Below are positions 1 through 64,000 of a stretch of DNA of 64,000 nucleotides, one piece after another. The first letter of the stretch is position 1. Each line of letters opens with the position of its first letter. This stretch comes from Alcanivorax sp. (GTDB lineage Bacteria; Pseudomonadota; Gammaproteobacteria; Pseudomonadales; Alcanivoracaceae). A program made the translations under genes and the position numbers. The notes beneath the pieces were generated by a model. It was not told the origin of the DNA, ran no database searches, and worked only from the letters and a program-made list of their open reading frames with translations. Location: assembly GCF_002733835.1 (NCBI RefSeq), contig NZ_NVWY01000001.1, positions 1 through 64,000 on the forward strand. The letters are read 5' to 3'.

Positions 1-483
1 ATCCGCGATCCCCGGGAAATGGTGACCCGTCACCTGCTCGATTCCCTGGCCGTTTTGCCCTACCTGGGGGAGGGCGACACCCTGGACGTGGGCACCGGCG
101 CCGGTATTCCCGGCATTATTCTCGCGGTGGCTCGCCCCCGGCAGGCATTCGTGCTGCTGGATTCCAACGGCAAGAAAACCCGTTTTGTGCGCCAGGCCCG
201 CCGGGAGCTGGGGCTGGATAACGTGGAGGTTGTGCACGGTCGCGTGGAACAGTACCGTAAAGCCCCATCGCAGATTATTTGTCGCGCTTTTGCTTCCTTG
301 TCGGACATGCTGGCGTTGATGACGCCGATAATGACTGACAATACCCGTTTGCTGGCCATGAAAGCAGCCAGCACGGAAGAAGAACTGGCCACCCTGCCGA
401 CGCAGTGGCAAGGGCGCCATCACACCCTGACTGTGCCGGGACTGGATGAGCCCCGCACCCTGGTGGTAGTGAACAAGGCCTGA
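1..483 (+). CDS. rsmG: 16S rRNA (guanine-527-N7)-methyltransferase RsmG, 5' partial
   Basis: Cytoplasmic SAM-dependent enzyme that methylates N7 of G527 in 16S rRNA. The reading frame is open from base 1, so the true start lies before the window; the first methionine codon at 19 is internal. The SAM-binding motif I is visible as [11 protein letters not shown], followed by the [11 protein letters not shown] strand and helix typical of the family. About 160 residues are present of the usual 205-215, so about 50 N-terminal residues are missing. It lies directly upstream of parA and parB, the common order near the chromosome origin in gammaproteobacteria. Identification is firm. Confidence 0.95.
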
Positions 484-549
484 TGTGGAGCGGGGTGCTG
501 CGTCAAGCATCCGGTCTCAGGCGTCAGGCGTAAAATCAAGGAGAACGCA

Positions 550-1347
550 GTGACCACCGTATTTGCCGTAGCCAATCAGAAAGGCGGCGTGGGCAAGACC
601 ACCAGCAGTGTGAACCTGGCGGCGTCGCTGGCGGCCACCCGCAAGAAGGTCATGCTTGTGGATATTGACCCGCAGGGCAATGCCACCACCGGGTCCGGGG
701 TGGACAAGTTTGACACCGACTACACCATTTACGATGTGCTGTGCGATGACGTGGCCATTGAACATGCGGTGACCGGCACCCCGGAAGATTCCGGTTTTGA
801 CCTGATCGCCGCCAACGGGGATCTGACCGCCGCCGAAGTCCAGCTATTGGACATGAGCGCCAAGGAATTCCGCCTGCGCAATGCGCTGGCGCGTATCCGT
901 GACCAATACGATTACATCCTCATCGATTGCCCGCCATCGCTGAACATGCTCACGGTCAATGCGTTGACGGCGGCGGATTCCGTGATTGTGCCGATCCAGT
1001 GTGAGTATTACGCGCTGGAAGGTCTCACCGCGCTGATGAACACCATCGAGAAGATCCGCACGGTATTGAACCCGAAGCTGCACATCGGCGGCCTGCTGCG
1101 CACCATGTATGATCCACGCAACAGCCTGTCCAACGATGTCTCCAACCAGCTGATCAGCCACTTCGGCGACAAGGTTTACCGCACCATCATCCCGCGCAAC
1201 GTGCGGCTGGCGGAAGCGCCCAGCCATGGCGCGCCGGTGATTACCTACGATCCGAAATCCCGGGGCGCGGTCAGTTACCTGGCGTTGGCCGGCGAGATCC
1301 TGCGCCGCGAGCAGGCGCTCAAGGCCCAGCCTGCAGCGGCATCGTGA
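550..1347 (+). CDS. parA: Chromosome partitioning ATPase ParA (Soj)
   Basis: Walker-type ATPase that binds DNA non-specifically and drives origin segregation with ParB. The deviant Walker A motif KGGVGKTT is at residues 11-18 with the signature lysine at 11, Walker A' VDIDPQGN at about 37-44, and Walker B LIDCPPSLN near residue 125. The length of 265 residues is normal for the short chromosomal ParA type without an N-terminal HTH. The start is GTG at 550, preceded by AAGGAG at 538-543. It lies between rsmG and parB and is probably co-transcribed with parB, which starts 94 bases downstream. No canonical parS site was found nearby. Confidence 0.96.
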   Translation: MTTVFAVANQKGGVGKTTSSVNLAASLAATRKKVMLVDIDPQGNATTGSGVDKFDTDYTIYDVLCDDVAIEHAVTGTPEDSGFDLIAANGDLTAAEVQLLDMSAKEFRLRNALARIRDQYDYILIDCPPSLNMLTVNALTAADSVIVPIQCEYYALEGLTALMNTIEKIRTVLNPKLHIGGLLRTMYDPRNSLSNDVSNQLISHFGDKVYRTIIPRNVRLAEAPSHGAPVITYDPKSRGAVSYLALAGEILRREQALKAQPAAAS

Positions 1348-1395
1348 TCGCCGCAGCCGGTACCGTATTATTCAGCGGGCAGCCTTTGCCCGCAG

Positions 1396-1416
1396 CGTCC
1401 GACGTCCGACGTCCGA
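1396..1416. repeat. Three exact tandem copies of a 7-mer between parA and parB
   Basis: The unit CGTCCGA occurs three times in a row at 1396-1402, 1403-1409 and 1410-1416, followed by a degenerate CCCTCGACG and a T5 run. It fills much of the parA-parB spacer, so it is transcribed if the two genes are one operon. The function is unknown. Confidence 0.75.
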
Positions 1417-1441
1417 CCCTCGACGTTTTTAAGGATTAACC

Positions 1442-2356
1442 ATGGCGGCAAAGCGTAAACGCGGTCTCAGCAAGGGCCTTGATGCCCTGCTTAGCAGCAA
1501 CGAATCCTATCAGCGGCACCAGGAAGAAGTGAGCCTGCAGAGCGAGGGGGAAGCGACGGGTGAGCCCGACCAGCGCCCCCGCGATGGCGAATTGCGTCAT
1601 CTGCCGGTGGAGTGTATGGAGCGGGGCCGCTACCAGCCGCGCCGTGACATGTCCCCGGATGCTCTGGAAGAGCTGGCCGAGTCCATTCGCGCCCAGGGCG
1701 TCATGCAGCCCATCGTGGTGCGCCCGCTCGGCGACAAGCGCTACGAAATCATCGCCGGTGAGCGCCGCTGGCGCGCCGCCCAGATGGCCGAGCTGGACAC
1801 CATTCCAGCGGTAATCCGCGAAGTGCCCGACGAAGCCGCCATTGCCATGGCGCTGATCGAGAATATCCAGCGGGAAAACCTCAATCCCATGGAAGAAGCC
1901 ATCGCGCTGGGCCGCCTGAAAGAAGAGTTCGGGCTCACTCACCAGCAGGTTGCCGATGCAGTGGGTAAATCCCGCGCCATGGTCACCAACCTGCTGCGCC
2001 TGATGAGCCTGGAAGCCGACGTCAAGAAGCTGCTTGAACACGGCGACCTGGAAATGGGCCATGCCCGCGCCCTGTTGGCGCTGACCGGCAACAAGCAGGT
2101 GGAAGCCGCCCGCACCGTGGTGGCCAAGGGCCTGTCGGTGCGCCAGACCGAAGAACTGGTCCGCGACTTCGAGAAGGCGAAACCGGCCAAGCCGGCGGCG
2201 CCCAAGGAAGATCCCAATGTGAAGGCATTGATCAGCGACCTGTCGGACCGGCTCGGTGCACCGGTGCAGATCCAGCAGCAGGGCAAGAAGGGCAAGTTGG
2301 TGATCAGTTACAACAACCTGGATGAACTGGACGGCATTCTGGCGCACATCAAGTAA
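1442..2356 (+). CDS. parB: Chromosome partitioning protein ParB (Spo0J)
   Basis: CTP-dependent DNA clamp that loads at parS and works with ParA in chromosome segregation. The N-terminal ParB/sulfiredoxin-like domain carries the CTP-binding GERRWR motif at residues 106-111 and the ENIQREN-type motif at about 138-144. An HTH follows (LTHQQVADAVGKSRAMVTNL region), and the C-terminal dimerisation domain ends at residue 304. The ATG at 1442 follows AAGGA at about 1431. It is the last gene of the block; 387 bases separate it from atpI. Family and role are clear. Confidence 0.96.
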   Translation: MAAKRKRGLSKGLDALLSSNESYQRHQEEVSLQSEGEATGEPDQRPRDGELRHLPVECMERGRYQPRRDMSPDALEELAESIRAQGVMQPIVVRPLGDKRYEIIAGERRWRAAQMAELDTIPAVIREVPDEAAIAMALIENIQRENLNPMEEAIALGRLKEEFGLTHQQVADAVGKSRAMVTNLLRLMSLEADVKKLLEHGDLEMGHARALLALTGNKQVEAARTVVAKGLSVRQTEELVRDFEKAKPAKPAAPKEDPNVKALISDLSDRLGAPVQIQQQGKKGKLVISYNNLDELDGILAHIK

Positions 2357-2638
2357 TCAGGCGGCGCGGCCTGCCGAAGAAATATTGCAACAAGCTGTTT
2401 CCCCGGCGGGCAGGTTCGCCATCACCACGAAGCTGTCTGGCAGCCGGTGAGCTTTATGGCGTTGTTCTTTTGCGGCGGCCTGAAGACCCGGGGCCATGGC
2501 GCCATTTCGCGGGTATACAAAAAACATCCGTTTGAGCATTATTTTTACTGAATCAGGTTCATTCCTGTTTTGTGCGCATCCCGTTGCGAAAAGTCGTTGT
2601 TGATGCGCGAAGTTTGACCAACAATCCGCGCACGGCTG

Positions 2639-2667
2639 TTGCCACTTGAGTGCCAACTCCATATACT
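2639..2667 (+). promoter_or_regulatory. Predicted sigma70 promoter of the atp operon
   Basis: TTGCCA (2639-2644) and TATACT (2662-2667) are separated by exactly 17 bases, a near-consensus sigma70 pair, with a start expected near 2674, about 70 bases before the preferred atpI start. The rest of the parB-atpI gap (2357-2743) shows no convincing gene, and this is the only good promoter I see in it. Confidence 0.65.
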
Positions 2668-2743
2668 TCGCCGCGCTAAAGATCAGGGGTGCCCGAGACC
2701 TTAGTGCCTGATGTGGCATCACTTTGCATCAGCCAAGAGGCTC

Positions 2744-3172
2744 ATGGTGACCAGCAACGAATTTCAGCCCGACAGAGTTTTGTTCTGGGGTTTAATGCGC
2801 GCTCAGCTGACCACAATTGTGGCGTTTGGGCTGCTGGTAACCGGGTTGGCTGGCGTATTCGCCGGCTTGGTGGCTGCCTGGGGCGGCACTATCAGCCTGA
2901 TCGCTTATGCCTGGGGCGGTTTCCAGATATGGATGCACCCGGGCAACCGTGCGCCAAAACGCATGGCCACCGCAGCGATGCGGGCCGAGATGGGCAAGAT
3001 CGCAATCATGTTGTTGCTGTTCTGGCTCACCTTCTCCAAGGTCCCTGAAGCGCGGGAAATGAAAAGTGCAATGGTTCTGCTGTTAGGCTTCCTGATCGCC
3101 CAGGTCGTGGGCTGGATTCAGGTGGCGCGTCTCGACGGACGCACAGCAGGGCAAGACGGGCAAAACGACTGA
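2744..3172 (+). CDS. atpI: ATP synthase protein I (AtpI)
   Basis: Small inner-membrane protein encoded first in the atp operon; in other bacteria it assists assembly of the c-ring and possibly Mg2+ supply. Four hydrophobic segments are visible (around MRAQLTTIVAFGLLV, GTISLIAYAWGG, IAIMLLLFWLTF and MVLLLGFLIAQ). I prefer the ATG at 2744 because AAGAGG precedes it at 2733-2738; an in-frame ATG at 2711 would add 11 residues without a good ribosome site. The product is 142 residues, slightly longer than many homologues. It ends 15 bases before atpB. Confidence 0.88.
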   Translation: MVTSNEFQPDRVLFWGLMRAQLTTIVAFGLLVTGLAGVFAGLVAAWGGTISLIAYAWGGFQIWMHPGNRAPKRMATAAMRAEMGKIAIMLLLFWLTFSKVPEAREMKSAMVLLLGFLIAQVVGWIQVARLDGRTAGQDGQND

Positions 3173-4099
<927 letters not shown>

Positions 4100-4125
4100 G
4101 ATTTTTTAAACCGGTTTTTAATTAA

Positions 4126-4377
<252 letters not shown>

Positions 4378-4442
4378 ATCGCGCTTTAACGTTTAAGCCC
4401 CGATTTAGGGAAATCTAAAGCAACGCGGATTGAGGTGTTGGC

Positions 4443-4913
4443 ATGAATATTAATGCGACACTAATTGGCCAGGCCATTTGGTTTGCCCTGTTTGTGTTCT
4501 TCTGCATGAAGTTCGTTTGGCCCCCGATTTCACGGGCGCTGGATGAGCGTAAGCAGAAGATTGCCGAAGGCCTGAGTGCCGCGGATCGGGCAGAGCGTGA
4601 TCTGGAGCTGGCGCAGGAAAAGGCGACCGCCAATCTCAAAGAATCTAAAGAGAAGGCGGCCGAAATTATTGATCAGGCCAATCGCCGGGCTAATCAGATT
4701 GTGGAAGAGGCTAAAGATGCAGCGCGCACCGAAGGTGAGCGCCTGATTGCCAAAGCCCAGTCTGAGATTGACCAACAGGTTAATCAGGCTCGCGAGCAAT
4801 TGCGTAAAGACGTGGCTGTACTGGCGTTGAACGGTGCCGAAAAGGTACTGGGTAACGAAGTAAACCAGGACGCACACACGCAGTTGCTTGAGCAGCTGGC
4901 GGCTGAACTCTGA
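4443..4913 (+). CDS. atpF: ATP synthase Fo subunit b
   Basis: Peripheral stalk subunit: one N-terminal membrane helix (residues about 5-27) followed by a long charged coiled coil that dimerises and holds F1 through the delta subunit. The 156 residues match the E. coli length exactly. The motif WPPI follows the membrane helix, as in homologues. The gene lies between atpE and atpH and is transcribed with them. Confidence 0.97.
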
Positions 4914-4928
4914 GAATACGGGTAACCC

Positions 4929-5465
4929 ATGGCTGAACTGACCACCATCGCACGCCCCTACGCCAAAGCCGCATTTGTGTTCGCAAAAGAGCACGATGCC
5001 CTGGAGCAGTGGGAGAAGATGCTGGGCCTGGCAGCAGCAGTGGCAGGTGATGCCTCCATGCGTGCCTACCTTGACCAGCCGGAACTGGATGACGCCACCA
5101 AGGTTTCTGCTTTTGCAGAAGTCTGTGGTGATGAGCTGGACGAAAGCGCTCGCAACTTTGTTGCACAACTGACGCAGAACAAGCGTCTGCCGCTTTTGCC
5201 GATCATCCTGCAACTGTTCCACGAGCTTCTGGCCGAACAGCAGCAGTTCACCGATGTGGAGATGATCTCTGCATTCGAGTTGGACGATGCCGCTACCGAC
5301 AAGCTGGTAGCAGCGCTTAAGAAACGCCTTGGTACGGAAGTGAATGTCACAACTTCCGTCGACCAATCCCTGATTGGGGGCGTGCTGGTGCGAGCCGGCG
5401 ATACCGTAATTGATGGCAGTGTGCGCGGCCGACTTAACCGTCTGGCAGAGCAACTGAACTCTTGA
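4929..5465 (+). CDS. atpH: ATP synthase F1 subunit delta
   Basis: Connects the top of F1 to the b-dimer stalk. The 178-residue product begins with the typical [14 protein letters not shown] helix and ends with the conserved [14 protein letters not shown] segment. It is separated from atpF by 15 bases and from atpA by 16 bases, in the conserved operon order. Confidence 0.97.
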
Positions 5466-5481
5466 GTTTGAGGGATTAGAG

Positions 5482-7026
5482 ATGCAGCAACTCAACCCGT
5501 CCGAAATCAGCGAGATTATCAAGTCGCGCATCGCGAAACTTGATACCTCCACCGAAGCACGCAACGAAGGTACGGTGGTTTCCGTATCTGATGGTATTGT
5601 GCGCATTCATGGTCTGGCCGACGTGATGTTCGGCGAGATGATCGAGTTTGAGGGCGGCATCTACGGCATGGCCCTTAACCTGGAGCAAGACTCTGTCGGC
5701 GCCGTGGTACTGGGTGATTACCTGGGCCTGGCCGAAGGTCAAAAAGTCCGTTGTACCGGTCGTATTCTGGAAGTCCCCACTGGCCCCGAAATGCTGGGCC
5801 GTGTGGTTGACGCTCTGGGTAACCCGATCGATGGTAAAGGCCCGGTCGATGCCAAGCAGACCGATGCGGTTGAAAAGGTAGCGCCTGGCGTTATCTGGCG
5901 TCGTGAAGTTAACGAGCCAGTGCAAACCGGTTACAAGTCTATCGATGCCATGGTGCCAATCGGCCGTGGTCAGCGTGAGCTGATCATTGGTGACCGCCAG
6001 ATCGGTAAGACTGCCGTTGCCGTTGATGCGATCATCAACCAGAAAGACTCCGGCATTAAGTGTGTCTACGTTGCCATCGGCCAGAAGCAGTCCACCATTG
6101 CCAACGTGGTGCGCAAACTGGAAGAGCACGGTGCGATGGAAAACACCATCATCGTTGCCGCTTCCGCTTCTGATCCGGCTTCCATGCAGTTCCTGGCACC
6201 GTTTGCCGGCTGCACCATGGGCGAATATTTCCGTGACCGCGGTGAAGATGCACTGATCGTTTATGATGATCTGACCAAGCAAGCGTGGGCCTATCGCCAG
6301 ATCTCCCTGCTGCTGCGTCGCCCGCCGGGCCGTGAAGCTTACCCTGGTGACGTGTTCTACCTGCACTCCCGTCTGCTGGAGCGCGCTGCCAAGGTAAACG
6401 AAGATTATGTTGAGCAGTTCACCAATGGTGAAGTGAAAGGCAAAACCGGTTCTTTGACCGCGCTGCCTATCATTGAAACCCAGGGTGGTGACGTGTCTGC
6501 CTTCGTACCGACCAACGTGATCTCCATTACCGATGGTCAGATCTTCCTGGAAACCGACCTGTTCAACTCCGGCATTCGTCCGGCGATGAACGCCGGTGTG
6601 TCTGTATCCCGTGTAGGTGGTTCAGCCCAGACCAAGATCGTCAAGAAGCTGGGTGGTGGTATTCGTCTGGCTCTGGCTCAGTACCGTGAACTGGCCGCAT
6701 TCGCCCAGTTCGCTTCCGACCTGGACGATTCTACTCGCGAGCAGCTGGAGCATGGTCAGGCCGTTACCGAGCTGATGAAGCAGAAGCAGTACAGCCCGAT
6801 GAGCGTTGCGGAAATGGGTGTTGTGCTGTACGCAGCGAACGAAGGTTACCTGAAAGGTATTGCTGTCGAGAAAATCGGCCCCTTCGAAGCGGCACTGCTG
6901 GACTACATGAACAGCGAAAAGAAAGCGTTGATGGATAAAATCAACGAGAAGGGTGACTACAACGGCGAGATCGAAGCTGAGATCAAAGAATCTCTCGATC
7001 AGTTCAAAGCCACCCAGACCTGGTAA
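5482..7026 (+). CDS. atpA: ATP synthase F1 subunit alpha
   Basis: Non-catalytic nucleotide-binding subunit of the F1 hexamer. The P-loop [11 protein letters not shown] lies near residues 169-179 and the arginine-finger region is in the conserved VGGSAQTK stretch. The length of 514 residues is one more than E. coli. Long antisense open frames overlap it, an effect of codon bias rather than genes. Confidence 0.98.
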
Positions 7027-7049
7027 TTCGCTGATAAAGGAACGTTCCT

Positions 7050-7910
7050 ATGGCCAGCGGTAAAGAGATCAAAGGCAAGATTGCCAGCGTCCAGAGCACG
7101 AAGAAAATTACCCGTGCAATGGAAATGGTAGCAGCCTCCAAGATGCGTAAGGCGCAAGAGCGTATGTCGGCAAGCAAGCCGTACGCCAGCCGTATGCGTC
7201 AGGTGGTTGCTCACCTGGCTAACGCCGATCTGGAATACCGGCACGTTTACCTGCAAGAGCGGGAAGTCAAGAACGTTGGCTACATCGTAGTGAGCTCCGA
7301 TCGGGGCCTCTGCGGTGGCCTCAACGTGAACCTGCTCAAGAACGTCGTCAAAAGCGCGAAGGAATGGGAAGGAAAAGGTGTCAAGGCCAGCTACTGCGTA
7401 GTGGGCTCCAAGGGCATGTCTTTCTTCAAGAGCGTCGGCGGCAACGTGGAAGCGAATGTCACAGGCCTGGGGGATACCCCACACCTGAATGACCTGATCG
7501 GTTCCATCAAGGTGATGCTGGATGCCTACGAAAGCGGTGCGATCGACCGTTTGTACATCGTGTACAACGAATTCGTGAACACCATGACCCAGTCGCCCAA
7601 GAATATTCAGTTGCTGCCGCTGGAAGCGGGCAGCGATGAAGAGCTGAAGCGTCACTGGGACTACATTTATGAGCCGGCCCCGAAAGAGCTCCTCGACGAA
7701 CTGCTGGTGCGGTTCATTGAGTCTCAGGTGTATCAGGGTGTGGTTGAAAACAATGCCTGTGAGCAGGCAGCACGTATGATCGCCATGAAGGCCGCCAGCG
7801 ATAATGCCGGTGACATCATTCGTGATCTGCAATTGGTGTACAACAAAGCACGCCAGGCTGCTATTACGCAGGAAATCTCCGAAATCGTTGGTGGTGCTGC
7901 TGCGGTTTAA
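7050..7910 (+). CDS. atpG: ATP synthase F1 subunit gamma
   Basis: Central rotor shaft. The N-terminal helix ([20 protein letters not shown]) and the C-terminal helix (about residues 245-280) form the coiled coil inside the alpha-beta hexamer, and the conserved [11 protein letters not shown] motif is present. The 286 residues are normal. It lies between atpA and atpD in the usual order. Confidence 0.97.
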
Positions 7911-7947
7911 TCGTCAAGCAGATTAACGCGGCAAAAACGCAAGTTAA

Positions 7948-9342
<1,395 letters not shown>

Positions 9343-9364
9343 CCTGCACCCGGGAGACAAGCAA

Positions 9365-9787
9365 ATGGCGATGACCGTGCATTGCGACATTGTAAGTGCA
9401 GAACGCCAGCTGTTCTCCGGCCTGGTTGAAATCGTGGTAGCGTCCGGTGTGGAAGGCGACCTCGGTATCATGCCCGGCCACGCCCCGCTGCTGACCCGGC
9501 TCAAGCCGGGCCCGGTACGGGTGAAGAAGCAGAATGGTGAGGAAGAAGTGTTCTACGTATCCGGCGGCTTCCTGGAAGTGCAGCCGAAGCTGGTTACCGT
9601 ACTGGCGGATACCGCGGAGCGCGCTGAAAACATGGACGCCGCTGAAGCCGAGCGTGCCAAGGCCCGCGCCAAAGAGGCGCTGGAAGGCAAGAGTTCCGAA
9701 ATGGATTATTCCCGTGCCGCCGCCACACTGGCAGAAGCCGTTGCACAGCTGCGTGCTATCGAACAGTTGAAGAAAAAGACGCGGTAA
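9365..9787 (+). CDS. atpC: ATP synthase F1 subunit epsilon
   Basis: Central stalk subunit and inhibitor of ATP hydrolysis. An N-terminal beta-sandwich (residues 1-86, with PGHAPLLT) is followed by two C-terminal helices rich in alanine and charge. The 140 residues are normal. It is the last gene of the atp operon, and a terminator follows at 9818. Confidence 0.97.
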
Positions 9788-9817
9788 GCATCTTTTGCAA
9801 ATCTTCAACACAGAAGG

Positions 9818-9842
9818 GGGTAGCCAGGTGCTACCCTTTTTT
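9818..9842 (+). terminator. Rho-independent terminator of the atp operon
   Basis: A GGGTAGC / GCTACCC stem with a 5-base loop is followed directly by six T residues. It lies 30 bases after the atpC stop. Confidence 0.9.
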
Positions 9843-9906
9843 GTTTCTGTCAGTCTGGGCGCAATCAGGTACTCAGGGGCCCAGTGCAGAAACTGAAACG
9901 ATGCGC

Positions 9907-9915
9907 TGGTATAAA
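9907..9915 (+). promoter_or_regulatory. Extended -10 promoter element upstream of glmU
   Basis: TGGTATAAA fits an extended -10 (TG-N-TATAAT) with only a weak -35 region upstream. It lies 33 bases before the glmU start, between the atp terminator and glmU, so glmUS probably has its own promoter. Confidence 0.5.
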
Positions 9916-9947
9916 AGCATCGACAGGCAAAAAGACAAGGATAGGGT

Positions 9948-11303
9948 ATGAGTCTAGCAGTAGTGATTCTGGCAGCGGGCAAGGGAACGCGCATGAAAAG
10001 CGCCCTGCCCAAGGTGCTCCACTCAGTGGCAGGTAAGCCCATGGTGCAGCACGTGGTTGATGCGGCGTCGTCGCTGGACCCGGCTAACATCGTTATCGTC
10101 TATGGCCATGGTGGCGAGCAGGTAAAAGCCACCGTCACCGGTGAACTGGCCTGGGCAGAGCAGGCCGAGCAGCTCGGCACTGGCCATGCAGTCGCGCAGG
10201 CCATGCCCCATGTAAAAGAAGACATGGTGTTGGTGCTATACGGTGATGTGCCGCTGATCCGTCCGGAAACCCTGAAAGACTTTGTCGCCTCCGTGGACGA
10301 CAACACTCTGGCGTTGATGACCCTGACCCTGAACGACCCGAATGGCTATGGCCGTATTGTTCGCGATGGGCAGAATAACGTGCAGCGCATCGTTGAACAG
10401 AAAGATGCCAGCGAAGCCGAGTTGGGTATTCAGGAAATCAATACGGGTATTCTGGCCTGCTCTCGCCGTTTTCTGGAAGAAAGCCTGCCAAAACTCTCCA
10501 GCAATAATGCCCAGGGCGAATATTATCTCACCGACCTGATTGCCATGGCGTCGCAGTCCGGCCTGAACGTGGAAACCCTGCAGCCCAACGAAGGTTGGGA
10601 AGTGGATGGCGTGAATGACCGGGTGCAATTGGCCCGCCTTGAACGCATTTATCAACAGGCCCAGGCAGAAACCCTGATGCGCGATGGCGTCACCCTGCTG
10701 GATCCGTCCCGCCTGGATATCCGTGGCAGCGTGCAGATCGCCAGTGATGTCATCATCGACGTCAATGTGATTCTGGAAGGCGACGTGACCATCGACGAAG
10801 GCGTGGTCATCGGCCCCAACTGTATTCTGCGCGACGCCAACATTGGCGCCGGCACGGTGATTGAAGCCAACACCCTGATCGACGGTGCCATCGTGGGGGA
10901 AAACTGCCAGCTGGGCCCTTATGCTCGTTTGCGTCCGGGTACGGAACTGGCCGACAAAGCCAAGGTTGGCAACTTTGTTGAAACCAAGAAGTCCTATATT
11001 GGCGAAGGCTCGAAAGTGAACCACCTGACCTATATTGGCGATAGCCAGATTGGTAAAGGGGTGAACGTGGGCGCGGGGACCATTACCTGTAACTACGATG
11101 GCGCCAACAAATTCCAGACAGTGATGAAAGACGGCGCCTTTATTGGTTCCAACTCGTCACTGGTCGCCCCCGTGACAATTGGCGAAAACGCCACCGTCGG
11201 GGCGGGCAGCACCATCACCAAGGATGTGGACGACAACGGTCTTGCGGTTGCCCGAGGGCAGCAACGCAACGTGGCCAACTGGCAGCGCCCGAAGAAAGGG
11301 TAA
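9948..11303 (+). CDS. glmU: Bifunctional N-acetylglucosamine-1-phosphate uridyltransferase / glucosamine-1-phosphate acetyltransferase
   Basis: Makes UDP-GlcNAc for peptidoglycan and LPS. The N-terminal Rossmann pyrophosphorylase domain carries the LAAGKGTRM signature (about residues 7-15). The C-terminal left-handed beta-helix, seen as hexapeptide repeats from about residue 250, holds the acetyltransferase site and the conserved NFVETKKS and [11 protein letters not shown] segments. The 451 residues are close to E. coli (456). It is followed 17 bases later by glmS, which makes its precursor. Confidence 0.97.
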
Positions 11304-11320
11304 GGGAAGGAATAGCGTTT

Positions 11321-13150
11321 ATGTGTGGAATTGTCGGGGCCATTGCCCAGCGTAACGTGACAAATATTTTGATCACCGGGCTCAAGCGGCTTGAGTACCG
11401 GGGTTATGACAGTGCCGGTGTGGCACTGTTGAATAACAGCGGCATTAGCCGTGTGCGCCGTCAGGGCAAGGTTGCCGGTTTGGAAGCGGCCGCCACGCAA
11501 GAGCATACCGAAGGTTTCACCGGCATTGCCCATACCCGCTGGGCCACCCATGGCAAGCCGTCGGAAGCCAATGCCCATCCGCACATGTCCGGGGGCGATC
11601 TGGCGCTGGTGCACAACGGCATTATCGAAAATTTTCAGGAACTGAAAGACGAACTGGAAGCCAGCGGCTACCACTTCGAATCCCAGACCGATACAGAAGT
11701 CATCGTCCATCTGGTGCACCAGGCGCTGGACAGTGGCCTGAACCTGTTTGACGCCGTGCAGGCGGTCACCAAAAAGCTGGATGGCGCTTACGCACTGGGC
11801 GTCATTCATGCCTCAGAACCTCACAAGCTGGTCACCGTTCGTTCCGGCAGCCCGCTGGTCATTGGCTTGGGCATTGACGAAAACTACATCGCGTCGGACC
11901 AGCTGGCCCTGCTGCCGGTGACCAACCGCTTTATCTTCCTGGAAGAAGGCGATCAGGCAGAAATCACCACCGACAGCGTGCGCATCGTCGATGCAGCCGG
12001 CAACCCGGCAACCCGTGAAGCCCACGAGTTCGACGGCACCCATGAAGATGCGGAAAAGGGTGAATACCGCCACTACATGCAGAAGGAAATCTTCGAGCAG
12101 CCGGCGGCCATCCAGAAAACCCTGGAAGGTCGCATCGACAACCCGGCAAGCCTGATCGAATCCTTTGGCGAAAAAGCCCCAGCGATTTTCGACAAGGTTA
12201 AGACCGTGCAGATCGTCGCCTGCGGCACCAGCTACCACGCCGGCATGGTGGCCCGCTATTGGCTGGAAGATATCGCTGGCATTCCCTGCCAGGTGGAAGT
12301 GGCCAGCGAGTTCCGCTACCGCAAGCACGTGGTGCCGGAAGGCACCCTGTTCGTCACCATTTCCCAGAGCGGCGAAACCGCCGATACCCTGGCGGCCCTG
12401 CGTGACACCCAGTCACCCAACTACGTGGGTCGTCTGGCGGTGTGCAACGTGGACAGCTCCTCCCTGGTGCGCGAATCGGAGCTGGTGTTCCTCACCAAGG
12501 CCGGCCCGGAAATCGGTGTGGCGTCCACCAAGGCATTTACTACCCAATTGGTTGGGTTGCTGATGCTGGTGCTGGCACTGGGCCGGCAAAAAGGCCTGGC
12601 GGATAACGAGATTGAAAAAGTCCTGGAAGAGTTGCGCCAGCTGCCCAACCTGATTGAACAGGCTGCCGCGCTGGACAAGCCCATCGAAAAACTCTCCGAA
12701 GCGTTCGTGGAAAAACACCATGCCCTGTTCCTGGGCCGTGGCGTGCAGTTCCCGGTGGCGCTGGAAGGGGCGCTCAAGCTCAAGGAGATTTCCTACATCC
12801 ACGCCGAAGCCTATGCCGCCGGCGAGCTGAAGCACGGCCCGCTTGCGCTGGTGGACAGTGAAATGCCTGTGGTCTCCGTGGCCCCCAACGACGAACTGCT
12901 GGAAAAGCTCAAATCCAACCTGCAGGAAGTCCGCGCCCGTGGCGGCGAGCTGTACGTGTTCGCCGACAAGAACGCCCACGTAAAAGAAGGCGAAGGTATC
13001 CACGTGCTGAACATGCCGGCGATACCGGAAACCATTGCCCCCATTGTCTACACCGTGCCCTTGCAGTTGCTCAGCTATCACGTGGCGGTGTTGCGGGGGA
13101 CCGATGTGGATCAGCCGCGGAATCTGGCGAAGTCGGTGACGGTTGAATAA
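11321..13150 (+). CDS. glmS: Glutamine--fructose-6-phosphate aminotransferase
   Basis: Makes glucosamine-6-phosphate from fructose-6-phosphate and glutamine. The N-terminal glutamine amidotransferase domain starts with the catalytic Cys after Met removal (MCGIVGA). Two SIS sugar-isomerase domains follow (CGTSYHAG near 292 and LGRG near 467), and the C-terminal ending KSVTVE is the conserved active-site tail. The 609 residues are normal. I saw no ribozyme upstream, as expected for a Gram-negative. It forms an operon with glmU and ends at a strong terminator. Confidence 0.97.
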
Positions 13151-13155
13151 AAGCA

Positions 13156-13183
13156 GTGAATAATTAATAGTGAATAGTTAATA
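13156..13183. repeat. Two tandem 14-mers downstream of glmS
   Basis: GTGAATAATTAATA (13156-13169) and GTGAATAGTTAATA (13170-13183) are adjacent and differ at one base. They sit between the glmS stop and its terminator and belong to a class of short repeated words found in several intergenic gaps here. Confidence 0.65.
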
Positions 13184-13186
13184 ACG

Positions 13187-13211
13187 AGCCCGGCTATGCC
13201 GGGCTTTTTTG
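13187..13211 (+). terminator. Rho-independent terminator of glmUS
   Basis: A perfect 8-bp stem AGCCCGGC / GCCGGGCT with a TAT loop is followed by a run of T residues. Confidence 0.9.
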
Positions 13212-13268
13212 TGGGGGCCTGGCGGACATTCTTGTCGGTTATTGCCCTCGGTGATTGTAGGAGGCAGT

Positions 13269-13391
13269 ATGGTTAGACTAAAAAACCAAGGGAAGGGCAT
13301 AACTACGAAGAAAGTAATCGCTGTAATTGCGCTTGTCATGATGGTTTCTGGTGTTGCCATGATCCACTCAGGTGGCAGGGGGATAGACTAA
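13269..13391 (+). CDS. Small predicted membrane peptide, 40 residues
   Basis: I do not recognise this protein. The ATG at 13269 has a very good ribosome site (AGGAGG, about 7 bases upstream). The product has a basic N-terminus (KNQGKGITTKK), one hydrophobic helix (about residues 15-33: VIAVIALVMMVSGVAMI) and a short tail ending GGRGID. It lies alone between the glmS terminator and the AT-rich DUF262 gene, so it may be the first gene of that island. A small toxin or membrane regulator is possible, but nothing in the sequence settles it. Confidence 0.5.
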   Translation: MVRLKNQGKGITTKKVIAVIALVMMVSGVAMIHSGGRGID

Positions 13392-13448
13392 GAGCTGCCC
13401 TAGTTTTTATTTTAATTTTAGCACTTAATAAAATTATTCGGTTTTTTT

Positions 13449-14276
13449 ATGAATGAAAAAGAAATAGTCAACAAGTTTTCAAAATCACAAGATAGCTTGG
13501 TTGTTCAGCAGTCCGATTTTTCGCTGGCAACAATCTCAAATATGGTTGTGAACGACTCTATTGATGTTGCTCCGCACTATCAAAGAAGGGATCGGTGGAG
13601 TGATGCGAAGCAGTCAGCTTTGATAGAATCATTTCTTCTTAATGTTCCAGTCCCTCCCGTTTATTTATCAGAAGATGATTATGGCAGTTATAGCGTTATT
13701 GACGGAAAACAAAGAATCACAGCCATAAATGATTTTTTAACTGGAGGCCTAAGGCTTAAAGAACTTAAAGAGTTTCCTCAGCTAAATGGAAAGACTTTTC
13801 AAGATCTCCCTAAGCAGCTTAAAAATGTTCTTTCAGTTCGCCCTTTTATACGGGTTATTACATTGCTTAAGCAGTCAGATCCTGAATTGAAATATGAAGT
13901 TTTTTTGAGGCTAAATACTGGTGGTGAGTCTCTTAAGAGGCAAGAGATAAGAAATGTTGCCTATGCGGGCCCTCTAAATGATTTGCTGCTAAGGCTTTCT
14001 GAGAATGCAAGATTGCGAGAAAAATTAAAAGTCTATTCAGAAAAATCAACAGCATTTCGAAATATGGATGATGTCGAGCATGTGTTGAGGTTCTTTACCA
14101 TCAAGAATGGTTGGCAAGGAATGGGTGGGGTTCTTGCTGATGAAATGGATAAGTTTATGTCTGAACATCAGTATGACCACGTTGATGATCTTAGAATAGA
14201 ATTTGATGTGGCCATAGAGCGCTGTTTTCAGTTTTGGGGTGAAAATGCCTTCTATAAGCCGGTCAATGACAACTAA
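13449..14276 (+). CDS. DUF262 domain protein (ParB/Srx fold), AT-rich
   Basis: The protein has the DUF262 hallmarks: YQRRDRWS near the N-terminus, the nucleotide-handling motif DGKQR with following TAINDF, and FLRLNTGGESL. DUF262 domains occur in GmrSD-type modification-dependent restriction enzymes and other defence proteins, usually joined to a DUF1524 HNH nuclease. Here the 275-residue protein ends without any HNH motif, so it is a stand-alone DUF262 protein. Base composition is much more AT-rich than the flanking glmS and transporter genes, which suggests recent transfer. A defence role is inference only. Its stop codon lies two bases before the left terminus of the transposase element. 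Confidence 0.75.
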   Translation: MNEKEIVNKFSKSQDSLVVQQSDFSLATISNMVVNDSIDVAPHYQRRDRWSDAKQSALIESFLLNVPVPPVYLSEDDYGSYSVIDGKQRITAINDFLTGGLRLKELKEFPQLNGKTFQDLPKQLKNVLSVRPFIRVITLLKQSDPELKYEVFLRLNTGGESLKRQEIRNVAYAGPLNDLLLRLSENARLREKLKVYSEKSTAFRNMDDVEHVLRFFTIKNGWQGMGGVLADEMDKFMSEHQYDHVDDLRIEFDVAIERCFQFWGENAFYKPVNDN

Positions 14277-14278
14277 TC

Positions 14279-15407
14279 GGGGACACCCATGAATTGGGGA
14301 ATGTCTTACGGGGTTTGTGGTTGTTTTCTGATGTAGTTGGGTTTGAGTAGTCAGTAGTGTTGGGTGATGGATAAGCAAGGAGGCTTGTCATGACCCGAGC
14401 GCGTTATAGCCAGGTTTCGCTGGATTCCACGTCTTACTATCACTGTATCTGCCGCTGTGTGCGGCGGGCCTTTCTGTGTGGCCAGGATCATTACTCTGGC
14501 CAGGACTATGAGCATCGCCGCCAATGGGTGGTGGACCGCCTTGCTGTGTTGGGTGGGGTGTTTGCCATTGATCTTTGTGCCTATGCGGTGATGTCCAATC
14601 ACTACCATGTTGTTCTGCGTATTAACCAGAAGAAAGCCTTGAGCTGGTCTGATCAGGAAGTGGCAGACCGGTGGATGCAGTTATTCAGAGGGCCATTGAT
14701 CGTCACACGTTGGCTCAAGGGAGAGACTGAGTCCGCGGAAACGCTTAAGGCATTGGAGATCGTGCAAACCTGGCGTGAGCGCCTGTATGACCTTGGCTGG
14801 TTCATGAAGTGTCTAAATGAGTATCTGGCCCGTAAGGCCAATGAGGAAGATTGTTGTAAGGGCCGGTTCTGGGAAAGCCGCTACAAATGCCAAGCCTTGC
14901 TGGATGAGAAGGCGGTGCTGCAGTGTATGGCCTATGTGGATCTCAACCCGGTGCGCGCGGCTATGGCAGAAACACCTGAGGAGTCCGATTACACTTCGAT
15001 TCAGCAACGCTCAGAAGCCGTTATGTCAGAGTCTGAAGACAACCTAAAGCCCACACTTCTGCCGATGGTTGCTGCAAATACAGCGGAAGCAGAGGATGAC
15101 GATACGGTATGCCGTTTTCGATTAATGGACTATCTGGAGCTTGTCGATAGCACAGGCCGGGCTGTCCGCGATGACAAGCGTGGCGCAATCTCAGCACATG
15201 CGGCAGGTGTGCTGGATCGTCTGGGAATAGATGAGAAGGCGTGGTTAGCCCATATGAAGCCGAAACAGCAGCGGAAGCCCATTGCATTGGGTGCGTTGGA
15301 TAAGCTGAAAGAGTACGCACAGATGACGGGACGCAAATGGATTGCGGGGCAAAGCCTGGCGGGATGGTAAATTGCTATTTTTGCTGATTAAATTTATGCG
15401 TGTCCCG
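14279..15407 (+). mobile_element. REP-associated/IS200-like tyrosine transposase element with imperfect inverted ends
   Basis: The left end GGGGACACCCATGAATT (14279-14295) is the imperfect reverse complement of the right end AATTTATGCGTGTCCCG (15391-15407), with about 14 of 17 positions matching. The ends frame a single Y1-transposase gene. To the right, an MFS transporter fragment begins at once, so the element or the island carrying it probably truncated that gene. I cannot tell whether it is still mobile. Confidence 0.65.
14390..15370 (+). CDS. Y1 (HUH) tyrosine transposase, REP-associated type
   Basis: Single-strand DNA transposase-like protein. The HUH metal motif is seen as SNHYHVVLR (about residues 69-77), and the catalytic tyrosine region is probably the helix with YVDLNPVRAAM, a signature of this transposase family. 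The 326 residues are longer than classical IS200 TnpA (about 150) because of a C-terminal extension, as in REP-associated (RAYT) members. The start ATG at 14390 follows an AAGGAGG site. Such proteins are often single-copy, domesticated enzymes. It lies inside a pair of imperfect inverted repeats. Confidence 0.85.
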   Translation: MTRARYSQVSLDSTSYYHCICRCVRRAFLCGQDHYSGQDYEHRRQWVVDRLAVLGGVFAIDLCAYAVMSNHYHVVLRINQKKALSWSDQEVADRWMQLFRGPLIVTRWLKGETESAETLKALEIVQTWRERLYDLGWFMKCLNEYLARKANEEDCCKGRFWESRYKCQALLDEKAVLQCMAYVDLNPVRAAMAETPEESDYTSIQQRSEAVMSESEDNLKPTLLPMVAANTAEAEDDDTVCRFRLMDYLELVDSTGRAVRDDKRGAISAHAAGVLDRLGIDEKAWLAHMKPKQQRKPIALGALDKLKEYAQMTGRKWIAGQSLAGW

Positions 15408-15436
15408 TGTTTCCTCGTGTTTCCGTGTTTCCTTCC

Positions 15437-15694
15437 CGATTGATCGCACCGCCAATCACAGCGGTGTTGCTCAGCAGCGTGCCCACCCCGTTGACCGGTA
15501 CCGCCAGCGGGGTGTTCAACACCAGTCGTCAGGTGGGCGGTGCGCTGGCGGTGGCGGTGTTCGGGGCACTGCTGGCTCAGTCGTCCAACTTTATGGTGGG
15601 GCTGCGATTTAGCCTGGTGTTGGCCGCTGGCGTTGCGTTACTGACGGCCATGTTCAGCTTGCGTCTGCAGGCGCCGGGAGTGACGCATGAGTAA
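15437..15694 (+). pseudogene. C-terminal remnant of an MFS (DHA2/EmrB-type) drug exporter
   Basis: The frame encodes only the last membrane segments of an MFS transporter: PPITAVLLSSVP, then TASGVFNTSRQVGGALAVAVFGALLA, which is the typical last-third signature of 14-helix DHA2 exporters, then two more hydrophobic stretches. The first 80% of such a protein (about 400 residues) is absent, and the upstream sequence is the right end of the transposase element. No start codon or ribosome site fits this fragment. I treat it as a truncated, non-functional gene. Confidence 0.8.
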
Positions 15695-15811
15695 GTGGCT
15701 TTCCTGAAATGCCTTGCGCGTGCAGGCGGGCAGGTTTCGTATCGGGGGTTGCTACCGTCACTGCCATGAAATCTCTACACTGGGCTGATCATTCAATGAT
15801 CGGGGCGACTC

Positions 15812-17176
15812 ATGAGCGAAGCCAAGACCCAGAACGCCGTCATTCCCCGCGCCTGGCCCCTTCTTCCCTTGCTGTTCTTTCTGGCCGTGTTTCTCGGCAG
15901 TGGCTTGTATTACACCTCCCTGGGGAAAGATTTCGCCTTCTACCAGATCAAGGCACCGGTGGTGGCCATGGCAGCTATCGTGTTGTCCATGCTGATGGCG
16001 CGGGTGGCCGGTCAGCGGGTCAACGCCAGCGTGGATCGACTGCTGGCGGGGATCGGTCATCCCAACCTGCTGCTTATGTGCCTGGTGTTCCTGCTCGCCG
16101 GGGCGTTTGCCAGCGTCAGTGAGAGCATTGGCAGTGTGGAGGCCACCGTGCAGCTGGGGCTGACCATCATTCCTGCCCAGTGGGTATTGCCCGCCCTGTT
16201 CCTGATTTCTGCCTTTATCGCCACCGCCATGGGGACCTCCATGGGCACTATTGCGGCCACGGCGCCCATTGCCGTTGGCTTTGCCGGGGCCACGGAACTG
16301 TCCGTCCCGCTGGCCTTGGGTGCGGTGGTGGGTGGTGCCATGTTTGGCGACAACCTGTCGATGATTTCCGATACCACCATTGCGTCGACTCGCAGCCAGG
16401 GCGTGTCGTTGAAGGACAAGTTCCGGGTCAATATCTGGATTGCCGTGCCGGCGGCAGTGCTGACGGTGCTGTTGTTGATTGTGCTGGGTGGCGGTGAGCA
16501 CCAGGTAGAAGCCGAGCCCTTCCGGTTTGCGCTGGTGGTGCCCTACCTGCTGGTATTCGGGTTGGCGCTCAGTGGGCTGAACGTGCTGGCGGTACTGATC
16601 GTGGGTATTGTCACTGCCGGGATCACCGGCATGGTGATGATGCCGGACTATACGCTCGCCACCATGAACGGGGCTATCTACAAGGGCTTTGAAGGCATGT
16701 TCGAAATCATGCTGCTGTCCATGTTGATTGGTGGTCTCTCACAATTGATGACGGATCAGGGCGGCACCCGCTGGGTGATCGAGCGGATTCACGGGCTGAC
16801 AAGATTGCTGAAGTTGCCACTGCAAAAAGCAGGCGAAGTAGGCATTGCCCTGCTGGTGGTATTCGCCAATATCTTTGTGGCCAACAACACCGTGGCCATC
16901 GTGCTCACCGGCGAAATGGCCCGCGACATTGCCAACGATCACGGCGTGGACCTGCGCCGTTCTGCCAGCCTGCTGGATATTTTTTCCTGCGTGGTGCAGG
17001 GCCTGATTCCCTACGGTGCCCAGGTACTGCTGGCCTGCTCCATCGCTGAGCTGTCTCCCCTGGCGCTAATCAGTTCCATTCATTATTGCTGGGCCCTGGC
17101 CATTGCCGGTATCGCCGCGATCGCCATTAACCGGCCGCGCTTGCCGCTGCCTGATAAAGAGAGTGTGGAGGCGTGA
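15812..17176 (+). CDS. NhaC-family Na+/H+ antiporter
   Basis: Polytopic inner-membrane antiporter of the NhaC/IT superfamily, with about 11-12 hydrophobic segments in 454 residues. The family signature TAMGTSMGTIAATAPIA (about residues 135-150) and GDNLSMISDTTIAST (about 178-192) are visible; the latter carries the conserved acidic residues for ion exchange. It probably keeps pH and sodium balance, as expected of a marine organism. The substrate is not proven by sequence; some relatives move organic substrates. The gene stands alone. Confidence 0.85.
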   Translation: MSEAKTQNAVIPRAWPLLPLLFFLAVFLGSGLYYTSLGKDFAFYQIKAPVVAMAAIVLSMLMARVAGQRVNASVDRLLAGIGHPNLLLMCLVFLLAGAFASVSESIGSVEATVQLGLTIIPAQWVLPALFLISAFIATAMGTSMGTIAATAPIAVGFAGATELSVPLALGAVVGGAMFGDNLSMISDTTIASTRSQGVSLKDKFRVNIWIAVPAAVLTVLLLIVLGGGEHQVEAEPFRFALVVPYLLVFGLALSGLNVLAVLIVGIVTAGITGMVMMPDYTLATMNGAIYKGFEGMFEIMLLSMLIGGLSQLMTDQGGTRWVIERIHGLTRLLKLPLQKAGEVGIALLVVFANIFVANNTVAIVLTGEMARDIANDHGVDLRRSASLLDIFSCVVQGLIPYGAQVLLACSIAELSPLALISSIHYCWALAIAGIAAIAINRPRLPLPDKESVEA

Positions 17177-17230
17177 TAGGCTTGTCGATACGATTTTTCG
17201 GATTGATCCCATTGTTTAAGGATAAATGAC

Positions 17231-18163
17231 GTGGCAGGAACCAGTTTGTTGACGTTGCTGGATGATATTGCAACGGTGCTTGATGACGTGTCAGTGATGA
17301 CCAAGGTGGCGGCAAAAAAAACCGCAGGGGTGCTGGGGGATGACCTGGCATTGAATGCGGAGCAAACCTCCGGCGTTCGTGCGGAACGTGAGCTGCCGGT
17401 GGTGTGGGCGGTGGCGAAAGGCTCCATGCGCAACAAGTTCATTCTGGTGCCTTCGGCGCTGTTGATCAGCGCTTTTCTTCCCTGGTTGATTACGCCGCTA
17501 TTGATGCTGGGAGGGGCGTACCTGTGTTACGAAGGGGTAGAAAAACTGGCGCATAAATTTCTTCATGGCAAAGAGGATGCTCAGCACCATGAAGAAAAAC
17601 TTAAAGCCATGGCAGACCCGGATATGGATCTGGTCGCTTTTGAGAAAAATAAAATCAAAGGTGCGGTGCGCACCGATTTTATTCTTTCCGCAGAAATTAT
17701 CGTGATCGCTCTGGGCACAGTGCAAGACGCGCCTTTCGTTCAGCAGGCGATGGTAGTGAGTGTCATCGCAATCGCCATGACGATTGGCGTTTACGGTCTG
17801 GTGGCCGGCATCGTCAAGCTGGATGATGCGGGCTTGCATTTGATTGAGACGGCTAAGCAAAAAGGCGGAAAAGCCCGTGAGGCTTTGGGGAAAATGTTGC
17901 TGGGCTTTGCCCCGCGTTTAATGAAGTTTCTTTCTATTGCGGGTACGGCGGCCATGTTTCTGGTAGGTGGTGGAATTTTGCTTCATGGCCTGCCGGGCAG
18001 CCACGATGCGCTGCATCATCTGGACGACGCCATGGCGCCATTGCCGTTGTCGGGTTTCCTTAGTGCTGTGGCGCCCATGCTGGCGAATCTGGTGTTGGGT
18101 ATTATTGCCGGAAGTGTCTTATTGCTGTTGGTCAACGGTGCAGGGAAATTGAAAAAACAGTAA
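17231..18163 (+). CDS. DUF808 (YedI-type) inner-membrane protein
   Basis: A 310-residue protein of the DUF808/YedI family. The N-terminal soluble segment (AGTSLLTLLDDIATVLDDV and AAKKTAGVLGDDLALNAEQ) is conserved, followed by several hydrophobic segments (about residues 70-100, 150-200, 235-260 and 280-305). The start is GTG at 17231 with AAGGA upstream. No biochemical role is established for the family. The gene is monocistronic, with its own bidirectional terminator against msrAB. Confidence 0.88.
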   Translation: MAGTSLLTLLDDIATVLDDVSVMTKVAAKKTAGVLGDDLALNAEQTSGVRAERELPVVWAVAKGSMRNKFILVPSALLISAFLPWLITPLLMLGGAYLCYEGVEKLAHKFLHGKEDAQHHEEKLKAMADPDMDLVAFEKNKIKGAVRTDFILSAEIIVIALGTVQDAPFVQQAMVVSVIAIAMTIGVYGLVAGIVKLDDAGLHLIETAKQKGGKAREALGKMLLGFAPRLMKFLSIAGTAAMFLVGGGILLHGLPGSHDALHHLDDAMAPLPLSGFLSAVAPMLANLVLGIIAGSVLLLLVNGAGKLKKQ

Positions 18164-18185
18164 GAGAGAACGAAAAATTGACATG

Positions 18186-18225
18186 AAAAAAGCGCGAACA
18201 GTAAAAACTGCTCGCGCTTTTTTTT
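18186..18225. terminator. Bidirectional terminator between the DUF808 gene and msrAB
   Basis: The stem GCGCGAACAGT / ACTGCTCGCGC has one mismatch and an AAAA loop, flanked by A6 on the left and T9 on the right, so it can stop transcripts from both converging genes. Confidence 0.85.
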
Positions 18226-18234
18226 GCAAAAGAA

Positions 18235-19296
18235 TTATTCAAATAACGAGAGGTGCTTCTCGTAACCCTGTTCTGCCATTTGATCGACGGGAACAAACCG
18301 TAACGCGGCGGAGTTCATGCACCAGCGTTTCCCGGTGGGCGCAGGGCCGTCTCCGAAAACGTGGCCAAGATGAGAGTCCGCATAGCGGCTGCGTACTTCC
18401 GTGCGGGTGGTGAACAGGGTGTTGTCCTCGTGCACGGTGATAAAGGATTGATCAATGGGTTGGGTAAAGCTGGGCCAGCCGGTGCCAGACTTGTATTTGT
18501 CTTTCGACGAAAAAAGCGGTTCGCCACTGATCACATCCACATAAATACCTTCGGCCTTGTTGTCCCAGTAACGGTTCTGGAAGGCGCGCTCGGTGGCATC
18601 TTCGCGGGTGACCTTGTAGACCAGTTCCGGCAGGGATTTTTTCAGTTCCTCGTCGCTGGGGCGCTCAAAATTATCCGGCCCCTGCCATGACTGGGTGACC
18701 TTTTTTTCAAGCCAGGGCCGGTGGCTCGGGTCGTCCCAGTGCTCTTCCAGGAACTGGTCCCTGCCGGAGCGATAGCGGTAGTACTTGTACTTGATGGAGT
18801 GCGTTTTGTAGTAGTTCTGGTGGTAGTCTTCGGCCGGATAGAAGGTATCCAGTTTAGTGACATCGGTAACGATGGGCTTGTCGAAACGGCCGCTTTTTTC
18901 CAGGGCTGCCCGTGACGCTTCGGCGATTTTCTTCTCGTCAGCCGTCTGATAAAAAATTTCGCTACGGTACTGTTTGCCACGGTCCACAAATTGCCCGTTG
19001 GCATCGGTAGGATCAATGTGTTGCCATAACCAGGTCACCAGATTGGCATAGCTGACGACCTCGGGGTCGTAGATCACCTTGACCGCTTCGGTGTGCCCGG
19101 TTCTGCCGGATGCCACCTGCTCATAGCTGGGGTTCGCCTCGTCACCGCCGGCATAGCCACTAATGGCTTCGCTCACGCCGTCCAGTTGCTCAAAATCGGA
19201 CTCGGTACACCAGAAGCAGCCACCGGCAAAATAGGCTTCCGCAGCCAGGCTCGGTGTGCTGATCACCAGCAGTCCCATTAGTGTAATAACTCGCAT
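18235..19296 (-). CDS. msrAB: Exported peptide methionine sulfoxide reductase, MsrA-MsrB fusion
   Basis: Repairs both stereoisomers of methionine sulfoxide in exported proteins. An N-terminal signal peptide ([19 protein letters not shown]) precedes the MsrA domain with the catalytic GCFWC motif (about residues 26-30), then a linker, then the MsrB domain (about 215-345) with SGTGWPSF and the catalytic cysteine in RWCMNS. The MsrB part lacks the two CxxC zinc pairs. Length is 353 residues. A strong AGGAGG precedes the ATG. Fusions of this kind act in the periplasm in other proteobacteria; that location is inferred from the signal peptide. Confidence 0.92.
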
Positions 19297-19442
19297 AATT
19301 GCTTACCTCCTGCCTGTTGGATGCAGCCGATGGCGATTTGTTGCAAACCGTTATGGCTTACATCACCGGTATGCGCAAACGGACAGGGCGCACGGCCGGA
19401 ATCTGTCATGGTGCCAGCCTGACATAAACCGGGGAGGATACC

Positions 19443-20294
19443 GTGAAGAGCAGACAAAGGCTGGCCATTATTGGCCTGTGGTTAATGGCCGGGTGGTGCC
19501 TGGCCCAGGGCCCGGCACTGCAGCTGGCGCAGAGCTATGAGAAAGGGATGGCGCTGCAGGGGTATTGGGTCAGCGAAAAGCTGGACGGGGTGCGGGCCTA
19601 CTGGAATGGGGAGCAGTTGATTAGCAAGGGCGGGCACGTGATCAAGGCGCCGGCCTGGTTTGTGCGCGGCTACCCGGATACGCCCATGGATGGAGAGCTG
19701 TGGATGGGGCGCGGGCGATTTGCACAGGTGTCCGCTGCGGTACGCCGGTTGCAGCCCGATGCAAAGGAGTGGCGACAGATTCGATATCAGGTGTTTGATC
19801 TGCCCGCCAGTGAGGCGCCTTTCTCGCAGCGTATTCAACAAATGAAGGCGCTGGCGTCAGCCAGTAATGCCTATACGTTTTCCGTAATAGAGCAGCAGCC
19901 CGCGTCCAGTCACGCGGCACTGTTGCAGCGGCTGGACAAGGTCATGGCGGCGGGAGGTGAAGGCCTGATGCTGCATCACGGGGACAGCCTGTACCAGGCG
20001 GGCCGCAGTGATGCGATTCTGAAAGTGAAGACCTACCAGGATGCGGAAGCCGTGGTGGTTGGCCACACGGAAGGGAAAGGCAAGTACCGGGGCATGCTGG
20101 GGGCGTTGGTGGTGCAGCGGGACGATGGCCGGCAGTTCCGCTTGGGCACCGGCTTTACCGATAAACAGCGCAAAACGCCGCCACCATTGGGCACCACCGT
20201 GACCTACAAGTATTTCGGCAAAACCGCCACGGGGCTGCCACGCTTTGCCAGTTTTCTGCGGATCAGAAACGACGAACCGTTGGCAGAGCCGTAA
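19443..20294 (+). CDS. Exported ATP-dependent DNA ligase (LigE type)
   Basis: Minimal ATP-dependent DNA ligase with an apparent signal peptide (MKSRQRLAIIGLWLMAGWCLAQG). The adenylation motif I is KLDGVR (about residues 43-48, nucleophile lysine), with DGELW (motif III), EGLMLH (motif IV) and LKVKTY (motif V) in order, then an OB domain. At 283 residues without extra DNA-binding domains it fits the periplasmic Lig E class found in many proteobacteria and often linked to DNA uptake or biofilm DNA. The start is GTG at 19443. Neighbours are also exported enzymes, including nucleotide-scavenging ones downstream on the other strand. Confidence 0.9.
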   Translation: MKSRQRLAIIGLWLMAGWCLAQGPALQLAQSYEKGMALQGYWVSEKLDGVRAYWNGEQLISKGGHVIKAPAWFVRGYPDTPMDGELWMGRGRFAQVSAAVRRLQPDAKEWRQIRYQVFDLPASEAPFSQRIQQMKALASASNAYTFSVIEQQPASSHAALLQRLDKVMAAGGEGLMLHHGDSLYQAGRSDAILKVKTYQDAEAVVVGHTEGKGKYRGMLGALVVQRDDGRQFRLGTGFTDKQRKTPPPLGTTVTYKYFGKTATGLPRFASFLRIRNDEPLAEP

Positions 20295-20366
20295 CGGCAG
20301 TTTTGTGGTTTCGGGTGTAGCGATGTCACCCGGCCCACCCTGTGATGGCAGGCCGGGATGAATGCC

Positions 20367-22367
20367 TCAGGGCTGCAGGTTCAGCTCGTAGATGGCTTCG
20401 TTGCCGCTGTCATCCAGCAGGGAGGCCATAAAGCTGCCACCGGCTCCGGCCACCGCGTCGGCCACGAAGTTTTTGGCGCGGTCGGTGTTGGGTACCCGGA
20501 AGACGATTTGCAGATCGCTGCTGTAGCCCAGGATCGGTGCGAAGGCCCAGTTGTTATCGGCGGTAGGGGTTACCGGGCTGTTGGCCTGAATGTAGTTGCC
20601 GACCACCTGGCGGTTTTCATCGGGCGATTCGATCACCACATGGTCGCCACCGGTGCCGGCGAAGTGGCCGCCGGTGGCACGGTAGTTGTTGCTGGCGATA
20701 AGAAATTCCTGGGCCGGGTCGATGGCGGCACCTTCGAACTGCAGATTGACGATACGGCTGCCGTCGCTGATCTTGGCACAGTCCCGGTCGTAGCGGGCCG
20801 GTTCGGTCACATCGATCTGGTAGCTGACGCCGTCGATGACATCGAAGTTGTAGGTGGGGAAGCCACTGAAATCCACCAATTCCTGGCGGTCGGCGGTGTC
20901 GGTGATCTGGAAGAACTGTGAAGCAGAACATTCCAGCCATTGTTCCAGTTCGGCTCCGGTTACCTTCACTGCCATCAGGGTGTTCGGGTAGAGGTAAAGG
21001 TCGGCGATGTTCTTCACTTGCAGCTCGCCAGCGGGGACCACAGTAAAGCTGCTTTCCTCGGCGCAGACCCCGTCACGGTCACAGGCCTTGAACGGGGCGG
21101 CGGCGGACAATACAGGTAAGCCATCCAGCTCGGTGCCGACAATGGCGTCTTCCACATAGGCTTTCTGGGCATCGCTGACGATCTGGATGGAAGGATCATC
21201 CTTCACCACCGCCAGGAAGCTGAAGATGTCATCGGTGGATTCGCCGATCACCTGGCCCATGTATTCCAGGGTGGCATCGTGGTCGGGTTTGACCAGTGCT
21301 GTCAGGGCCGCATCGGCCTCGCCTTCCGGGTCGAGGGCCCGGGCTTCCACCTTGCTGTCCACCACGGTCCAGCTTTCGCCGTCCTCATTGAGTGCCAGGC
21401 TCAGGTCGATGATGCCCAGATGGCTGCCCCAGTAGCCGGGCATTACCGATGGCACGCCCTTGATGGTGCCTTTTTGCAGATCTACGTTGGCGGTGTTGGC
21501 AAAGCTGTCCGAGGGGAAGGTTAGGTGGCTGTGGCCGAACATGATGGCGTCGATGCCCTCCACGTCCGCCAGGTACCAGCTGCTGTTTTCTGCCTTGGCC
21601 TCTTCCGAGTAGGCGGTGGTGTTGATGCCGGAATGGGGAATGGCGACGATGATGTCCGCCCCTTCCGCTTTCATCTGTGGCACCAGTAACTCCGCGGTGG
21701 CCTTGATGTCTTTGGCGGTGACCTTGCCCTCCAGGTTCTTCTTGTCCCACTGCATGATTTGCGGTGGCAGGAAGCCGATAAAGCCCAGGGTTATGTCGTG
21801 GGGGTTGCCGTTCCGGTCGTAGACCGTCTTGGTGATGAGCTTGTACTGATCGAAGTAGGGGGTGCTGCCGTCGGCGCTGAACACATTGGCGCTGATGTAG
21901 GGAAAGGCGGCGTCGTCCACGCTTTCGGCGAGGAAATCCAGGCCATAGTTGAATTCGTGGTTGCCGTAGTTGCCCACGTCGTAGGCCATTTCATTCATCA
22001 CCTTGTAGACCGGGTGCACTTCGCCGCTGGTGAGCCCTTGCGCCTGGCGCCAGTCGCCCATGGGGCTGCCCTGGATCAGGTCGCCGTTATCGACTAACGC
22101 AGAGTTTTCCGGGTGGGTGATTTCGGCACGGGCCTGCTTGACCAGCATGGCGGTACGTACCAGGCCATGGCCGCTGTCTACGCTGTCGCTGTAGTAGTTG
22201 TAATCCATCACGTTGGCGTGGATGTCGGTGGTTTCCATCAGACGCAGGTCCACCCGTGTGGTGGTGTCTTGTTGGGCGGGGGTGTTGTCGTCATCGCCGC
22301 CGCAGCCGCTGAGCAGGGCGCCGCCGGCCAGGGACAGGGCCAGCAGGGATCGCAGTGAAGCCTTCAT
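20367..22367 (-). CDS. Lipoprotein 2',3'-cyclic-nucleotide phosphodiesterase / 3'-nucleotidase (CpdB-like)
   Basis: Periplasmic or surface metallophosphoesterase that would release nucleosides and phosphate from cyclic nucleotides. I chose the ATG at 22367, preceded by CAGGAAA; the longer frame adds 8 residues without a ribosome site. A lipobox LLSGC lies about residue 22. Metal-binding motifs TTDIHAN, DNGDLIQG, GNHEFNYG, HSGINT and GHSHLTFP follow in order, and the C-terminal 5'-nucleotidase specificity domain fills the second half. The 666 residues are normal. It lies 67 bases after the stop of the OB-repeat secreted gene and may be co-transcribed with it. Confidence 0.88.
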   Translation of the reverse strand: MKASLRSLLALSLAGGALLSGCGGDDDNTPAQQDTTTRVDLRLMETTDIHANVMDYNYYSDSVDSGHGLVRTAMLVKQARAEITHPENSALVDNGDLIQGSPMGDWRQAQGLTSGEVHPVYKVMNEMAYDVGNYGNHEFNYGLDFLAESVDDAAFPYISANVFSADGSTPYFDQYKLITKTVYDRNGNPHDITLGFIGFLPPQIMQWDKKNLEGKVTAKDIKATAELLVPQMKAEGADIIVAIPHSGINTTAYSEEAKAENSSWYLADVEGIDAIMFGHSHLTFPSDSFANTANVDLQKGTIKGVPSVMPGYWGSHLGIIDLSLALNEDGESWTVVDSKVEARALDPEGEADAALTALVKPDHDATLEYMGQVIGESTDDIFSFLAVVKDDPSIQIVSDAQKAYVEDAIVGTELDGLPVLSAAAPFKACDRDGVCAEESSFTVVPAGELQVKNIADLYLYPNTLMAVKVTGAELEQWLECSASQFFQITDTADRQELVDFSGFPTYNFDVIDGVSYQIDVTEPARYDRDCAKISDGSRIVNLQFEGAAIDPAQEFLIASNNYRATGGHFAGTGGDHVVIESPDENRQVVGNYIQANSPVTPTADNNWAFAPILGYSSDLQIVFRVPNTDRAKNFVADAVAGAGGSFMASLLDDSGNEAIYELNLQP

Positions 22368-22434
22368 GGTGTTTCCTGTGTTTGGGTTCAAGGAAGGGCG
22401 GCGCGAACGCCGCCGGGGAATTTTTTAAAACGAA

Positions 22435-24300
22435 TCAGGGGCAGTTGCTGATCACGGTGAGAGCGCTCACCGATTCCAGGCTGGGGTGGTTCATGTAGAG
22501 GTCGCGCACGCCGTCCACTTCCAGGGTCTGGCCGATCATGGCCGGGTTGTTGGCGGGGCTGTATTCGGCACGCTGGTCGGATTCCAGCTTCACGTAAACG
22601 GTGGTGCTGCTGTTCAGGTCGCCCAGCTCCAGGGCGTAGGGGTCGTTGACGCCGCCGATCACTTCGCCGATCACGGTGAGCGGGGTGCCCTGGCTGCTGG
22701 CGTAGGCGTCGCTCACCGACACCGCGCCGCTGCTGCCACAACTGCCGCCGCCGGTACTGCCATCCACCAGCTGCATGTCGGTGACGTACTCGATGCTGGG
22801 CTCGCCCATGTAGACGTCACGCTCGCCGCTTACCTGCAGGGTTTCGCCGATCACTGCCGGGTTGTTCTGGGGGCTGAAGTCGTTGCGGTACTGGCTGTCC
22901 AGTTTCACGTAGAGGGTGGCGCTGCCGGCGCTGTCCTCAATTTCCAGGGCGTACTCGCCGTTGATGGCCTGGGTGATCACGCCTTCCACGGTGACGGTGG
23001 TGCCAGTGGGCTCGGCCAGAGCCTCGCTGACGGACAGCACCTCGTCGCCGCCAGAGCTGCCACCGGGGCCGTTCGGGGCACCGTAGGCGCCATAGTCGAA
23101 GGTGCTGGCATCCCAGGGGTTATAGCCGCCGGAGGGGGTGTTCCAGGGCTGGCCGTTATCCGGGTCGTCCAGTTCTTCACTGGCCATGGGCGTTGGTGTG
23201 GCGGTGCCGGCCGGGTGGGCGCTGCTGTTGAACTGGGTGTAGCTTTCCGGGGTGGCCAGCCAGTCGATCAGGTTAATGCTGAGCTGGGCGGCGTTACCCG
23301 CATCGGTCCAGCCCGGGTAGGTGTTTTTGGTGTTGCCGTTGTCCTGGCGCTTGTACTTGGGTGAGGCATCTTCAATGGGGCTGGAGTCACCGATAAAGGC
23401 GGCCTTGCCGGGGCCGGACTTGGCGATGGCCACGTAGGGGCCTTCAGCGGTGCCGCCGAAGTAGAGCCCGGAATCCACCGCATGGCTCCAGCGGCTGGGG
23501 CTGTCGCTGGTGGAGAAGTACACCAGGCCCTTGGCCTTGTTCGGGTCGGTGATCGCCAGGGTGGCGCCACCGGCCATCAGCACCGGGCCCACGCCGGTGG
23601 TCAGGCCTTCCACTTGGCTGGCGGGTTGGATACCGCTGGCGCCGCTGTGCCAGTCGATGGCATTGAAGCGGAAGCGGATGCCGAACTCCTGGGCCAGCCA
23701 GCCGCTGGCGGTACCGGGATTGCGCAGGTCACCGTAGCTGCCGCCCACATTGAACTGGGACAGGGTGGAGCGGTTATAGCCGTTGAACACTTCGGTGCTG
23801 TCCCAGGTGTTCAGGTTGCGGTCGGCATTGTAGTGATCGGCCACAAAGAAGATGCCCTTGCCGGCGGCCACAAAATCTTCCAGGGCCTGCAATTCCGCCT
23901 GGGTGAAGGGCCGGTTGCTTTCCGCCAATACCAGCACGTCCGCGTGGCTGATGGCGCTGTAGGTAATCACCGCTTCATTGGCGTTGCTGTTGGCGGTGGT
24001 GGGGTTGGTGTAGTCATCCACAAACTGGATAACGCCGTCGCTGTTTTTATCCACCCCGCGGTATTCCTGCACGGTGTAACCGGCACTGACCAGCGCATCG
24101 GCGAAGTCGGAAAAAGCGCCGTCGATCACCCAGTCCGCATTGCCTTCCGTGCCGCCATGGGAAACATCGAAGAGCACGACCTTGCCATTATCGTTAGCGC
24201 CGGGGGATTGAATTGGCGCCGGGTAGTTCCAGTCGTAGGGGGCAGCGTTGACGCTGGCGCAGAGCGTGGCCAACAGGGTAGTGAGAATCCGTTTGTTCAT
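22435..24300 (-). CDS. Secreted protein with N-terminal amidotransferase-like domain and two OB-like repeats
   Basis: A 621-residue exported protein with signal peptide MNKRILTTLLATLCASVNA. Residues about 40-360 resemble the DUF4350/GATase-like fold: LFDVSHGGTEG, a VLVLAESN strand and GIFFVADHYN. Two tandem C-terminal repeats of about 90 residues (about 440-530 and 535-620) share V-S-V-S-[DE]-A, YALE[IL], YVKL[DE]S, NNPA[MV]IG and [DE]VYM / DLYM. They resemble the OB-type domains attached to secreted nucleases. No catalytic nuclease motif is obvious. The gene precedes the cyclic-nucleotide phosphodiesterase. A role in extracellular nucleotide or phosphate use is inferred from this pairing only. 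Confidence 0.7.
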   Translation of the reverse strand: MNKRILTTLLATLCASVNAAPYDWNYPAPIQSPGANDNGKVVLFDVSHGGTEGNADWVIDGAFSDFADALVSAGYTVQEYRGVDKNSDGVIQFVDDYTNPTTANSNANEAVITYSAISHADVLVLAESNRPFTQAELQALEDFVAAGKGIFFVADHYNADRNLNTWDSTEVFNGYNRSTLSQFNVGGSYGDLRNPGTASGWLAQEFGIRFRFNAIDWHSGASGIQPASQVEGLTTGVGPVLMAGGATLAITDPNKAKGLVYFSTSDSPSRWSHAVDSGLYFGGTAEGPYVAIAKSGPGKAAFIGDSSPIEDASPKYKRQDNGNTKNTYPGWTDAGNAAQLSINLIDWLATPESYTQFNSSAHPAGTATPTPMASEELDDPDNGQPWNTPSGGYNPWDASTFDYGAYGAPNGPGGSSGGDEVLSVSEALAEPTGTTVTVEGVITQAINGEYALEIEDSAGSATLYVKLDSQYRNDFSPQNNPAVIGETLQVSGERDVYMGEPSIEYVTDMQLVDGSTGGGSCGSSGAVSVSDAYASSQGTPLTVIGEVIGGVNDPYALELGDLNSSTTVYVKLESDQRAEYSPANNPAMIGQTLEVDGVRDLYMNHPSLESVSALTVISNCP

Positions 24301-24549
24301 GTGGGATCATCCTTGAACCAGAAGGGGAGAGCCCAAGGCTGATACGGCGACAAGAAAATGCGGTAAAAAGATCGTGATAGTTTGATGAATTCCGGTGAAT
24401 GTATGGCAGGGTTGGCACTCAGGGCAGGTTTTATATTCCTGTCATCAGGGCATCATGACAGGGAGCCGAGAGGGCGACGCTATGGGCACCGGTTTGCGGA
24501 TTGACGGGCGATCACAACGGCCAGTGTACGGGCAAAAAGGTAAGGCACA

Positions 24550-25953
24550 ATGAGCCAGACAGCCTCCGATTCGACCCCCACGCCGGTGTCGTCTTTTTCG
24601 CTGGTCGCCGACAGCGATCAGGCGTTCACCCTGCGAGTCACCCTGGCCCGGTTGGCGCAGCGCACGCTGGATGTGCAGTACTACATCTGGGATGACGACA
24701 CCACCGGCAAGCTGCTGATCTATCGTTTGCTGGAAGCGGCGCGGCGGGGTGTGAAGGTGCGCATGTTGCTGGATCATGCCAATCAGTTGGGCCGCGATGT
24801 GAAGTGGGCGGCGCTGGATGCGCACCCCAATATCGAGGTGCGGTTATTCAACCCGTTCAAGGGTCGCTATAAATATTTTTTGCAATGGCTCTACCATGCG
24901 CCGCTGCTTAATCACCGCATGCATAACAAGGCCTGGATCATGGACGGGGAGCGGGCGCTGGTGGGCGGGCGAAATATTGCCGACCATTATTTTGGGGTGA
25001 ATGCGTCCACCAATTTCCGGGATCTGGATCTGTACGCCCATGGCGCCATTGTGGCGGATACCCGCACTGCGTTTGATGCCTTCTGGCAGAGCCCGCTGGC
25101 GGTGCCCATGAAAAGTTACCGGCGCCGAACCGAGGCCACGGCGGAACGGATCTGGCGTTGGCTGGGGCGCTGGCGCACCTCCCTGAAAGGTTATCCTTAC
25201 CTGTTTCCCCAACACGAAGCGTTTTTTACCGAGTACCTGCGCAAGCAGGAGCAGCAATGTGTGCAGGCGCCGGCGGCGTTGTTGTTCGATAGCCCGGACA
25301 AGGCCAGCGGTGCCAAGCAGACATTGATGGGTGAGCAGCTGGCCCGGTTACTGGGCAGGAAAGACCATCGCGAATTGCTGATGGAAGCCAGTTATTTTAT
25401 TCCGGGTGACGCCTTTGTTGAGGCGCTGGCGGGCTTTCGGCAGCGGGGTGGGCGAGCGGCCGTGTTGACCAATAGCCTGGCGACCAATGATGTGATTGCA
25501 GCTCATGGTGCCTATGCCCGTTATCGGCCGGGGTTGCTGGCGGCGGGGGTGGAATTGCATGAATTGCAGCCCAATGCCCGGGCGCTGCGTCGTCAGGTGC
25601 GATTGTTCAAAGGCCGGTCCCAGGCGAGCCTGCATACCAAGGCCATGGTGCTGGACCGGCGTGAAATTTTTGTTGGGTCGTTCAATATTGACCCGCGCTC
25701 GGTGCACCTGAATACCGAGATGGGTTACTACGTGGCGTCTGCCGAACTGGGGCAGCAGGTGGCGGCGTTTATTGAAGAAGGGCTGGCGCCGGAAAACAGT
25801 TATCGGGTCGACAAAGAGCAGGAAAAACTGACTTGGGCCGGTGATGGCCATGACGGTCGTCCGGTGGTGCGCCACAGCGAACCTGACGTGACGGTGTGGC
25901 GACGGCTGCTGGCATGGTTGCTGTCGCTATTGCCCATTGAGCGGATGCTGTAG
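24550..25953 (+). CDS. Phospholipase D family protein, cardiolipin synthase C-like
   Basis: Two HKD catalytic motifs are visible: H-x-K at NHRMHNKAWIMDG (about residue 121) with GGRN following, and SLHTKAMVLDRR (about 361) with GSFNIDPRS. The spacing and 467-residue length fit the ClsC (YmdC) branch, which makes cardiolipin from phosphatidylglycerol and phosphatidylethanolamine. No signal peptide is seen. The gene stands alone between the secreted-protein gene (opposite strand) and a thioesterase. Confidence 0.85.
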   Translation: MSQTASDSTPTPVSSFSLVADSDQAFTLRVTLARLAQRTLDVQYYIWDDDTTGKLLIYRLLEAARRGVKVRMLLDHANQLGRDVKWAALDAHPNIEVRLFNPFKGRYKYFLQWLYHAPLLNHRMHNKAWIMDGERALVGGRNIADHYFGVNASTNFRDLDLYAHGAIVADTRTAFDAFWQSPLAVPMKSYRRRTEATAERIWRWLGRWRTSLKGYPYLFPQHEAFFTEYLRKQEQQCVQAPAALLFDSPDKASGAKQTLMGEQLARLLGRKDHRELLMEASYFIPGDAFVEALAGFRQRGGRAAVLTNSLATNDVIAAHGAYARYRPGLLAAGVELHELQPNARALRRQVRLFKGRSQASLHTKAMVLDRREIFVGSFNIDPRSVHLNTEMGYYVASAELGQQVAAFIEEGLAPENSYRVDKEQEKLTWAGDGHDGRPVVRHSEPDVTVWRRLLAWLLSLLPIERML

Positions 25954-26055
25954 GCGCGGCAAGCTGGTTGTCTTTAGTCGCCGACTGGTGAGCGCCAACG
26001 GGCATAGAGGGAGCTTGCAGGTTGTTGCGATATTTTGGATTTTATGGAGAACATC

Positions 26056-26499
26056 ATGGTCCAGCCTTTTTGCTTTCGATTCCGGGTGCGCTACAACGAA
26101 TGCGATGCCCAGCATGTGGTGTTTAACGCTCGTTACGGGGACTACGTGGACATCGCCATGACCGAATTCATGCGTGCACTGGGGCGGGATTACAGCCAGT
26201 TGCTGGCGGAAGGGCTGGATAACCAGGTGGTGAAGTTGACCACGGAATGGCAGTCATCGGCACGGTTTGATGACGTGCTGGATGTGTTCGTGTCACTCAC
26301 CCATATGGGCAACACGTCGTTCTCCCTGCAAGCGGATATCCGCCACGCGGATGATGGCCGTGCCATTGCCCGTTCGGAAGCGGTGTACGTGATGATGACC
26401 ACCGAGCCGTTCGCGAAAACCCCGGTGCCGGATGATCTGCGTGAACGGTTGCAGGCGGGAGCGCCGGGGGTCGTCATCGACCAGAGTGGTCGCGGCTGA
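26056..26499 (+). CDS. Hot-dog-fold acyl-CoA thioesterase (4HBT family)
   Basis: A 147-residue protein with the 4HBT signature: RVRYNECDAQHVVFNARYGDYVD near the N-terminus, where the D of ECDAQHVV aligns with the catalytic aspartate. I chose the ATG at 26056 because GGAGA lies 6-7 bases upstream; longer in-frame starts at 26035 (TTG) and 26044 lack such a site. Likely hydrolyses acyl-CoA or similar thioesters in the cytoplasm; the chain-length preference is not readable. Confidence 0.85.
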   Translation: MVQPFCFRFRVRYNECDAQHVVFNARYGDYVDIAMTEFMRALGRDYSQLLAEGLDNQVVKLTTEWQSSARFDDVLDVFVSLTHMGNTSFSLQADIRHADDGRAIARSEAVYVMMTTEPFAKTPVPDDLRERLQAGAPGVVIDQSGRG

Positions 26500-26548
26500 A
26501 CGCCTGGTGCAGGAGCACCGCTGGTGGTACTCCTGCACGGCGTGTGGT

Positions 26549-27529
26549 TCAGGCTCCGGCCACGTCCAGCACCACCTTGCCCTTGGCGGTACGTGAGGTC
26601 AGCGCGGCCAGTGCTTGTTCGTATTCTTCGAACTTGAACACCTGGCTGATGCGCGGTTTGAGCTTGCCCTGGCCGAACAGCTGGAACAGTTCCATGATGT
26701 TCTGCATGTTCACTTTCGGTTCCTGCTGGGTGAACGCGCCCCAGAATACCCCGACGATGGAGCAGCCTTTCAGCAGCGCCAGGTTGGCGGGAATTTTGGG
26801 GATGTCGCCGGCGGCAAAACCGACCACCAGCAAGCGGCCGTTCCAGGCCATGTTGCGCAGGGCCGCTTCGGTGAACTTGTCACCCACCGGGTCGTAGATC
26901 ACGTCCACGCCTTTCGGGTAACGCTTCTTGAGCGCCTCTTTCAGGTCTTCGTCAGCGTAGTTGATCAGGTCATCCGCGCCGGCTTCCTTGGCCACTTCCA
27001 GTTTCTCATCGCTGCTGGCACAGGCGATCACCTTGGCGCCCATGGCCTTGCCAATTTCCACTGCAGCCAGGCCCACGCCGCCACTGGCGCCCAGCACCAG
27101 CAGGGTTTCTCCGGGCTGGATGTTGGCCCGTTGTTTCAGCGCGTGATAACTGGTGCCGTAGACCATGGAAAAGGCGGCGGCGGTGTGGTCATCCATGCCG
27201 TCAGGCACTGGGATCAGACGGTTCTCCGGCACCAGAATTTCTTCGGCAAAAGCACCGTAACCGGTGAGGCCCATGATCCGCTGGCCGGGTTTGAAGTTTT
27301 TCACGCCGTCGCCCACTTCCAGCACTTCGCCGGCCATTTCGCCGCCCGGTGAAAACGGCAATTCCGGTTTGATCTGGTACTTGCCTTCGATAATCAGGGT
27401 GTCGGGGAAGTTCAGCCCGGCGGCTTTTACCCGCACCTTTACTTCGCCTTTGCCCGGCGCAGGGGATGCGATGTCTTCAATGACCAGCGTGTTGGCTGGG
27501 CCCAGTTCCTTGCACAGAATGGCGCGCAT
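26549..27529 (-). CDS. NADPH:quinone oxidoreductase family protein (zinc-independent MDR)
   Basis: A 326-residue medium-chain reductase. The N-terminal GroES-like domain (PGGEMAGEVLEVG) is followed by the NADPH-binding Rossmann motif GASGGVGLAAVEIGKAMGA (about residues 148-166). The zinc-binding cysteines of alcohol dehydrogenases are absent, which fits the quinone reductase/enoyl reductase branch. A good GGGAG site precedes the ATG. The exact substrate is unknown. Confidence 0.88.
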   Translation of the reverse strand: MRAILCKELGPANTLVIEDIASPAPGKGEVKVRVKAAGLNFPDTLIIEGKYQIKPELPFSPGGEMAGEVLEVGDGVKNFKPGQRIMGLTGYGAFAEEILVPENRLIPVPDGMDDHTAAAFSMVYGTSYHALKQRANIQPGETLLVLGASGGVGLAAVEIGKAMGAKVIACASSDEKLEVAKEAGADDLINYADEDLKEALKKRYPKGVDVIYDPVGDKFTEAALRNMAWNGRLLVVGFAAGDIPKIPANLALLKGCSIVGVFWGAFTQQEPKVNMQNIMELFQLFGQGKLKPRISQVFKFEEYEQALAALTSRTAKGKVVLDVAGA

Positions 27530-27637
27530 GTGGTGCTCTCCCGAAAATCAGAATTTTTATGTGTAGGAGACGCTAACGCCGATGGGGGCATTAGACAAAT
27601 GCATGGGACGCATTGAGAGGGATAAGAGAAATGAATA

Positions 27638-27782
27638 GTTGAAAGTTCAAAGTGTAAAGTTGAAACGCGGGCCAGGCGGTGATGCCTTGCGATGCCATGC
27701 CCGCGATTAACGGTAACGGCGCGGGTGGGGCCTTTCAGCAAACTGTGCCCCGGCCCGCGCTTTTCAACTTTAAACTTTCAAC
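27638..27782. repeat. Palindromic intergenic element, about 145 bp
   Basis: The left arm (27638-27673) begins GTTGAAAGTTCAAAG and ends TTGAAACGCGGGCC; the right arm (27752-27782) reads as its reverse complement except for a 7-base insertion, one base change and one extra A. A 78-base spacer separates the arms. It lies between the quinone reductase start and the penicillin acylase stop and carries no gene. Confidence 0.7.
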
Positions 27783-27794
27783 TTGCTCCTGTTG

Positions 27795-30700
27795 TTACCG
27801 GTGCCCGGTGAATTCCACGACCTGCTGGAAGGTGGGGCGGTTTTGCCAGTGGATGGGGGCGACGCCGGACAGGCCGATGGCGCGGTGCTGGATCTGGTCC
27901 TGGCTTTCGTCCACGTTCCAGCTGTCCATGCTGGCGATGCCGCCCAGCTGGTCGATGGCCTGGTTGAGGCTGTCGGACAGGGCGTCGCGGCAGGCGTTGC
28001 TGTCATTGGTGTCCGCGCAACGCAGGGCCCGGTACGGGTTGGCGCTGGTACCCAGGGCCTGCTCCAGGACCCGCTCCAGATAGCCGTAGTAGCCATTGTT
28101 ATAGGCGGACCCGCCGGCACCGGGCTTGTTGTCACGGCCCATCAGCGACAGGTTCTGGCCGTCCACGTCTTCCACGGCGGTGATTTGTGGCAGCAGGGTG
28201 TCGATCATCAACGGGTACCAGGCATCCATCAGGGCCACGGCGGCTTCTTCATCGTAGTTGCCGCTGCCGTCCCGGTCGCGGCGCATGGCGCCGTTGGTGA
28301 CCCAGTCCTGCATCAGGCGGATGGCGCTGTCCTGGTCGCCGGTGACCGGTGCACTTTCCAGCAGGGCCAGGGCGTGGGGAATGATTTCCTGGCCACGCAG
28401 GTCCACGGTGGCGGCATCGCCCATGGCTTCCACCATGCGTGCCCGGGTGACGCTGCCCTCTTCGACCAGTTGTTGCAGGCGCACATCAAGGATGTCGTTG
28501 CGGTGGGCGGAGCCGTAGGGGGCGTGGGCGTCGGCAGCCCACCAGTCACGGGCCGGGCGGTTGTTCCAGCTGGCCAGGTAGCCGCGCTCAGGGTTACTGG
28601 CCTGGGGGTGGGCCTGTTGGGGCAGGAAGCCGTTCCAGTCGTACTGGCCGTTACCCCAGCTGGGCAGCTCCGGGTGAATGCCGTTGGCACGCTGCGGATA
28701 GTCGCCGGAATGGAAATAGGCGATGTCGCGGTCGTCGATGTAGAACCAGTTGAAGCTGCCGGTGGTGTTGTAGAAAACGTCGTAGAAGCTTTGTACGTCA
28801 TGGACATCGTTGCGGCTGGCTTGCAGGAACGGCAGGGCCGTATCCAGCTCGGCAAAGTAGGTGCTGCGCTGGCGAGTCACTGCCACGGGCAGGCCGGACA
28901 CGGTGGCGAAGCCAATCACCGGGCCGTACTCCTCGGTGCGGATCACGCGGCGGTGGACGGCTTCGTTTTGACCGACCGCTTGCGGGTCGGTGGAGGAGGC
29001 CAGGTTCCAGCGGGCCACCCATTCTTCGTCGATCACGTCGAAGGGTTTGCACTGGCCGTTAACCTGGTAGCCGCCTTCACCGTGGGCGGGAGCCTCGGCC
29101 GGTGAGCAGCGCTGTACCACGCGCACGTCGGTGAGGTCGGAGCTGCCGGAGGTGGCACTCCAGGCGAAGTCCGGGCCGCGGCCGATGACCACGTAGGGCA
29201 GGCCGGTGAAGGTCATGCCACGGGTGTTGATATCGCCACCATGGATAGACATTTCCAGCAGCAGTTGCGGTACGAAGTAACTGGTCTGCGGGCCGAACAC
29301 GGCCAGCGGCTGGCCACTGGCGGAATGCTCGGCATTGAGCAACAGGGCATTGGACATGGTGCTCGGGAAGCCATCACGCAGGCCGTTAAGGCCGGTTTCG
29401 ATGCCGGCAATGCGTTGCATGACCTGTTCGCGCTGGTGGTCACTAAGGCGGGCGTTGTCTTGCCCGCTGGCGCCTAGCTGCCGGGTCAGTGTGGCCCAGT
29501 GTCGGGCCAGGTTGGCGCCATCATCGTCGAGAAATGACAGGGACAGGATGCCGCCGAGCAGGTCGCCCACGGTATCCAGCAAGCCGCCGACCACGCCGGT
29601 GCCGGGTAGGGCGGGGACGTTGCCCAGCGCTTCGGGGCACTGGGGCTGGCCGGGTCGGCCACAGGGTTCATGGGTCAACGGTTGGTGGGCCTGGAAGGAG
29701 CCGGCGTCGAACATGATGGCACCGGGGAACTGGCCAGCCAGCTCGCCGCGCAGCGGGCACAGGTCGGGCAGGGTTGGCGGTGACTGGGTGGCAAAAGAGC
29801 GGGTGGTGGTGACGGAGGATTCTGCATCGACCCCGTTGCGCAAGTCTTTCCACAGGGCACAGGCGGTTTCCGCGCTGCCGGTCTGTTCTTCCAGCGCTTG
29901 CAGCAGCAGCACGTTCTTGTGCTCGTTGCCGCCGCCGCCGGCGAAGATGCCCTGAATCAGGGTGGCGATGGCGACCACGTCTTCAATCACGAAGGGTTCC
30001 AGCTGCACGCCCAGCGCCACGTATTCCACCGGCACCTGCAACAGGCCGCCACGGGCATCGCTCACGTACTGGTTGAGGCCGGCCACATAGTTGGTGGCAT
30101 CCTCGAACACCTGGGCGCCGTCGTCACCGAAACGGGCGATGGTCTTGGCGATCATGGTGGTGCGGTCTTCTTCCCGGTAGGGGGCGTCCACCGCAATGTC
30201 CTGGTCGAAGGAGAAATCCGCCGGACCCAGGAAGCGGGACAGTTCACCCCGGCCGGCCCGGCGCAGTACGTCGAGCAGGAACAGGCGGTCGGCGGCGGTG
30301 ACATAGCCGACGCCAAATAAGGCATCGCGGCGGGAGTCGCCGTAAATGTGCGGCACCCCAAAGTTATCCCGTTTGATGTCCACCTGGTAACCGGCGGTGT
30401 CGAGGGTCAGCTCACTTTCCCAGTTACCGGCGTCGGGGGCCAGCAAGGGGGCCGCTTTGAAATAGTCGGTTAGCTGATCATCGGTGATCCCGGGTTCGCT
30501 ACGCACCAGCGCATCGTAGAGGCCCAGCTGATCATCGAAGTGCGGCTCCTTGGTGAGCGCGGGGACCAGGCCGGTTTCCGCCACCAGGTCATCCAGCAGG
30601 GTGCCGACCAGGTCGCCCAGACCGGGAATGTCGGCGGTCAGGCTGCTGAGCCCGCCGATATCATCCTGACCGGGGGGCAGGATGTTGAGCACGGTGCCGT

Positions 30701-30887
30701 AATCCGCATAGGGCGCAGAGACGGTGGCGGGACGATCCGCCGGCGGTGCGGGCGGCGTTTCCGGTTCCGTGGGCAGGTTGGGTGTGGGGGTGTTGGCGGC
30801 CGGGGCGGGGCTACTGGAACCGCCTCCCCCGCAGGCACTGATCAGGCTGGCGGCAAGCAGCGCGGTAATGACAACTCCGGGTTTCAT
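27795..30887 (-). CDS. Penicillin acylase family lipoprotein (Ntn hydrolase)
   Basis: Large exported amidase of 1030 residues. A signal peptide with lipobox LISAC (about residues 15-19) is followed by a low-complexity linker of G, S, P and T. The family layout is alpha chain, spacer, then beta chain starting at the catalytic serine in the SNALLLNAEHSASGQPL region (about residue 510), with the conserved NFGVPHIY segment (about 175) and the nearby substrate-binding segment GRGPDFAWSATSG (about 560). Relatives cleave penicillin, acyl-homoserine lactones or other N-acyl amides. Which of these is cleaved cannot be read here. GAGGAGAG precedes the ATG. Confidence 0.88.
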   Translation of the reverse strand: MKPGVVITALLAASLISACGGGGSSSPAPAANTPTPNLPTEPETPPAPPADRPATVSAPYADYGTVLNILPPGQDDIGGLSSLTADIPGLGDLVGTLLDDLVAETGLVPALTKEPHFDDQLGLYDALVRSEPGITDDQLTDYFKAAPLLAPDAGNWESELTLDTAGYQVDIKRDNFGVPHIYGDSRRDALFGVGYVTAADRLFLLDVLRRAGRGELSRFLGPADFSFDQDIAVDAPYREEDRTTMIAKTIARFGDDGAQVFEDATNYVAGLNQYVSDARGGLLQVPVEYVALGVQLEPFVIEDVVAIATLIQGIFAGGGGNEHKNVLLLQALEEQTGSAETACALWKDLRNGVDAESSVTTTRSFATQSPPTLPDLCPLRGELAGQFPGAIMFDAGSFQAHQPLTHEPCGRPGQPQCPEALGNVPALPGTGVVGGLLDTVGDLLGGILSLSFLDDDGANLARHWATLTRQLGASGQDNARLSDHQREQVMQRIAGIETGLNGLRDGFPSTMSNALLLNAEHSASGQPLAVFGPQTSYFVPQLLLEMSIHGGDINTRGMTFTGLPYVVIGRGPDFAWSATSGSSDLTDVRVVQRCSPAEAPAHGEGGYQVNGQCKPFDVIDEEWVARWNLASSTDPQAVGQNEAVHRRVIRTEEYGPVIGFATVSGLPVAVTRQRSTYFAELDTALPFLQASRNDVHDVQSFYDVFYNTTGSFNWFYIDDRDIAYFHSGDYPQRANGIHPELPSWGNGQYDWNGFLPQQAHPQASNPERGYLASWNNRPARDWWAADAHAPYGSAHRNDILDVRLQQLVEEGSVTRARMVEAMGDAATVDLRGQEIIPHALALLESAPVTGDQDSAIRLMQDWVTNGAMRRDRDGSGNYDEEAAVALMDAWYPLMIDTLLPQITAVEDVDGQNLSLMGRDNKPGAGGSAYNNGYYGYLERVLEQALGTSANPYRALRCADTNDSNACRDALSDSLNQAIDQLGGIASMDSWNVDESQDQIQHRAIGLSGVAPIHWQNRPTFQQVVEFTGHR

Positions 30888-31189
30888 GGTGCTCTCCTCG
30901 GGACTTTATTGTTTTAAGTGCGATGGTCGTGTGCGCGACACTTTTCGCACGGTAGTCCCAAGATTGGCATTCCCGTGGGTATGAGGGGGAGAGGCGGCAA
31001 CAAAACAGAAAGAAAAGCCTACTTAACGCAGCATGAAAAGACAGCTACGAGCTTCTAGCCATGAGTTGCTAATGGCAGCCGGGTTTTCTGGTGAGATGCG
31101 AAGGGATGAAGTGACGTTTTTGGGTATTAGCAAGTGGGGGCAGCTGCTCACCTCTAGACGCTAGAAGCTCGCAGCTAGGCGCTGTTTTC
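30888..31189. other. Intergenic gap without a gene
   Basis: About 300 bases between the penicillin acylase start and the MerR-regulator stop. Apart from the palindromic element at 31043-31176 I see no gene or RNA. The acylase promoter must lie in its left part, but no clear hexamer pair was found. Confidence 0.6.
31043..31176. repeat. Palindromic intergenic element, 134 bp
   Basis: The left arm AGCTACGAGCTTCTAGC (31043-31059) and the right arm GCTAGAAGCTCGCAGCT (31160-31176) are reverse complements at 16 of 17 positions, with a 100-base spacer. The words AGCT and TTCTAG recur inside the element. It is similar in design, but not in sequence, to the elements at 27638 and 32116. Confidence 0.7.
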
Positions 31190-32035
31190 TTAGCCCTTTT
31201 TTTCCATATGCGCCAGCACGTTGGCCAGGCGATCGACGAGAATCTTGTTGATGCTCTTTTCCAGTACCCGGCCCAGTTCATCGCTGACCACGGCATCCGC
31301 CAGCGGGCGAATGCGGGTGATGAAGTCGGCCAGCTTGGGCACGTCTTCGCCTTCAGGGAGGGCTTCGTCGCCGTACTTCTCGTCCACCAGGTGGTGGATG
31401 ATCATGCCGATAAAACGCTCGGCCAGCTTGTCCACTTCCTCGCGGACCAGGCTCACATGGGTGAGTACCGCGTCCAGCGGCACGCCGGCTTCGCTCAGTT
31501 CCTTGCCGGCGTTGTAAACGCGCGGGTAGGGCAGGCGCAGGCGCATACCTTCCGGGATGATGTAGCCGAGCTTGACCGCCTTGGTCATCACGTCCGGGGT
31601 GATGTCTTCACCGAAGTCATCGAGCAGGTCCTGATAGTCCACGTAGGAGGGGACGCTGGGGTTCTGCCAGGAGGTAACAGCCACTTCCAGGCCGAGAATA
31701 TCGTTGAGTTCGCGGCCCTGTTCCCAAGCGCTGAGCAGGTCGCGGATATTGTTGAGCGTGTAACCGCGCTCCAGCAAGGCGCCAATGATTTTCAGCCGGG
31801 CCAGGTGCACGTCGGTATAAATACCGGTGCGGCCGCGCTTTTCCGGGGGCGGAAGAATGCCGCGATCCTGGTAGGCACGCACGTTACGCACCGTCGAGCT
31901 GGCTTCGCGGGCCAGTTCGTCGATGGTGAATTCCTTGTGGTCGCCGGCGTCTGCCGGGGCCTGTTGCTCAGCCGGTTGGGTGTATTTCTTCAGGCTGCGC
32001 AAAATAGCTGCGGGATTACGGTCACTGGTTTTCAT
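31190..32035 (-). CDS. MerR-family transcriptional regulator
   Basis: A 281-residue regulator counted from the ATG at 32035; an in-frame ATG at 32062 would add nine residues. The winged HTH is at about residues 40-105: FTIDELAREASSTVRNVRAY is the recognition unit and GRTGIYTDVHLARL is the wing. The C-terminal 180 residues are a large effector or dimerisation region without the cysteines of metal sensors. Ligand and targets are unknown. It lies upstream of neither operon in an obvious way, so autoregulation or a distant target is possible. Confidence 0.85.
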   Translation of the reverse strand: MKTSDRNPAAILRSLKKYTQPAEQQAPADAGDHKEFTIDELAREASSTVRNVRAYQDRGILPPPEKRGRTGIYTDVHLARLKIIGALLERGYTLNNIRDLLSAWEQGRELNDILGLEVAVTSWQNPSVPSYVDYQDLLDDFGEDITPDVMTKAVKLGYIIPEGMRLRLPYPRVYNAGKELSEAGVPLDAVLTHVSLVREEVDKLAERFIGMIIHHLVDEKYGDEALPEGEDVPKLADFITRIRPLADAVVSDELGRVLEKSINKILVDRLANVLAHMEKKG

Positions 32036-32115
32036 GTGGCGATGATAGCCCCCTTTTTGCACTGGGGCTAGAAGGGGAGACGCAGCACGCTACATGCATC
32101 ACGCAACAACGCGGG

Positions 32116-32261
32116 CGAGCCTGGGCGAGGTGAGAGTTTCGAGTTGCGAGAAGCGAGTTTCGAAAGGCAAAACCCCAAACCCCGTACTTGGCTGGTTTTT
32201 TTGATTTTCGAAACTCGTGACTCGTAACCCGCTTCTGGAATCCTTGCCTCGCCCAGGCTCG
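32116..32261. repeat. Nested palindromic intergenic element, 146 bp
   Basis: The outer arms CGAGCCTGGGCGAGG (32116-32130) and CCTCGCCCAGGCTCG (32247-32261) are perfect 15-bp reverse complements. Inner arms around GCGAGTTTCGAAA (left, near 32153-32165) and TTTTCGAAACTCG (right, near 32205-32217) pair over about 22 positions with a few mismatches. The inner words are built from TTCGAGTTGCGAG-like units. No gene is present. Confidence 0.75.
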
Positions 32262-32317
32262 GATCACCCGCAGGCAGGTTATTCGCTTCGCTCACCCTTC
32301 GGGCCGCACTGCGTGCG

Positions 32318-33322
32318 TTACTCCGCTACGCTACGTTCCTGCGGGTGCTTCGTAGAGGCGTGGTTGCCGGTTCCCGGATGGCTGCTATCTGCTGCGGGCT
32401 GCGGGTCGGCATTGACCTGGGCGCGCTTGAGCGCCTCGCTGGCGGGGGCGCCTTCAACATGCTGGATGAACTCACTGATCCAGCCGGCGGTCACGTCCGG
32501 ATACTGGAGAAGGGGGCTCCAGTGTCCGCAGTCTATTTCCCGGCGCCACAGGCGATCTGTCCACTGGGGCAGGTCTTCGAGCATGGCCGGGCGCACATAG
32601 TTGTCTTCGCGGGCAACGATCAGCTGCACCGGGACTTTGGTATGCCGCTCCCGGGGCTTGAGCAGACAAGGCAGCATGTTGGCGCGGTACAGTTCGATAC
32701 CGTGCACGCCGTCCTGCTGTTGAGTGGCGCTGACTTCGCTGTGCAGGTTTTCGGTGCGGCGCAGTACCTGCGGCCAGACCTTGGCCAGGCCGGCTTTCCA
32801 CAGGGTCGGGGCCAGCACCGGCAACTGGAAGAGGCCGATGTACCAGGAGTGGGCGAGCTGATTGAGCACGGCGCCGATTTCCTGTTCGCGCAGTCGCGCC
32901 TTCATCCACTGCCCCACATGATCCAGGCACGGGCCGGACAGGGTGGTGTAGGAGGCGATGCGTTGCTCGGCGCCGGGATCGGTGACTGATTCCCAGGTCT
33001 GGATGGAGCCCCAGTCGTGCCCCACCAGATGCACCTTTTCATCCGGGCTGACGGCGTCCATGACCGCATGCAGGTCGTTGCGCAGTTCCCGCAACTTGTA
33101 AGCGGCGCGGCCTTGCGGCACGGAAGAATTGCCGGCGCCGCGTACGTCATAGGCGACGACTTTGAAATGCCGGCTAAGGCGTTCCGCCACTTTTTCCCAG
33201 ACATGATTGGCGTCCGGGTAGCCGTGTACCAGTATCACCGTGGGGCTTTTGTCCGCACTCCAGGTACGCACCGCCAGGTCCACGCCATTACGGCTTACTT
33301 TGCTGTCGCGCCACTGCACCAT
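32318..33322 (-). CDS. Alpha/beta hydrolase, epoxide hydrolase-like
   Basis: A 334-residue alpha/beta hydrolase. The oxyanion-hole motif HGYPDANHVW and the nucleophile elbow GHDWGS, with aspartate as nucleophile, mark the epoxide hydrolase/haloalkane dehalogenase branch, and the catalytic histidine is in DCGHWSPL. The C-terminal 40 residues are polar and unstructured. The start codon overlaps the upstream stop as TGATG, so the two genes are translationally coupled. The substrate is unknown. Confidence 0.85.
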   Translation of the reverse strand: MVQWRDSKVSRNGVDLAVRTWSADKSPTVILVHGYPDANHVWEKVAERLSRHFKVVAYDVRGAGNSSVPQGRAAYKLRELRNDLHAVMDAVSPDEKVHLVGHDWGSIQTWESVTDPGAEQRIASYTTLSGPCLDHVGQWMKARLREQEIGAVLNQLAHSWYIGLFQLPVLAPTLWKAGLAKVWPQVLRRTENLHSEVSATQQQDGVHGIELYRANMLPCLLKPRERHTKVPVQLIVAREDNYVRPAMLEDLPQWTDRLWRREIDCGHWSPLLQYPDVTAGWISEFIQHVEGAPASEALKRAQVNADPQPAADSSHPGTGNHASTKHPQERSVAE

Positions 33323-34050
33323 CAGGCTGCTTCCTCTTGCTTGTCGCCAGTGTTGTTGTCGAGCAGGTGGGCCGGAGCGGGGGTCAGCCAGCGCGGTCCC
33401 TGATCGTCCATCAGCAGGAATTCACTGCTGCCGACGCTGTGCGTACCGTCGCTCAACGTCAGTTGCCATTGCCACAGCCCGGGTATCAGCGGTCCTTCGC
33501 CGATACGATTACCTTCCGGCAGAGTGCCGGTGAGCGGCGCCAACCGATAGTGCTGGCGCAGGCCGGAGAAACGGCCAGCAAGCTGCTGGGGTGTTTCTCC
33601 CCGGGCCAGGGCCAGCGGTAGCTGGTCGCGATAGTCACGCAGGCGGCGGTGTAATGCGGCCAGCGGAGCCACGTCGGGGCCGCTGAGGCAGGCCTTGGCG
33701 GCGTAGCCGTTTTGTACCGCATCGCAACGCAGTATATAGCCCATGCCGATCCGGTAACGGCGCTTTCCCGGTCTGTTCAGGCCAAAGCGACGGCGGCTGG
33801 GTTGATTGGTAAAGCGCACCTTCGGCGGCCGGGCGGGATCGAACAGTTGGTGCGCACGCAGCCAGTCGCGAATCAGCAGTTCGCAATCCTGCTCGGTCAT
33901 GCCCGGTTGCAGGGATCCAGCAATGATCTGCAGGCCTTTGTGGGCGTTCTGCCAGGCAGAGAGGTAAGGCGCCAGGGCCTGGGAATCCGGGGTCCAGAAT
34001 GCGTTCATGAACGCCTCCACCGTGTTGTCGTTGGAATGTAACTCGATCAT
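33322..34050 (-). CDS. Unrecognised protein, possibly related to M24 (aminopeptidase P-like) proteins
   Basis: A 242-residue protein from the ATG at 34050; a TTG at 34074 would add 8 residues. I see a weak likeness to M24 creatinase-fold proteins: GMTEQDCELLIRDWL resembles the helix of the peptidase domain and the segment GMGYILRCDAVQNGYAA recalls its strand order. The five metal ligands of active M24 enzymes are not all evident, so it may be inactive. It is coupled to the downstream hydrolase gene by a TGATG overlap, which suggests a shared function. Confidence 0.5.
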   Translation of the reverse strand: MIELHSNDNTVEAFMNAFWTPDSQALAPYLSAWQNAHKGLQIIAGSLQPGMTEQDCELLIRDWLRAHQLFDPARPPKVRFTNQPSRRRFGLNRPGKRRYRIGMGYILRCDAVQNGYAAKACLSGPDVAPLAALHRRLRDYRDQLPLALARGETPQQLAGRFSGLRQHYRLAPLTGTLPEGNRIGEGPLIPGLWQWQLTLSDGTHSVGSSEFLLMDDQGPRWLTPAPAHLLDNNTGDKQEEAA

Positions 34051-34255
34051 TACAGCGCTCAATGTCACGGTCAACCGCTATGACTGGCATTCTCACCCCG
34101 GGGATGGCTCCCCAGGGTCAATGTCGGGGTGTAACCGGGGGGCAATCCTTCGCGCAATCTTCACATTTTTCGCTGTCTGACTTGTTAGGGTGGGCGCCTG
34201 AACAATCTTCAAATTGTGTATTTTGCTCGGCGATGACCGGGATAAGGAGATCAGT

Positions 34256-36562
34256 TTGCGCCCTCCAGTCCAGACCTTTCGCGGCTTCACAGCCCTGGTG
34301 ACTTTTTTGCTCGTGTTTTTCACCGCAGCGGCCCACGCTGCGGAGCCCGCGCAGCCGGTTGCGGCGCAACCGGGTGAATACGCGGAGCTGGCGGATTTGC
34401 TGGAAAATGACGCCAGCCGCCAAGTGCTGATTGATCAGTTGCGTGGCGTGCACGCGTCTGCCCAGCCTGAGTCGTTGGGGCTGGAAGGCGAAGTGCCAGC
34501 CGCGGAGATTGCTGCCCAGGCCCCCAGCGGGCAGACCGCGGAGCAAGTCTCCATGGCGCGCCGCATGGCGGCGGCCACCGGTAACCTGGCCGGTGATATG
34601 GGCCGGCAATTTGCAGCGCTGGGCGCCTTGGTGTCGGGCTGGTTTGGCGGCGATGCCGATGCCAGCCAGTCGGTAGCAGCGGCGGCTCCGGTGGACATGA
34701 AAACGGTCAGTGCCGCCTTGTTGAATCTGGCGATTCTGGTGGCCGTGACGTTTGTGGTGTTCTGGTCGCTGCGTGCGGTGGGAAGCTCGGTCTTTGCCCG
34801 TCTCAGCGGCTGGGCCCGGGCCGGTTCAGAGAAGTTGGCGATCCTGCGCACCATGGTGGCCGTGGCGGTTGCTGCACTACTGGATATTGTCGTGGTGGTG
34901 CTGGCCTACTTGGCCGGCACTTTTGTGGCGCCACTGCTCACCGAACAGCTGGGCGCGGATGCCACCCGGTTAGCGCTGTTTCTGAATGCCTTCCTGCTGG
35001 TTGAGCTGGCCAAGGTGGGTCTGCGGATGTTCTTTTCCTCCCGCTACGAGGGCCTGCGACTGCTGCCGGTGGCGGCAGAACAGGCGCGCTACTGTAACCG
35101 CTTTCTGGCCCGTGAAGCCGGGTTGATTGGCTATGGCATGCTGGTGCTGGTGCCGGTGCTGAACTTCAATGTGTCGCCCTCGCTGGGCAGTGGCGTGGGG
35201 ACAGTGATCATGCTGGTGGCGCTGGTGTATGCGGCGGTGGTGATCTGGCGCAAGCGCCAGGTGTTGCGTCAGGCGTTGACGCATCGGGCCAATGCCGGGT
35301 CCGGGCCAATCCGGCTGTTGCTGCTGTTGTTGGCGCGTACCTGGCACTGGCTGGCGTTGGCGTACGCATTGCTGGTGTTTACCGCCACCGTGCTGAACCC
35401 GGAAACGGCGCTGCCCTTTGTGGCCTTGGCAACGTTGGAAACGCTGATTTATGTGGGCCTGGGCCTGCTGGTATCAGTGGCGCTGGGGCAGTTGATTGGC
35501 AAGGAAATCCAGCTGTCGGAACGGCTCAACGCCAGCATGCCCCGCCTTCAGGCCCGGGTGAACACTTATGTGCCCACCGGCCTGAAAATCATTCGCGGGC
35601 TGATCCTGGCGCTGGTATTGGTGTTGTCGCTGGATGCCTGGCAGCTCTATGACCTGGCGGCCTGGTACGCCACCACCGCCGGTGCGCAAACCGTTTCTGC
35701 GCTGATTGATATCTTGCTGATTCTGGCGCTGGCGGCGGCCGTCTGGATTGCCCTGGCCAGCCTGGTCGAGCATAAATTCAGCCCCGGAGAAACCAGTACG
35801 CCGGCCCAGGCGGCGCGCGGTGAGACGTTACTGGGGCTGTTCCATACCTCCTTGGCCATCACCATCATCATCATGACGGCGATGATCGTGCTTTCCGAGG
35901 TGGGTGTGGATATCGGCCCGCTGATTGCCGGTGCCGGTGTGTTGGGTCTGGCCATTGGTTTCGGTGCCCAGAAGCTGGTGCAGGATGTGATTACCGGGGT
36001 GTTTATTCAGCTGGAGAATGCCATGAATACCGGTGATTTTGTCGGGGTTGGCGCCAACTCCGGCACGGTGGAGCGAGTGGGGATCCGTTCGGTGGCATTG
36101 CGTGATCTCTATGGCACCTACCACATCGTGCCGTTCTCCTCGGTGGATGCGGTATCCAATTACACCCGCGAATACGGTAACCATGTGGGCGAATACGGCA
36201 TTGGTTATCGGGAAAGCATTGACGATGCCATCGTTCAGCTTGAGGCGGCCTTCGAGGCGCTCAAGGAAGGTGAGCACAAGGATAATATCCTCGCGCCCAT
36301 GACCGTGGCCGGGGTGACGGCCCTGGCGGACAGCTCGGTGAATATCCGCGTGGTGATCAAGACCACACCGGGCAATCAGTGGGCGGTGGGCCGTGCCTTC
36401 AACCGGCTGGTGAAGATCTACTTCGACAAGGCGGGTATCGAGATTCCCTTCCCGCATACCACCCTGTACTTCGGCGAGGACCGGGACGGCAATGCGCCAG
36501 CGGCGAACATTCGCCTGGCAGATCATCGTGTGGTGTCTACTCAAGAGGGCAACGACGGGTAA
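34256..36562 (+). CDS. Large MscS-type mechanosensitive channel (YbiO-like)
   Basis: A 768-residue inner-membrane protein. I place the start at TTG 34256, because AAGGAG (34244-34249) precedes it and the product then begins with a clear signal peptide ending AAAHAAEP; the longer frame from 34214 has no such signal. A periplasmic N-terminal region (about 30-150) precedes many membrane helices. The pore helix and beta domain follow: GAGVLGLAIGFGAQKLVQDVITG (about 560-585) is the MscS signature, with YHIVPFSSV in the cytoplasmic part. It probably protects against osmotic downshock. It is the last host gene before the prophage. Confidence 0.88.
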   Translation: MRPPVQTFRGFTALVTFLLVFFTAAAHAAEPAQPVAAQPGEYAELADLLENDASRQVLIDQLRGVHASAQPESLGLEGEVPAAEIAAQAPSGQTAEQVSMARRMAAATGNLAGDMGRQFAALGALVSGWFGGDADASQSVAAAAPVDMKTVSAALLNLAILVAVTFVVFWSLRAVGSSVFARLSGWARAGSEKLAILRTMVAVAVAALLDIVVVVLAYLAGTFVAPLLTEQLGADATRLALFLNAFLLVELAKVGLRMFFSSRYEGLRLLPVAAEQARYCNRFLAREAGLIGYGMLVLVPVLNFNVSPSLGSGVGTVIMLVALVYAAVVIWRKRQVLRQALTHRANAGSGPIRLLLLLLARTWHWLALAYALLVFTATVLNPETALPFVALATLETLIYVGLGLLVSVALGQLIGKEIQLSERLNASMPRLQARVNTYVPTGLKIIRGLILALVLVLSLDAWQLYDLAAWYATTAGAQTVSALIDILLILALAAAVWIALASLVEHKFSPGETSTPAQAARGETLLGLFHTSLAITIIIMTAMIVLSEVGVDIGPLIAGAGVLGLAIGFGAQKLVQDVITGVFIQLENAMNTGDFVGVGANSGTVERVGIRSVALRDLYGTYHIVPFSSVDAVSNYTREYGNHVGEYGIGYRESIDDAIVQLEAAFEALKEGEHKDNILAPMTVAGVTALADSSVNIRVVIKTTPGNQWAVGRAFNRLVKIYFDKAGIEIPFPHTTLYFGEDRDGNAPAANIRLADHRVVSTQEGNDG

Positions 36563-36585
36563 TCCCCGCATTGGACTCATGAAAA

Positions 36586-36607
36586 AGCGTCTGCAAAAGC
36601 AGGCGCT
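36586..36607. terminator. Hairpin downstream of the MscS-type gene
   Basis: AGCGTCTGC and GCAGGCGCT form a 9-bp stem with one G-T pair and an AAAA loop. No T run follows on the + strand, but A5 precedes it, so termination of leftward transcripts (from the prophage early operon) is equally possible. Confidence 0.5.
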
Positions 36608-36610
36608 GAT

Positions 36611-36676
36611 CAGGAACTAGATAAATACCACAGGGAAGTGAGATAAATCCGGGAAGAGTCGGGATGAAACGGGAAG
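36611..36676. repeat. Repeated short boxes at the prophage left end, candidate transposase-binding sites
   Basis: CAGGAACTAGATAAAT (36611-36626) is repeated imperfectly as CAGGGAAGTGAGATAAAT (36631-36648), and GGGAAG or GGGATG recurs at 36633, 36651, 36661 and 36671. Repeated sites of this kind are expected at the ends of transposable phages, where the transposase binds. The matching right end is not in the window, so this is unconfirmed. Confidence 0.45.
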
Positions 36677-36727
36677 TACTGGGGTGGCAACTGAAAGAGT
36701 GTTGCAGCCAGTGAAACAGGTGGAATG

Positions 36728-37078
36728 CTAGAAAAGAGTGTTTTGGTTCGGGTCGCCCATCGCCCGAACCCGCTTAATGATCTTATATATGGCCCTTACG
36801 GTCACGCCATGCTCACGAGCCAGGACATCATGGTTCGTTCCGTTGAACTTCTCATAGATAGCGACATCTCGAGCGGCGAGCTTGTAGTGGTGATCCTTCG
36901 GGATATTCACCAGCTGACCGCCCCAGTCTCTTGCCAGCATCTCGCTAACGGCACAGCCAGCCTGGTCGGCAACATCGGGATCAACCCCCAGATCGATCAG
37001 CTGCTGACGTGTGTTTAGGTGGACCGCTTCCAGCAATTCGTGGCGGCGGTGTTCCATCTGCGAGTCAGATCTGCTCAT
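36728..37078 (-). CDS. Mor-family transcription activator
   Basis: A 116-residue protein of the Mor/C family, which activates middle or late promoters in Mu. The conserved core is WGGQLVNIPKD, followed by an HTH (HDVAREHG-like segment VLAREHGVTVRAIYKIIKRVR). It is the last gene of the leftward early operon and overlaps the GemA-like gene by 14 bases. As the only Mor/C-type gene in the window it is the natural candidate to bind the three dyads upstream of the late operons; that link is inference. Confidence 0.88.
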   Translation of the reverse strand: MSRSDSQMEHRRHELLEAVHLNTRQQLIDLGVDPDVADQAGCAVSEMLARDWGGQLVNIPKDHHYKLAARDVAIYEKFNGTNHDVLAREHGVTVRAIYKIIKRVRAMGDPNQNTLF

Positions 37079-37523
37079 CGGTACCCCCTTCCTGCTGCTC
37101 TATGCGTGCTACCCATTGTTTCAGGGCCTCGATAACTCGCTCGGCCTGCTTGCTGCTCAGCCAGTCCAGGCGGTCAATCCCGGTCTGGCGTTTCACATAG
37201 GATGCCAGGGCTTTCTCTGATCGATCGCGGACGGCGCCCGCATTGGCCAGATCAAGCCAAAGCGCCCGGATCTTGCGATCAACGGGCGTCGTGGCGGTGA
37301 TCTTCTGGCGCGCCTTTCGGGCCTGGGGCTTCGGCTTCCAGCCGAGGTTACTTTCCAGGTGATGAAGCACCTTGGAACGCCCGTGGATGGACAAGTCAGC
37401 AGATGATCCAACGCCTGCAATGTTCTGGAGCATGGCCCTGTAATCGTCGTCGTCCATCCCCAGGTCTTTTTTGGCGATGTGGATCTTTGCCAGATCACTT
37501 AGCCTACGTTTGGCCGCTGTCAC
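37065..37523 (-). CDS. gemA: GemA (Mu gp16)-like regulatory protein
   Basis: A 152-residue protein of the Mu gp16/GemA family: LAKIHIAKKDLGMDDDDYRAML at the start and a conserved RKIRALWLDLANAGAVRDRSEKAL segment in the second half. In Mu, GemA affects host gene expression and DNA supercoiling during lytic growth. The start is GTG at 37523, overlapping the stop of the 53-residue gene upstream. Confidence 0.85.
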   Translation of the reverse strand: MTAAKRRLSDLAKIHIAKKDLGMDDDDYRAMLQNIAGVGSSADLSIHGRSKVLHHLESNLGWKPKPQARKARQKITATTPVDRKIRALWLDLANAGAVRDRSEKALASYVKRQTGIDRLDWLSSKQAERVIEALKQWVARIEQQEGGTDEQI

Positions 37524-37681
37524 TTGGCCTCCTGTTGCAATAGGCGGCGTAGAATCTGTAAGTCAGAGCGACGAATGAGGGCATACGGCGAGGCTGTGCC
37601 CTCGATTACCCGCTCAGTGACTTCCTGGATGGCGTGCTGCATGGTCGCCAGTTGCTGCTCTGGCAGGTGGGCCTGCTGCAT
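37520..37681 (-). CDS. Small phage early protein, 53 residues
   Basis: Short reading frame between two early genes, coupled on both sides: its ATG overlaps the upstream stop as TGATG and its TGA overlaps the GTG start of the GemA-like gene. The product is helical and charged (starts MQQAHLPEQQLATMQHAI, ends LRRLLQQEAK). I do not recognise it. Tight packing in the operon and GAGGG upstream support it as a real gene. Confidence 0.65.
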   Translation of the reverse strand: MQQAHLPEQQLATMQHAIQEVTERVIEGTASPYALIRRSDLQILRRLLQQEAK

Positions 37682-38052
37682 CAGCACCCCCTCCGTTTAC
37701 TGGCGCAGAACATGGCTTTGAAAACGGACTCCAGCATGACTGGCCATTGCCGTTCACCTGCCTTGTGCTGCTTATCCCACTCCGCCATGCCGGCAGAAAT
37801 CATTTCAGGGGTGACGTCATCCGTGCCCTCTGGACTGCCCCCGGTGGCCACCTGTGCTAGTTCCAACGCTTTGAGATAACGCTCCGTATCGGGGCCTGAG
37901 ATCAATGCCACCGCCGCCACCGGCTGGCTTTGAGTGCCGTTAAAGGCCATTACGACTTTGCTGTCGCCGTGGCTGGCCATTTCATCAATGATGTGGCGCA
38001 GCTCGAGGGCTTCGAGGCGCTTCAGTTCGTATTGCAGTCGTTTGATTCCCAT
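37681..38052 (-). CDS. Phage early protein of unknown function, 123 residues
   Basis: Unrecognised. The first 40 residues are a charged helix (GIKRLQYELKRLEALELRHIIDEM), followed by a small alpha/beta part. A strong AGGAGG lies before the ATG. It sits between the DUF3164 gene and the small 53-residue gene in the leftward early operon, so it is likely expressed early in lytic growth. Confidence 0.7.
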   Translation of the reverse strand: MGIKRLQYELKRLEALELRHIIDEMASHGDSKVVMAFNGTQSQPVAAVALISGPDTERYLKALELAQVATGGSPEGTDDVTPEMISAGMAEWDKQHKAGERQWPVMLESVFKAMFCASKRRGC

Positions 38053-38072
38053 GCTTCCTCCTTAAAGCTTGA

Positions 38073-38696
38073 TTAGACCGCCGCCAGATCCAGCGGGATT
38101 GCCTTGTATTGGTCGGTATCACCCACCCGCTCATAAAACCGGACGTACACAGCGGTATCGGCGACCATGATGCTGTCTTTCAGTGCATCCATTGCCCGGA
38201 GCCATTCCTCGTCGGCAATCTCCAGGCGCAGCAGTTCCAGAATCGCCTGGGTGCGCAGCTGGCCTTTGTTATTGGTGCGAAAAGCACGATCAACCAGAGC
38301 CCGAATGTTTTCGTTGGCGCCTTCGCTCCAGCGGGTGATGCAGCGGTTGATCAGTTCCTTGGCTGCCTCCAGCTCCTCGGTGAATGCCAGGCGTTCAGCG
38401 AACGAGCGGACCACCTTGTACTTGCCGTCGTAGCTAATCAGAGAGACATTCCCCTTCTTGCCGCCCAACTTCACGTCGTAGCGATCAGCACTGATCTGAA
38501 CCACGTCGGCGATATCACTGAGTGCATTCTTTTTGAAGTGCTTCAGGCGGTCATGTATTTCTTTGGCCATATCAATCAGGTCACGGGTCACGCTATCGCG
38601 TAGCTTGTCCTGGTCGCGCACCAGGTCTTCGGGTACCAGGTGACCGGCGGCGTTAAGCATGTAGCCTGCCGGCACTTCGGTAATGGCTGTGTTCAT
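38073..38696 (-). CDS. DUF3164 family phage protein
   Basis: A 207-residue member of DUF3164, a family typical of Mu-like early regions. Signature parts are PAGYMLNAAGHLVPEDLV at the N-terminus, KHFKKNALSDIADVVQISADRYDV in the middle and YVRFYERVGDTDQYKAIPLDLAAV at the end. The function is not established. It overlaps the upstream small gene as ATGA and has AAGGAG before its start. Confidence 0.85.
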   Translation of the reverse strand: MNTAITEVPAGYMLNAAGHLVPEDLVRDQDKLRDSVTRDLIDMAKEIHDRLKHFKKNALSDIADVVQISADRYDVKLGGKKGNVSLISYDGKYKVVRSFAERLAFTEELEAAKELINRCITRWSEGANENIRALVDRAFRTNNKGQLRTQAILELLRLEIADEEWLRAMDALKDSIMVADTAVYVRFYERVGDTDQYKAIPLDLAAV

Positions 38697-38911
38697 GCGG
38701 TTTCTCCTTGTTGCTTTCTCTGCCGGCCACGGGCCTTCTGGCCGTTCAGCCTGGCCCGGGCCGCGTCATCGGCGGTGCAATTGAGGCGGCCATAGGCGCC
38801 ACGCTCCCCCGACATGCCATTGGGGATCTCCCGGATCTTGCCCCCACGCTTCAGGAAGTGATCGATATCGTTACGGAGCTTCTCGGCTCGTTTCTGGTGT
38901 GAGAATGTCAT
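38693..38911 (-). CDS. Small basic phage early protein, 72 residues
   Basis: Unrecognised, very basic protein (many K and R, ending KARGRQRKQQGETA), possibly nucleic-acid binding. It overlaps the DUF3164 start by four bases (ATGA), and starts three bases before the stop of the 99-residue gene upstream. It belongs to the leftward early operon. Confidence 0.65.
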   Translation of the reverse strand: MTFSHQKRAEKLRNDIDHFLKRGGKIREIPNGMSGERGAYGRLNCTADDAARARLNGQKARGRQRKQQGETA

Positions 38912-38914
38912 CCC

Positions 38915-39214
38915 TTATCTCCCGTTCGCGTGGTGTTTGAGTTGCTCGTAGGGGTGGCCGTTATCGATCCGGCGCAGCCCTTCGACCTTTCTTTCCACCC
39001 GGTTCAGCGTGGCCTCAAGGCCTTCGCTGGCCCGATCAATCCGCTCACGGGCTTCCTTCTGCCTTGCCAGCAGAGGCTGATACTGGCCGTACATGATCTC
39101 GTCCCAATGTTTGGCCGGATCCACCATGAAGGCAGCGAAAGTCATATAGCGCTGGAGGTTGTGGCAGGTGAACTTGTTGCCCCAGTACTCCAACTGCTCG
39201 GTTTCAATCGCCAT
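38915..39214 (-). CDS. Phage early protein of unknown function, 99 residues
   Basis: Unrecognised. The N-terminal half contains aromatic residues (EYWGNKFTCHNLQRYMTF) and the C-terminal half is a predicted charged helix (KEARERIDRASEGLEATLNR). AGGAG precedes the ATG. Its position between small early genes suggests a host-takeover or replication accessory role, without direct evidence. Confidence 0.65.
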   Translation of the reverse strand: MAIETEQLEYWGNKFTCHNLQRYMTFAAFMVDPAKHWDEIMYGQYQPLLARQKEARERIDRASEGLEATLNRVERKVEGLRRIDNGHPYEQLKHHANGR

Positions 39215-39223
39215 GATTCGCTC

Positions 39224-39397
39224 CTAATGAATGGTCTTGCCGTCTTTCGGGGTCCAGGTCTTCAGGGCTTTCACTAAGCCGAGAAAGCAGGTCATCGCGA
39301 ACAGCCAGGCATTGGTCTCCTGGTCATGAGGGCCGGTACACTGGGCTGTGACAGAGCCGCTCTCGGTGTCTTCGATCACGATCGTGAACTTCGCCAT
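39224..39397 (-). CDS. Small phage early protein, 57 residues
   Basis: Short frame directly after the MuB-type ATPase gene. The product starts MAKFTIVIEDTESGS and ends TPKDGKTIH, with a central helix (AWLFAMTCFLGLVKAL). It resembles the small beta-alpha proteins often seen in Mu-like early operons. GAGGTG precedes the ATG. It starts one base after the ATPase stop, which supports translation coupling. Confidence 0.6.
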   Translation of the reverse strand: MAKFTIVIEDTESGSVTAQCTGPHDQETNAWLFAMTCFLGLVKALKTWTPKDGKTIH

Positions 39398-39398
39398 C

Positions 39399-40592
39399 TC
39401 ACACCTCCCTGATCAGGTCTGCGGTCAGCATGGGCACGCCGAGCTTGGCCGCTTCATTCAATGCCGCTGCCACCACGTTGTTGATAGCCAGCGGGTACAA
39501 CACCGAGTACTCCCCCCGGCCTGATAATTTCTTGCGCAGCGCCTCGACTGCCTCAGCATCCATCACATCCGCCAAGGCGCGGCCCGCTAGCTGGAAGCGG
39601 TGGTCCAGGTAACCTTCCACCTCCATATCGATGGGGCGCAGGTTCACCACCTCGCAGCGCTGCACGACCTCACGCACCTGCGGGTTACGTTCGTCCAGCT
39701 TCTGCGCCAGCTCGGTCTGGCCGATCAGGATGATGCTGATCAACTTGCTGAAACCGTCCTCCAGCTCGAAAAAGCGCTTGAGGTGCTTCAGGGTGGGGAT
39801 GGGCAGGCCGTGTGCCTCCTCGATCACCAGCACGTGGCGGTACCCAGCCCGGTGTGATTCACGCAGGGCGTTATGCACCTGCCGGAAACGGGCTTCGGGG
39901 CTGCGTCGCAGCGTTTCGCCCGGCGCAATCTTCGCCATAATGGCCTCGGCAATGTGGCCGGCCTTCAGCGTCTTGCCCTTCATATCGTTGTCTTCGAGGC
40001 CCAGCACATAGGGCTCTATGATGTTGATGCTGGGCTCGTCATCGTTGGCCCACTGGATCAGATCCCGGCGCAGCGTAGATTTACCCGCCCCGGATTCCCC
40101 CACCACCGCCATGAAGCCGCCGTGCTTGGCGATCTGGCGCAGGCTCTCACGCACATAACGAAACTCGGCGTTCACAAACACCTCGCTGGCATTGCGCACC
40201 TCATCAAAGGGGTCACGCACCAGGCCAAAGGCACGGCGGGCGTTTGGTGTCAGCACCTGTTTCCGTAGTAACATCTCAATCTCCAGGTCATCGTTATCGT
40301 TGCTTTGCTCTGGTTTCGCCTCGCACTCGGTTGCCGCCGGTGCGGGGCTCTCTACTTCTTCCGGCTCGGGTTCGTCTTCTGCCGGGTCGTATTCCTCGAA
40401 AATTTCCTCCCCGAGTTCCGGGTCATCCAGGAACGTAAAAATGCGGGCCTTGATTTCCTCCTTAGGCCATTTCTTCGGCCATTTGTGGTAGTTGATCAGC
40501 AGCGTCACGGTCGCCGGCGATAGATCCATGCCTGCCGCCAGCGCCATGCGCTTGATGTCCCGTTTATGCAGTAAGGGGCCAAGTTTCATCAT
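39399..40592 (-). CDS. MuB-type transposition ATPase with N-terminal HTH
   Basis: AAA+ ATPase that would select target DNA and activate the transposase. An N-terminal HTH-like segment (about residues 8-35) is followed by a long acidic linker (about 55-105), then the ATPase domain with Walker A GESGAGKST (165-173) and Walker B HVLVIEEAHGL. The domain resembles ExeA/MuB proteins of BcepMu-type phages. The 397 residues are longer than Mu B (312) because of the linker. The start overlaps the transposase stop by four bases (ATGA), as expected for partner proteins. Confidence 0.88.
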   Translation of the reverse strand: MMKLGPLLHKRDIKRMALAAGMDLSPATVTLLINYHKWPKKWPKEEIKARIFTFLDDPELGEEIFEEYDPAEDEPEPEEVESPAPAATECEAKPEQSNDNDDLEIEMLLRKQVLTPNARRAFGLVRDPFDEVRNASEVFVNAEFRYVRESLRQIAKHGGFMAVVGESGAGKSTLRRDLIQWANDDEPSINIIEPYVLGLEDNDMKGKTLKAGHIAEAIMAKIAPGETLRRSPEARFRQVHNALRESHRAGYRHVLVIEEAHGLPIPTLKHLKRFFELEDGFSKLISIILIGQTELAQKLDERNPQVREVVQRCEVVNLRPIDMEVEGYLDHRFQLAGRALADVMDAEAVEALRKKLSGRGEYSVLYPLAINNVVAAALNEAAKLGVPMLTADLIREV

Positions 40593-42367
40593 TGCTGGTC
40601 ACCTCCATTGACCACCCGCAGCGGCTGGGCTGCCGGGCGGGAAAGCGCGGTTTCGATATCGTCCAACTGGTCTTCCTGGACACCGTCCGGGTAGCGCTGC
40701 TGCAGCCACTGAAAGTGTGTCGGCTCCCAGCGATCGCCCATGCGGTTGGCCAGCCGTTTGGCTGCCTGTACATGGGTCAGGCGCACCGCTTCCACGCGTG
40801 GGGTGTCGCCCAGATCCAGCTCGGTGCCGCGCTTGGGGATGTAGTCCGGTACCGGCGTATCGGTGACCGGCTTCATCGGGTCTACCTTGCCGCCAAAGGG
40901 CACCGCCTTTGCCTTGCGCTTGGTCGCTGCCTCCTCGTCTGTACCGGACTCGGTAACCAGACGTTCGATGGCCTTGCGCTCGGTATCGGCCTTGGTGTCA
41001 GCGTGGGCCTTGTATTCCTCGCCGAGCATGGCGCCCTCCTCAAAGAAGCCATACTCGTCGCGTTTCATCGGCTCCAGCGCCTGCATCACCTCACGGCCTT
41101 CATCGTTCAGGTAGATCACCTGAGCCCCGTCGTCATGCCAGGGGCTGCGGGTCACCTCGACTGATTCGCCCACCATCACACCGGGGATATCCGCCACCGA
41201 GTAGGTGTGGCTTCGGTAGCTGATCGTCAGATGCGGGCTCACCTTGCGCTTCTCTGGCGCGTGTACGGCCAGTTCACGCATCACCTTTGCGGCGGGCGCT
41301 ATCTGCAACTGCTGCTCACTGATCGTTAGCCATACCGCATAGCGGGTGCGGTTGGTGCGGGTATGGATTTGGTGGGCGTTGAACCAGCGCATCCAGGCCC
41401 AGCCAGCGGAGTTGATATCGTCCAGGCATTGCGGCAGATCCCGCATAAACTTGATGCGGTGTTCAAAGCTGCGCTCGACAATATCGTTGCTCTTTTCTAC
41501 CTGACCTTTGGCCCACGGCTTGCCCGGTTCATTCACCTGCAGGTGAATGCCCAGCGCCCGGCATAAGTTGCGGAACACCGCCCCGGTGTTAGCGCTGCCC
41601 GGATCAACCATCACCATGAACGGCACCCCTTGGAACGGATCGCTGGCGCCTTTCTTCTGGCTGGCGCCGATGAACGCCTCCACCAGGTTCTTGCCGCTTT
41701 CCGCACCCAGCACGTAGTGCACGTAGATCACGCCGCTGGTGTGGTCAGTGATCACGTAGCGCCAGACCCGCTCTTTCTCAATCCGGCGGATATTCGCCGG
41801 CTTGTTTTTGTAGAAGGCCTTTTCATCCATCACCTGCAGGTACTCACCCTTGGCCGCCGGCATGTAGTAGAGAACGCATAAGCTGGGGTCGATCTGCCAA
41901 ACATGGTTCGGGTGCTTAGAACGCAAATACTGTTTGGGGCTCGGGCGGCCCAGCTGATCCGGGTGCAGACCGAAGTTGCGCATGGCCTTAGCAATGGCGC
42001 TCTCGGTCATGGGCCGGAATTCGCCGGTTTCTTCATCCACGCGGCCCGCCTGGATCATTCCGTTTTGGCGTAGCACCTCCACCGCGTCTTTCAGGCTGGC
42101 AAGGCGCTTGCCGTTGTTGCGGCAGGCTTCCAGGATGTACGCGCTGATGATTCGCGCTTCTTCTTGAGTGAGCGCACTCTCGCCGGCATCACAGCGCCGC
42201 TTGCGCTGCGGCGCCAGGGTGACGGCCTTGAGCTTGCGCAGCAGGGTGCCACGACTCATGCCCATGTTCGCCGCCGCCGCGTCATAGATGGCGCTCTTGT
42301 TGCCATGGCCGGCTGCCTGGGCTTCTGCCGCCACAGCCTGCAGCTGTTCCAGCAGAGCGGGATTCAT
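40589..42367 (-). CDS. DDE transposase of the Mu-like phage
   Basis: Catalyses phage integration and replicative transposition. I start at ATG 42367, which overlaps the upstream stop as ATGA. An N-terminal DNA-binding region (about 1-130) contains two HTH-like segments. The retroviral-integrase core has D160 (VWQIDPS), D255 (VMVDPGSANTG) and E291 (KGQVEKSND); D255 and E291 are 35 residues apart, the classical DD(35)E spacing. The C-terminal part includes the beta-barrel region. The 592 residues and the coupled ATPase fit the BcepMu-like (Tn552/IS-type rve) transposases better than Mu A. Confidence 0.92.
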   Translation of the reverse strand: MNPALLEQLQAVAAEAQAAGHGNKSAIYDAAAANMGMSRGTLLRKLKAVTLAPQRKRRCDAGESALTQEEARIISAYILEACRNNGKRLASLKDAVEVLRQNGMIQAGRVDEETGEFRPMTESAIAKAMRNFGLHPDQLGRPSPKQYLRSKHPNHVWQIDPSLCVLYYMPAAKGEYLQVMDEKAFYKNKPANIRRIEKERVWRYVITDHTSGVIYVHYVLGAESGKNLVEAFIGASQKKGASDPFQGVPFMVMVDPGSANTGAVFRNLCRALGIHLQVNEPGKPWAKGQVEKSNDIVERSFEHRIKFMRDLPQCLDDINSAGWAWMRWFNAHQIHTRTNRTRYAVWLTISEQQLQIAPAAKVMRELAVHAPEKRKVSPHLTISYRSHTYSVADIPGVMVGESVEVTRSPWHDDGAQVIYLNDEGREVMQALEPMKRDEYGFFEEGAMLGEEYKAHADTKADTERKAIERLVTESGTDEEAATKRKAKAVPFGGKVDPMKPVTDTPVPDYIPKRGTELDLGDTPRVEAVRLTHVQAAKRLANRMGDRWEPTHFQWLQQRYPDGVQEDQLDDIETALSRPAAQPLRVVNGGDQQ

Positions 42368-43179
42368 GCGCCACCCCCGGCTTGTTCCCATTCAGCGCCT
42401 TCCTGGGTGCGGAAGATCCCCAGCTGCTCCCGAACGTGATTGAGCGCCTCGTCCATCTGGTTAAGCTGGCCAGCCAGCCACTCCGTTACATCCAGGCTGT
42501 GATTCATCCCGTGGAATTGCACCGCCATCAGAGCCTCGGATACTTGTCCGCGAATCAGCGCCTCGCCCTGGAAACACAAGTCGCTGGCTTCCATGCGGAT
42601 CTGCTTGCTCTCCTCATCGGGCTCAGCCGGCTTGATTTTTTTCTGTTTGGTCGCCAGCTCATCCAGCTTGCTGTTCTTATCCGCGATAACCTGATCCTTC
42701 GCGGTAGCATCAGCGCGAGCATCACGTAGGGCCTTACGTAACTCGCGGGTGGACATGCGCTCGATATCGTCCAGCTCCAGCCCGGCCACGGTGCCACCAT
42801 CAGCCAATGCGGCCAGGTCGTCGTCGTCTTCCACCATCAGCTCATAGAGCTTGGTTTTGCCGAGCGTCAGCAGCTGTTTCCCCTTGCCCTGAAGTTTGGG
42901 GGAAAGAAACTTTGCCGCCGCAGTCGCCATCTTGTGGGCAATGCTGTAGTTCATCCCCAGCTGGTTTTCTACGATCTGGATAAACTCCCCATGGCCTTCA
43001 TGTTCTTTCAGCACGATCAAACGCTTGCCGGCTTCCAGCATCGCTTCTGCGCTCTGTGCCAGGCAGAACCGTGCCTCGTTCACCACGCGCTGGCGGTCGT
43101 AGGGTTGGCCATCGAGGTAGAGTTCACAGATCTCTTGGCTGTGGGCCTGAAATTCTGCGAGTTCATTCTTCTTTGTCAT
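42364..43179 (-). CDS. DUF3102-like phage early protein
   Basis: A 271-residue protein. The N-terminal region (about 30-110) has the DUF3102 features: ARFCLAQSAEAMLEAGKRLIVLKEHEGHGEF and a MNYSIAHKMATAAAKF motif that looks like a DNA-binding helix pair. A long charged coiled coil follows (about 145-200). DUF3102 proteins are found near partition or transposition genes of mobile elements. It is directly upstream of the transposase, coupled by ATGA, with AAGGAG before its own start. Confidence 0.75.
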   Translation of the reverse strand: MTKKNELAEFQAHSQEICELYLDGQPYDRQRVVNEARFCLAQSAEAMLEAGKRLIVLKEHEGHGEFIQIVENQLGMNYSIAHKMATAAAKFLSPKLQGKGKQLLTLGKTKLYELMVEDDDDLAALADGGTVAGLELDDIERMSTRELRKALRDARADATAKDQVIADKNSKLDELATKQKKIKPAEPDEESKQIRMEASDLCFQGEALIRGQVSEALMAVQFHGMNHSLDVTEWLAGQLNQMDEALNHVREQLGIFRTQEGAEWEQAGGGA

Positions 43180-43188
43180 GGTGGCTCC

Positions 43189-43488
43189 TTATTGATGTGC
43201 GCCCGCCGAGACCCGGCGTTGCAGTTCGTTGATGCGGTCTTGGTACTTGCTCACCTCCAGCGCGTGAGCCTGGGCGATTTGCAGCGCCTGGATAGAAAGC
43301 CGGAAACGGCCATCCTCACCGCGCTCTGCCAGCCCCTCATCGATCAGGGCGGCCATCACGCGGGTGATCCCGCTGGGGGAAAGCCCCGTTGCCTTGGCCA
43401 GCTGCTGGTTGCTTAACCCATTCAGGGTGTGGCCCTTCAGTGCCTTGAATACGCGCAGGCCTTTGTGGAGTGCGGTGTCGTTGTTCAT
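43189..43488 (-). CDS. Winged-HTH protein, IclR-type N-terminal domain
   Basis: A 99-residue DNA-binding protein. Residues about 10-75 form a winged HTH like that of IclR regulators (LSNQQLAKATGLSPSGITRVMAALIDEGLAER), followed by a short helix, with no effector domain. It overlaps the upstream 64-residue gene as ATGA. It may tune early transcription. Confidence 0.75.
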   Translation of the reverse strand: MNNDTALHKGLRVFKALKGHTLNGLSNQQLAKATGLSPSGITRVMAALIDEGLAERGEDGRFRLSIQALQIAQAHALEVSKYQDRINELQRRVSAGAHQ

Positions 43489-43679
43489 AGCCTTTTCTCA
43501 ATGCGGTTCATGCGTTGCACTTCACGGTGGCAGGCTCGAGCCAGCTCACCCCAAAAGAACTTTTCTTCATGGCCATCCGGCCCCCCACGGGTTGCTCGGT
43601 GGCGGTCGTTAGCATCAATTGCGCCCCGCAGTGCGGTGCGGCGCCGACGACGGATTTCCTGCTTGGTAAAAGTGTTCAT
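43485..43679 (-). CDS. Small basic phage early protein, 64 residues
   Basis: Unrecognised small protein, very rich in arginine (EIRRRRRTALRGAI). The start overlaps the upstream stop as ATGA and the stop overlaps the next start in the same way, so it is locked into the early operon. A DNA-binding role is possible from composition only. Confidence 0.6.
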   Translation of the reverse strand: MNTFTKQEIRRRRRTALRGAIDANDRHRATRGGPDGHEEKFFWGELARACHREVQRMNRIEKRL

Positions 43680-44161
43680 ACGTCTTCCTCCCCGCCCAGC
43701 GGCAACTCGGGGTGCGGGTGCTGCTCGACGTTGCGGTGGTGGTACGCCAGGCCCTGCATGGCCGCTTTTAGCTGGGCCAGGGTGTCCTCGGCGGTTTGCT
43801 TGCCAGAGTAGAAATCGGTGAGGGATTTGATGGCGCCGCTCAGCTCGCCCTGCAGCTGCATCACGTCTTGTGCATCGCAAACCTTGCCGCGTGGAATCTC
43901 CACCACCAGGTGGCCACCGGTCCCGGCCAGAAAGCGGCTCACAAAGTCGATGCCGCAGGCCGCTTCATAGGCAGGGATCAGCACCGCCGGCATGCGGCCA
44001 TTCTCAATCCACTTATAGATGCTCCAGTGATTGGCCAACGCCATCTTGGTGGCAATGCCTTCCACAGAGAGGTTGTGCACCTCACGGGCATAATCCAGAC
44101 ACCAGGCCATGGCCTGCCGGAGGTTGCTGGGGACGCGGTGTTTCCAGCGGCGGCGAGTCAT
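43676..44161 (-). CDS. Phage early HTH-type protein, 161 residues
   Basis: I start at ATG 44161, giving a basic N-terminus (MTRRRWKHRVPSNLRQAM) and GGGGG upstream; the longer frame to 44284 has unlikely sequence. Residues about 20-60 (VHNLSVEGIATKMALANHWSIYKWIENGR) look like an HTH with turn and recognition helix, and a C-terminal helical part follows. It is probably a regulator of the early operon. The family name is not certain. Confidence 0.7.
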   Translation of the reverse strand: MTRRRWKHRVPSNLRQAMAWCLDYAREVHNLSVEGIATKMALANHWSIYKWIENGRMPAVLIPAYEAACGIDFVSRFLAGTGGHLVVEIPRGKVCDAQDVMQLQGELSGAIKSLTDFYSGKQTAEDTLAQLKAAMQGLAYHHRNVEQHPHPELPLGGEEDV

Positions 44162-44267
44162 TGGAAAGCCCCCATAATCGTGTATCCAAACAAAGTTGTT
44201 TTTTGCATCTGGTGAAACCGGGTTGCGTTGTGCGTAAATGGCGGCATCATTGGCATACAGGTGAGCT

Positions 44268-44564
44268 ATGAACGACGAAGCCATGTGGCAGCTGAGCGAA
44301 GAAACAGCTGAGCTGAGAGACCAAGTTGCCGAGCTACATCGCCAACTTGATGAGCAAGCGATAACAGCTGCCGCCTCAACAGGCGCTTTTGTATTACTTG
44401 CGCGCTATCTGGCTGAAGCCGGGCAGGTGCATTTGGATGAACTGGCAGATGATCTCGATGGGCTTTGCAGAGCCCAGGACAATGCAGTTTGGCAGCGCTC
44501 ACTGATTGCATTGGCCGAGCAACTTCGCGGAATACACGAACGCCAGACAAAAGGCGGTCGCTGA
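44268..44564 (+). CDS. Coiled-coil phage protein, 98 residues, opposite to the early operon
   Basis: Rightward frame inside a leftward operon. The product is acidic and helical with leucine heptads (ELRDQVAELHRQLDE, DELADDLDGLCRA), which looks like a genuine protein. It overlaps a leftward frame (44266-44616) that has a strong ribosome site but an implausible sequence. I favour this strand on protein quality. Function is unknown; an antisense effect on the early operon is possible. Confidence 0.55.
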   Translation: MNDEAMWQLSEETAELRDQVAELHRQLDEQAITAAASTGAFVLLARYLAEAGQVHLDELADDLDGLCRAQDNAVWQRSLIALAEQLRGIHERQTKGGR

Positions 44565-44625
44565 TTTCCTTTGCTTCATCAGCTTGCAAGGGGTAACGGC
44601 GAGGGCTGATCTGCATGTCGCCTCC

Positions 44626-44847
44626 TTAAGCAGCAGCATGCTGCTGGTCAGAGGTTTGGGCCTTCAGCCCCAGTTTCACGGCAATTTCATGGGCTTGCCC
44701 GTAGCAGGCTTTGTCGTTGCCATTAAGTACGCGGTAAACAGCGTTGCGGCGGTAACCGTGGTCTTCTGCCCACTGGGTGATGGTGATACCGCGCTGCCGG
44801 AATGATTGTTTGACCTGTTCAGGGGTCAGAACTTTAGGGGTTGCCAT
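44626..44847 (-). CDS. Ner-like DNA-binding protein, 73 residues
   Basis: First gene of the leftward early operon. I start at ATG 44847, preceded by AAGGAGAG; the frame extends to 44916 but into the promoter. The product has an HTH (ITITQWAEDHGYRRNAVYRVLNG) like that of Ner/Nlp and related phage repressors. In Mu, Ner represses early and repressor promoters during lytic growth. The position, divergent from the repressor gene at 44939, is the same as for ner in Mu. Confidence 0.75.
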   Translation of the reverse strand: MATPKVLTPEQVKQSFRQRGITITQWAEDHGYRRNAVYRVLNGNDKACYGQAHEIAVKLGLKAQTSDQQHAAA

Positions 44848-44887
44848 GGCGGTGGCTCTCCTTGGGTTGCTGAATGATGTTGTATTG

Positions 44888-44931
44888 ATTGTGGGACCAA
44901 TTGGGTACACGGTCAAGTACCTTTGTGGGTA
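44888..44931. promoter_or_regulatory. Early promoter and operator of the lysis-lysogeny switch
   Basis: On the - strand, TTGACC (44911-44916) and CACAAT (44888-44893) are 17 bases apart, a good early promoter reading into the Ner-like gene. Over it lies an 18-bp dyad GGTAC-N8-GTACC (44904-44921) whose spacer contains the -35 box, a perfect CCAATTGG (44897-44904), and a further half-site pair TACC-N6-GGTA (44918-44931). These are natural binding sites for the repressor and the Ner-like protein. Confidence 0.65.
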
Positions 44932-44938
44932 TTTTTTG

Positions 44939-45355
44939 ATGGATATCGATCCGATTGCAATTGGACTGAGAATCCGGGAGGTTCGAGGAAACTTGACCCA
45001 AGCGAGATTTGCTCAGGAGTTGGGAATCGAAAGAAAAACAGTCGGTAGGTATGAATCCGGAGACCGAATCCCTGACGCTTTGGCCTTGTTGAGATTGCAG
45101 GCCGCCTTTGGGGCTGACCCAGCTTGGATTCTCAACGGAACAGGCGGTGGCTTGGATTTATCGGATGATGAGCGTGAGCTGCTGTCGCTTTATCGCTCCG
45201 CAGGCCTTTCTGGGAAAATGGCAGCTGTTGGGGCTCTGCAAGGCGCTGTATCTGCCGACAGCAAGGGGATTGGGGGTAACCAGGTTGTGGTAAAGGGCGA
45301 TGGCAACAAAGTGGCTGGCGGCGGTTACCATCGGCATGGACCAAAAAAGAAATGA
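44939..45355 (+). CDS. Phage repressor, XRE-type HTH with glycine-asparagine tail
   Basis: Likely the lysogeny repressor. From the ATG at 44939 the product is 138 residues; upstream in-frame starts fall in the divergent promoter region. The N-terminal HTH (IGLRIREVRGNLTQARFAQELGIERKTVGRYESGDRIP) is XRE type. There is no S24 peptidase domain, so control is not by RecA-type self-cleavage. The C-terminal tail has GGNQVVVKGDGNKVAGGGYHR, a Gly/Asn repeat also seen at the start of the next gene's product. Divergent from the Ner-like gene. Confidence 0.85.
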   Translation: MDIDPIAIGLRIREVRGNLTQARFAQELGIERKTVGRYESGDRIPDALALLRLQAAFGADPAWILNGTGGGLDLSDDERELLSLYRSAGLSGKMAAVGALQGAVSADSKGIGGNQVVVKGDGNKVAGGGYHRHGPKKK

Positions 45356-45365
45356 GAATTACTTA

Positions 45366-45437
45366 CAAATCTGTAATCGATTACAGATTTGATGTGAGTT
45401 TAAGGCCTGTCTTAAAAGCGAAATCGATTTCGCTTTT
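45366..45437. repeat. Two perfect palindromes centred on ATCGAT downstream of the repressor
   Basis: A 26-bp perfect palindrome (45366-45391, left half CAAATCTGTAATC) and a 24-bp perfect palindrome (45414-45437, left half AAAAGCGAAATC) have centres 47 bp apart, and both centre on ATCGAT. The second, with T4 at its right edge, could terminate the repressor transcript. They begin 11 bases after the repressor stop. The rest of the 309-base gap (45356-45664) holds a promoter and no convincing gene. Confidence 0.8.
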
Positions 45438-45589
45438 GGGTGCTTGGCGCAGGTGGCGCTGACACGTCTGTCGCTCCTGCAAATGCAGTAAGAGGCGCCA
45501 AGCCTGTTCAGTATGTTCGCTGGGATTATGTGCGTCTGTGAGCGTTTTCGTGCATTGCCGTGAGCCTTTTGCGTGCCTTAGCGGAAGAC

Positions 45590-45623
45590 TTGTCATACGT
45601 GAATCAGTTTCATATTGTGAAAC
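45590..45623 (+). promoter_or_regulatory. Predicted promoter with inverted repeat over the -10, upstream of cargo genes
   Basis: TTGTCA (45590-45595) and TATTGT (45613-45618) are 17 bases apart. The inverted repeat GTTTCA-TATTG-TGAAAC (45607-45623) covers the -10 box, an arrangement expected for a repressible operator. It would drive the cargo genes starting at 45665. Confidence 0.5.
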
Positions 45624-45664
45624 TCTTTTTTGTACTGTGACGTAGTTCAAAGTTAAGGACGACA

Positions 45665-46093
45665 ATGAAAATCGAGGGTGAAGGGAATCGGGTTGCTTTG
45701 GGGGATTACTACGAGCGCTGCCACATTACCCAATATTTTATTCAGGGCTGCACACCGTGCCTCGTAACAGCGCCTGAGCTGAACCGGCTGCGCACTTCTG
45801 AAGAAGCGGTTCTGAGGCGGCTGCGCTGGGCGCTATTGCGTACCCCTGCCTGCAAGTGGATGTTCGCTTCAGTCGGCGCCTATTTGGGGATGCTGCTTTG
45901 GGATATCGCCCAGCGAGTTATGGGTGCAGATGCAGCCCTCCCGTTGTTGGCCTACTCCTTGTGCCTCATTACCCTGGGCATTGCCGCGTCCAGGCTGGCG
46001 GGGTCGATCAAGGTGGCGGCGGAGATCCGCAAGGAAAGCCAAGCCAGAATTATGGAAATTGATAAAGCGCTGTTTTTGCAGCGAATAAAATAA
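45665..46093 (+). CDS. Prophage cargo membrane protein with N-terminal GEGNRVA motif
   Basis: A 142-residue unrecognised protein. The N-terminus reads MKIEGEGNRVALGDYYERC, and the GEGNRVA part matches the repressor tail (GDGNKVA). Two hydrophobic helices (about residues 66-83 and 91-110) suggest a membrane hairpin, flanked by arginine-rich cytoplasmic segments, ending in a charged helix. Such short Gly/Asn motifs at the end of small proteins sometimes mediate homotypic contacts. Superinfection exclusion or a defence role is possible given its place next to the repressor, but not shown. AAGGACG lies before the ATG. Confidence 0.7.
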   Translation: MKIEGEGNRVALGDYYERCHITQYFIQGCTPCLVTAPELNRLRTSEEAVLRRLRWALLRTPACKWMFASVGAYLGMLLWDIAQRVMGADAALPLLAYSLCLITLGIAASRLAGSIKVAAEIRKESQARIMEIDKALFLQRIK

Positions 46094-46103
46094 GGAGGGA
46101 AGT

Positions 46104-46643
46104 ATGAAACGGATTTTGGTCCTTGCTATTGCGCTGGTTATGGCGGGCTGCTCGGCCAACATGGCCAACAAATCACCTGATTACATTGCTAGCAAGGTTG
46201 AGCGACAGGATTCCGAGTTTGATGCATCTGTCACTTACTTAGGGCCAGTGCATTCAACCAGTCAGCAAAGGGGACTTTTTTCAGACAGCGAGTATGTAAG
46301 GCTTCGGGCGTTTGAAAACAAGAATACAGGCAAAATGCAGTATCAAATCTATGTAGTGGTCAGCTATGTAGGCAACTGGCGCTATTACGAATCGGCCAGC
46401 TTTGTGGGTGGCGATACCGTTAAGGCCGTAGGGGTTAATCGTAAGGTTAACTTTTGCCAAGCCTCCGGCCTGTGTAGCCACAATGAAGACATCATTATCA
46501 GCATCACGCCTCAGCAATTGGTGCAGGCTCAAGGCAAGGGGCTGAAATTCCGCGTGAACAGCCGCCAGGGCATTAATTCAGAGCTATTTGTCCCGGCTGG
46601 CTATGTAGATGGCTTTCTCAGCGCTTTGACTGTGGAACACTAG
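46104..46643 (+). CDS. Prophage cargo lipoprotein, 179 residues
   Basis: Unrecognised exported protein. The signal sequence MKRILVLAIALVMAGC ends in a clean lipobox (VMAGC, Cys about residue 16), so it should be lipid-anchored in the periplasm. The rest is beta-rich (YQIYVVVSYVGNWRYYESASF) with a pair of cysteines (FCQASGLC) that may form a disulfide. AAGGAGG precedes the ATG and the gap to the upstream gene is 10 bases, so they are one operon. Surface lipoproteins carried by prophages often block superinfection; that is a family-level possibility only. Confidence 0.75.
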   Translation: MKRILVLAIALVMAGCSANMANKSPDYIASKVERQDSEFDASVTYLGPVHSTSQQRGLFSDSEYVRLRAFENKNTGKMQYQIYVVVSYVGNWRYYESASFVGGDTVKAVGVNRKVNFCQASGLCSHNEDIIISITPQQLVQAQGKGLKFRVNSRQGINSELFVPAGYVDGFLSALTVEH

Positions 46644-46651
46644 GTTTGATC

Positions 46652-47125
46652 ATGGATATAACAGCATTAGTCAGCAGCCTATCGACCACTTTTGAGCTAG
46701 GAAAACTAATCGTCAATGAGCGCGATACCAATAAGCTTTCGGCCCTTCAAAGCGAGCTGTCGGAAAAAATTATCGATGCACAAACTCAGCTTTCGCAGGT
46801 GCTCGGCACCGTCATCGATCAGCAGCGGCATATCCCTGTTTTGGAGGAGCGCATTCGCGAGCTTGAGCGTGAAGCTGCGGAGAAAGAGCGTTACGTGCTA
46901 GACAGGGTGGGAAATATCGGGGATTTCTTCGTATATCGTTTGCGTGCGACTGCTGGTGAGGAAGGAGTGGACCACTTTCTTTGTCAGCCATGCTTCGATG
47001 CAGGCAAAAAAGGGGTGCTTGTACGAAACCACATTCACTACCTGTCCTGCCCGCTCTGCAACCATGGTGCTTACCTGGAGGAGATTGATCCAGATACGCG
47101 AACCCCTAGTGGCTTCTGGTCATAG
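46652..47125 (+). CDS. Prophage cargo protein with coiled coil and zinc ribbon
   Basis: A 157-residue unrecognised protein starting at ATG 46652. An N-terminal helical segment (ITALVSSLSTTFELGKLIVNE) leads into a coiled coil (about 30-90, with VLEERIRELEREAAEKERYVL), followed by a C-terminal zinc ribbon with paired CxxC motifs (FLCQPCF and LSCPLCN). Similar architectures occur in many prophages without a known role. It starts 8 bases after the lipoprotein stop. Confidence 0.7.
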   Translation: MDITALVSSLSTTFELGKLIVNERDTNKLSALQSELSEKIIDAQTQLSQVLGTVIDQQRHIPVLEERIRELEREAAEKERYVLDRVGNIGDFFVYRLRATAGEEGVDHFLCQPCFDAGKKGVLVRNHIHYLSCPLCNHGAYLEEIDPDTRTPSGFWS

Positions 47126-47156
47126 GCTGCCTGAAAAATGGATTTAAGGAGAAATC

Positions 47157-47267
47157 ATGGAATGGACTTTTCTTGCTGCTGCAGTAGCTGACCCTCCCGA
47201 GGTTGCACAGGCAGGAGCACTTGTCGAACTGGTTAGGGAGAGAAGCAATTATGGCAACCTGGGATGA
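47157..47267 (+). CDS. Possible 36-residue peptide
   Basis: Very short frame preceded by a strong AAGGAG. The product starts MEWTFLAAAVADPPEV and ends SNYGNLG. It overlaps the next gene by 17 bases. It may be a leader that couples translation to the zinc-ribbon gene rather than a functional protein. Confidence 0.4.
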   Translation: MEWTFLAAAVADPPEVAQAGALVELVRERSNYGNLG

Positions 47268-47430
47268 AACAGAAATTGGCGAAGAAACATGTGATGAATG
47301 CGGTGCTGTCTACTCTGTGAGCATTAAGCAGTTTCCTCTAAGGGATAAAGACCGCTTTGTATGCTCTTGTGGCAACGTTCTCAAGGAGTGGAATAGCACG
47401 ACTTGCTATTTCTACGAGAGAGTTTCTTAG
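47251..47430 (+). CDS. Small zinc-ribbon protein, 59 residues
   Basis: Starts at ATG 47251. The product has two cysteine pairs (TCDEC and VCSCGN) about 25 residues apart, so it should bind one zinc, and resembles small prophage zinc ribbons. Function is unknown. It belongs to the cargo operon between the repressor and the holin. Confidence 0.65.
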   Translation: MATWDETEIGEETCDECGAVYSVSIKQFPLRDKDRFVCSCGNVLKEWNSTTCYFYERVS

Positions 47431-47516
47431 CTTTTAGTTAGCACGCCAGCGGGCCAAGGGAGGCTGGTAGAGCACATCTTGTCGAGCACGACAATAAAGG
47501 GATTAAGGGGATCGAT

Positions 47517-48401
47517 TTGGATAACACCTTCACAGTTCAGACAGAATATAAAATTCATTACACCACCGAAGCGCCGGTTTCCATCGAAGACATCATCGAC
47601 AGCCTGAGAAGCCTGGAGAAAATACTCAAGCGCACTGGCCCTTTTGTCGAGAAGGCGTTTGACGGTATAAAGGTATATGATACGCAGGTCTACATTTCTG
47701 AAATCGTATCCGGCAGCCTTAAAGATCACTTCATCGTCAAATACCTGTGCGGCGGTGAAGAGAACGCTCAGAAACTTGAGGAGTTATTCGAAAAGATGAC
47801 GAAAGACTCTGGCGGTCTAAAAACGGTTGTTTCTGTCGGTGTTGGCGCGGTTATGATGTACGGCCTCATGCAGGTTCTTCCATCAGGGGAGCCGAGAAAG
47901 CATACCGAGGCTTACAACTCTGTTGTGCTCGAAGCCGGTGGCGACATCAACCTGAATGGGGAGTCGATTAAAGAAATTCTCGAGGCGCAACGGGATAAGA
48001 AATCTATTGCCAGGGATGCTGTCGATGCCATGCGACCAGCGAAAGGTGACAACTCAGCAATCAAAATTGAGGGGTTCAACTCCTTAACCATCCCCTCAAG
48101 TGTCGTTGCTGAAGCCCCTGACGAGTACACCCCTCCAATCCCTGAGGAAAAGGAGGAGAAGTATAAAAATGTGAAAGTACTGATCTCGGCTAGTGATAGA
48201 GACAATACTGATAAGGGATGGGCTGGAGTTGTAATCGGCGTTGCAGAAACAAGAACCAAGATGATCCTGGCCGGCAACCTTGACCCGAAAGAACTTCATG
48301 GTAGAACGCAGATCACAGCCAATGTGATCGTCACAAGCAGATATAAAAAGGCCAAAAAGGAATACCAGCCTCAGCTTATTGAGATAACGGCCTACCAATA
48401 G
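47517..48401 (+). CDS. Prophage cargo protein of unknown function, 294 residues
   Basis: Unrecognised. The start is TTG at 47517 with AAGGGG upstream. The N-terminal part (about 1-90) is an alpha/beta domain (SIEDIIDSLRSLEKILKRTG, VYISEIVSGSLKDHFIVKYL). One hydrophobic segment follows (about 105-122: VVSVGVGAVMMYGLMQVL), then a linker with EAGGDINLNGES, and a C-terminal beta-rich domain (about 220-294). One membrane pass with domains on both sides is the simplest reading. Composition is more AT-rich than the late genes, in keeping with cargo. It is the last cargo gene before the first late promoter dyad. Confidence 0.65.
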   Translation: MDNTFTVQTEYKIHYTTEAPVSIEDIIDSLRSLEKILKRTGPFVEKAFDGIKVYDTQVYISEIVSGSLKDHFIVKYLCGGEENAQKLEELFEKMTKDSGGLKTVVSVGVGAVMMYGLMQVLPSGEPRKHTEAYNSVVLEAGGDINLNGESIKEILEAQRDKKSIARDAVDAMRPAKGDNSAIKIEGFNSLTIPSSVVAEAPDEYTPPIPEEKEEKYKNVKVLISASDRDNTDKGWAGVVIGVAETRTKMILAGNLDPKELHGRTQITANVIVTSRYKKAKKEYQPQLIEITAYQ

Positions 48402-48404
48402 CGT

Positions 48405-48449
48405 TTTTGCCCGCGTTCAAAATACATTCTCCGCTGCGCCCCCGATTAT
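48405..48449 (+). promoter_or_regulatory. Late promoter candidate 1, before the lysis operon
   Basis: The dyad TTTTG-CCCGCGTT-CAAAA (48405-48422) is followed by a -10-like GATTAT at 48444-48449. The hexamer starts 35 bases after the G of the left half-site, the same distance as in the two other copies. A strong hairpin (CGCCCCC / GGGGGCG) overlaps the -10. Confidence 0.65.
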
Positions 48450-48491
48450 GGGGGCGTAGTCGTTTTTGTTCATACGAAACCGGAGAATGTT

Positions 48492-48791
48492 ATGCCCCGC
48501 CTTTCCACTTGGTTGTTTATTTCTGTTGGGCTGCTGGCCGTGCTAGCACTGCTCAACCCCGCCCAGTTGCCTGTTGTGCTTTACAAGCTGTCCCTGGTTA
48601 GCCTGGGCGCCGTGCTGGGTTACTGGATTGATCGGTCGCTGTTCCCTTATGCACGCCCGCATTGTTTCCTTTTTCCGCATGAACCAAACAGCTGTGGGCC
48701 TGAGCACATCAATGTCGCGATTAGCCTGCTGATGCTCAGGCGGGCGGTGGTGATCTTTGCTGTGATCCTTGGCCTGACGCTGGGGCTGTAG
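48492..48791 (+). CDS. Putative holin
   Basis: A 99-residue membrane protein with hydrophobic segments at about 6-22, 28-45 and 82-98. The segment LYKLSLVSLGAVLGYWIDRSLFPYARP is typical of the holin-like proteins of BcepMu- and B3-type phages. It precedes the lytic transglycosylase and spanin genes, which defines the lysis cassette. The membrane hole role is inferred from family and position. Confidence 0.75.
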   Translation: MPRLSTWLFISVGLLAVLALLNPAQLPVVLYKLSLVSLGAVLGYWIDRSLFPYARPHCFLFPHEPNSCGPEHINVAISLLMLRRAVVIFAVILGLTLGL

Positions 48792-48793
48792 CC

Positions 48794-49441
48794 ATGAGCC
48801 ACGTTCGCGTTATCCAGTGTTTGCTCGTGTTGGCCTTGAGCGCCTTGCTGATCTTTGCGGTCAGCGGTTGCGCACCAGCGTATGCAGATGAGATCCCGCA
48901 AGCCGCCAAGAGCTACCAGCGCACGCTGATTCGCACCTCTCATGCCTTCTGGGGGCTAGATGTCCCCGTGGCCACCTTCGCCGCGCAAATCCACCAGGAG
49001 AGCCGCTGGCGCGCTGACGCACGTTCCCCTGTGGGCGCAGAGGGCTTGGCGCAATTCATGCCGGCCACTTCTGACTGGTTCGCCGAGCTGTACCCAAGCC
49101 ACCTGGGGGAACGGCAGCCCTATAACCCCGGCTGGGCCATGCGAGCCATGGTGCTCTACGACAAGTGGCTGCATACACGTATCCAGGCCGCGAGCCCCTG
49201 CGAGAAGTGGGCAATGGTGTTATCTGCGTACAACGGTGGCCTTGGTTGGGTGTACCGCGACAAAAGGCTGGCATCGAGTAAGGGGCTTGATCCGCTGGTC
49301 TGGTTCGATTCGGTGGAGCGGGTCAATGCGGGCCGCTCCGCCGCCAACTGGAACGAAAACCGGGGGTACCCCCGAAAGATTCTCCTGCGCTGGGAGCCCC
49401 TGTATGGGAGAGCCGCGTGGGGCGAAGGGGTATGCCCATGA
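48794..49441 (+). CDS. Phage endolysin, lytic transglycosylase (SLT) domain
   Basis: A 215-residue murein-degrading enzyme with an N-terminal signal/anchor ending in VSGCAPAYADE, so it may be exported by the host Sec system (possibly a SAR or lipoprotein signal). The SLT catalytic glutamate is in QIHQESRW, followed by GAEGLAQFMPAT and a later SAYNGG, all hallmarks of the lysozyme-like transglycosylase fold. It starts two bases after the holin stop. Confidence 0.88.
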   Translation: MSHVRVIQCLLVLALSALLIFAVSGCAPAYADEIPQAAKSYQRTLIRTSHAFWGLDVPVATFAAQIHQESRWRADARSPVGAEGLAQFMPATSDWFAELYPSHLGERQPYNPGWAMRAMVLYDKWLHTRIQAASPCEKWAMVLSAYNGGLGWVYRDKRLASSKGLDPLVWFDSVERVNAGRSAANWNENRGYPRKILLRWEPLYGRAAWGEGVCP

Positions 49442-49854
49442 TTGCCCGCTGGATCGTGGCTGTGTTGATGAGTTCGCTGTTCAGCGGTGCCGGCGCCTAT
49501 TTCTGGGGGTACCACCACGGCGAAACCGCCGTGCAAGCCAAAACCAGCTCCGCGACGGTGACCAAACTGGGCGAAGCCCTTGCCGAGCATGCGGACCTGG
49601 TCAGAGATTCCAAAGCGGCGAGCCTGCGTATTTCCCAGCTGCTGGCCGACAAAGGCAAATTCGACCAACAAACCACCCAGGAGCTACGCGATGCACTCGA
49701 TGAGAACGCTGGCCTGCGTGCTGATCTTCGCTATAGCGAGCGTGTCATGCAGCAGCTGGTCGCCGCCAGAGAGCGTGCCATCAACGCCGCAACCGGAGGC
49801 CTCGGCGACGCCCTGCAGCGCCCACCTCCCATACCCGACCAACGACCCGAATGA
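49438..49854 (+). CDS. Rz-like inner-membrane spanin
   Basis: i-Spanin of the lysis cassette: one N-terminal membrane helix (MIARWIVAVLMSSLFSGAGAYF) and a long periplasmic coiled coil (about 30-115). I start at ATG 49438, which overlaps the endolysin stop as ATGA; ATG 49432 would add two residues. An Rz1 lipoprotein gene is nested in another frame within it, the classical arrangement for outer-membrane disruption. Confidence 0.82.
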   Translation: MIARWIVAVLMSSLFSGAGAYFWGYHHGETAVQAKTSSATVTKLGEALAEHADLVRDSKAASLRISQLLADKGKFDQQTTQELRDALDENAGLRADLRYSERVMQQLVAARERAINAATGGLGDALQRPPPIPDQRPE

Positions 49855-49954
49855 GATGCCCGTGACGCTGAAGATCATGTACGACCTCTATGGCGAATGC
49901 GCCGGGCTGAAGTATGAGCAATACCGGTTCCGAATGAACCAGGGGGAAGAATGA
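49691..49954 (+). CDS. Rz1-like spanin lipoprotein, nested in the Rz gene
   Basis: Reads in a different frame inside and beyond the Rz gene. The product begins MHSMRTLACVLIFAIASVSC, where SVSC is a lipobox, and the first part of the mature protein is rich in proline and serine, as in Rz1. The start may be the second ATG at 49700. It would be the outer-membrane partner of the i-spanin. It ends with ATGA overlap into the gp25-like gene. Confidence 0.8.
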   Translation: MHSMRTLACVLIFAIASVSCSSWSPPESVPSTPQPEASATPCSAHLPYPTNDPNEMPVTLKIMYDLYGECAGLKYEQYRFRMNQGEE

Positions 49955-50298
49955 GTGAACTGACGATTGATATCGCCAAGTTCCTTGGCCTGGTGGTGAC
50001 CTTGGTGTCTCTTTTTTGGGGGATGAGTCGCCGACAACAGGCCCTGTTTGAAAAGCATCTGGACAGCAAGTTCGACACCTTGCAGGCCCGCCTGGAGCAC
50101 ATCGAGATCCGGGAAGGCGAGAACGGCAAGCAGGTCGCCCAGGTTGAACGGGAGCTAATGAAGCTACGTGCCGAGCTGCCAGAGAAGTACGTGCGACGAG
50201 AAGACTACATACGCGGCCAGAGCCTCATTGAAAGCAAGCTGGATGGGCTGGCCCTGAAACTGGAAAACCTGCAAATCCGGGAGGCAAAACGTGATTGA
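49951..50298 (+). CDS. DUF2730 (Mu gp25-like) protein
   Basis: A 115-residue protein with an N-terminal membrane helix (LTIDIAKFLGLVVTLVSLFWGM) and a long charged helix (LQARLEHIEIREGENGKQVAQVERELMKLRAEL). This matches DUF2730 proteins at the Mu gp25 position. Its role is not known. Confidence 0.78.
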   Translation: MSELTIDIAKFLGLVVTLVSLFWGMSRRQQALFEKHLDSKFDTLQARLEHIEIREGENGKQVAQVERELMKLRAELPEKYVRREDYIRGQSLIESKLDGLALKLENLQIREAKRD

Positions 50299-50602
50299 TC
50301 ATAACAAGGTGCGCCGCGAAGGCATGCGCTGGACGATCCTGCTCACGCTCAACCACGCCCGCCCGATCGGGGCGCATGAGCAGCTGATCCTTCAGACCAT
50401 TCAGGGGGTATACCCGGATGCCACTGCAACCGAAGTGCGCCGTGAGCTGGAATACCTGGACGACCGCAAGCTGGTGCAGGTAGAGAAAACCCCGGCTGGC
50501 GCCTGGCACGCCAAACTGACCCACTACGGCGTGGATGTGGCCGAGTACACCGTGGAGTGCCACCCCGGCATCGCCCGGCCTGAAAAATACTGGGAGGGCT
50601 GA
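50291..50602 (+). CDS. Mu gp26-like protein
   Basis: A 103-residue protein starting at GTG 50291, overlapping the gp25-like gene by 8 bases. The fold looks like a winged HTH (AHEQLILQTIQGVYPDATATEVRRELEYLDDRKLVQVEK). In Mu-like phages the gene at this place, between gp25 and the small terminase, is gp26. Function is unknown; DNA binding related to packaging is plausible. Confidence 0.72.
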   Translation: MIDHNKVRREGMRWTILLTLNHARPIGAHEQLILQTIQGVYPDATATEVRRELEYLDDRKLVQVEKTPAGAWHAKLTHYGVDVAEYTVECHPGIARPEKYWEG

Positions 50603-50604
50603 GT

Positions 50605-51123
50605 ATGCCCCAGGTATCCAAGGTGCAGCGTCTGAATGAAGACGACAAAAGCTGGCTTGATCAGGAGCTGGTGAAGCGTGGTTTTTCCGGCTATCAAGAG
50701 CTGGAAGAGCTGTGCCAAAACCGGGGCATCGATATTTCCAGCAGTGCCTTGCACCGCTATGGCAGCAGCTTCCGTGAGCGTCTGGACCAGGTGAAGTTGA
50801 TTACCGAGCAGGCTCGGGCCGTAGTGGCTGAGGCTCCCGATGATGAAGGTGCCGTCAATGAAGCCCTGATGCGTCTGGTTCAGGAGCGGCTTTTTGCCGT
50901 TATCCGCGACGCCCAGATACCCACGGAAGGCATTGATCTGCCGAAGTTGGCCAAGGCTATTGCTGATCTTGGGCGGGCCAGCGTCAGCCAGAAACGCCTG
51001 GCGGCGGAAGCCCGCAAGGAACTCCTTGAGGAGCAGCGCAAGAAGCTGGACGCCCTGGACAGTAAAGGTGGTGTTACCGCTGAAACTAAACAGGCTATCC
51101 GTGATGCACTGGGGATCAGCTAA
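50605..51123 (+). CDS. DUF3486 (Mu gp27-like) small terminase candidate
   Basis: A 172-residue protein of the DUF3486 family, placed directly before the large terminase as in Mu. An N-terminal HTH (LDQELVKRGFSGYQELEELCQNRGIDISSSALHRYG) precedes a helical oligomerisation part. Small terminase subunits recognise the packaging site. The stop overlaps the gp28-like start as TAATG. Confidence 0.85.
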   Translation: MPQVSKVQRLNEDDKSWLDQELVKRGFSGYQELEELCQNRGIDISSSALHRYGSSFRERLDQVKLITEQARAVVAEAPDDEGAVNEALMRLVQERLFAVIRDAQIPTEGIDLPKLAKAIADLGRASVSQKRLAAEARKELLEEQRKKLDALDSKGGVTAETKQAIRDALGIS

Positions 51124-52583
51124 TGGCGATGCGCGTAGGCAATGCAAAGGTTATCCCGGCTAATCCTGATGCCATTTTTCTGCCGTTCCAGAGTCAATGG
51201 ATCAAGGATGACAGCCGCCTGAAGCTGATGGAAAAAGGCCGTCAGATCGGCCTGAGCTGGTCAACGGCGTATGCATGCAATGAGCGTACAGCGGCTCAGG
51301 GTGCACGACACGATCAGTGGGTATCAAGCCGAGATGACCTCCAGGCGCGCCTCTTCATTGAAGATTGCAAGCACTGGGCCAGCATCATGAACCTGGCTGC
51401 CAAGGACATGGGGGAAATGGTCATTGATCCCAATGATCGTATTTCTGCTTATGTGCTGCAGTTCGCCAGTGGCAAGCGTATTCACAGTATGTCCAGCAAC
51501 CCGGATGCCCAGGCAGGTAAACGCGGTGGGCGCGTTCTGGATGAGTTCGCCTTGCACCCGGACCCTCGCAAGCTGTGGTCCATCGCTTATCCGGGTATCA
51601 CCTGGGGCGGCAATCTTGAAGTGATATCCACCCACCGTGGCAGCCATAACTTTTTCAACCAGCTGGTGCGCGAGGCCCGAGAGGCAGATAACCCCAAGAA
51701 TATCAGCCTTCACCGCGTGACTCTGCAGGACGCGCTGGATCAAGGGTTTCTGTACAAGCTGCAGCAAATGCTCCCAGAAGGTGATGAACGGCAGGCCATG
51801 GATGAAGCGGAGTATTTCGACTTTGTTCGCTCAGGCTGTGCTGATGAGGAATCTTTCCAGCAGGAGTACATGTGCAACCCGGCTGATGACGATGTTGCCT
51901 TCCTGGAATATGACCTGATCGCTGCCAGCGAGTACCCCGCCGGATATCCATGGCAGGAAATCGGGACCGGTCGTCTTTATGCCGGCATTGATATCGGACG
52001 CAAGAAAGACCTTACCGTGCTGTGGATTGTGGAGAAACTGGGAGACGTGCTCTACACACGCCATATCGAGCGCCTTCAGAACATGCGCAAAAGCGACCAG
52101 GAGGCCATTCTCTGGCCGTGGCTGAACCTGTGCGATCGGATCTGCATTGATGCCACCGGTTTGGGTATTGGCTGGGCGGATGATGCCCAGGACAGGTTCG
52201 GTTCCAGCAGGGTGGAAGCGGTCACGTTTACCCCCAAGGTGAAAGAAGCATTGGCATACCCGATCCGCAGCCATATGGAAGACCGGAAGCTGCGGATTCC
52301 ACATGACCCGAAGACCCGCGCTGATCTGCGTCAAGTGACCAAACAAACCACCGCCGCCGGCAATGTGCGATTCACTGCCGAACGTACCCCTGATGGCCAT
52401 GCTGACCACTTCTGGGCATTGGGCTTGGCGATTGAAGCTGCCGGGCAGCCATCCGCCCCCCTGGAATACCAATCCACCGGCCCGCGTAGCGCATTGGCCA
52501 ATGGCGACGGGTCGCCCATCGTCACACTCACCGACACCGGCTTCGGCACCGTCGGTGGCGGCAACAATTTTGGAGGCTTCTGA
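51123..52583 (+). CDS. Mu gp28-like large terminase
   Basis: Packaging motor and nuclease of 486 residues. The ATPase P-loop region is the deviant EKGRQIGLSWSTAYA (about residues 37-51), and the RNase H-like nuclease domain starts with GRLYAGIDIGRKKDLTVLW (about 280-298), where the aspartate of GIDIG is the first metal ligand. Headful packaging from the left end with host DNA is expected for Mu-type phages. The stop overlaps the portal start. Confidence 0.92.
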   Translation: MAMRVGNAKVIPANPDAIFLPFQSQWIKDDSRLKLMEKGRQIGLSWSTAYACNERTAAQGARHDQWVSSRDDLQARLFIEDCKHWASIMNLAAKDMGEMVIDPNDRISAYVLQFASGKRIHSMSSNPDAQAGKRGGRVLDEFALHPDPRKLWSIAYPGITWGGNLEVISTHRGSHNFFNQLVREAREADNPKNISLHRVTLQDALDQGFLYKLQQMLPEGDERQAMDEAEYFDFVRSGCADEESFQQEYMCNPADDDVAFLEYDLIAASEYPAGYPWQEIGTGRLYAGIDIGRKKDLTVLWIVEKLGDVLYTRHIERLQNMRKSDQEAILWPWLNLCDRICIDATGLGIGWADDAQDRFGSSRVEAVTFTPKVKEALAYPIRSHMEDRKLRIPHDPKTRADLRQVTKQTTAAGNVRFTAERTPDGHADHFWALGLAIEAAGQPSAPLEYQSTGPRSALANGDGSPIVTLTDTGFGTVGGGNNFGGF

Positions 52584-54112
52584 TGGCCGATTACGAACAG
52601 CTCAATTCCGGGTTACTGGTGCCTGCCAATTTCGCTGCCCAGCCGGCCAGCAACGCACGGCCAGAAATGCGTGAGGTGGCTTCCACCAGCGATGGCCGTG
52701 ATATTACCCGAGGCTATCTGGACCCCATGTCCATACAGCCCTCCACGGACAGCGTGCTGATGACCCGTGGCAACGGGGATTACACCCTCTACAAGGAAGT
52801 GCTGCGCGATGACCAGGTCGGCAGCACCTTCAATCAGCGCCGCTTGGCGGTCTCCAGTAAGGAATGGGGGGTAGACCCTGGCGGCAAGACCCGCAAGGAC
52901 AAAGCGGCTGCAGACTTCATGGCTGAGCAGATCCAGCACATCGGCTGGGATCGGGTCACCGAGAAAATGCTGTTTGGCATCTTCTATGGCTTTGCCGTTG
53001 CTGAACCCATGTGGGGTCGCGATTCCCGATTCATTACCATCGATCGGATGATCGTGCGAAACCGCCAGCGTTTCGGCTTTGATGGCAAAAGCCGGCTGCG
53101 CATGCGCACCTGGAACAATCCGGAAGGCGAGTTGATGCCGGATAAGAAGTTCTGGCATTTCACCACGGGTGGCGACCACGACGATGAGCCTTATGGTCTT
53201 GGCCTGGGCCATTGGCTTTACTGGCCGGTGTGGTTCAAGCGTAACGGACTCAAGTACTGGCTGGTGTTCCTGGAGAAGTTCGGCCAGCCCACCGCCAAGG
53301 GCACTTACCCACCGAATGCGCTCCCCCACGAAAAGCAAAAACTGCTGCAGGCGCTGGGGGCGATCAGTACGGATGCCGGCGTGATAGTGCCGGACGGCAT
53401 GGCCATAGAGCTGCTGGAGGCCGCCCGCTCCTGTACCGCTGATTATTCCAGCTTGATGGATCGCATGGACCGGGCCATCGCCAAGGTATGCCTCGGCCAG
53501 ACCGCAAGTTCAGAAGGCACGCCAGGAAAACTGGGCAATGAGGAGCTGCAGGGAGACGTGCGCCAGGATCTGGTGAAGGCAGATGCTGACCTGGTATGCG
53601 AAAGCTACAACACCAGCGTTGGCCGCTGGCTCACCGAGTGGAACTTCCCCGGTGCTGCAGCGCCGCGTGTATATCGCAAGGTGGAGCCGGATGAAGACAC
53701 CAACAAGCGTGCAGAGCGTGACAAGACCATTTACGACATGGGCTTCAAGCCAACGCTGAAACACATCCAGGAGAACTATGGCGGGGAATGGGAAGAGAAA
53801 GCCCCTGCCAACGATCCACCTGCAGTGCCAGGCAATGAGGCCAACTTTGCTGCAGGTGACCCATCCGTACCCCAGCAACTGGAGCCGGCTGCCCGCACGA
53901 ATGTGGAACAAGCGACTGACAGCTGGATCAACCAGATCCGCCAGATCGTTGAGGAAGTGGATTCCCTGGAAGCGCTGCGCGATCGCCTGCTGCAGGTGTA
54001 CCCGGACCTGACCCTGGACCAGTATGCGGATGCCATGGCTGAAGTCTTGGCCACGGCGCACCTGGCTGGCCGCAACGAGGTGGTGGAGGAAGATCCCGAT
54101 GCCCTCCGTTAA
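52583..54112 (+). CDS. Portal protein, DUF935 (Mu gp29-like)
   Basis: A 509-residue portal subunit. DUF935 hallmarks: the N-terminal ITRGYLDPMSIQPS segment, DDQVGSTFNQRRLAVSSKEW, then GFAVAEPMWGRDSRF and the central KFWHFTTGGDHDDEPYGLGL. It forms the dodecameric ring at the packaging vertex. It lies between the terminase and the gp30-like head morphogenesis gene, which overlaps it by 14 bases. Confidence 0.92.
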   Translation: MADYEQLNSGLLVPANFAAQPASNARPEMREVASTSDGRDITRGYLDPMSIQPSTDSVLMTRGNGDYTLYKEVLRDDQVGSTFNQRRLAVSSKEWGVDPGGKTRKDKAAADFMAEQIQHIGWDRVTEKMLFGIFYGFAVAEPMWGRDSRFITIDRMIVRNRQRFGFDGKSRLRMRTWNNPEGELMPDKKFWHFTTGGDHDDEPYGLGLGHWLYWPVWFKRNGLKYWLVFLEKFGQPTAKGTYPPNALPHEKQKLLQALGAISTDAGVIVPDGMAIELLEAARSCTADYSSLMDRMDRAIAKVCLGQTASSEGTPGKLGNEELQGDVRQDLVKADADLVCESYNTSVGRWLTEWNFPGAAAPRVYRKVEPDEDTNKRAERDKTIYDMGFKPTLKHIQENYGGEWEEKAPANDPPAVPGNEANFAAGDPSVPQQLEPAARTNVEQATDSWINQIRQIVEEVDSLEALRDRLLQVYPDLTLDQYADAMAEVLATAHLAGRNEVVEEDPDALR

Positions 54113-55355
54113 CTATGGATCTGTTCCTTTCCAGGAGCAGATCCTGTTCTTCCGCCGCAAGCTGAATATCCCCACCGAAAGCTGGACGGATATCTACGGC
54201 CAGGAACATGACTGGGCCTTCATGGTGGCAGGCGCTAACCGTGATGCCATTGTGGCGGATTTCCGGGAGGCGGTAGAAAAGGCGATTGCTGGCGGCGGCA
54301 CGCTAGAGGAATTCCGCAAAGACTTTGACAAGATCGTTGCTCGCCATGGCTGGGATTACAACGGCGGACGCGCCTGGCGAAGCCGGACCATCTTTGAGAC
54401 CAACCTGTTTTCCAGCTACTCAGCAGGCCGCTATGAGCAACTGGAAGCCGCCAAAGACGCCTTGCCCTATCGGCAGTACCACCACAGCGACGCGGTAGAA
54501 CACCCCCGGCCTGAGCATCTGGCGTGGGATGGTTTGATCTTGCGAGCCGATGACCCGTGGTGGGACACCCACACCCCGATTAACGCCTGGGGCTGCCAAT
54601 GTTATGTGACAGGCCTGACCGAAGACGACCTGCGTGAGATGGGCAAGGATGGCCCAGATGAAGCCCCTGGCATGGAGTGGGAAGAAAAGATCATTGGCCA
54701 GCGTAGCGCTGACGGCCCCCGCACCGTGCGCGTACCTGCAGGCATCGACCCCGGTTTTGAGCATGCACCGGGTCGTAGTCGCCTGAAGAGTGCCGTGCCA
54801 CCTGAAAAGCCTGAACCGCCGTTACCGGGCTCCCAGGGCGGCCCTGGGCTGCCCAATACCCGTCCCGCTTCGCCACTGCCCTCAGTGCGCCCTTATCCCG
54901 CCAGCCGTTTGTTGCCTGAAGGGTTGGATGAAGAGACTTATGCCAATGCCTTCCTGGAAGAGTTCGGTGCCACCCTGGATGAGCCTGCCGTTTTCCGCGA
55001 TGTGATTGGCGAACGCCTGGCAATTGGGCGTGAGCTTTTTGTGGAGCGCAGGAGTGGCCGGCTAAAAGCCAACAAGCGAGGCCGGGGCCGCTACATGAAG
55101 CTGCTGGCCGATGCCTTGCAGTCGCCCGATGAGATATGGGTACGGCTGGAGTGGCAAGCTGCCAGAAAGAAGGCCGTGGTGCGGCGGCGCTATATCGCTC
55201 GCTTCCAACTGCCAGATGAGCAGGTGCCGGCGCTAGCTGTGTATGAGTTATCCCACGATGGCTGGTCGGGCATCACGGTATTTCAGCCCGATGCTCACCA
55301 GATTGAGGATATGCGCGTGGGTGCGCGGTTGTACTTCAGGGAGGAAGAGGAGTGA
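54099..55355 (+). CDS. Head morphogenesis protein (Mu gp30/F, SPP1 gp7-like) with probable C-terminal PBECR-type nuclease domain
   Basis: A 418-residue minor head protein. I start at ATG 54099 with GAGGAA upstream, because the frame before it reads as an out-of-frame copy of the portal gene. The SPP1 gp7-like domain covers about residues 60-190 and ends with the conserved WDTHTPINAWGCQCYV. A proline-rich linker (about 225-280) precedes a C-terminal domain (about 285-405: ERLAIGRELFVER, YMKLLADALQSPDEIWVRLEW, RRRYIARFQL) of the barnase-EndoU-RelE-like (PBECR) class fused to such proteins. Its target is unknown. Confidence 0.85.
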   Translation: MPSVNYGSVPFQEQILFFRRKLNIPTESWTDIYGQEHDWAFMVAGANRDAIVADFREAVEKAIAGGGTLEEFRKDFDKIVARHGWDYNGGRAWRSRTIFETNLFSSYSAGRYEQLEAAKDALPYRQYHHSDAVEHPRPEHLAWDGLILRADDPWWDTHTPINAWGCQCYVTGLTEDDLREMGKDGPDEAPGMEWEEKIIGQRSADGPRTVRVPAGIDPGFEHAPGRSRLKSAVPPEKPEPPLPGSQGGPGLPNTRPASPLPSVRPYPASRLLPEGLDEETYANAFLEEFGATLDEPAVFRDVIGERLAIGRELFVERRSGRLKANKRGRGRYMKLLADALQSPDEIWVRLEWQAARKKAVVRRRYIARFQLPDEQVPALAVYELSHDGWSGITVFQPDAHQIEDMRVGARLYFREEEE

Positions 55356-55446
55356 TCGCGGGCCGGCACCCGCGATCCGGTGATGTTTGGCGGCCCTGTT
55401 TGCCGGGGGCGTATCCATCACCGCAGTCTTCAGTTTAGGAGGTTCC

Positions 55447-56010
55447 ATGGCTGGTGCCAAGATCGAGTTCGACCACAAGGACGTCAGCGCCAAGATCGGC
55501 GCGGCGATTCAGGGCCTGGATAACCCCGGCCCGTTGTTCCAGATCATCATCGAATACCTGACGCGGGTGCATCGTCAGCGCTTCCGTAACCAGGTGTCGC
55601 CGGAGGGCACGCCCTGGGCGCCGTTGTCACCGGCCTACAAGAAGCGCAAGCACCGCAACGCGAATAAGATCCTCACATTGCGTGGGCACTTGGCTGGCAC
55701 CCTGCGCGGCCAGCATGACCAAACGGGGCTGGAGTTCGGTACCGACCGGGCCTATGGTGCAGCCCAACACTATGGTGCTGAGATCGATCGGGCTGCCAGT
55801 ACCCGCGAGGTCTACTTCCGCCAAAAGCGTGACGGCAGTGTTGGCAACCAGTTCGTTAAGAAGGGCAAGAGCAACTTCGCCCAGACCGTGAATGTGGGTG
55901 GCTACAAGATCCGCATTCCTGCCCGGCGCTGGTTGGGCACCAATGAGCAGCAGAACAACCAGATCGTCAAGAAAGCCCACGATTATCTGCAAAATGCCAT
56001 GGGCGCCTGA
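55447..56010 (+). CDS. Virion morphogenesis protein (Mu gpG-like)
   Basis: A 187-residue member of the phage virion morphogenesis family. I start at ATG 55447 with a strong AGGAGG upstream. Features: EYLTRVHRQRFRNQVSPEGTPWAPLSPAYKKRK, then a tail with PARRWLGTNEQQNNQIVKKAHDYL. In Mu, gpG is a tail completion/assembly protein. It closes the terminase-portal operon; the gap to the next gene (56011-56247) contains only a weak hairpin near 56008 and the second late promoter. Confidence 0.85.
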   Translation: MAGAKIEFDHKDVSAKIGAAIQGLDNPGPLFQIIIEYLTRVHRQRFRNQVSPEGTPWAPLSPAYKKRKHRNANKILTLRGHLAGTLRGQHDQTGLEFGTDRAYGAAQHYGAEIDRAASTREVYFRQKRDGSVGNQFVKKGKSNFAQTVNVGGYKIRIPARRWLGTNEQQNNQIVKKAHDYLQNAMGA

Positions 56011-56169
56011 GAGGCCCTACAAGGCCCCTCAGCCCTCTTGCTGCTACCGTTGCCGCACCCAAACCCCGTTTCGATGCCGTAAAAGTTTTATAAAAGCGAA
56101 TTGAGGCCTTCCCGGCTCGGGTTTCTGCCTGAGTTGTCATTTCCACTCTGAAAACCCCCAATCGGCAAA

Positions 56170-56214
56170 TTTTGCCCGCGTTCAAAAGACTCTGATGCCG
56201 CCAATCCCGATAGT
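56170..56214 (+). promoter_or_regulatory. Late promoter candidate 2, before the head protease operon
   Basis: The dyad TTTTG-CCCGCGTT-CAAAA (56170-56187) is identical over all 18 bases to copies at 48405 and 62236. The -10-like GATAGT is at 56209-56214, again starting 35 bases after the G of the left half-site. The start of the protease gene is 34 bases further on. It corresponds in position to the PI promoter of Mu. Confidence 0.7.
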
Positions 56215-56247
56215 GGCTCCATCGACCCACTTCGATAGCAGGCCCAC

Positions 56248-57423
56248 ATGAGTAAAGCGCTGGAAATTTTCAAATCAGGCACGCACACCGACATGCACGG
56301 GCAGCGGCTGACCTTCACGGATGAGGATCTGGATCAGATCATCGCTGATTACGATCCGGCGGTGTTTGCTGCGCCGTTGGTGGTGGGCCACCCGAAAACC
56401 GATGACCCGGCCTACGGCTGGGTGGGCAAGCTGGCGAAGGCCGGCGACATTCTTACTGTCACAGAGACGGACAAGCTGGAAGCCGCTTTTGCTGAAAGCG
56501 TGAATCAGGGCCGCTGGAGAAAGATCAGCGCAGCCTTCTTCCCGCCCAAGCACCCGGCCAACCCCAAGCCCGGTGGTTGGTATTTACGCCACGTGGGTTT
56601 TCTTGGTGCCGCTGCACCAGCCATCAAAGGCCTTCGACCTGCTGAGTTTTCCGAAGCGGATGATGACCTGGTCATCGTCGAATTCTCCGAAGCCGATTTT
56701 GAAAGCCGCTGGGTGCTGGGCCGTTTGGCCCGAAGCCTGCGCGACTGGCTGCTGGAAAAATTCGATGCCGAGACCGCCGACAAAGTCATCCCTGATTACC
56801 TTGCACGTGAAGCGGAGCGTGCCGGTGACCGGCGCCACGCATCTGAACCTGACACAGCGTTTGCTGCTGCGCCAGATCCCTCTACGACTCAACCCAACAC
56901 TCAAACCCCGGAGGACACCACCGTGGACCCCAATAAAGAGCAAGAGCAACAAGCAGCAGCCTTTGCGGAACGCGAAACCGCGTTGCAAACCCGCGAACAG
57001 GAGCTGGCTGCCAAGGAACAGAAGCTGGCAGAACAAGCCGCTGCTGCCCGCAAGGAAGACATTGCTGAATTCGCCGAGAAGCTGGTGAAGGAAGGCAAGG
57101 TGCTGCCCCGGGAAAAAGAAGGCCTGGTTGCCTTCATGGAAGCCCAGGACGACGAGGCTGTCGTGGAGTTCGCCGAAGGCGATACCACCGTCAAGAAACC
57201 GGGTAGCGACTGGCTGAACGCCTTCCTTGAGGGTCTGCCGGCGCGGGTTGATTTTGCTGAGCGCGGCGCGGCCACGGATGACGAAGGCCACCGTGATGCC
57301 AGCTTTGCGGCGCCTGCAGGCTATTCCGTCGACGCGGATCAGCTCGCCATCCACAACAAGGCCGTGGCTTACCAGGCCAAACATCAATGTGACTACACCA
57401 CCGCCATCAACGCGGTGAGCTAA
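56248..57423 (+). CDS. Head maturation protease with C-terminal scaffold (Mu gpI-like)
   Basis: A 391-residue protein. The N-terminal protease domain (about 1-160) has DYDPAVFAAPLVVGHPKTDDPAYGWV and FFPPKHPANPKPGGWYLRHVGFLGAAAPA, typical of Mu I proteases. A long coiled coil (about 225-300, rich in A, E, Q and K) forms the scaffold part. The scaffold is probably also made separately from an in-frame GTG at 56923. The gene is first in the capsid operon, after late promoter candidate 2. Confidence 0.88.
   Translation: MSKALEIFKSGTHTDMHGQRLTFTDEDLDQIIADYDPAVFAAPLVVGHPKTDDPAYGWVGKLAKAGDILTVTETDKLEAAFAESVNQGRWRKISAAFFPPKHPANPKPGGWYLRHVGFLGAAAPAIKGLRPAEFSEADDDLVIVEFSEADFESRWVLGRLARSLRDWLLEKFDAETADKVIPDYLAREAERAGDRRHASEPDTAFAAAPDPSTTQPNTQTPEDTTVDPNKEQEQQAAAFAERETALQTREQELAAKEQKLAEQAAAARKEDIAEFAEKLVKEGKVLPREKEGLVAFMEAQDDEAVVEFAEGDTTVKKPGSDWLNAFLEGLPARVDFAERGAATDDEGHRDASFAAPAGYSVDADQLAIHNKAVAYQAKHQCDYTTAINAVS
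56923..57423 (+). CDS. Nested scaffold protein (Mu gpZ-like), in-frame internal start
   Basis: The internal GTG at 56923 is in frame with the protease gene and is preceded by GGAGG at 56910-56914, 8 bases upstream. The 166-residue product starts VDPNKEQEQQAAAFAER and comprises only the coiled-coil scaffold region. In Mu, gene Z is nested within I in the same way, so this start is well supported. Confidence 0.75.
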   Translation: MDPNKEQEQQAAAFAERETALQTREQELAAKEQKLAEQAAAARKEDIAEFAEKLVKEGKVLPREKEGLVAFMEAQDDEAVVEFAEGDTTVKKPGSDWLNAFLEGLPARVDFAERGAATDDEGHRDASFAAPAGYSVDADQLAIHNKAVAYQAKHQCDYTTAINAVS

Positions 57424-57434
57424 AGGAGAGTTTC

Positions 57435-57773
57435 ATGAGTGCTCAAAAGATCGCGTTGCTGACGCTGACCGCCGCCGCGACTGCGGCCAACACTCAACAC
57501 CGCTTCGTCGGCTTCGACGGCGCCCCTGCAGCCGCAGCGGGTAATGCCTTAGGTGTTGGCGTTGTCGATGCGGAAATCGGTGACGATTTCGGCGTGGATG
57601 TGCTCGGCACCACGGTAGTGGAAGCCGGTGGCGCCATTGCTGATGGCGGAGCCATTGAAGTGGGTGCCGATGCCAAGGCTGTTGCACAGTCTGCCGGTGT
57701 CACCGTTGCAAGGGCTCTGCAGGAAGCCGCAGCGGATGGCGATCTCATCGAAGTCCTGCTGATCGCTAACTAG
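57435..57773 (+). CDS. DUF2190-type capsid decoration protein
   Basis: A 112-residue protein very rich in alanine, glycine and valine (GFDGAPAAAAGNALGVGVVDAEIGDDFGVDVLG), as in capsid cement (DUF2190) proteins that stabilise heads. It sits between protease/scaffold and major capsid genes, which is the usual place. AAAGGAG precedes the ATG. Confidence 0.8.
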   Translation: MSAQKIALLTLTAAATAANTQHRFVGFDGAPAAAAGNALGVGVVDAEIGDDFGVDVLGTTVVEAGGAIADGGAIEVGADAKAVAQSAGVTVARALQEAAADGDLIEVLLIAN

Positions 57774-57793
57774 GCCAACCAGGAGAGCCTTCA

Positions 57794-58711
57794 ATGAATA
57801 ATCGTCAAGTACGAGTTATCGACCCGATTCTGTCCACGCATGCGCAGGGGTATCGCCACCCGGAGCATGTGGGGATGGCGCTGTTTCCCCGGGTACCGGT
57901 TGCCGTGTCCGGTGGGCAGATTCTGACCTTCGGAAAAGAAAGCTTCCGTCAGTACAACATCCGTCGTACCCCCGGCTCCGCTACCAAGCGGGTGCAGTTC
58001 GGTTATGCCGGCAAACCCTTTGCCCTGGTCCAGGATGCTCTGGAAGGTGTGGTGCCGCGTGAACATCTGCGCGACGCGAGCCAGACACCGGGTATCAATC
58101 TCGGCCAACGCGCTACCAACAATGCCATGCGTATTGCCAGCCTGGCGCTGGAAGTCGAACAGGCTGCCCTGGCACGGGATGCCAACAACTACGACAACGA
58201 CCACAAGGTGGATCTGTCCGCCAGTCGTTGGACCGATGACGCCAATAACCCGGCCAAGGATATCCGCGTGGGGCAGGAAGCGATCCGCCAAACTACCGGC
58301 ATGGAGGCCAATACTCTGACGCTGTCTGCTAAAGCGTTTTCTGCTATCCGCGAAAACCCCAAGGTGCTGGAGCGATTCAAATACACCAGCCGTGACTCCA
58401 TCACCGTCGAAATGATCGCCGCGCTGCTGGATCTGGATCAGGTTGTGGTGGGCCGGGCTGTCACTGCTGGTACCGGCGACGCCTTCAGCGATGTCTGGGG
58501 TCCTGATGCCGTGCTGGCTTATGTGCCCCAGCAGGCCAGCTCCATGGAAGAGCCGAGCTACGGCTACACCTACACCATGGATGGCCACCCGTTGGTGGAG
58601 CAGCCCTATTACGACAACAACGCCAAGAGCTGGCTGTACCCGGCGACCTATGAGCGTGCGCCGGTGATCAGCGGCATGGAAGCGGGTTACCTGTTCCAGA
58701 ACGTGGGCTAA
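57794..58711 (+). CDS. Major capsid protein (Mu gpT-like)
   Basis: The 305-residue main head subunit. It begins with RVIDPILSTHAQGYRHPEHVGMALFPRVPV, characteristic of this capsid family, and ends with the conserved YSFTMDG-like part YTYTMDGHPLVEQPYYDNNAKSW. It should have the HK97 fold. No obvious N-terminal delta domain is present, consistent with a separate scaffold. It follows the decoration gene by 20 bases. Confidence 0.88.
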   Translation: MNNRQVRVIDPILSTHAQGYRHPEHVGMALFPRVPVAVSGGQILTFGKESFRQYNIRRTPGSATKRVQFGYAGKPFALVQDALEGVVPREHLRDASQTPGINLGQRATNNAMRIASLALEVEQAALARDANNYDNDHKVDLSASRWTDDANNPAKDIRVGQEAIRQTTGMEANTLTLSAKAFSAIRENPKVLERFKYTSRDSITVEMIAALLDLDQVVVGRAVTAGTGDAFSDVWGPDAVLAYVPQQASSMEEPSYGYTYTMDGHPLVEQPYYDNNAKSWLYPATYERAPVISGMEAGYLFQNVG

Positions 58712-58792
58712 TCCCCCCTGGCGGTGGCGAACTTGCCGGTTCATAGCCACGACTCTACCCGCCAGAACCGGTCCTATTTCAGGAGAATTGGG

Positions 58793-59098
58793 ATGGCACA
58801 AAACCACTCTGACGTTGAAGCGATGATGAAAGATCAGCGCTGCGATGGTGATCGCATCACAAGCGAAGGCATTGAAGCCCGAATTTCCGAAGTGGGTTAC
58901 CAGATCGTTACGCTGGCCGGACAGAAAATGATGTTTTGCGGTATCCGCATGGATAACGGCTTTGTTGTTGTCGGAAAGCCCGCCACCTGTATCGACCCGG
59001 CCAATTGGCGCGATGAAATCGGCCAAAAGATCAGCTACGACAATGCGTTCAGTGAGATCTGGAAGTTGGAAGCCTATCGAAAGATGAGCGGCGCGTAG
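58793..59098 (+). CDS. N4 gp49 / Sf6 gp66 family protein
   Basis: A 101-residue protein from ATG 58793 (AGGAG upstream); the frame before it is unlikely coding. Hallmarks: RITSEGIEARISEVGYQI, then NGFVVVGKPATCIDPANWRDEIGQKISYDNAF, matching a family of small proteins found widely in phages and of unknown function. It is unusual that it lies among capsid genes, so it may be an inserted extra gene. Confidence 0.82.
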   Translation: MAQNHSDVEAMMKDQRCDGDRITSEGIEARISEVGYQIVTLAGQKMMFCGIRMDNGFVVVGKPATCIDPANWRDEIGQKISYDNAFSEIWKLEAYRKMSGA

Positions 59099-59123
59099 CC
59101 AAACCATTATTCAGGAGAATGTC

Positions 59124-59627
59124 ATGGGACGTTACAAGATTGTCACCCCGGTCAAACTGGCAGGTGAAATCCATAAAGGCGATGAGTTGATCTGTGCTTC
59201 CGAGCTGGCCGCGCCGTTGGTGAAATCTGGCAGCCTGCTGCCACTGGATACCGAAAGTGGCAGCACGGGCACCGATGACGCCGCCGCTTTTTCTGCCGCA
59301 ATTGCACAGCTGGACCCGAACAACCCGGATCACTGGATGAAGTCGAACGGTGCGCCGGACTTGAAGGCCCTGGAGAAAGTCGGTGGCCTGAAGCTGAAAG
59401 CGGCAGACCGCGACGGCCTGTGGGCGGAGTACAAAAACGCCCAGGAAGTGGAAGGCTACTGGGTACACGCCAAAGAAGGCACCGTCCAGTGGGGCGACAT
59501 GGTTATCGACGAAGACGGTATCGGTTTCGCCCTGGATGCGCTGACCGAGGAACAGGTCTCTGAACTGAAGGCCCGGGAAGACCTGGTCATTGCACAACGC
59601 ACCTTTGGCGGAATCGCTAGCGCATGA
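59124..59627 (+). CDS. Mu gp35-like head-region protein
   Basis: A 167-residue protein at the Mu gp35 position. It begins with a beta-rich segment (RYKIVTPVKLAGEIHKGDELI) and contains LDPNNPDHWMKSNGAPDLKALEKVGGLKLKAADRDGLWAE, a HI1506-like motif found in several Mu-like phages. The function is not known. CAGGAG precedes the start; its stop overlaps the gp36-like start as ATGA. Confidence 0.65.
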   Translation: MGRYKIVTPVKLAGEIHKGDELICASELAAPLVKSGSLLPLDTESGSTGTDDAAAFSAAIAQLDPNNPDHWMKSNGAPDLKALEKVGGLKLKAADRDGLWAEYKNAQEVEGYWVHAKEGTVQWGDMVIDEDGIGFALDALTEEQVSELKAREDLVIAQRTFGGIASA

Positions 59628-60133
59628 GCTATATCTCCCACGCCCAATTAGCCGAACGGCCCGGTGCACGTGAACTCGCAGAGGTGGCAACCGCTACCCA
59701 TGAGCACATCGTGGCTGCCGAGCTGATGGAGGCCTCCCTGCAAGGGGATGATCGCAGCGCTTGGTCAGCAGCTGAAATCGCGGTGGCCGATGACGCCCTG
59801 CAGCGCATTGATGATGCGGTTTCGGATGCTCAGGCCACCATCGATGGCTTCCTGGGTAAGCGTGGGTACCTGCCCCTCAATCCGGTGCCAGGTATTGTTA
59901 CCGCCTGGACCCGTGCGATCGCCCGGTACTTCCTCCACAAGGATCGTATCCGCACGGACGAAAAGAGTGACCCGATCGTGCGGGATTACCGCGATGCCAT
60001 GAAGCTGCTCCAGCTGACCGCCGAGGGGAAATTCAGCCTGGGCGCAGAAGATGACCTGGTCAGCCAGGGCACCGGCTCGCCGGCATTCACGCCTGGCTCC
60101 TCAACGATCCGCGACAGCTTGAAGGATTACTGA
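59624..60133 (+). CDS. DUF1320 (Mu gp36-like) head-tail connector protein
   Basis: A 169-residue DUF1320 protein: the N-terminal SYISHAQLAERPGARELAEVA, then DDALQRIDDAVSDAQATIDGFLGKRGYLPL and AIARYFLHKDR. These proteins form head-tail connector rings related to the HK97 gp6 fold. Genes on both sides overlap it by one to four bases. Confidence 0.85.
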   Translation: MSYISHAQLAERPGARELAEVATATHEHIVAAELMEASLQGDDRSAWSAAEIAVADDALQRIDDAVSDAQATIDGFLGKRGYLPLNPVPGIVTAWTRAIARYFLHKDRIRTDEKSDPIVRDYRDAMKLLQLTAEGKFSLGAEDDLVSQGTGSPAFTPGSSTIRDSLKDY

Positions 60134-60591
60134 TGAGCGCCCCCCTGGATACCACGGTCATCGAGCAGCGCCTGCGCGATGCGGTGAAGGATCTGCAACA
60201 GGTTAAGGGCGCCGCTGAGTTCGCGGCGGTGACCTCCCTGGGCAGTTACCGGGTGCCGTCGGCCTATGTGGTGCTGGCCCGGGAAGAAGGCACCGACGAC
60301 CCCAACGGCCAGCCGGGCCGCAGGCCATCGGGTAAGCAGCAGGCAAAAGTCACCTTCGGGGTGATTACGGCCGTGCGTAACTACCGGGACAGCACCGGCG
60401 CCCAGGCGGCCCGCGATGCATCACCGCTGATTGGCCAAGTTCGAGAGGCCCTGATGGGTTGGCAGCCTGCCGACCGGTCGATGAGGCCAATCGGCTGGCT
60501 GCAGGGCGATGTGTTGGATTACGACGCCAGCGTATTGCTCTGGATCGACGTTTTCACTACCACCCACTTCATTGGAGGCAACGCCCCATGA
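60133..60591 (+). CDS. Gp37-type tail terminator protein
   Basis: A 152-residue protein at the Mu gp37 position: TVIEQRLRDAVKDLQQVKGAAEFA and the C-terminal VLLWIDVFTT motif are typical of tail terminator/Gp37 proteins. It would cap the tail tube and join it to the head. Start overlaps the gp36-like stop as TGATG. Confidence 0.78.
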   Translation: MSAPLDTTVIEQRLRDAVKDLQQVKGAAEFAAVTSLGSYRVPSAYVVLAREEGTDDPNGQPGRRPSGKQQAKVTFGVITAVRNYRDSTGAQAARDASPLIGQVREALMGWQPADRSMRPIGWLQGDVLDYDASVLLWIDVFTTTHFIGGNAP

Positions 60592-60809
60592 GCACCAAGA
60601 AAAAGACGGTGAAGGTAACTCTCGCCAAGCCCCATACCCATGCCGGCAAACCCCGCAAGGAAGGCGCCGAAATTGAAGTCACTCCACGCCAGGCCCAATG
60701 GCTGGCCGAACGCGGCACGATCAAAACCGGCGCCGGTGGCTATCAGCCGGTAAAGACTGACGGCCCCAAAGGCCACTCTTCAACTGAGAATAAGGGAGAT
60801 CAAAAATGA
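60588..60809 (+). CDS. Small phage structural-region protein, 73 residues
   Basis: Starts at ATG 60588, overlapping the terminator gene stop as ATGA. The product is basic (MSTKKKTVKVTLAKPHTH) with a segment EIEVTPRQAQWLAERGTI typical of small proteins before the tail tube gene in siphophages. In Mu the analogous position holds gp38. Role unknown. Confidence 0.65.
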   Translation: MSTKKKTVKVTLAKPHTHAGKPRKEGAEIEVTPRQAQWLAERGTIKTGAGGYQPVKTDGPKGHSSTENKGDQK

Positions 60810-61564
60810 AAGACTTTTCCCTACAGGGCAAAGTGTACCTGGGCGCATCCCTTGCCGGTGGCAAGCCGGGTGCCATGCATTGGGTGAATGATGCGGGTGT
60901 ATTGCAGATCTCCCCGACGGTGTCCGAAGAGAAGCGCCAGGAAAGCCACTCTGGCTTACGCCAAACCAGTGCCACGCTGAACACCGGTACCGAGGTGGCG
61001 TTCACCCTGACCCTGTATCACGGTACCGCCAAAAATCTTGCTCTTGGGCTGTATGGTACCGAGCGCACTATCGTTGCCGGCACGGTAACCGATGAACCGA
61101 TTCCGACGGTTGTGGATGGTGACATGGTTGTCCTGGATCGTGGCGGTATCAGCGCGTTGGTAATCGAAGATAGCGATGGTGCGCCGACCACGCTGGTGGA
61201 AGACACCCACTATCGGATTGCCAGCGCCACCGGTGGCGTGCTGGAAATGCTCGATGTATCTGCGTTAACCCAGCCGCTGCTTGCAGACTACGAGAATGGT
61301 GCGGCCACTGACCTGACCATGTTCACTCAGCAGGCTCCGATTCGTTACCTGATGCTGGATGGCGTGAATACGGTCGATGGTGGCGGTGAGAATGTCCGTG
61401 TGCGGCTCTACAAGCTGAAGTTCAACCCGGTATCCCAGCTGGATCTGATTAACAGCAGCTTCGGTGAAATCTCACTCACTGGCACTTGCCTGTTCGAGTC
61501 CACAGCGGCCATGGATGAGGCGCTGGGTGGCTTTGGCCGTATCGAGTTGCTGGAGGCCTCCTAA
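60806..61564 (+). CDS. Major tail tube protein, siphovirus type
   Basis: A 252-residue beta-rich protein. The N-terminal GKVYLGASLAGG, then WVNDAGVLQISPTVSEEKRQESHSG, and the C-terminal YKLKFNPVSQLDLI are typical of tail tube subunits of B3-like transposable siphophages. No sheath gene is present between the connector genes and the tape measure, so the tail should be long and non-contractile. It overlaps the upstream gene by ATGA and the chaperone by TAATG. Confidence 0.8.
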   Translation: MKDFSLQGKVYLGASLAGGKPGAMHWVNDAGVLQISPTVSEEKRQESHSGLRQTSATLNTGTEVAFTLTLYHGTAKNLALGLYGTERTIVAGTVTDEPIPTVVDGDMVVLDRGGISALVIEDSDGAPTTLVEDTHYRIASATGGVLEMLDVSALTQPLLADYENGAATDLTMFTQQAPIRYLMLDGVNTVDGGGENVRVRLYKLKFNPVSQLDLINSSFGEISLTGTCLFESTAAMDEALGGFGRIELLEAS

Positions 61565-62079
61565 TGGCCAAGGTGGTGCCGCAAGAGCAACAGCCTGACG
61601 CCCAGGAGGAGAATGACCTGGAAATCCTGCACCCCGAGCAAGAAGTGGTAATTGCCGGGGTGAAGGTAGTCATTCGTGAATATGGCTTTGTTGAGGGGCT
61701 GAAGATCCGCACCAAAGCAAAGCCATTCATTCATGGCCTGCAAGAGATCCTCAGTGGTGGCCAGCCATCGCTGGAAGAGATCCTGGACCTGCTGGCAGAG
61801 CACCTTGATCTGGCCCTGGAGCTGGTGGCTGATTCTGCCGATATGCCCCTGGATTGGGTTCATTCACTCAGTGAGCATGAGGGGGACGTGCTGCTCTACA
61901 CCTGGTGGAGTGTGTGCGGCCCTTTTTTTGTTCGGTCTGCTCAAAGACGGGTGGTCAGCAGCAAACTGCAAGACCGGTTCGCAAAGGCAAGCCAGTCCGC
62001 TGGCGAGAAATCTACGCCACCCTCATCGGAGCAGGCCACCGAGCTGACCAAATCGGAGGCTACACCGAGCGACAAATAA
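61564..62079 (+). CDS. Tail assembly chaperone, unshifted product
   Basis: A 171-residue protein lying between the tail tube and tape measure genes, the usual place of tail chaperones. The N-terminal two thirds (DLEILHPEQEVVIAGVKVVIREYG, KIRTKAKPFIHGLQEIL) is folded, and the C-terminal tail after residue 122 is basic then polar and low complexity, suggesting an alternative end. A slippery T7 at 61923-61929 gives a second, longer product by -1 frameshift, described separately. Confidence 0.82.
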   Translation: MAKVVPQEQQPDAQEENDLEILHPEQEVVIAGVKVVIREYGFVEGLKIRTKAKPFIHGLQEILSGGQPSLEEILDLLAEHLDLALELVADSADMPLDWVHSLSEHEGDVLLYTWWSVCGPFFVRSAQRRVVSSKLQDRFAKASQSAGEKSTPPSSEQATELTKSEATPSDK

Positions 62080-62210
62080 TGCTGTACTTCGATGCAGCGT
62101 TACGGCGTGAGCGGCACCAGCGGGTTGCCCGGTTTAATGATGTTCGGATGGCCTTTGGTGCAGATAAGGACAATGCGAAAAGCTATATAAAAGCGCTCAC
62201 GGATAACTGA
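61564..62210 (+). CDS. Tail assembly chaperone, -1 frameshift fusion product
   Basis: Joins codons 1-122 of the upstream frame (to 61929) with the -1 frame from 61929 to the stop at 62208-62210, about 215 residues. The heptamer T-TTT-TTT at 61923-61929 is in the correct phase (TTT-TTT codons at 61924-61929) for simultaneous -1 slippage. The shifted part is well formed (VRWREIYATLIGAGHRADQI, MLYFDAALRRERHQR). In lambda and many siphophages the chaperone pair G and GT is made this way. Alternatively the second part could start at ATG 62080, which directly follows the first stop. Confidence 0.75.
61923..61929 (+). promoter_or_regulatory. Programmed -1 frameshift slippery site
   Basis: Seven T residues in the phase T-TTT-TTT, within the overlap of two open frames; both tRNAs can re-pair perfectly after a -1 slip. 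Confidence 0.75.
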
Positions 62211-62213
62211 CTG

Positions 62214-62239
62214 GCGGCCATGGAGGCCGCTATTTTTTT
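62214..62239 (+). terminator. Rho-independent terminator after the tail chaperone genes
   Basis: The stem GCGGCC / GGCCGC with loop ATGGA is followed by TA and T7. Its T run is also the left half of the third late promoter dyad. Confidence 0.85.
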
Positions 62240-62280
62240 GCCCGCGTTCAAAAGACGATTCCCGCCATACCCGCCATGAT
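62236..62280 (+). promoter_or_regulatory. Late promoter candidate 3, before the tape measure gene
   Basis: The dyad TTTTG-CCCGCGTT-CAAAA is at 62236-62253, with the -10-like CATGAT at 62275-62280, 35 bases after the G of the left half-site as in the other copies. The expected transcript start falls close to the tape measure ATG at 62287, so the message may be almost leaderless. Confidence 0.65.
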
Positions 62281-62286
62281 CCCCTC

Positions 62287-64000
62287 ATGGCAGACCAAGA
62301 CCTCAAACTCGCGCTCCGAATGCAGGCTGACCTTAAACAAGGTCGGCAAGAGCTGGATGCGCTCGATACCGCCCTGGATGACGTTGGGGAAAGCGCTGAT
62401 CGCACCAGCAAGCGATTGGATGACCTTGATGGCAAAGGCCCTGCCAAGGTAAAGCCGGCGGTGGATGCGCTGGATGCTGCCTTGGATGGCGCTGGGGAAA
62501 GCGCTGATCGCACCAGTAAGCGATTGGACGACCTCGATGGCAAAGGCCCGACCAACGCAAAAAAGGCGCTGGATGCTGCCACCAAAGCCGCGCAAAACAT
62601 GGACGCTGCTGCCAAAAAAGCCCAAAAGAGCGTGGGAGGCATAGGTGCCACTGGCGTGAGAAAGCCTGTCAAAGGGCTGGGCGGCGACGTCGACGAGGCT
62701 GCTGCAGCCATGCAGCGTGGCGGGCTGTCTGCCGGTGAATACCGGATGGCCATGCGGCAGCTGCCGGCTCAGATCACTGATATCACCACAAGCCTGGCGT
62801 CGGGCATGCCGATCTGGATGGTGGCCATCCAGCAAGGCGGCCAGCTGAAGGATTCTTTTGGTGGGGTGAAGCCCGCCGCGCGCGCCTTGATTTCCTCCAT
62901 CAAACCCATGCCGCTACTGTTTGGCGGAGTTGCCGCCGCCGTGGGTTTGGCCGTTGTCGCCCAGCAGAAAGGGGCCAATGAAGCGCGCCGGTATAACGAG
63001 GCGCTGATTCTTACCGGCAATATTGCAGGCACCAGCTCAGACCAGCTTAGTGACATGGCTCGCCGGATTGATGATGTGGCGGGCACCCAGGGCAATGCTG
63101 CTGCAGTCCTGGCAGAAGTGGCTCGCACCGGGAAAGTAGCGGCTGACCAGATCGAGCAGGTTAGCCGTGCCGCGATCGCCATGGAGATCGCTACCGGTAA
63201 AGCGATTTCCAGCACGATTGATGAGTTCGTCAAGTTAGCGGAAGACCCCGTCCAGGCCATTGCTGACCTGAATAACGAGTATCACTTCCTGGATGCATCG
63301 GTGTACTCGAATATTGTGGCGCTGAGGCAGCAGGGGCGCGAAGTTGAGGCGGTTAAACTGGCGGTCGAAGCCTACGCCGATGTGGTCGAAAGCCGAGCCA
63401 AAGAAATATCTGACGATATCGGCCTGCTGGAGCGTGCCTGGAAAGGCGTTAAGGATGCCGCCAGCGAGGCTTGGGATAGCGCGCTGAATATCGGGCGTGA
63501 CCGGACCAGGCAGCAGCAACTGGATGATATCAATGAACGTATCAAGCTATTCGAGGAGCTGAACGAGAAGAGTTTATTTAAAAGTGACGGGGAAGACTCG
63601 GGGATCAAGGCGTTGAAGGTTCAGCGTGATGCCTTGGCTCAGGAGATCGAAGATGAGGAGCGTCTAGCAAAAGAGAAGGCCGAAGCCCGTCAACTAGAAG
63701 CTGAAGCTATTAAGGCCATGGCTGAGGTGGACAAACTCACCCGTTCCAATCTAAGCAACGAAGAAAAGCGGGTGGAGGCCATCAAGGCCTATCGCGAACA
63801 GCTGGATGCAATTCGGGAAACCAACCCCTCTGATAGCCGCCTGGATGAAGCAACGGTTGCCAAGAATATTGCTGGCATTAATGAGCGCTACGAGACGAAA
63901 GACCCGGATGCTGATCGTCGCGAACGGGAGGCCAAGCAGCGCCAGAAAGAGATGGAGTCCTTCGTTTCCCAGCTTGAAAAGCAGGCGGCGGTGGCGGGCA
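62287..64000 (+). CDS. Tail tape measure protein, 3' partial
   Basis: Reading frame open to the window end, at least 571 residues. The N-terminal 100 residues carry a tandem 36-residue repeat (each with ESADRTSKRLDDLDGKGP). A conserved tape measure region follows (about 145-300: LPAQITDITTSLASGMPIWMVAIQQGGQLKDSFGG, YNEALILTGNIAGTSS), with a hydrophobic helix at about 210-222, and then long coiled coils. The protein sets tail length and probably helps DNA entry. No ribosome site precedes the ATG. The rest of the tail genes lie outside the window. Confidence 0.88.
   Translation, partial: MADQDLKLALRMQADLKQGRQELDALDTALDDVGESADRTSKRLDDLDGKGPAKVKPAVDALDAALDGAGESADRTSKRLDDLDGKGPTNAKKALDAATKAAQNMDAAAKKAQKSVGGIGATGVRKPVKGLGGDVDEAAAAMQRGGLSAGEYRMAMRQLPAQITDITTSLASGMPIWMVAIQQGGQLKDSFGGVKPAARALISSIKPMPLLFGGVAAAVGLAVVAQQKGANEARRYNEALILTGNIAGTSSDQLSDMARRIDDVAGTQGNAAAVLAEVARTGKVAADQIEQVSRAAIAMEIATGKAISSTIDEFVKLAEDPVQAIADLNNEYHFLDASVYSNIVALRQQGREVEAVKLAVEAYADVVESRAKEISDDIGLLERAWKGVKDAASEAWDSALNIGRDRTRQQQLDDINERIKLFEELNEKSLFKSDGEDSGIKALKVQRDALAQEIEDEERLAKEKAEARQLEAEAIKAMAEVDKLTRSNLSNEEKRVEAIKAYREQLDAIRETNPSDSRLDEATVAKNIAGINERYETKDPDADRREREAKQRQKEMESFVSQLEKQAAVAG
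62356..62571 (+). repeat. 108-bp tandem duplication inside the tape measure gene
   Basis: Two in-frame units (62356-62463 and 62464-62571) encode nearly the same 36 residues. The unit starts DALD and contains ESADRTSKRLDDLDGKGP in both copies. Unit gain or loss would change tail length by about 36 residues. Confidence 0.8.

Follow-up and report, generated by a model that had tools for sequence, protein, structure and literature searches.

The window, the whole 64-kb stretch of Alcanivorax sp. DNA that was analyzed, contains a prophage with a B3-like layout. The leftward early genes end with gemA and mor, and the lysis, head, and tail genes are read rightward. The large terminase is 78.5% identical to that of B3. 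The genes and sequence features under study are as follows.

36728-37078, minus strand: Mor/C-family activator gene, the only one found, at the distal end of the leftward early genes
37065-37523, minus strand: GemA homologue, early genes
39399-40592, minus strand: DNA transposition protein (AAA ATPase, transposase B type)
40589-42391, minus strand: transposase A (phrog_310)
48405-48422, plus strand: operator 1, putative Mor-family operator of the lysis operon, dyad TTTTGCCCGCGTTCAAAA, by sequence match
48433-48460, plus strand: terminator-like hairpin with T-run, the -10 hexamer of site 1 in its loop
48444-48449, plus strand: -10-like GATTAT, predicted +1 near 48456, from offset statistics
48492-48791, plus strand: holin (phrog_1528, PF13272)
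48794-49441, plus strand: SLT-domain endolysin
56170-56187, plus strand: operator 2, putative Mor-family operator of the protease/head operon, by sequence match
56209-56214, plus strand: -10-like GATAGT, predicted +1 near 56221
56248-57423, plus strand: head maturation protease (phrog_976)
57794-58711, plus strand: major head protein (phrog_1005)
62212-62232, plus strand: terminator-like hairpin, its T-run running into the TTTT of operator 3
62236-62253, plus strand: operator 3, putative Mor-family operator of the tail operon, by sequence match
62275-62280, plus strand: -10-like CATGAT, predicted +1 at 62287, on the first base of the tape-measure ATG
62287-64000, plus strand: tail length tape measure protein (phrog_24, PF06791), extending past the window; 975 aa in L055

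The 18-mer TTTTGCCCGCGTTCAAAA is present in three exact copies on the plus strand (operators 1 to 3), as the original prediction had claimed, and no further copy is found in the window with up to three mismatches allowed. Dinucleotide-shuffled sequence gave a mean of 0.12 matches, and 0 of 100 shuffles gave three. The 18-bp site is made up of the arms TTTTG and CAAAA flanking CCCGCGTT. With the inner CGCG included, 7 of 9 symmetric positions are paired. The dashes in an earlier rendering, TTTTG-...-CAAAA, are notation; the actual site is a contiguous 18 bp. All three -10-like hexamers start 22 nt past the 18-mer, which is 35 past the G of the left arm and is the constant distance that had been proposed. 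The -35 place contains only a partial match (GAC or TAC against TTGACA), with no good -35 hexamer, and consensus promoters are not in excess in the late region (5 against a mean of 7.8 in shuffled sequence). Downstream of the sites are the holin and SLT endolysin, head maturation protease, and tape measure genes. The prediction had also equated these positions with those of the Mu late promoters, which precede lys, I, and P. Placement before three late operons is borne out; the correspondence with Mu is only approximate because it is the tape measure gene that follows the third site.

The genome that was searched has 3,596,023 bases and is 93.49% complete. It contains three exact copies of TTTTGCCCGCGTTCAAAA, none with one mismatch, one with two, and two elsewhere with three; a control pattern, the 18-mer read backwards, had one match within three mismatches. 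The two-mismatch copy is a fourth phage site (C57:74051-74068), 11.8 kb beyond the others and upstream of a DNA adenine methylase gene. Its -10 is at offset 23, not 22, and the distance from dyad centre to -10 start is 31.5 bp. The early/repressor region of the prophage has no dyad within three mismatches. The dyad is thus not equally frequent elsewhere in phage or host, as all exact copies and the two-mismatch copy lie in the prophage. Chance and host-genome background were considered as the origin of the dyads and are ruled out by the genome search and the shuffles.

The prophage Mor matches the PF08765 profile with 97.4 bits against a curated cut-off of 24.9, and Mu Mor and Mu C both match this profile. 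It is the one PF08765 gene in the 93.49% complete assembly, where no second Mor/C paralogue, as in the three-tier cascade of Mu, was found. Among IMG/VR records, which may be fragments, 49 of 50 have one such gene and G726 has two. In the predicted structure (pLDDT 83), the recognition helix is predicted at residues 94-107, with Arg95 as its second residue. The top seven Foldseek rows are Mu Mor/C chains, but with a best E of only 0.001, TM 0.26-0.42, and rmsd >9. Studied members of the Mor/C family are activators.

The site was surveyed in a test set of 50 phages, picked by similarity of the Mor gene and not by sites, with 20 kb taken per phage. The dyad and -10 architecture is observed in 44 of the 50, 37 by the strict search and 7, weaker, by the relaxed search; in related phages the geometry of the site is kept and the letters of the dyad are changed. 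Repeated dyads for the offset statistics were found without any -10 criterion. On the late strand, xAxxxT lies at offset 22 in 64 of 298 dyads, with 5-15 at each other offset, and on the early-strand control in 16 of 298, with 2-17 at other offsets. A best pair score of at least 24 is reached on the late strand in 30 of the 50 phages and on the early strand in none, the maximum there being 23.0. Thirty of the 37 strict phages score at least 24; the other seven, with 20-23.5, lie at or close to the highest early-strand value and were retained by eye. The strict score includes a bonus for [GT]nC past the dyad, which is obligatory in the relaxed search. The seven relaxed rescues have scores of 17-19.5, which chance pairs in empty units also reach (up to 19.5); their resemblance to the strict motifs was the ground for accepting them. 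For G715 and G738, the strict output looked spurious and the relaxed output was used instead. Six test phages (G713, G726, G730, G741, G746, and G747) have no site in the 20 kb taken.

An initial set of 45 units provided 22 for training. The training set omits G001 (Mor and sites as in the query), G015 (G002 type), Fc02 and UMP151 (JBD25 type), G005 (no Mor found), and the Sinorhizobium phages Aussie and StopSmel, whose GC-rich repeats (CGCGCACCTGCGTGCATG and kin) were considered and left uncounted; their Mor is alignable only with a long insert. For G002, G006, and G018, a search with the exact 18-mer supplied the training sites in place of the repeat search. No convincing repeated dyad was found in the remaining 16 of the 45, a relaxed search of both strands included (Mu, Mwe, LspJY19, G261a, G261b, G640, G089, G264, G657, G390, G484, G446, G608b, G603, G574, and G496). 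Among them are units whose helix position is Arg (G484, LspJY19) or Gln (G657; G608b; G640, an 11 kb contig). The repeat detector does not pick up the Mor and C sites of Mu itself. In a collection of 84,980 genomes, the exact 18-mer occurs in 22 stretches, one match each, of which four have xAxxxT at +22 and four have [GT]nC past the dyad. Only L038 (Bordetella pseudohinzii, Mor gene found) has both, with the hexamer at +22. L034 (Burkholderia) combines GTC with a hexamer at +23, but its genome has no PF08765 match. The other 20 stretches are taken as chance matches.

The letter at dyad position 5 follows the second residue of the recognition helix. Residue-base preferences of Arg for G, Gln for A, and Asp for C are known, and the rule was formulated before any test phage had been looked for or retrieved. 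In these phages Arg goes with G in 18/18, Gln with A in 16/17, and Asp with C in 1/1; with the training phages added, the counts are 30/30, 20/21, and 2/2. When only test phages scoring at least 24 are used (n = 30), they are 16/16, 5/5, and 1/1, and when the relaxed rescues are dropped and training kept, 28/28, 16/16, and 2/2. Nine of the 12 Arg training phages are no test of Arg to G in that direction because they were fetched by the exact 18-mer. The pair of second helix residue and dyad position 5 ranks first of 981, whether all 66 phages or just the 44 test phages are used. A high score is also reached by Mor column 50 (0.68 against 0.92 in all phages, 0.88 against 0.97 in the test phages), as shared ancestry would give. 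At 60% Mor identity, the clusters that consist of test phages only fit for Arg (7) and Gln (3), but one Gln cluster contains L269 (left arm C, right arm A) and the Val phage L284 (A). Position 5 is A in six phages with Val, Pro, or Ala and has mixed letters in six with Ser; the rule is therefore incomplete. The letter swaps within a clade of at least 60% identity, where phiSHP3, L321, and L323 have Arg and G and G608a and L329 have Gln and A. The Mor proteins of B3 and PM105 are 85% identical, and 6 of 12 residues differ in the helix stretch GVTEDWIYSVVR (GISEGLIYEIVR). All three operators differ between these phages, and the lysis and protease -10 and following DNA are the same in the 80-nt stretches compared.

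The best explanation, with a probability of roughly 0.9, is that the only Mor/C-family protein of this B3-like prophage would activate the late operons directly, replacing the Mor-then-C relay of Mu. The three dyads of the window and the fourth outside it would be the operators of this single activator. Mor, expressed from the end of the leftward early region, would bind the 18-bp dyad as a dimer, with the dyad centre 30.5 bp before the -10 start (about -43.5 from the predicted start point) and in place of a good -35 element. Bound Mor would help the host sigma-70 RNA polymerase to start the lysis, head, and tail operons, and the DNA-methylase gene is probably also Mor-started via the fourth site. 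The result would be a two-step early-to-late cascade, the middle phase of Mu being absent. That the Mor-family protein activates the late promoters had been proposed from the start and is the best reading at the sequence level, given the single PF08765 gene, the Pm geometry, and the residue-base covariation. The suggestion that one protein may do the work of both Mor and C fits as well, on the basis of gene content and site distribution.

A dyad over the -35 place would fit repression equally, and the dyads could be repressor operators that silence weak late promoters in the lysogen. The hairpin at site 1 suggests that keeping transcription out of the late genes is important. This is nevertheless highly improbable, as the covarying protein belongs to a family whose studied members are activators, the -35 place has only a partial GAC or TAC match, the late region has no excess of consensus promoters (5 against 7.8), and the early/repressor region has no dyad within three mismatches. 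It is also quite improbable that another phage or host protein reads the dyad and that the match with Mor reflects shared ancestry alone. Many Mor columns do covary with position 5, the pattern expected from ancestry alone, and the covariation analysis covered Mor only. However, the highest-scoring column is residue 2 of the predicted recognition helix, the residue types agree with the known base preferences, and members of one clade, at 60% identity or more, can carry different letters (phiSHP3, L321, and L323 against G608a and L329; B3 against PM105).

The chance that the repeats are non-regulatory, whether as coincidences, parts of terminators, or packaging or transposition sites, is close to negligible. 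A terminator-like hairpin does lie beside or next to two of the three sites, but copy number, fixed -10 spacing, late-strand excess, placement before late genes, and letters that change with Mor all speak against this. A -10 within a terminator hairpin was also considered as a general rule and rejected; 3 of 93 non-redundant sites have it, compared with 12 of 1,953 control positions, and it is therefore confined to some promoters. When the -10 is taken as the centre of inverted arms, the mean is 2.55 of 7 pairs (dealt arms: 2.08, sd 0.13), a modest difference that is not relied on.

It is likely that the Mor family is a large, naturally diversified set of matched activator-promoter pairs with a readable code in which Arg, Gln, and Asp at the second residue of the recognition helix specify G, A, and C at position 5. 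In many B3-like and BcepMu-like transposable phages, one such protein would run the whole late programme in two tiers, and about one third of the promoters would have the start codon as transcript start, giving leaderless late mRNAs. Where a transposable phage has a Mor gene and no C, such sites are candidates for the cis-elements of late control, and they suggest that the two-activator relay of Mu is not the only design. This natural activator-operator series makes the one-residue/one-base rule directly testable, and the matched pairs could serve as genetic parts.

Mu C belongs to the same Pfam family as the prophage protein but is the product of a separate middle operon, whereas the prophage has no second family member in its 93.49% complete genome. 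The letters and spacing of the Mu C sites presumably differ from those of the prophage sites. Plys, PI, PP, and Pmom with C (PMC4461284; PDB 9l0x, 9vw8) have in common with the prophage four dispersed sites, for lysis, head, tail, and DNA modification. The fourth prophage site, before a DNA methylase gene, recalls Pmom, the fourth C-dependent Mu promoter. In the case of Pm of Mu, the Mor-bound element is 16 bp long with its centre at -43.5 (PMC4390567). When the bases in Table 4 of that source are placed on the Mu sequence, the likely -10, TATCCT, starts 30.5 bp past the element centre, equal to the prophage; the assignment of -10 and arms is that of the present analysis. Pm with Mor (PMC4390567; PDB 1rr7, 9l0y) shares with the prophage a Mor-family activator, inverted arms with a G/C-rich spacer, and no good -35. 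The arms differ (TTTTG/CAAAA in the prophage, AGTAA/TTAAT at Pm as read here). Mu Mor acts at a middle promoter leading to C, whereas the prophage protein would act on the late operons directly.

For the B3-like dyad sites, no published description was found in the open-access literature. The promoter type and the protein family are known; the searchable open-access literature contains no description of the single-activator regulon, its operators, or the recognition rule. Escherichia phage PhiKM (Bcepmuvirus) and Pseudomonas phage Komp_PAO1_1, which has four sites (CTTTAAACC[CT]GATTAAAA), have the same architecture as the prophage. Unlike it, they have a Gln helix with A at position 5, and tail sheath or baseplate genes are annotated. 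The B3-like phages B3, PM105, JBD25, and Fc02 share the gene order and a Mor gene that ends the leftward early genes. Their dyads precede the holin, protease, and tape measure genes with the -10 at offset 22 (23 at the JBD25 and Fc02 protease), and in B3-like Pseudomonas phages the dyad letters vary with the Mor recognition helix. RNA-seq of Fc02 gave three late forward clusters, the first from holin-endolysin (PMC9936078), and a dyad lies before each of the holin, protease, and tape measure genes of this phage.

Three exact copies of the 18-mer TTTTGCCCGCGTTCAAAA lie on the + strand of the window at the places named in the original prediction. Three matches were reached in 0 of 100 shuffles. 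As had also been predicted, each copy is followed at a fixed distance by a -10-like hexamer, which starts 22 nt beyond the end of the dyad (offset +22). Judged from the sequence, these dyads are, with a probability of about 90%, the operators of the prophage's one Mor-family activator, which would control the late operons directly.

48405-48422, + strand: dyad copy 1 (operator 1), ahead of holin and endolysin genes
56170-56187, + strand: dyad copy 2 (operator 2), ahead of the head maturation protease gene
62236-62253, + strand: dyad copy 3 (operator 3), ahead of the tape measure protein gene
36728-37078, - strand: Mor-family (PF08765) gene

The host genome (3.6 Mb, 93.49% complete) contains no exact copies beyond these three. 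The next-best match, TTTTGTCCTCGTTCAAAA, has 2 mismatches and belongs to the same prophage outside the window (C57:74051-74068 on the window's contig, which is L055:14051-14068 in the stretch beyond the window). This fourth dyad is 11.8 kb beyond the third copy and has a TATAGT hexamer at offset 23. The next gene of known family encodes a D12-class DNA adenine methylase, with a listed GTG start 308 nt beyond the dyad, a setting to compare with that of Mu Pmom. An ORF of phrog_4506, a conserved phage family of unknown function, occupies 47517-48401 and ends 4 bases ahead of operator 1.

The Mor-family gene is, as predicted, the only PF08765 gene found in this genome. The family takes in Mu Mor and Mu C alike, and thus no separate C is seen. 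Among 46 genomes of the host's family, only the window's own has a PF08765 gene. One Mor-family gene is present in 49 of 50 IMG/VR records picked for Mor and two in the remaining one (G726), though the records are possibly fragments. In G726, the IMG/VR record of L369, the two genes are at 560-874 (-) and 10030-10350 (+), and the search of 20 kb yielded no dyad site.

IMG/VR contains 32 exact matches of the 18-mer, spread over 26 stretches and, by our count, 20 contigs, 9 of which hold at least 2 copies. For the 30 matches away from ends, the hexamer pattern xAxxxT is found at +22 in 27 and at +23 only in 3. These matches were picked without a [GT]nC criterion, yet [GT]nC immediately follows the dyad in 28 of 30. 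The 22 exact matches in a bacterial and archaeal genome collection have xAxxxT at +22 in 4, at +23 only in 2, and [GT]nC in 4. A Mor-family gene is present in 11 of 22 searched (20 IMG/VR records and 2 genomes), one apiece.

The motif search in related phages proposed with the original prediction recovers the same dyad architecture, with different letters, in many relatives.

Dyads of the same architecture in Pseudomonas phage B3 and other phages
B3: TTTTCG-N6-CGAAAA, ahead of holin, protease, and tape measure
JBD25 and Fc02: TTTTCGCTCCTTCCAAAA, TTTTCGCCCCTTCCAAAA, TTTTAGCGTCTTCCAAAA, ahead of holin, protease, and tape measure
Komp_PAO1_1: four sites, CTTTAAACC[CT]GATTAAAA

In a test set of 50 IMG/VR phages, 20 kb of each was searched for repeated dyads followed by a -10 at +22, with the position-5 letter left unused. 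The best-pair score is at least 24 on the late strands of 30/50 phages and on the early strands of 0/50 (early maximum 23.0). Sites are counted in 44 of the 50, including 7 lower-scoring cases retained on visual inspection and 7 rescued by the relaxed search; the latter score 17-19.5, on par with chance pairs elsewhere, and are counted as weak. When the -10 is unused in the search, late-strand repeated dyads have xAxxxT at offset 22 in 64/298, and at the other tested offsets in 5-15 each. On the early strands, the count at offset 22 is 16/298, inside the 2-17 range of other offsets. The triplet behind the dyad, which occupies the place of GAC in a -35 TTGACA given a 17-bp spacer, is GAC in 42 and TAC in 16 of 87 non-redundant sites, counts biased towards [GT]nC because the strict score rewards it and the relaxed search requires it.

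Not every Mor carrier has this architecture: it was not found in 16 of the 45 first-set units, Mu among them, with the relaxed search included. A general reading, in which many phages each have a single Mor-family activator that runs the late genes, with a residue-base code, is likely; its odds are slightly lowered by the 16 empty units and the weak relaxed rescues, which leave the reading for the window itself unchanged. GC-rich repeats (CGCGCACCTGCGTGCATG and kin; L059 20988, 24736; L060 19287, 22778) are present in the late regions of the Sinorhizobium phages Aussie and StopSmel, whose Mor is alignable only with a long insert.

Across 66 phages (22 training, 44 test), the second residue of Mor's predicted recognition helix tracks dyad position 5, the G of the TTTTG arm, in both arms. 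Arg accompanies G in 30/30 phages (test 18/18), Gln accompanies A in 20/21 (test 16/17; the exception has a left-arm C and a right-arm A), and Asp accompanies C in 2/2 (test 1/1). Position 5 is A with Val, Pro, or Ala (6 phages), mixed with Ser (6), and T with Gly (PM105). The Arg/Gln/Asp rule was recorded before the test phages were looked for. The test phages, obtained through Mor similarity, carry the weight because 9 of 12 Arg training phages were obtained through the exact 18-mer. When all 109 Mor columns are paired with all 9 half-site positions, this residue-base pair comes out on top, 0.92 above the mean of the permutations against 0.68 for the runner-up. In the test phages by themselves it leads as well, with 0.97 against 0.88. 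In the AlphaFold model of the window Mor (pLDDT 83), Arg95 is the second residue of helix 94-107, behind helix 83-90 and a turn; the best PDB matches of the model are Mu Mor and Mu C, with weak scores.

Sequence comparison suggests that B3 and PM105 form a natural altered-specificity pair. Their Mor proteins are 85% identical and have different residues at 6 of the 12 positions in the recognition-helix stretch. All three operators differ, and the lysis and protease -10 elements and the DNA behind them are the same. In L214 and L215 (records G750 and G751), the helix reads SLAF, versus SLQF in the related Komp protein, and the operator remains CTTTAAACTCGATTAAAA; A at position 5 therefore does not depend on Gln.

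A strong terminator-like hairpin, complete with T-run, encloses the lysis-promoter -10 in its loop (48433-48460); its arms are kept in relatives while the hexamer varies. This hairpin could stop upstream transcripts ahead of the holin gene, with the late transcript starting past its left arm. Another terminator-like hairpin (62212-62232) immediately precedes operator 3, and its T-run runs into the TTTT of the dyad. JBD25 looks much alike at this position.

For 153 site instances whose -10 is at offset 22 or 23, the start codon was taken as the first ATG that opens an ORF of 60 codons or more. The ATG is 6, 7, or 8 nt past the hexamer in 53 instances and 9-19 nt in 0; the rest are at least 20 nt away, with 6 lacking an ATG within 150 nt. 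With duplicates removed (111 sites), the ATG is at 6-8 nt in 39, 9-19 in 0, at least 20 in 64, and none in 8. About a third of these promoters are thus predicted to yield leaderless late mRNAs. The window case is the tape-measure gene (hexamer to ATG, 62275-62289), where transcription is predicted to start at the ATG itself. In phiSHP3, PM105, and JBD25, the protease gene is annotated as starting at the close ATG.

Mor-dependent and C-dependent promoters are already known from Mu, as described in PMC4390567 and PMC4461284. No account of these dyads, a single-activator late regulon, or the residue-base rule was found in the open-access papers searched; the B3 and BcepMu genome papers could mention such sites. 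According to PMC4390567, a Mor dimer occupies a 16-bp element of Mu Pm, centred at -43.5, and takes the place of the -35 contact. When the numbered bases of that paper are set on the Mu sequence, the likely -10, TATCCT by our assignment, starts 30.5 bp past the element centre, the same distance as in the window dyads. Given this equal distance, the prophage protein would bind the dyad and aid sigma-70 polymerase at late promoters that are otherwise weak. For the related phage Fc02, PMC9936078 (section 3.2) describes RNA-seq after induction with three forward-strand late clusters, the first opening with holin-endolysin; the Fc02 dyads are at 11702 before holin, 20100 before protease, and 25607 before tape measure. 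The early genes of the prophage (transposase A and B, GemA, and Mor) run leftwards and the late genes rightwards. Phage B3 has the same layout, and the large terminases of B3 and the prophage share 78.5% identity.
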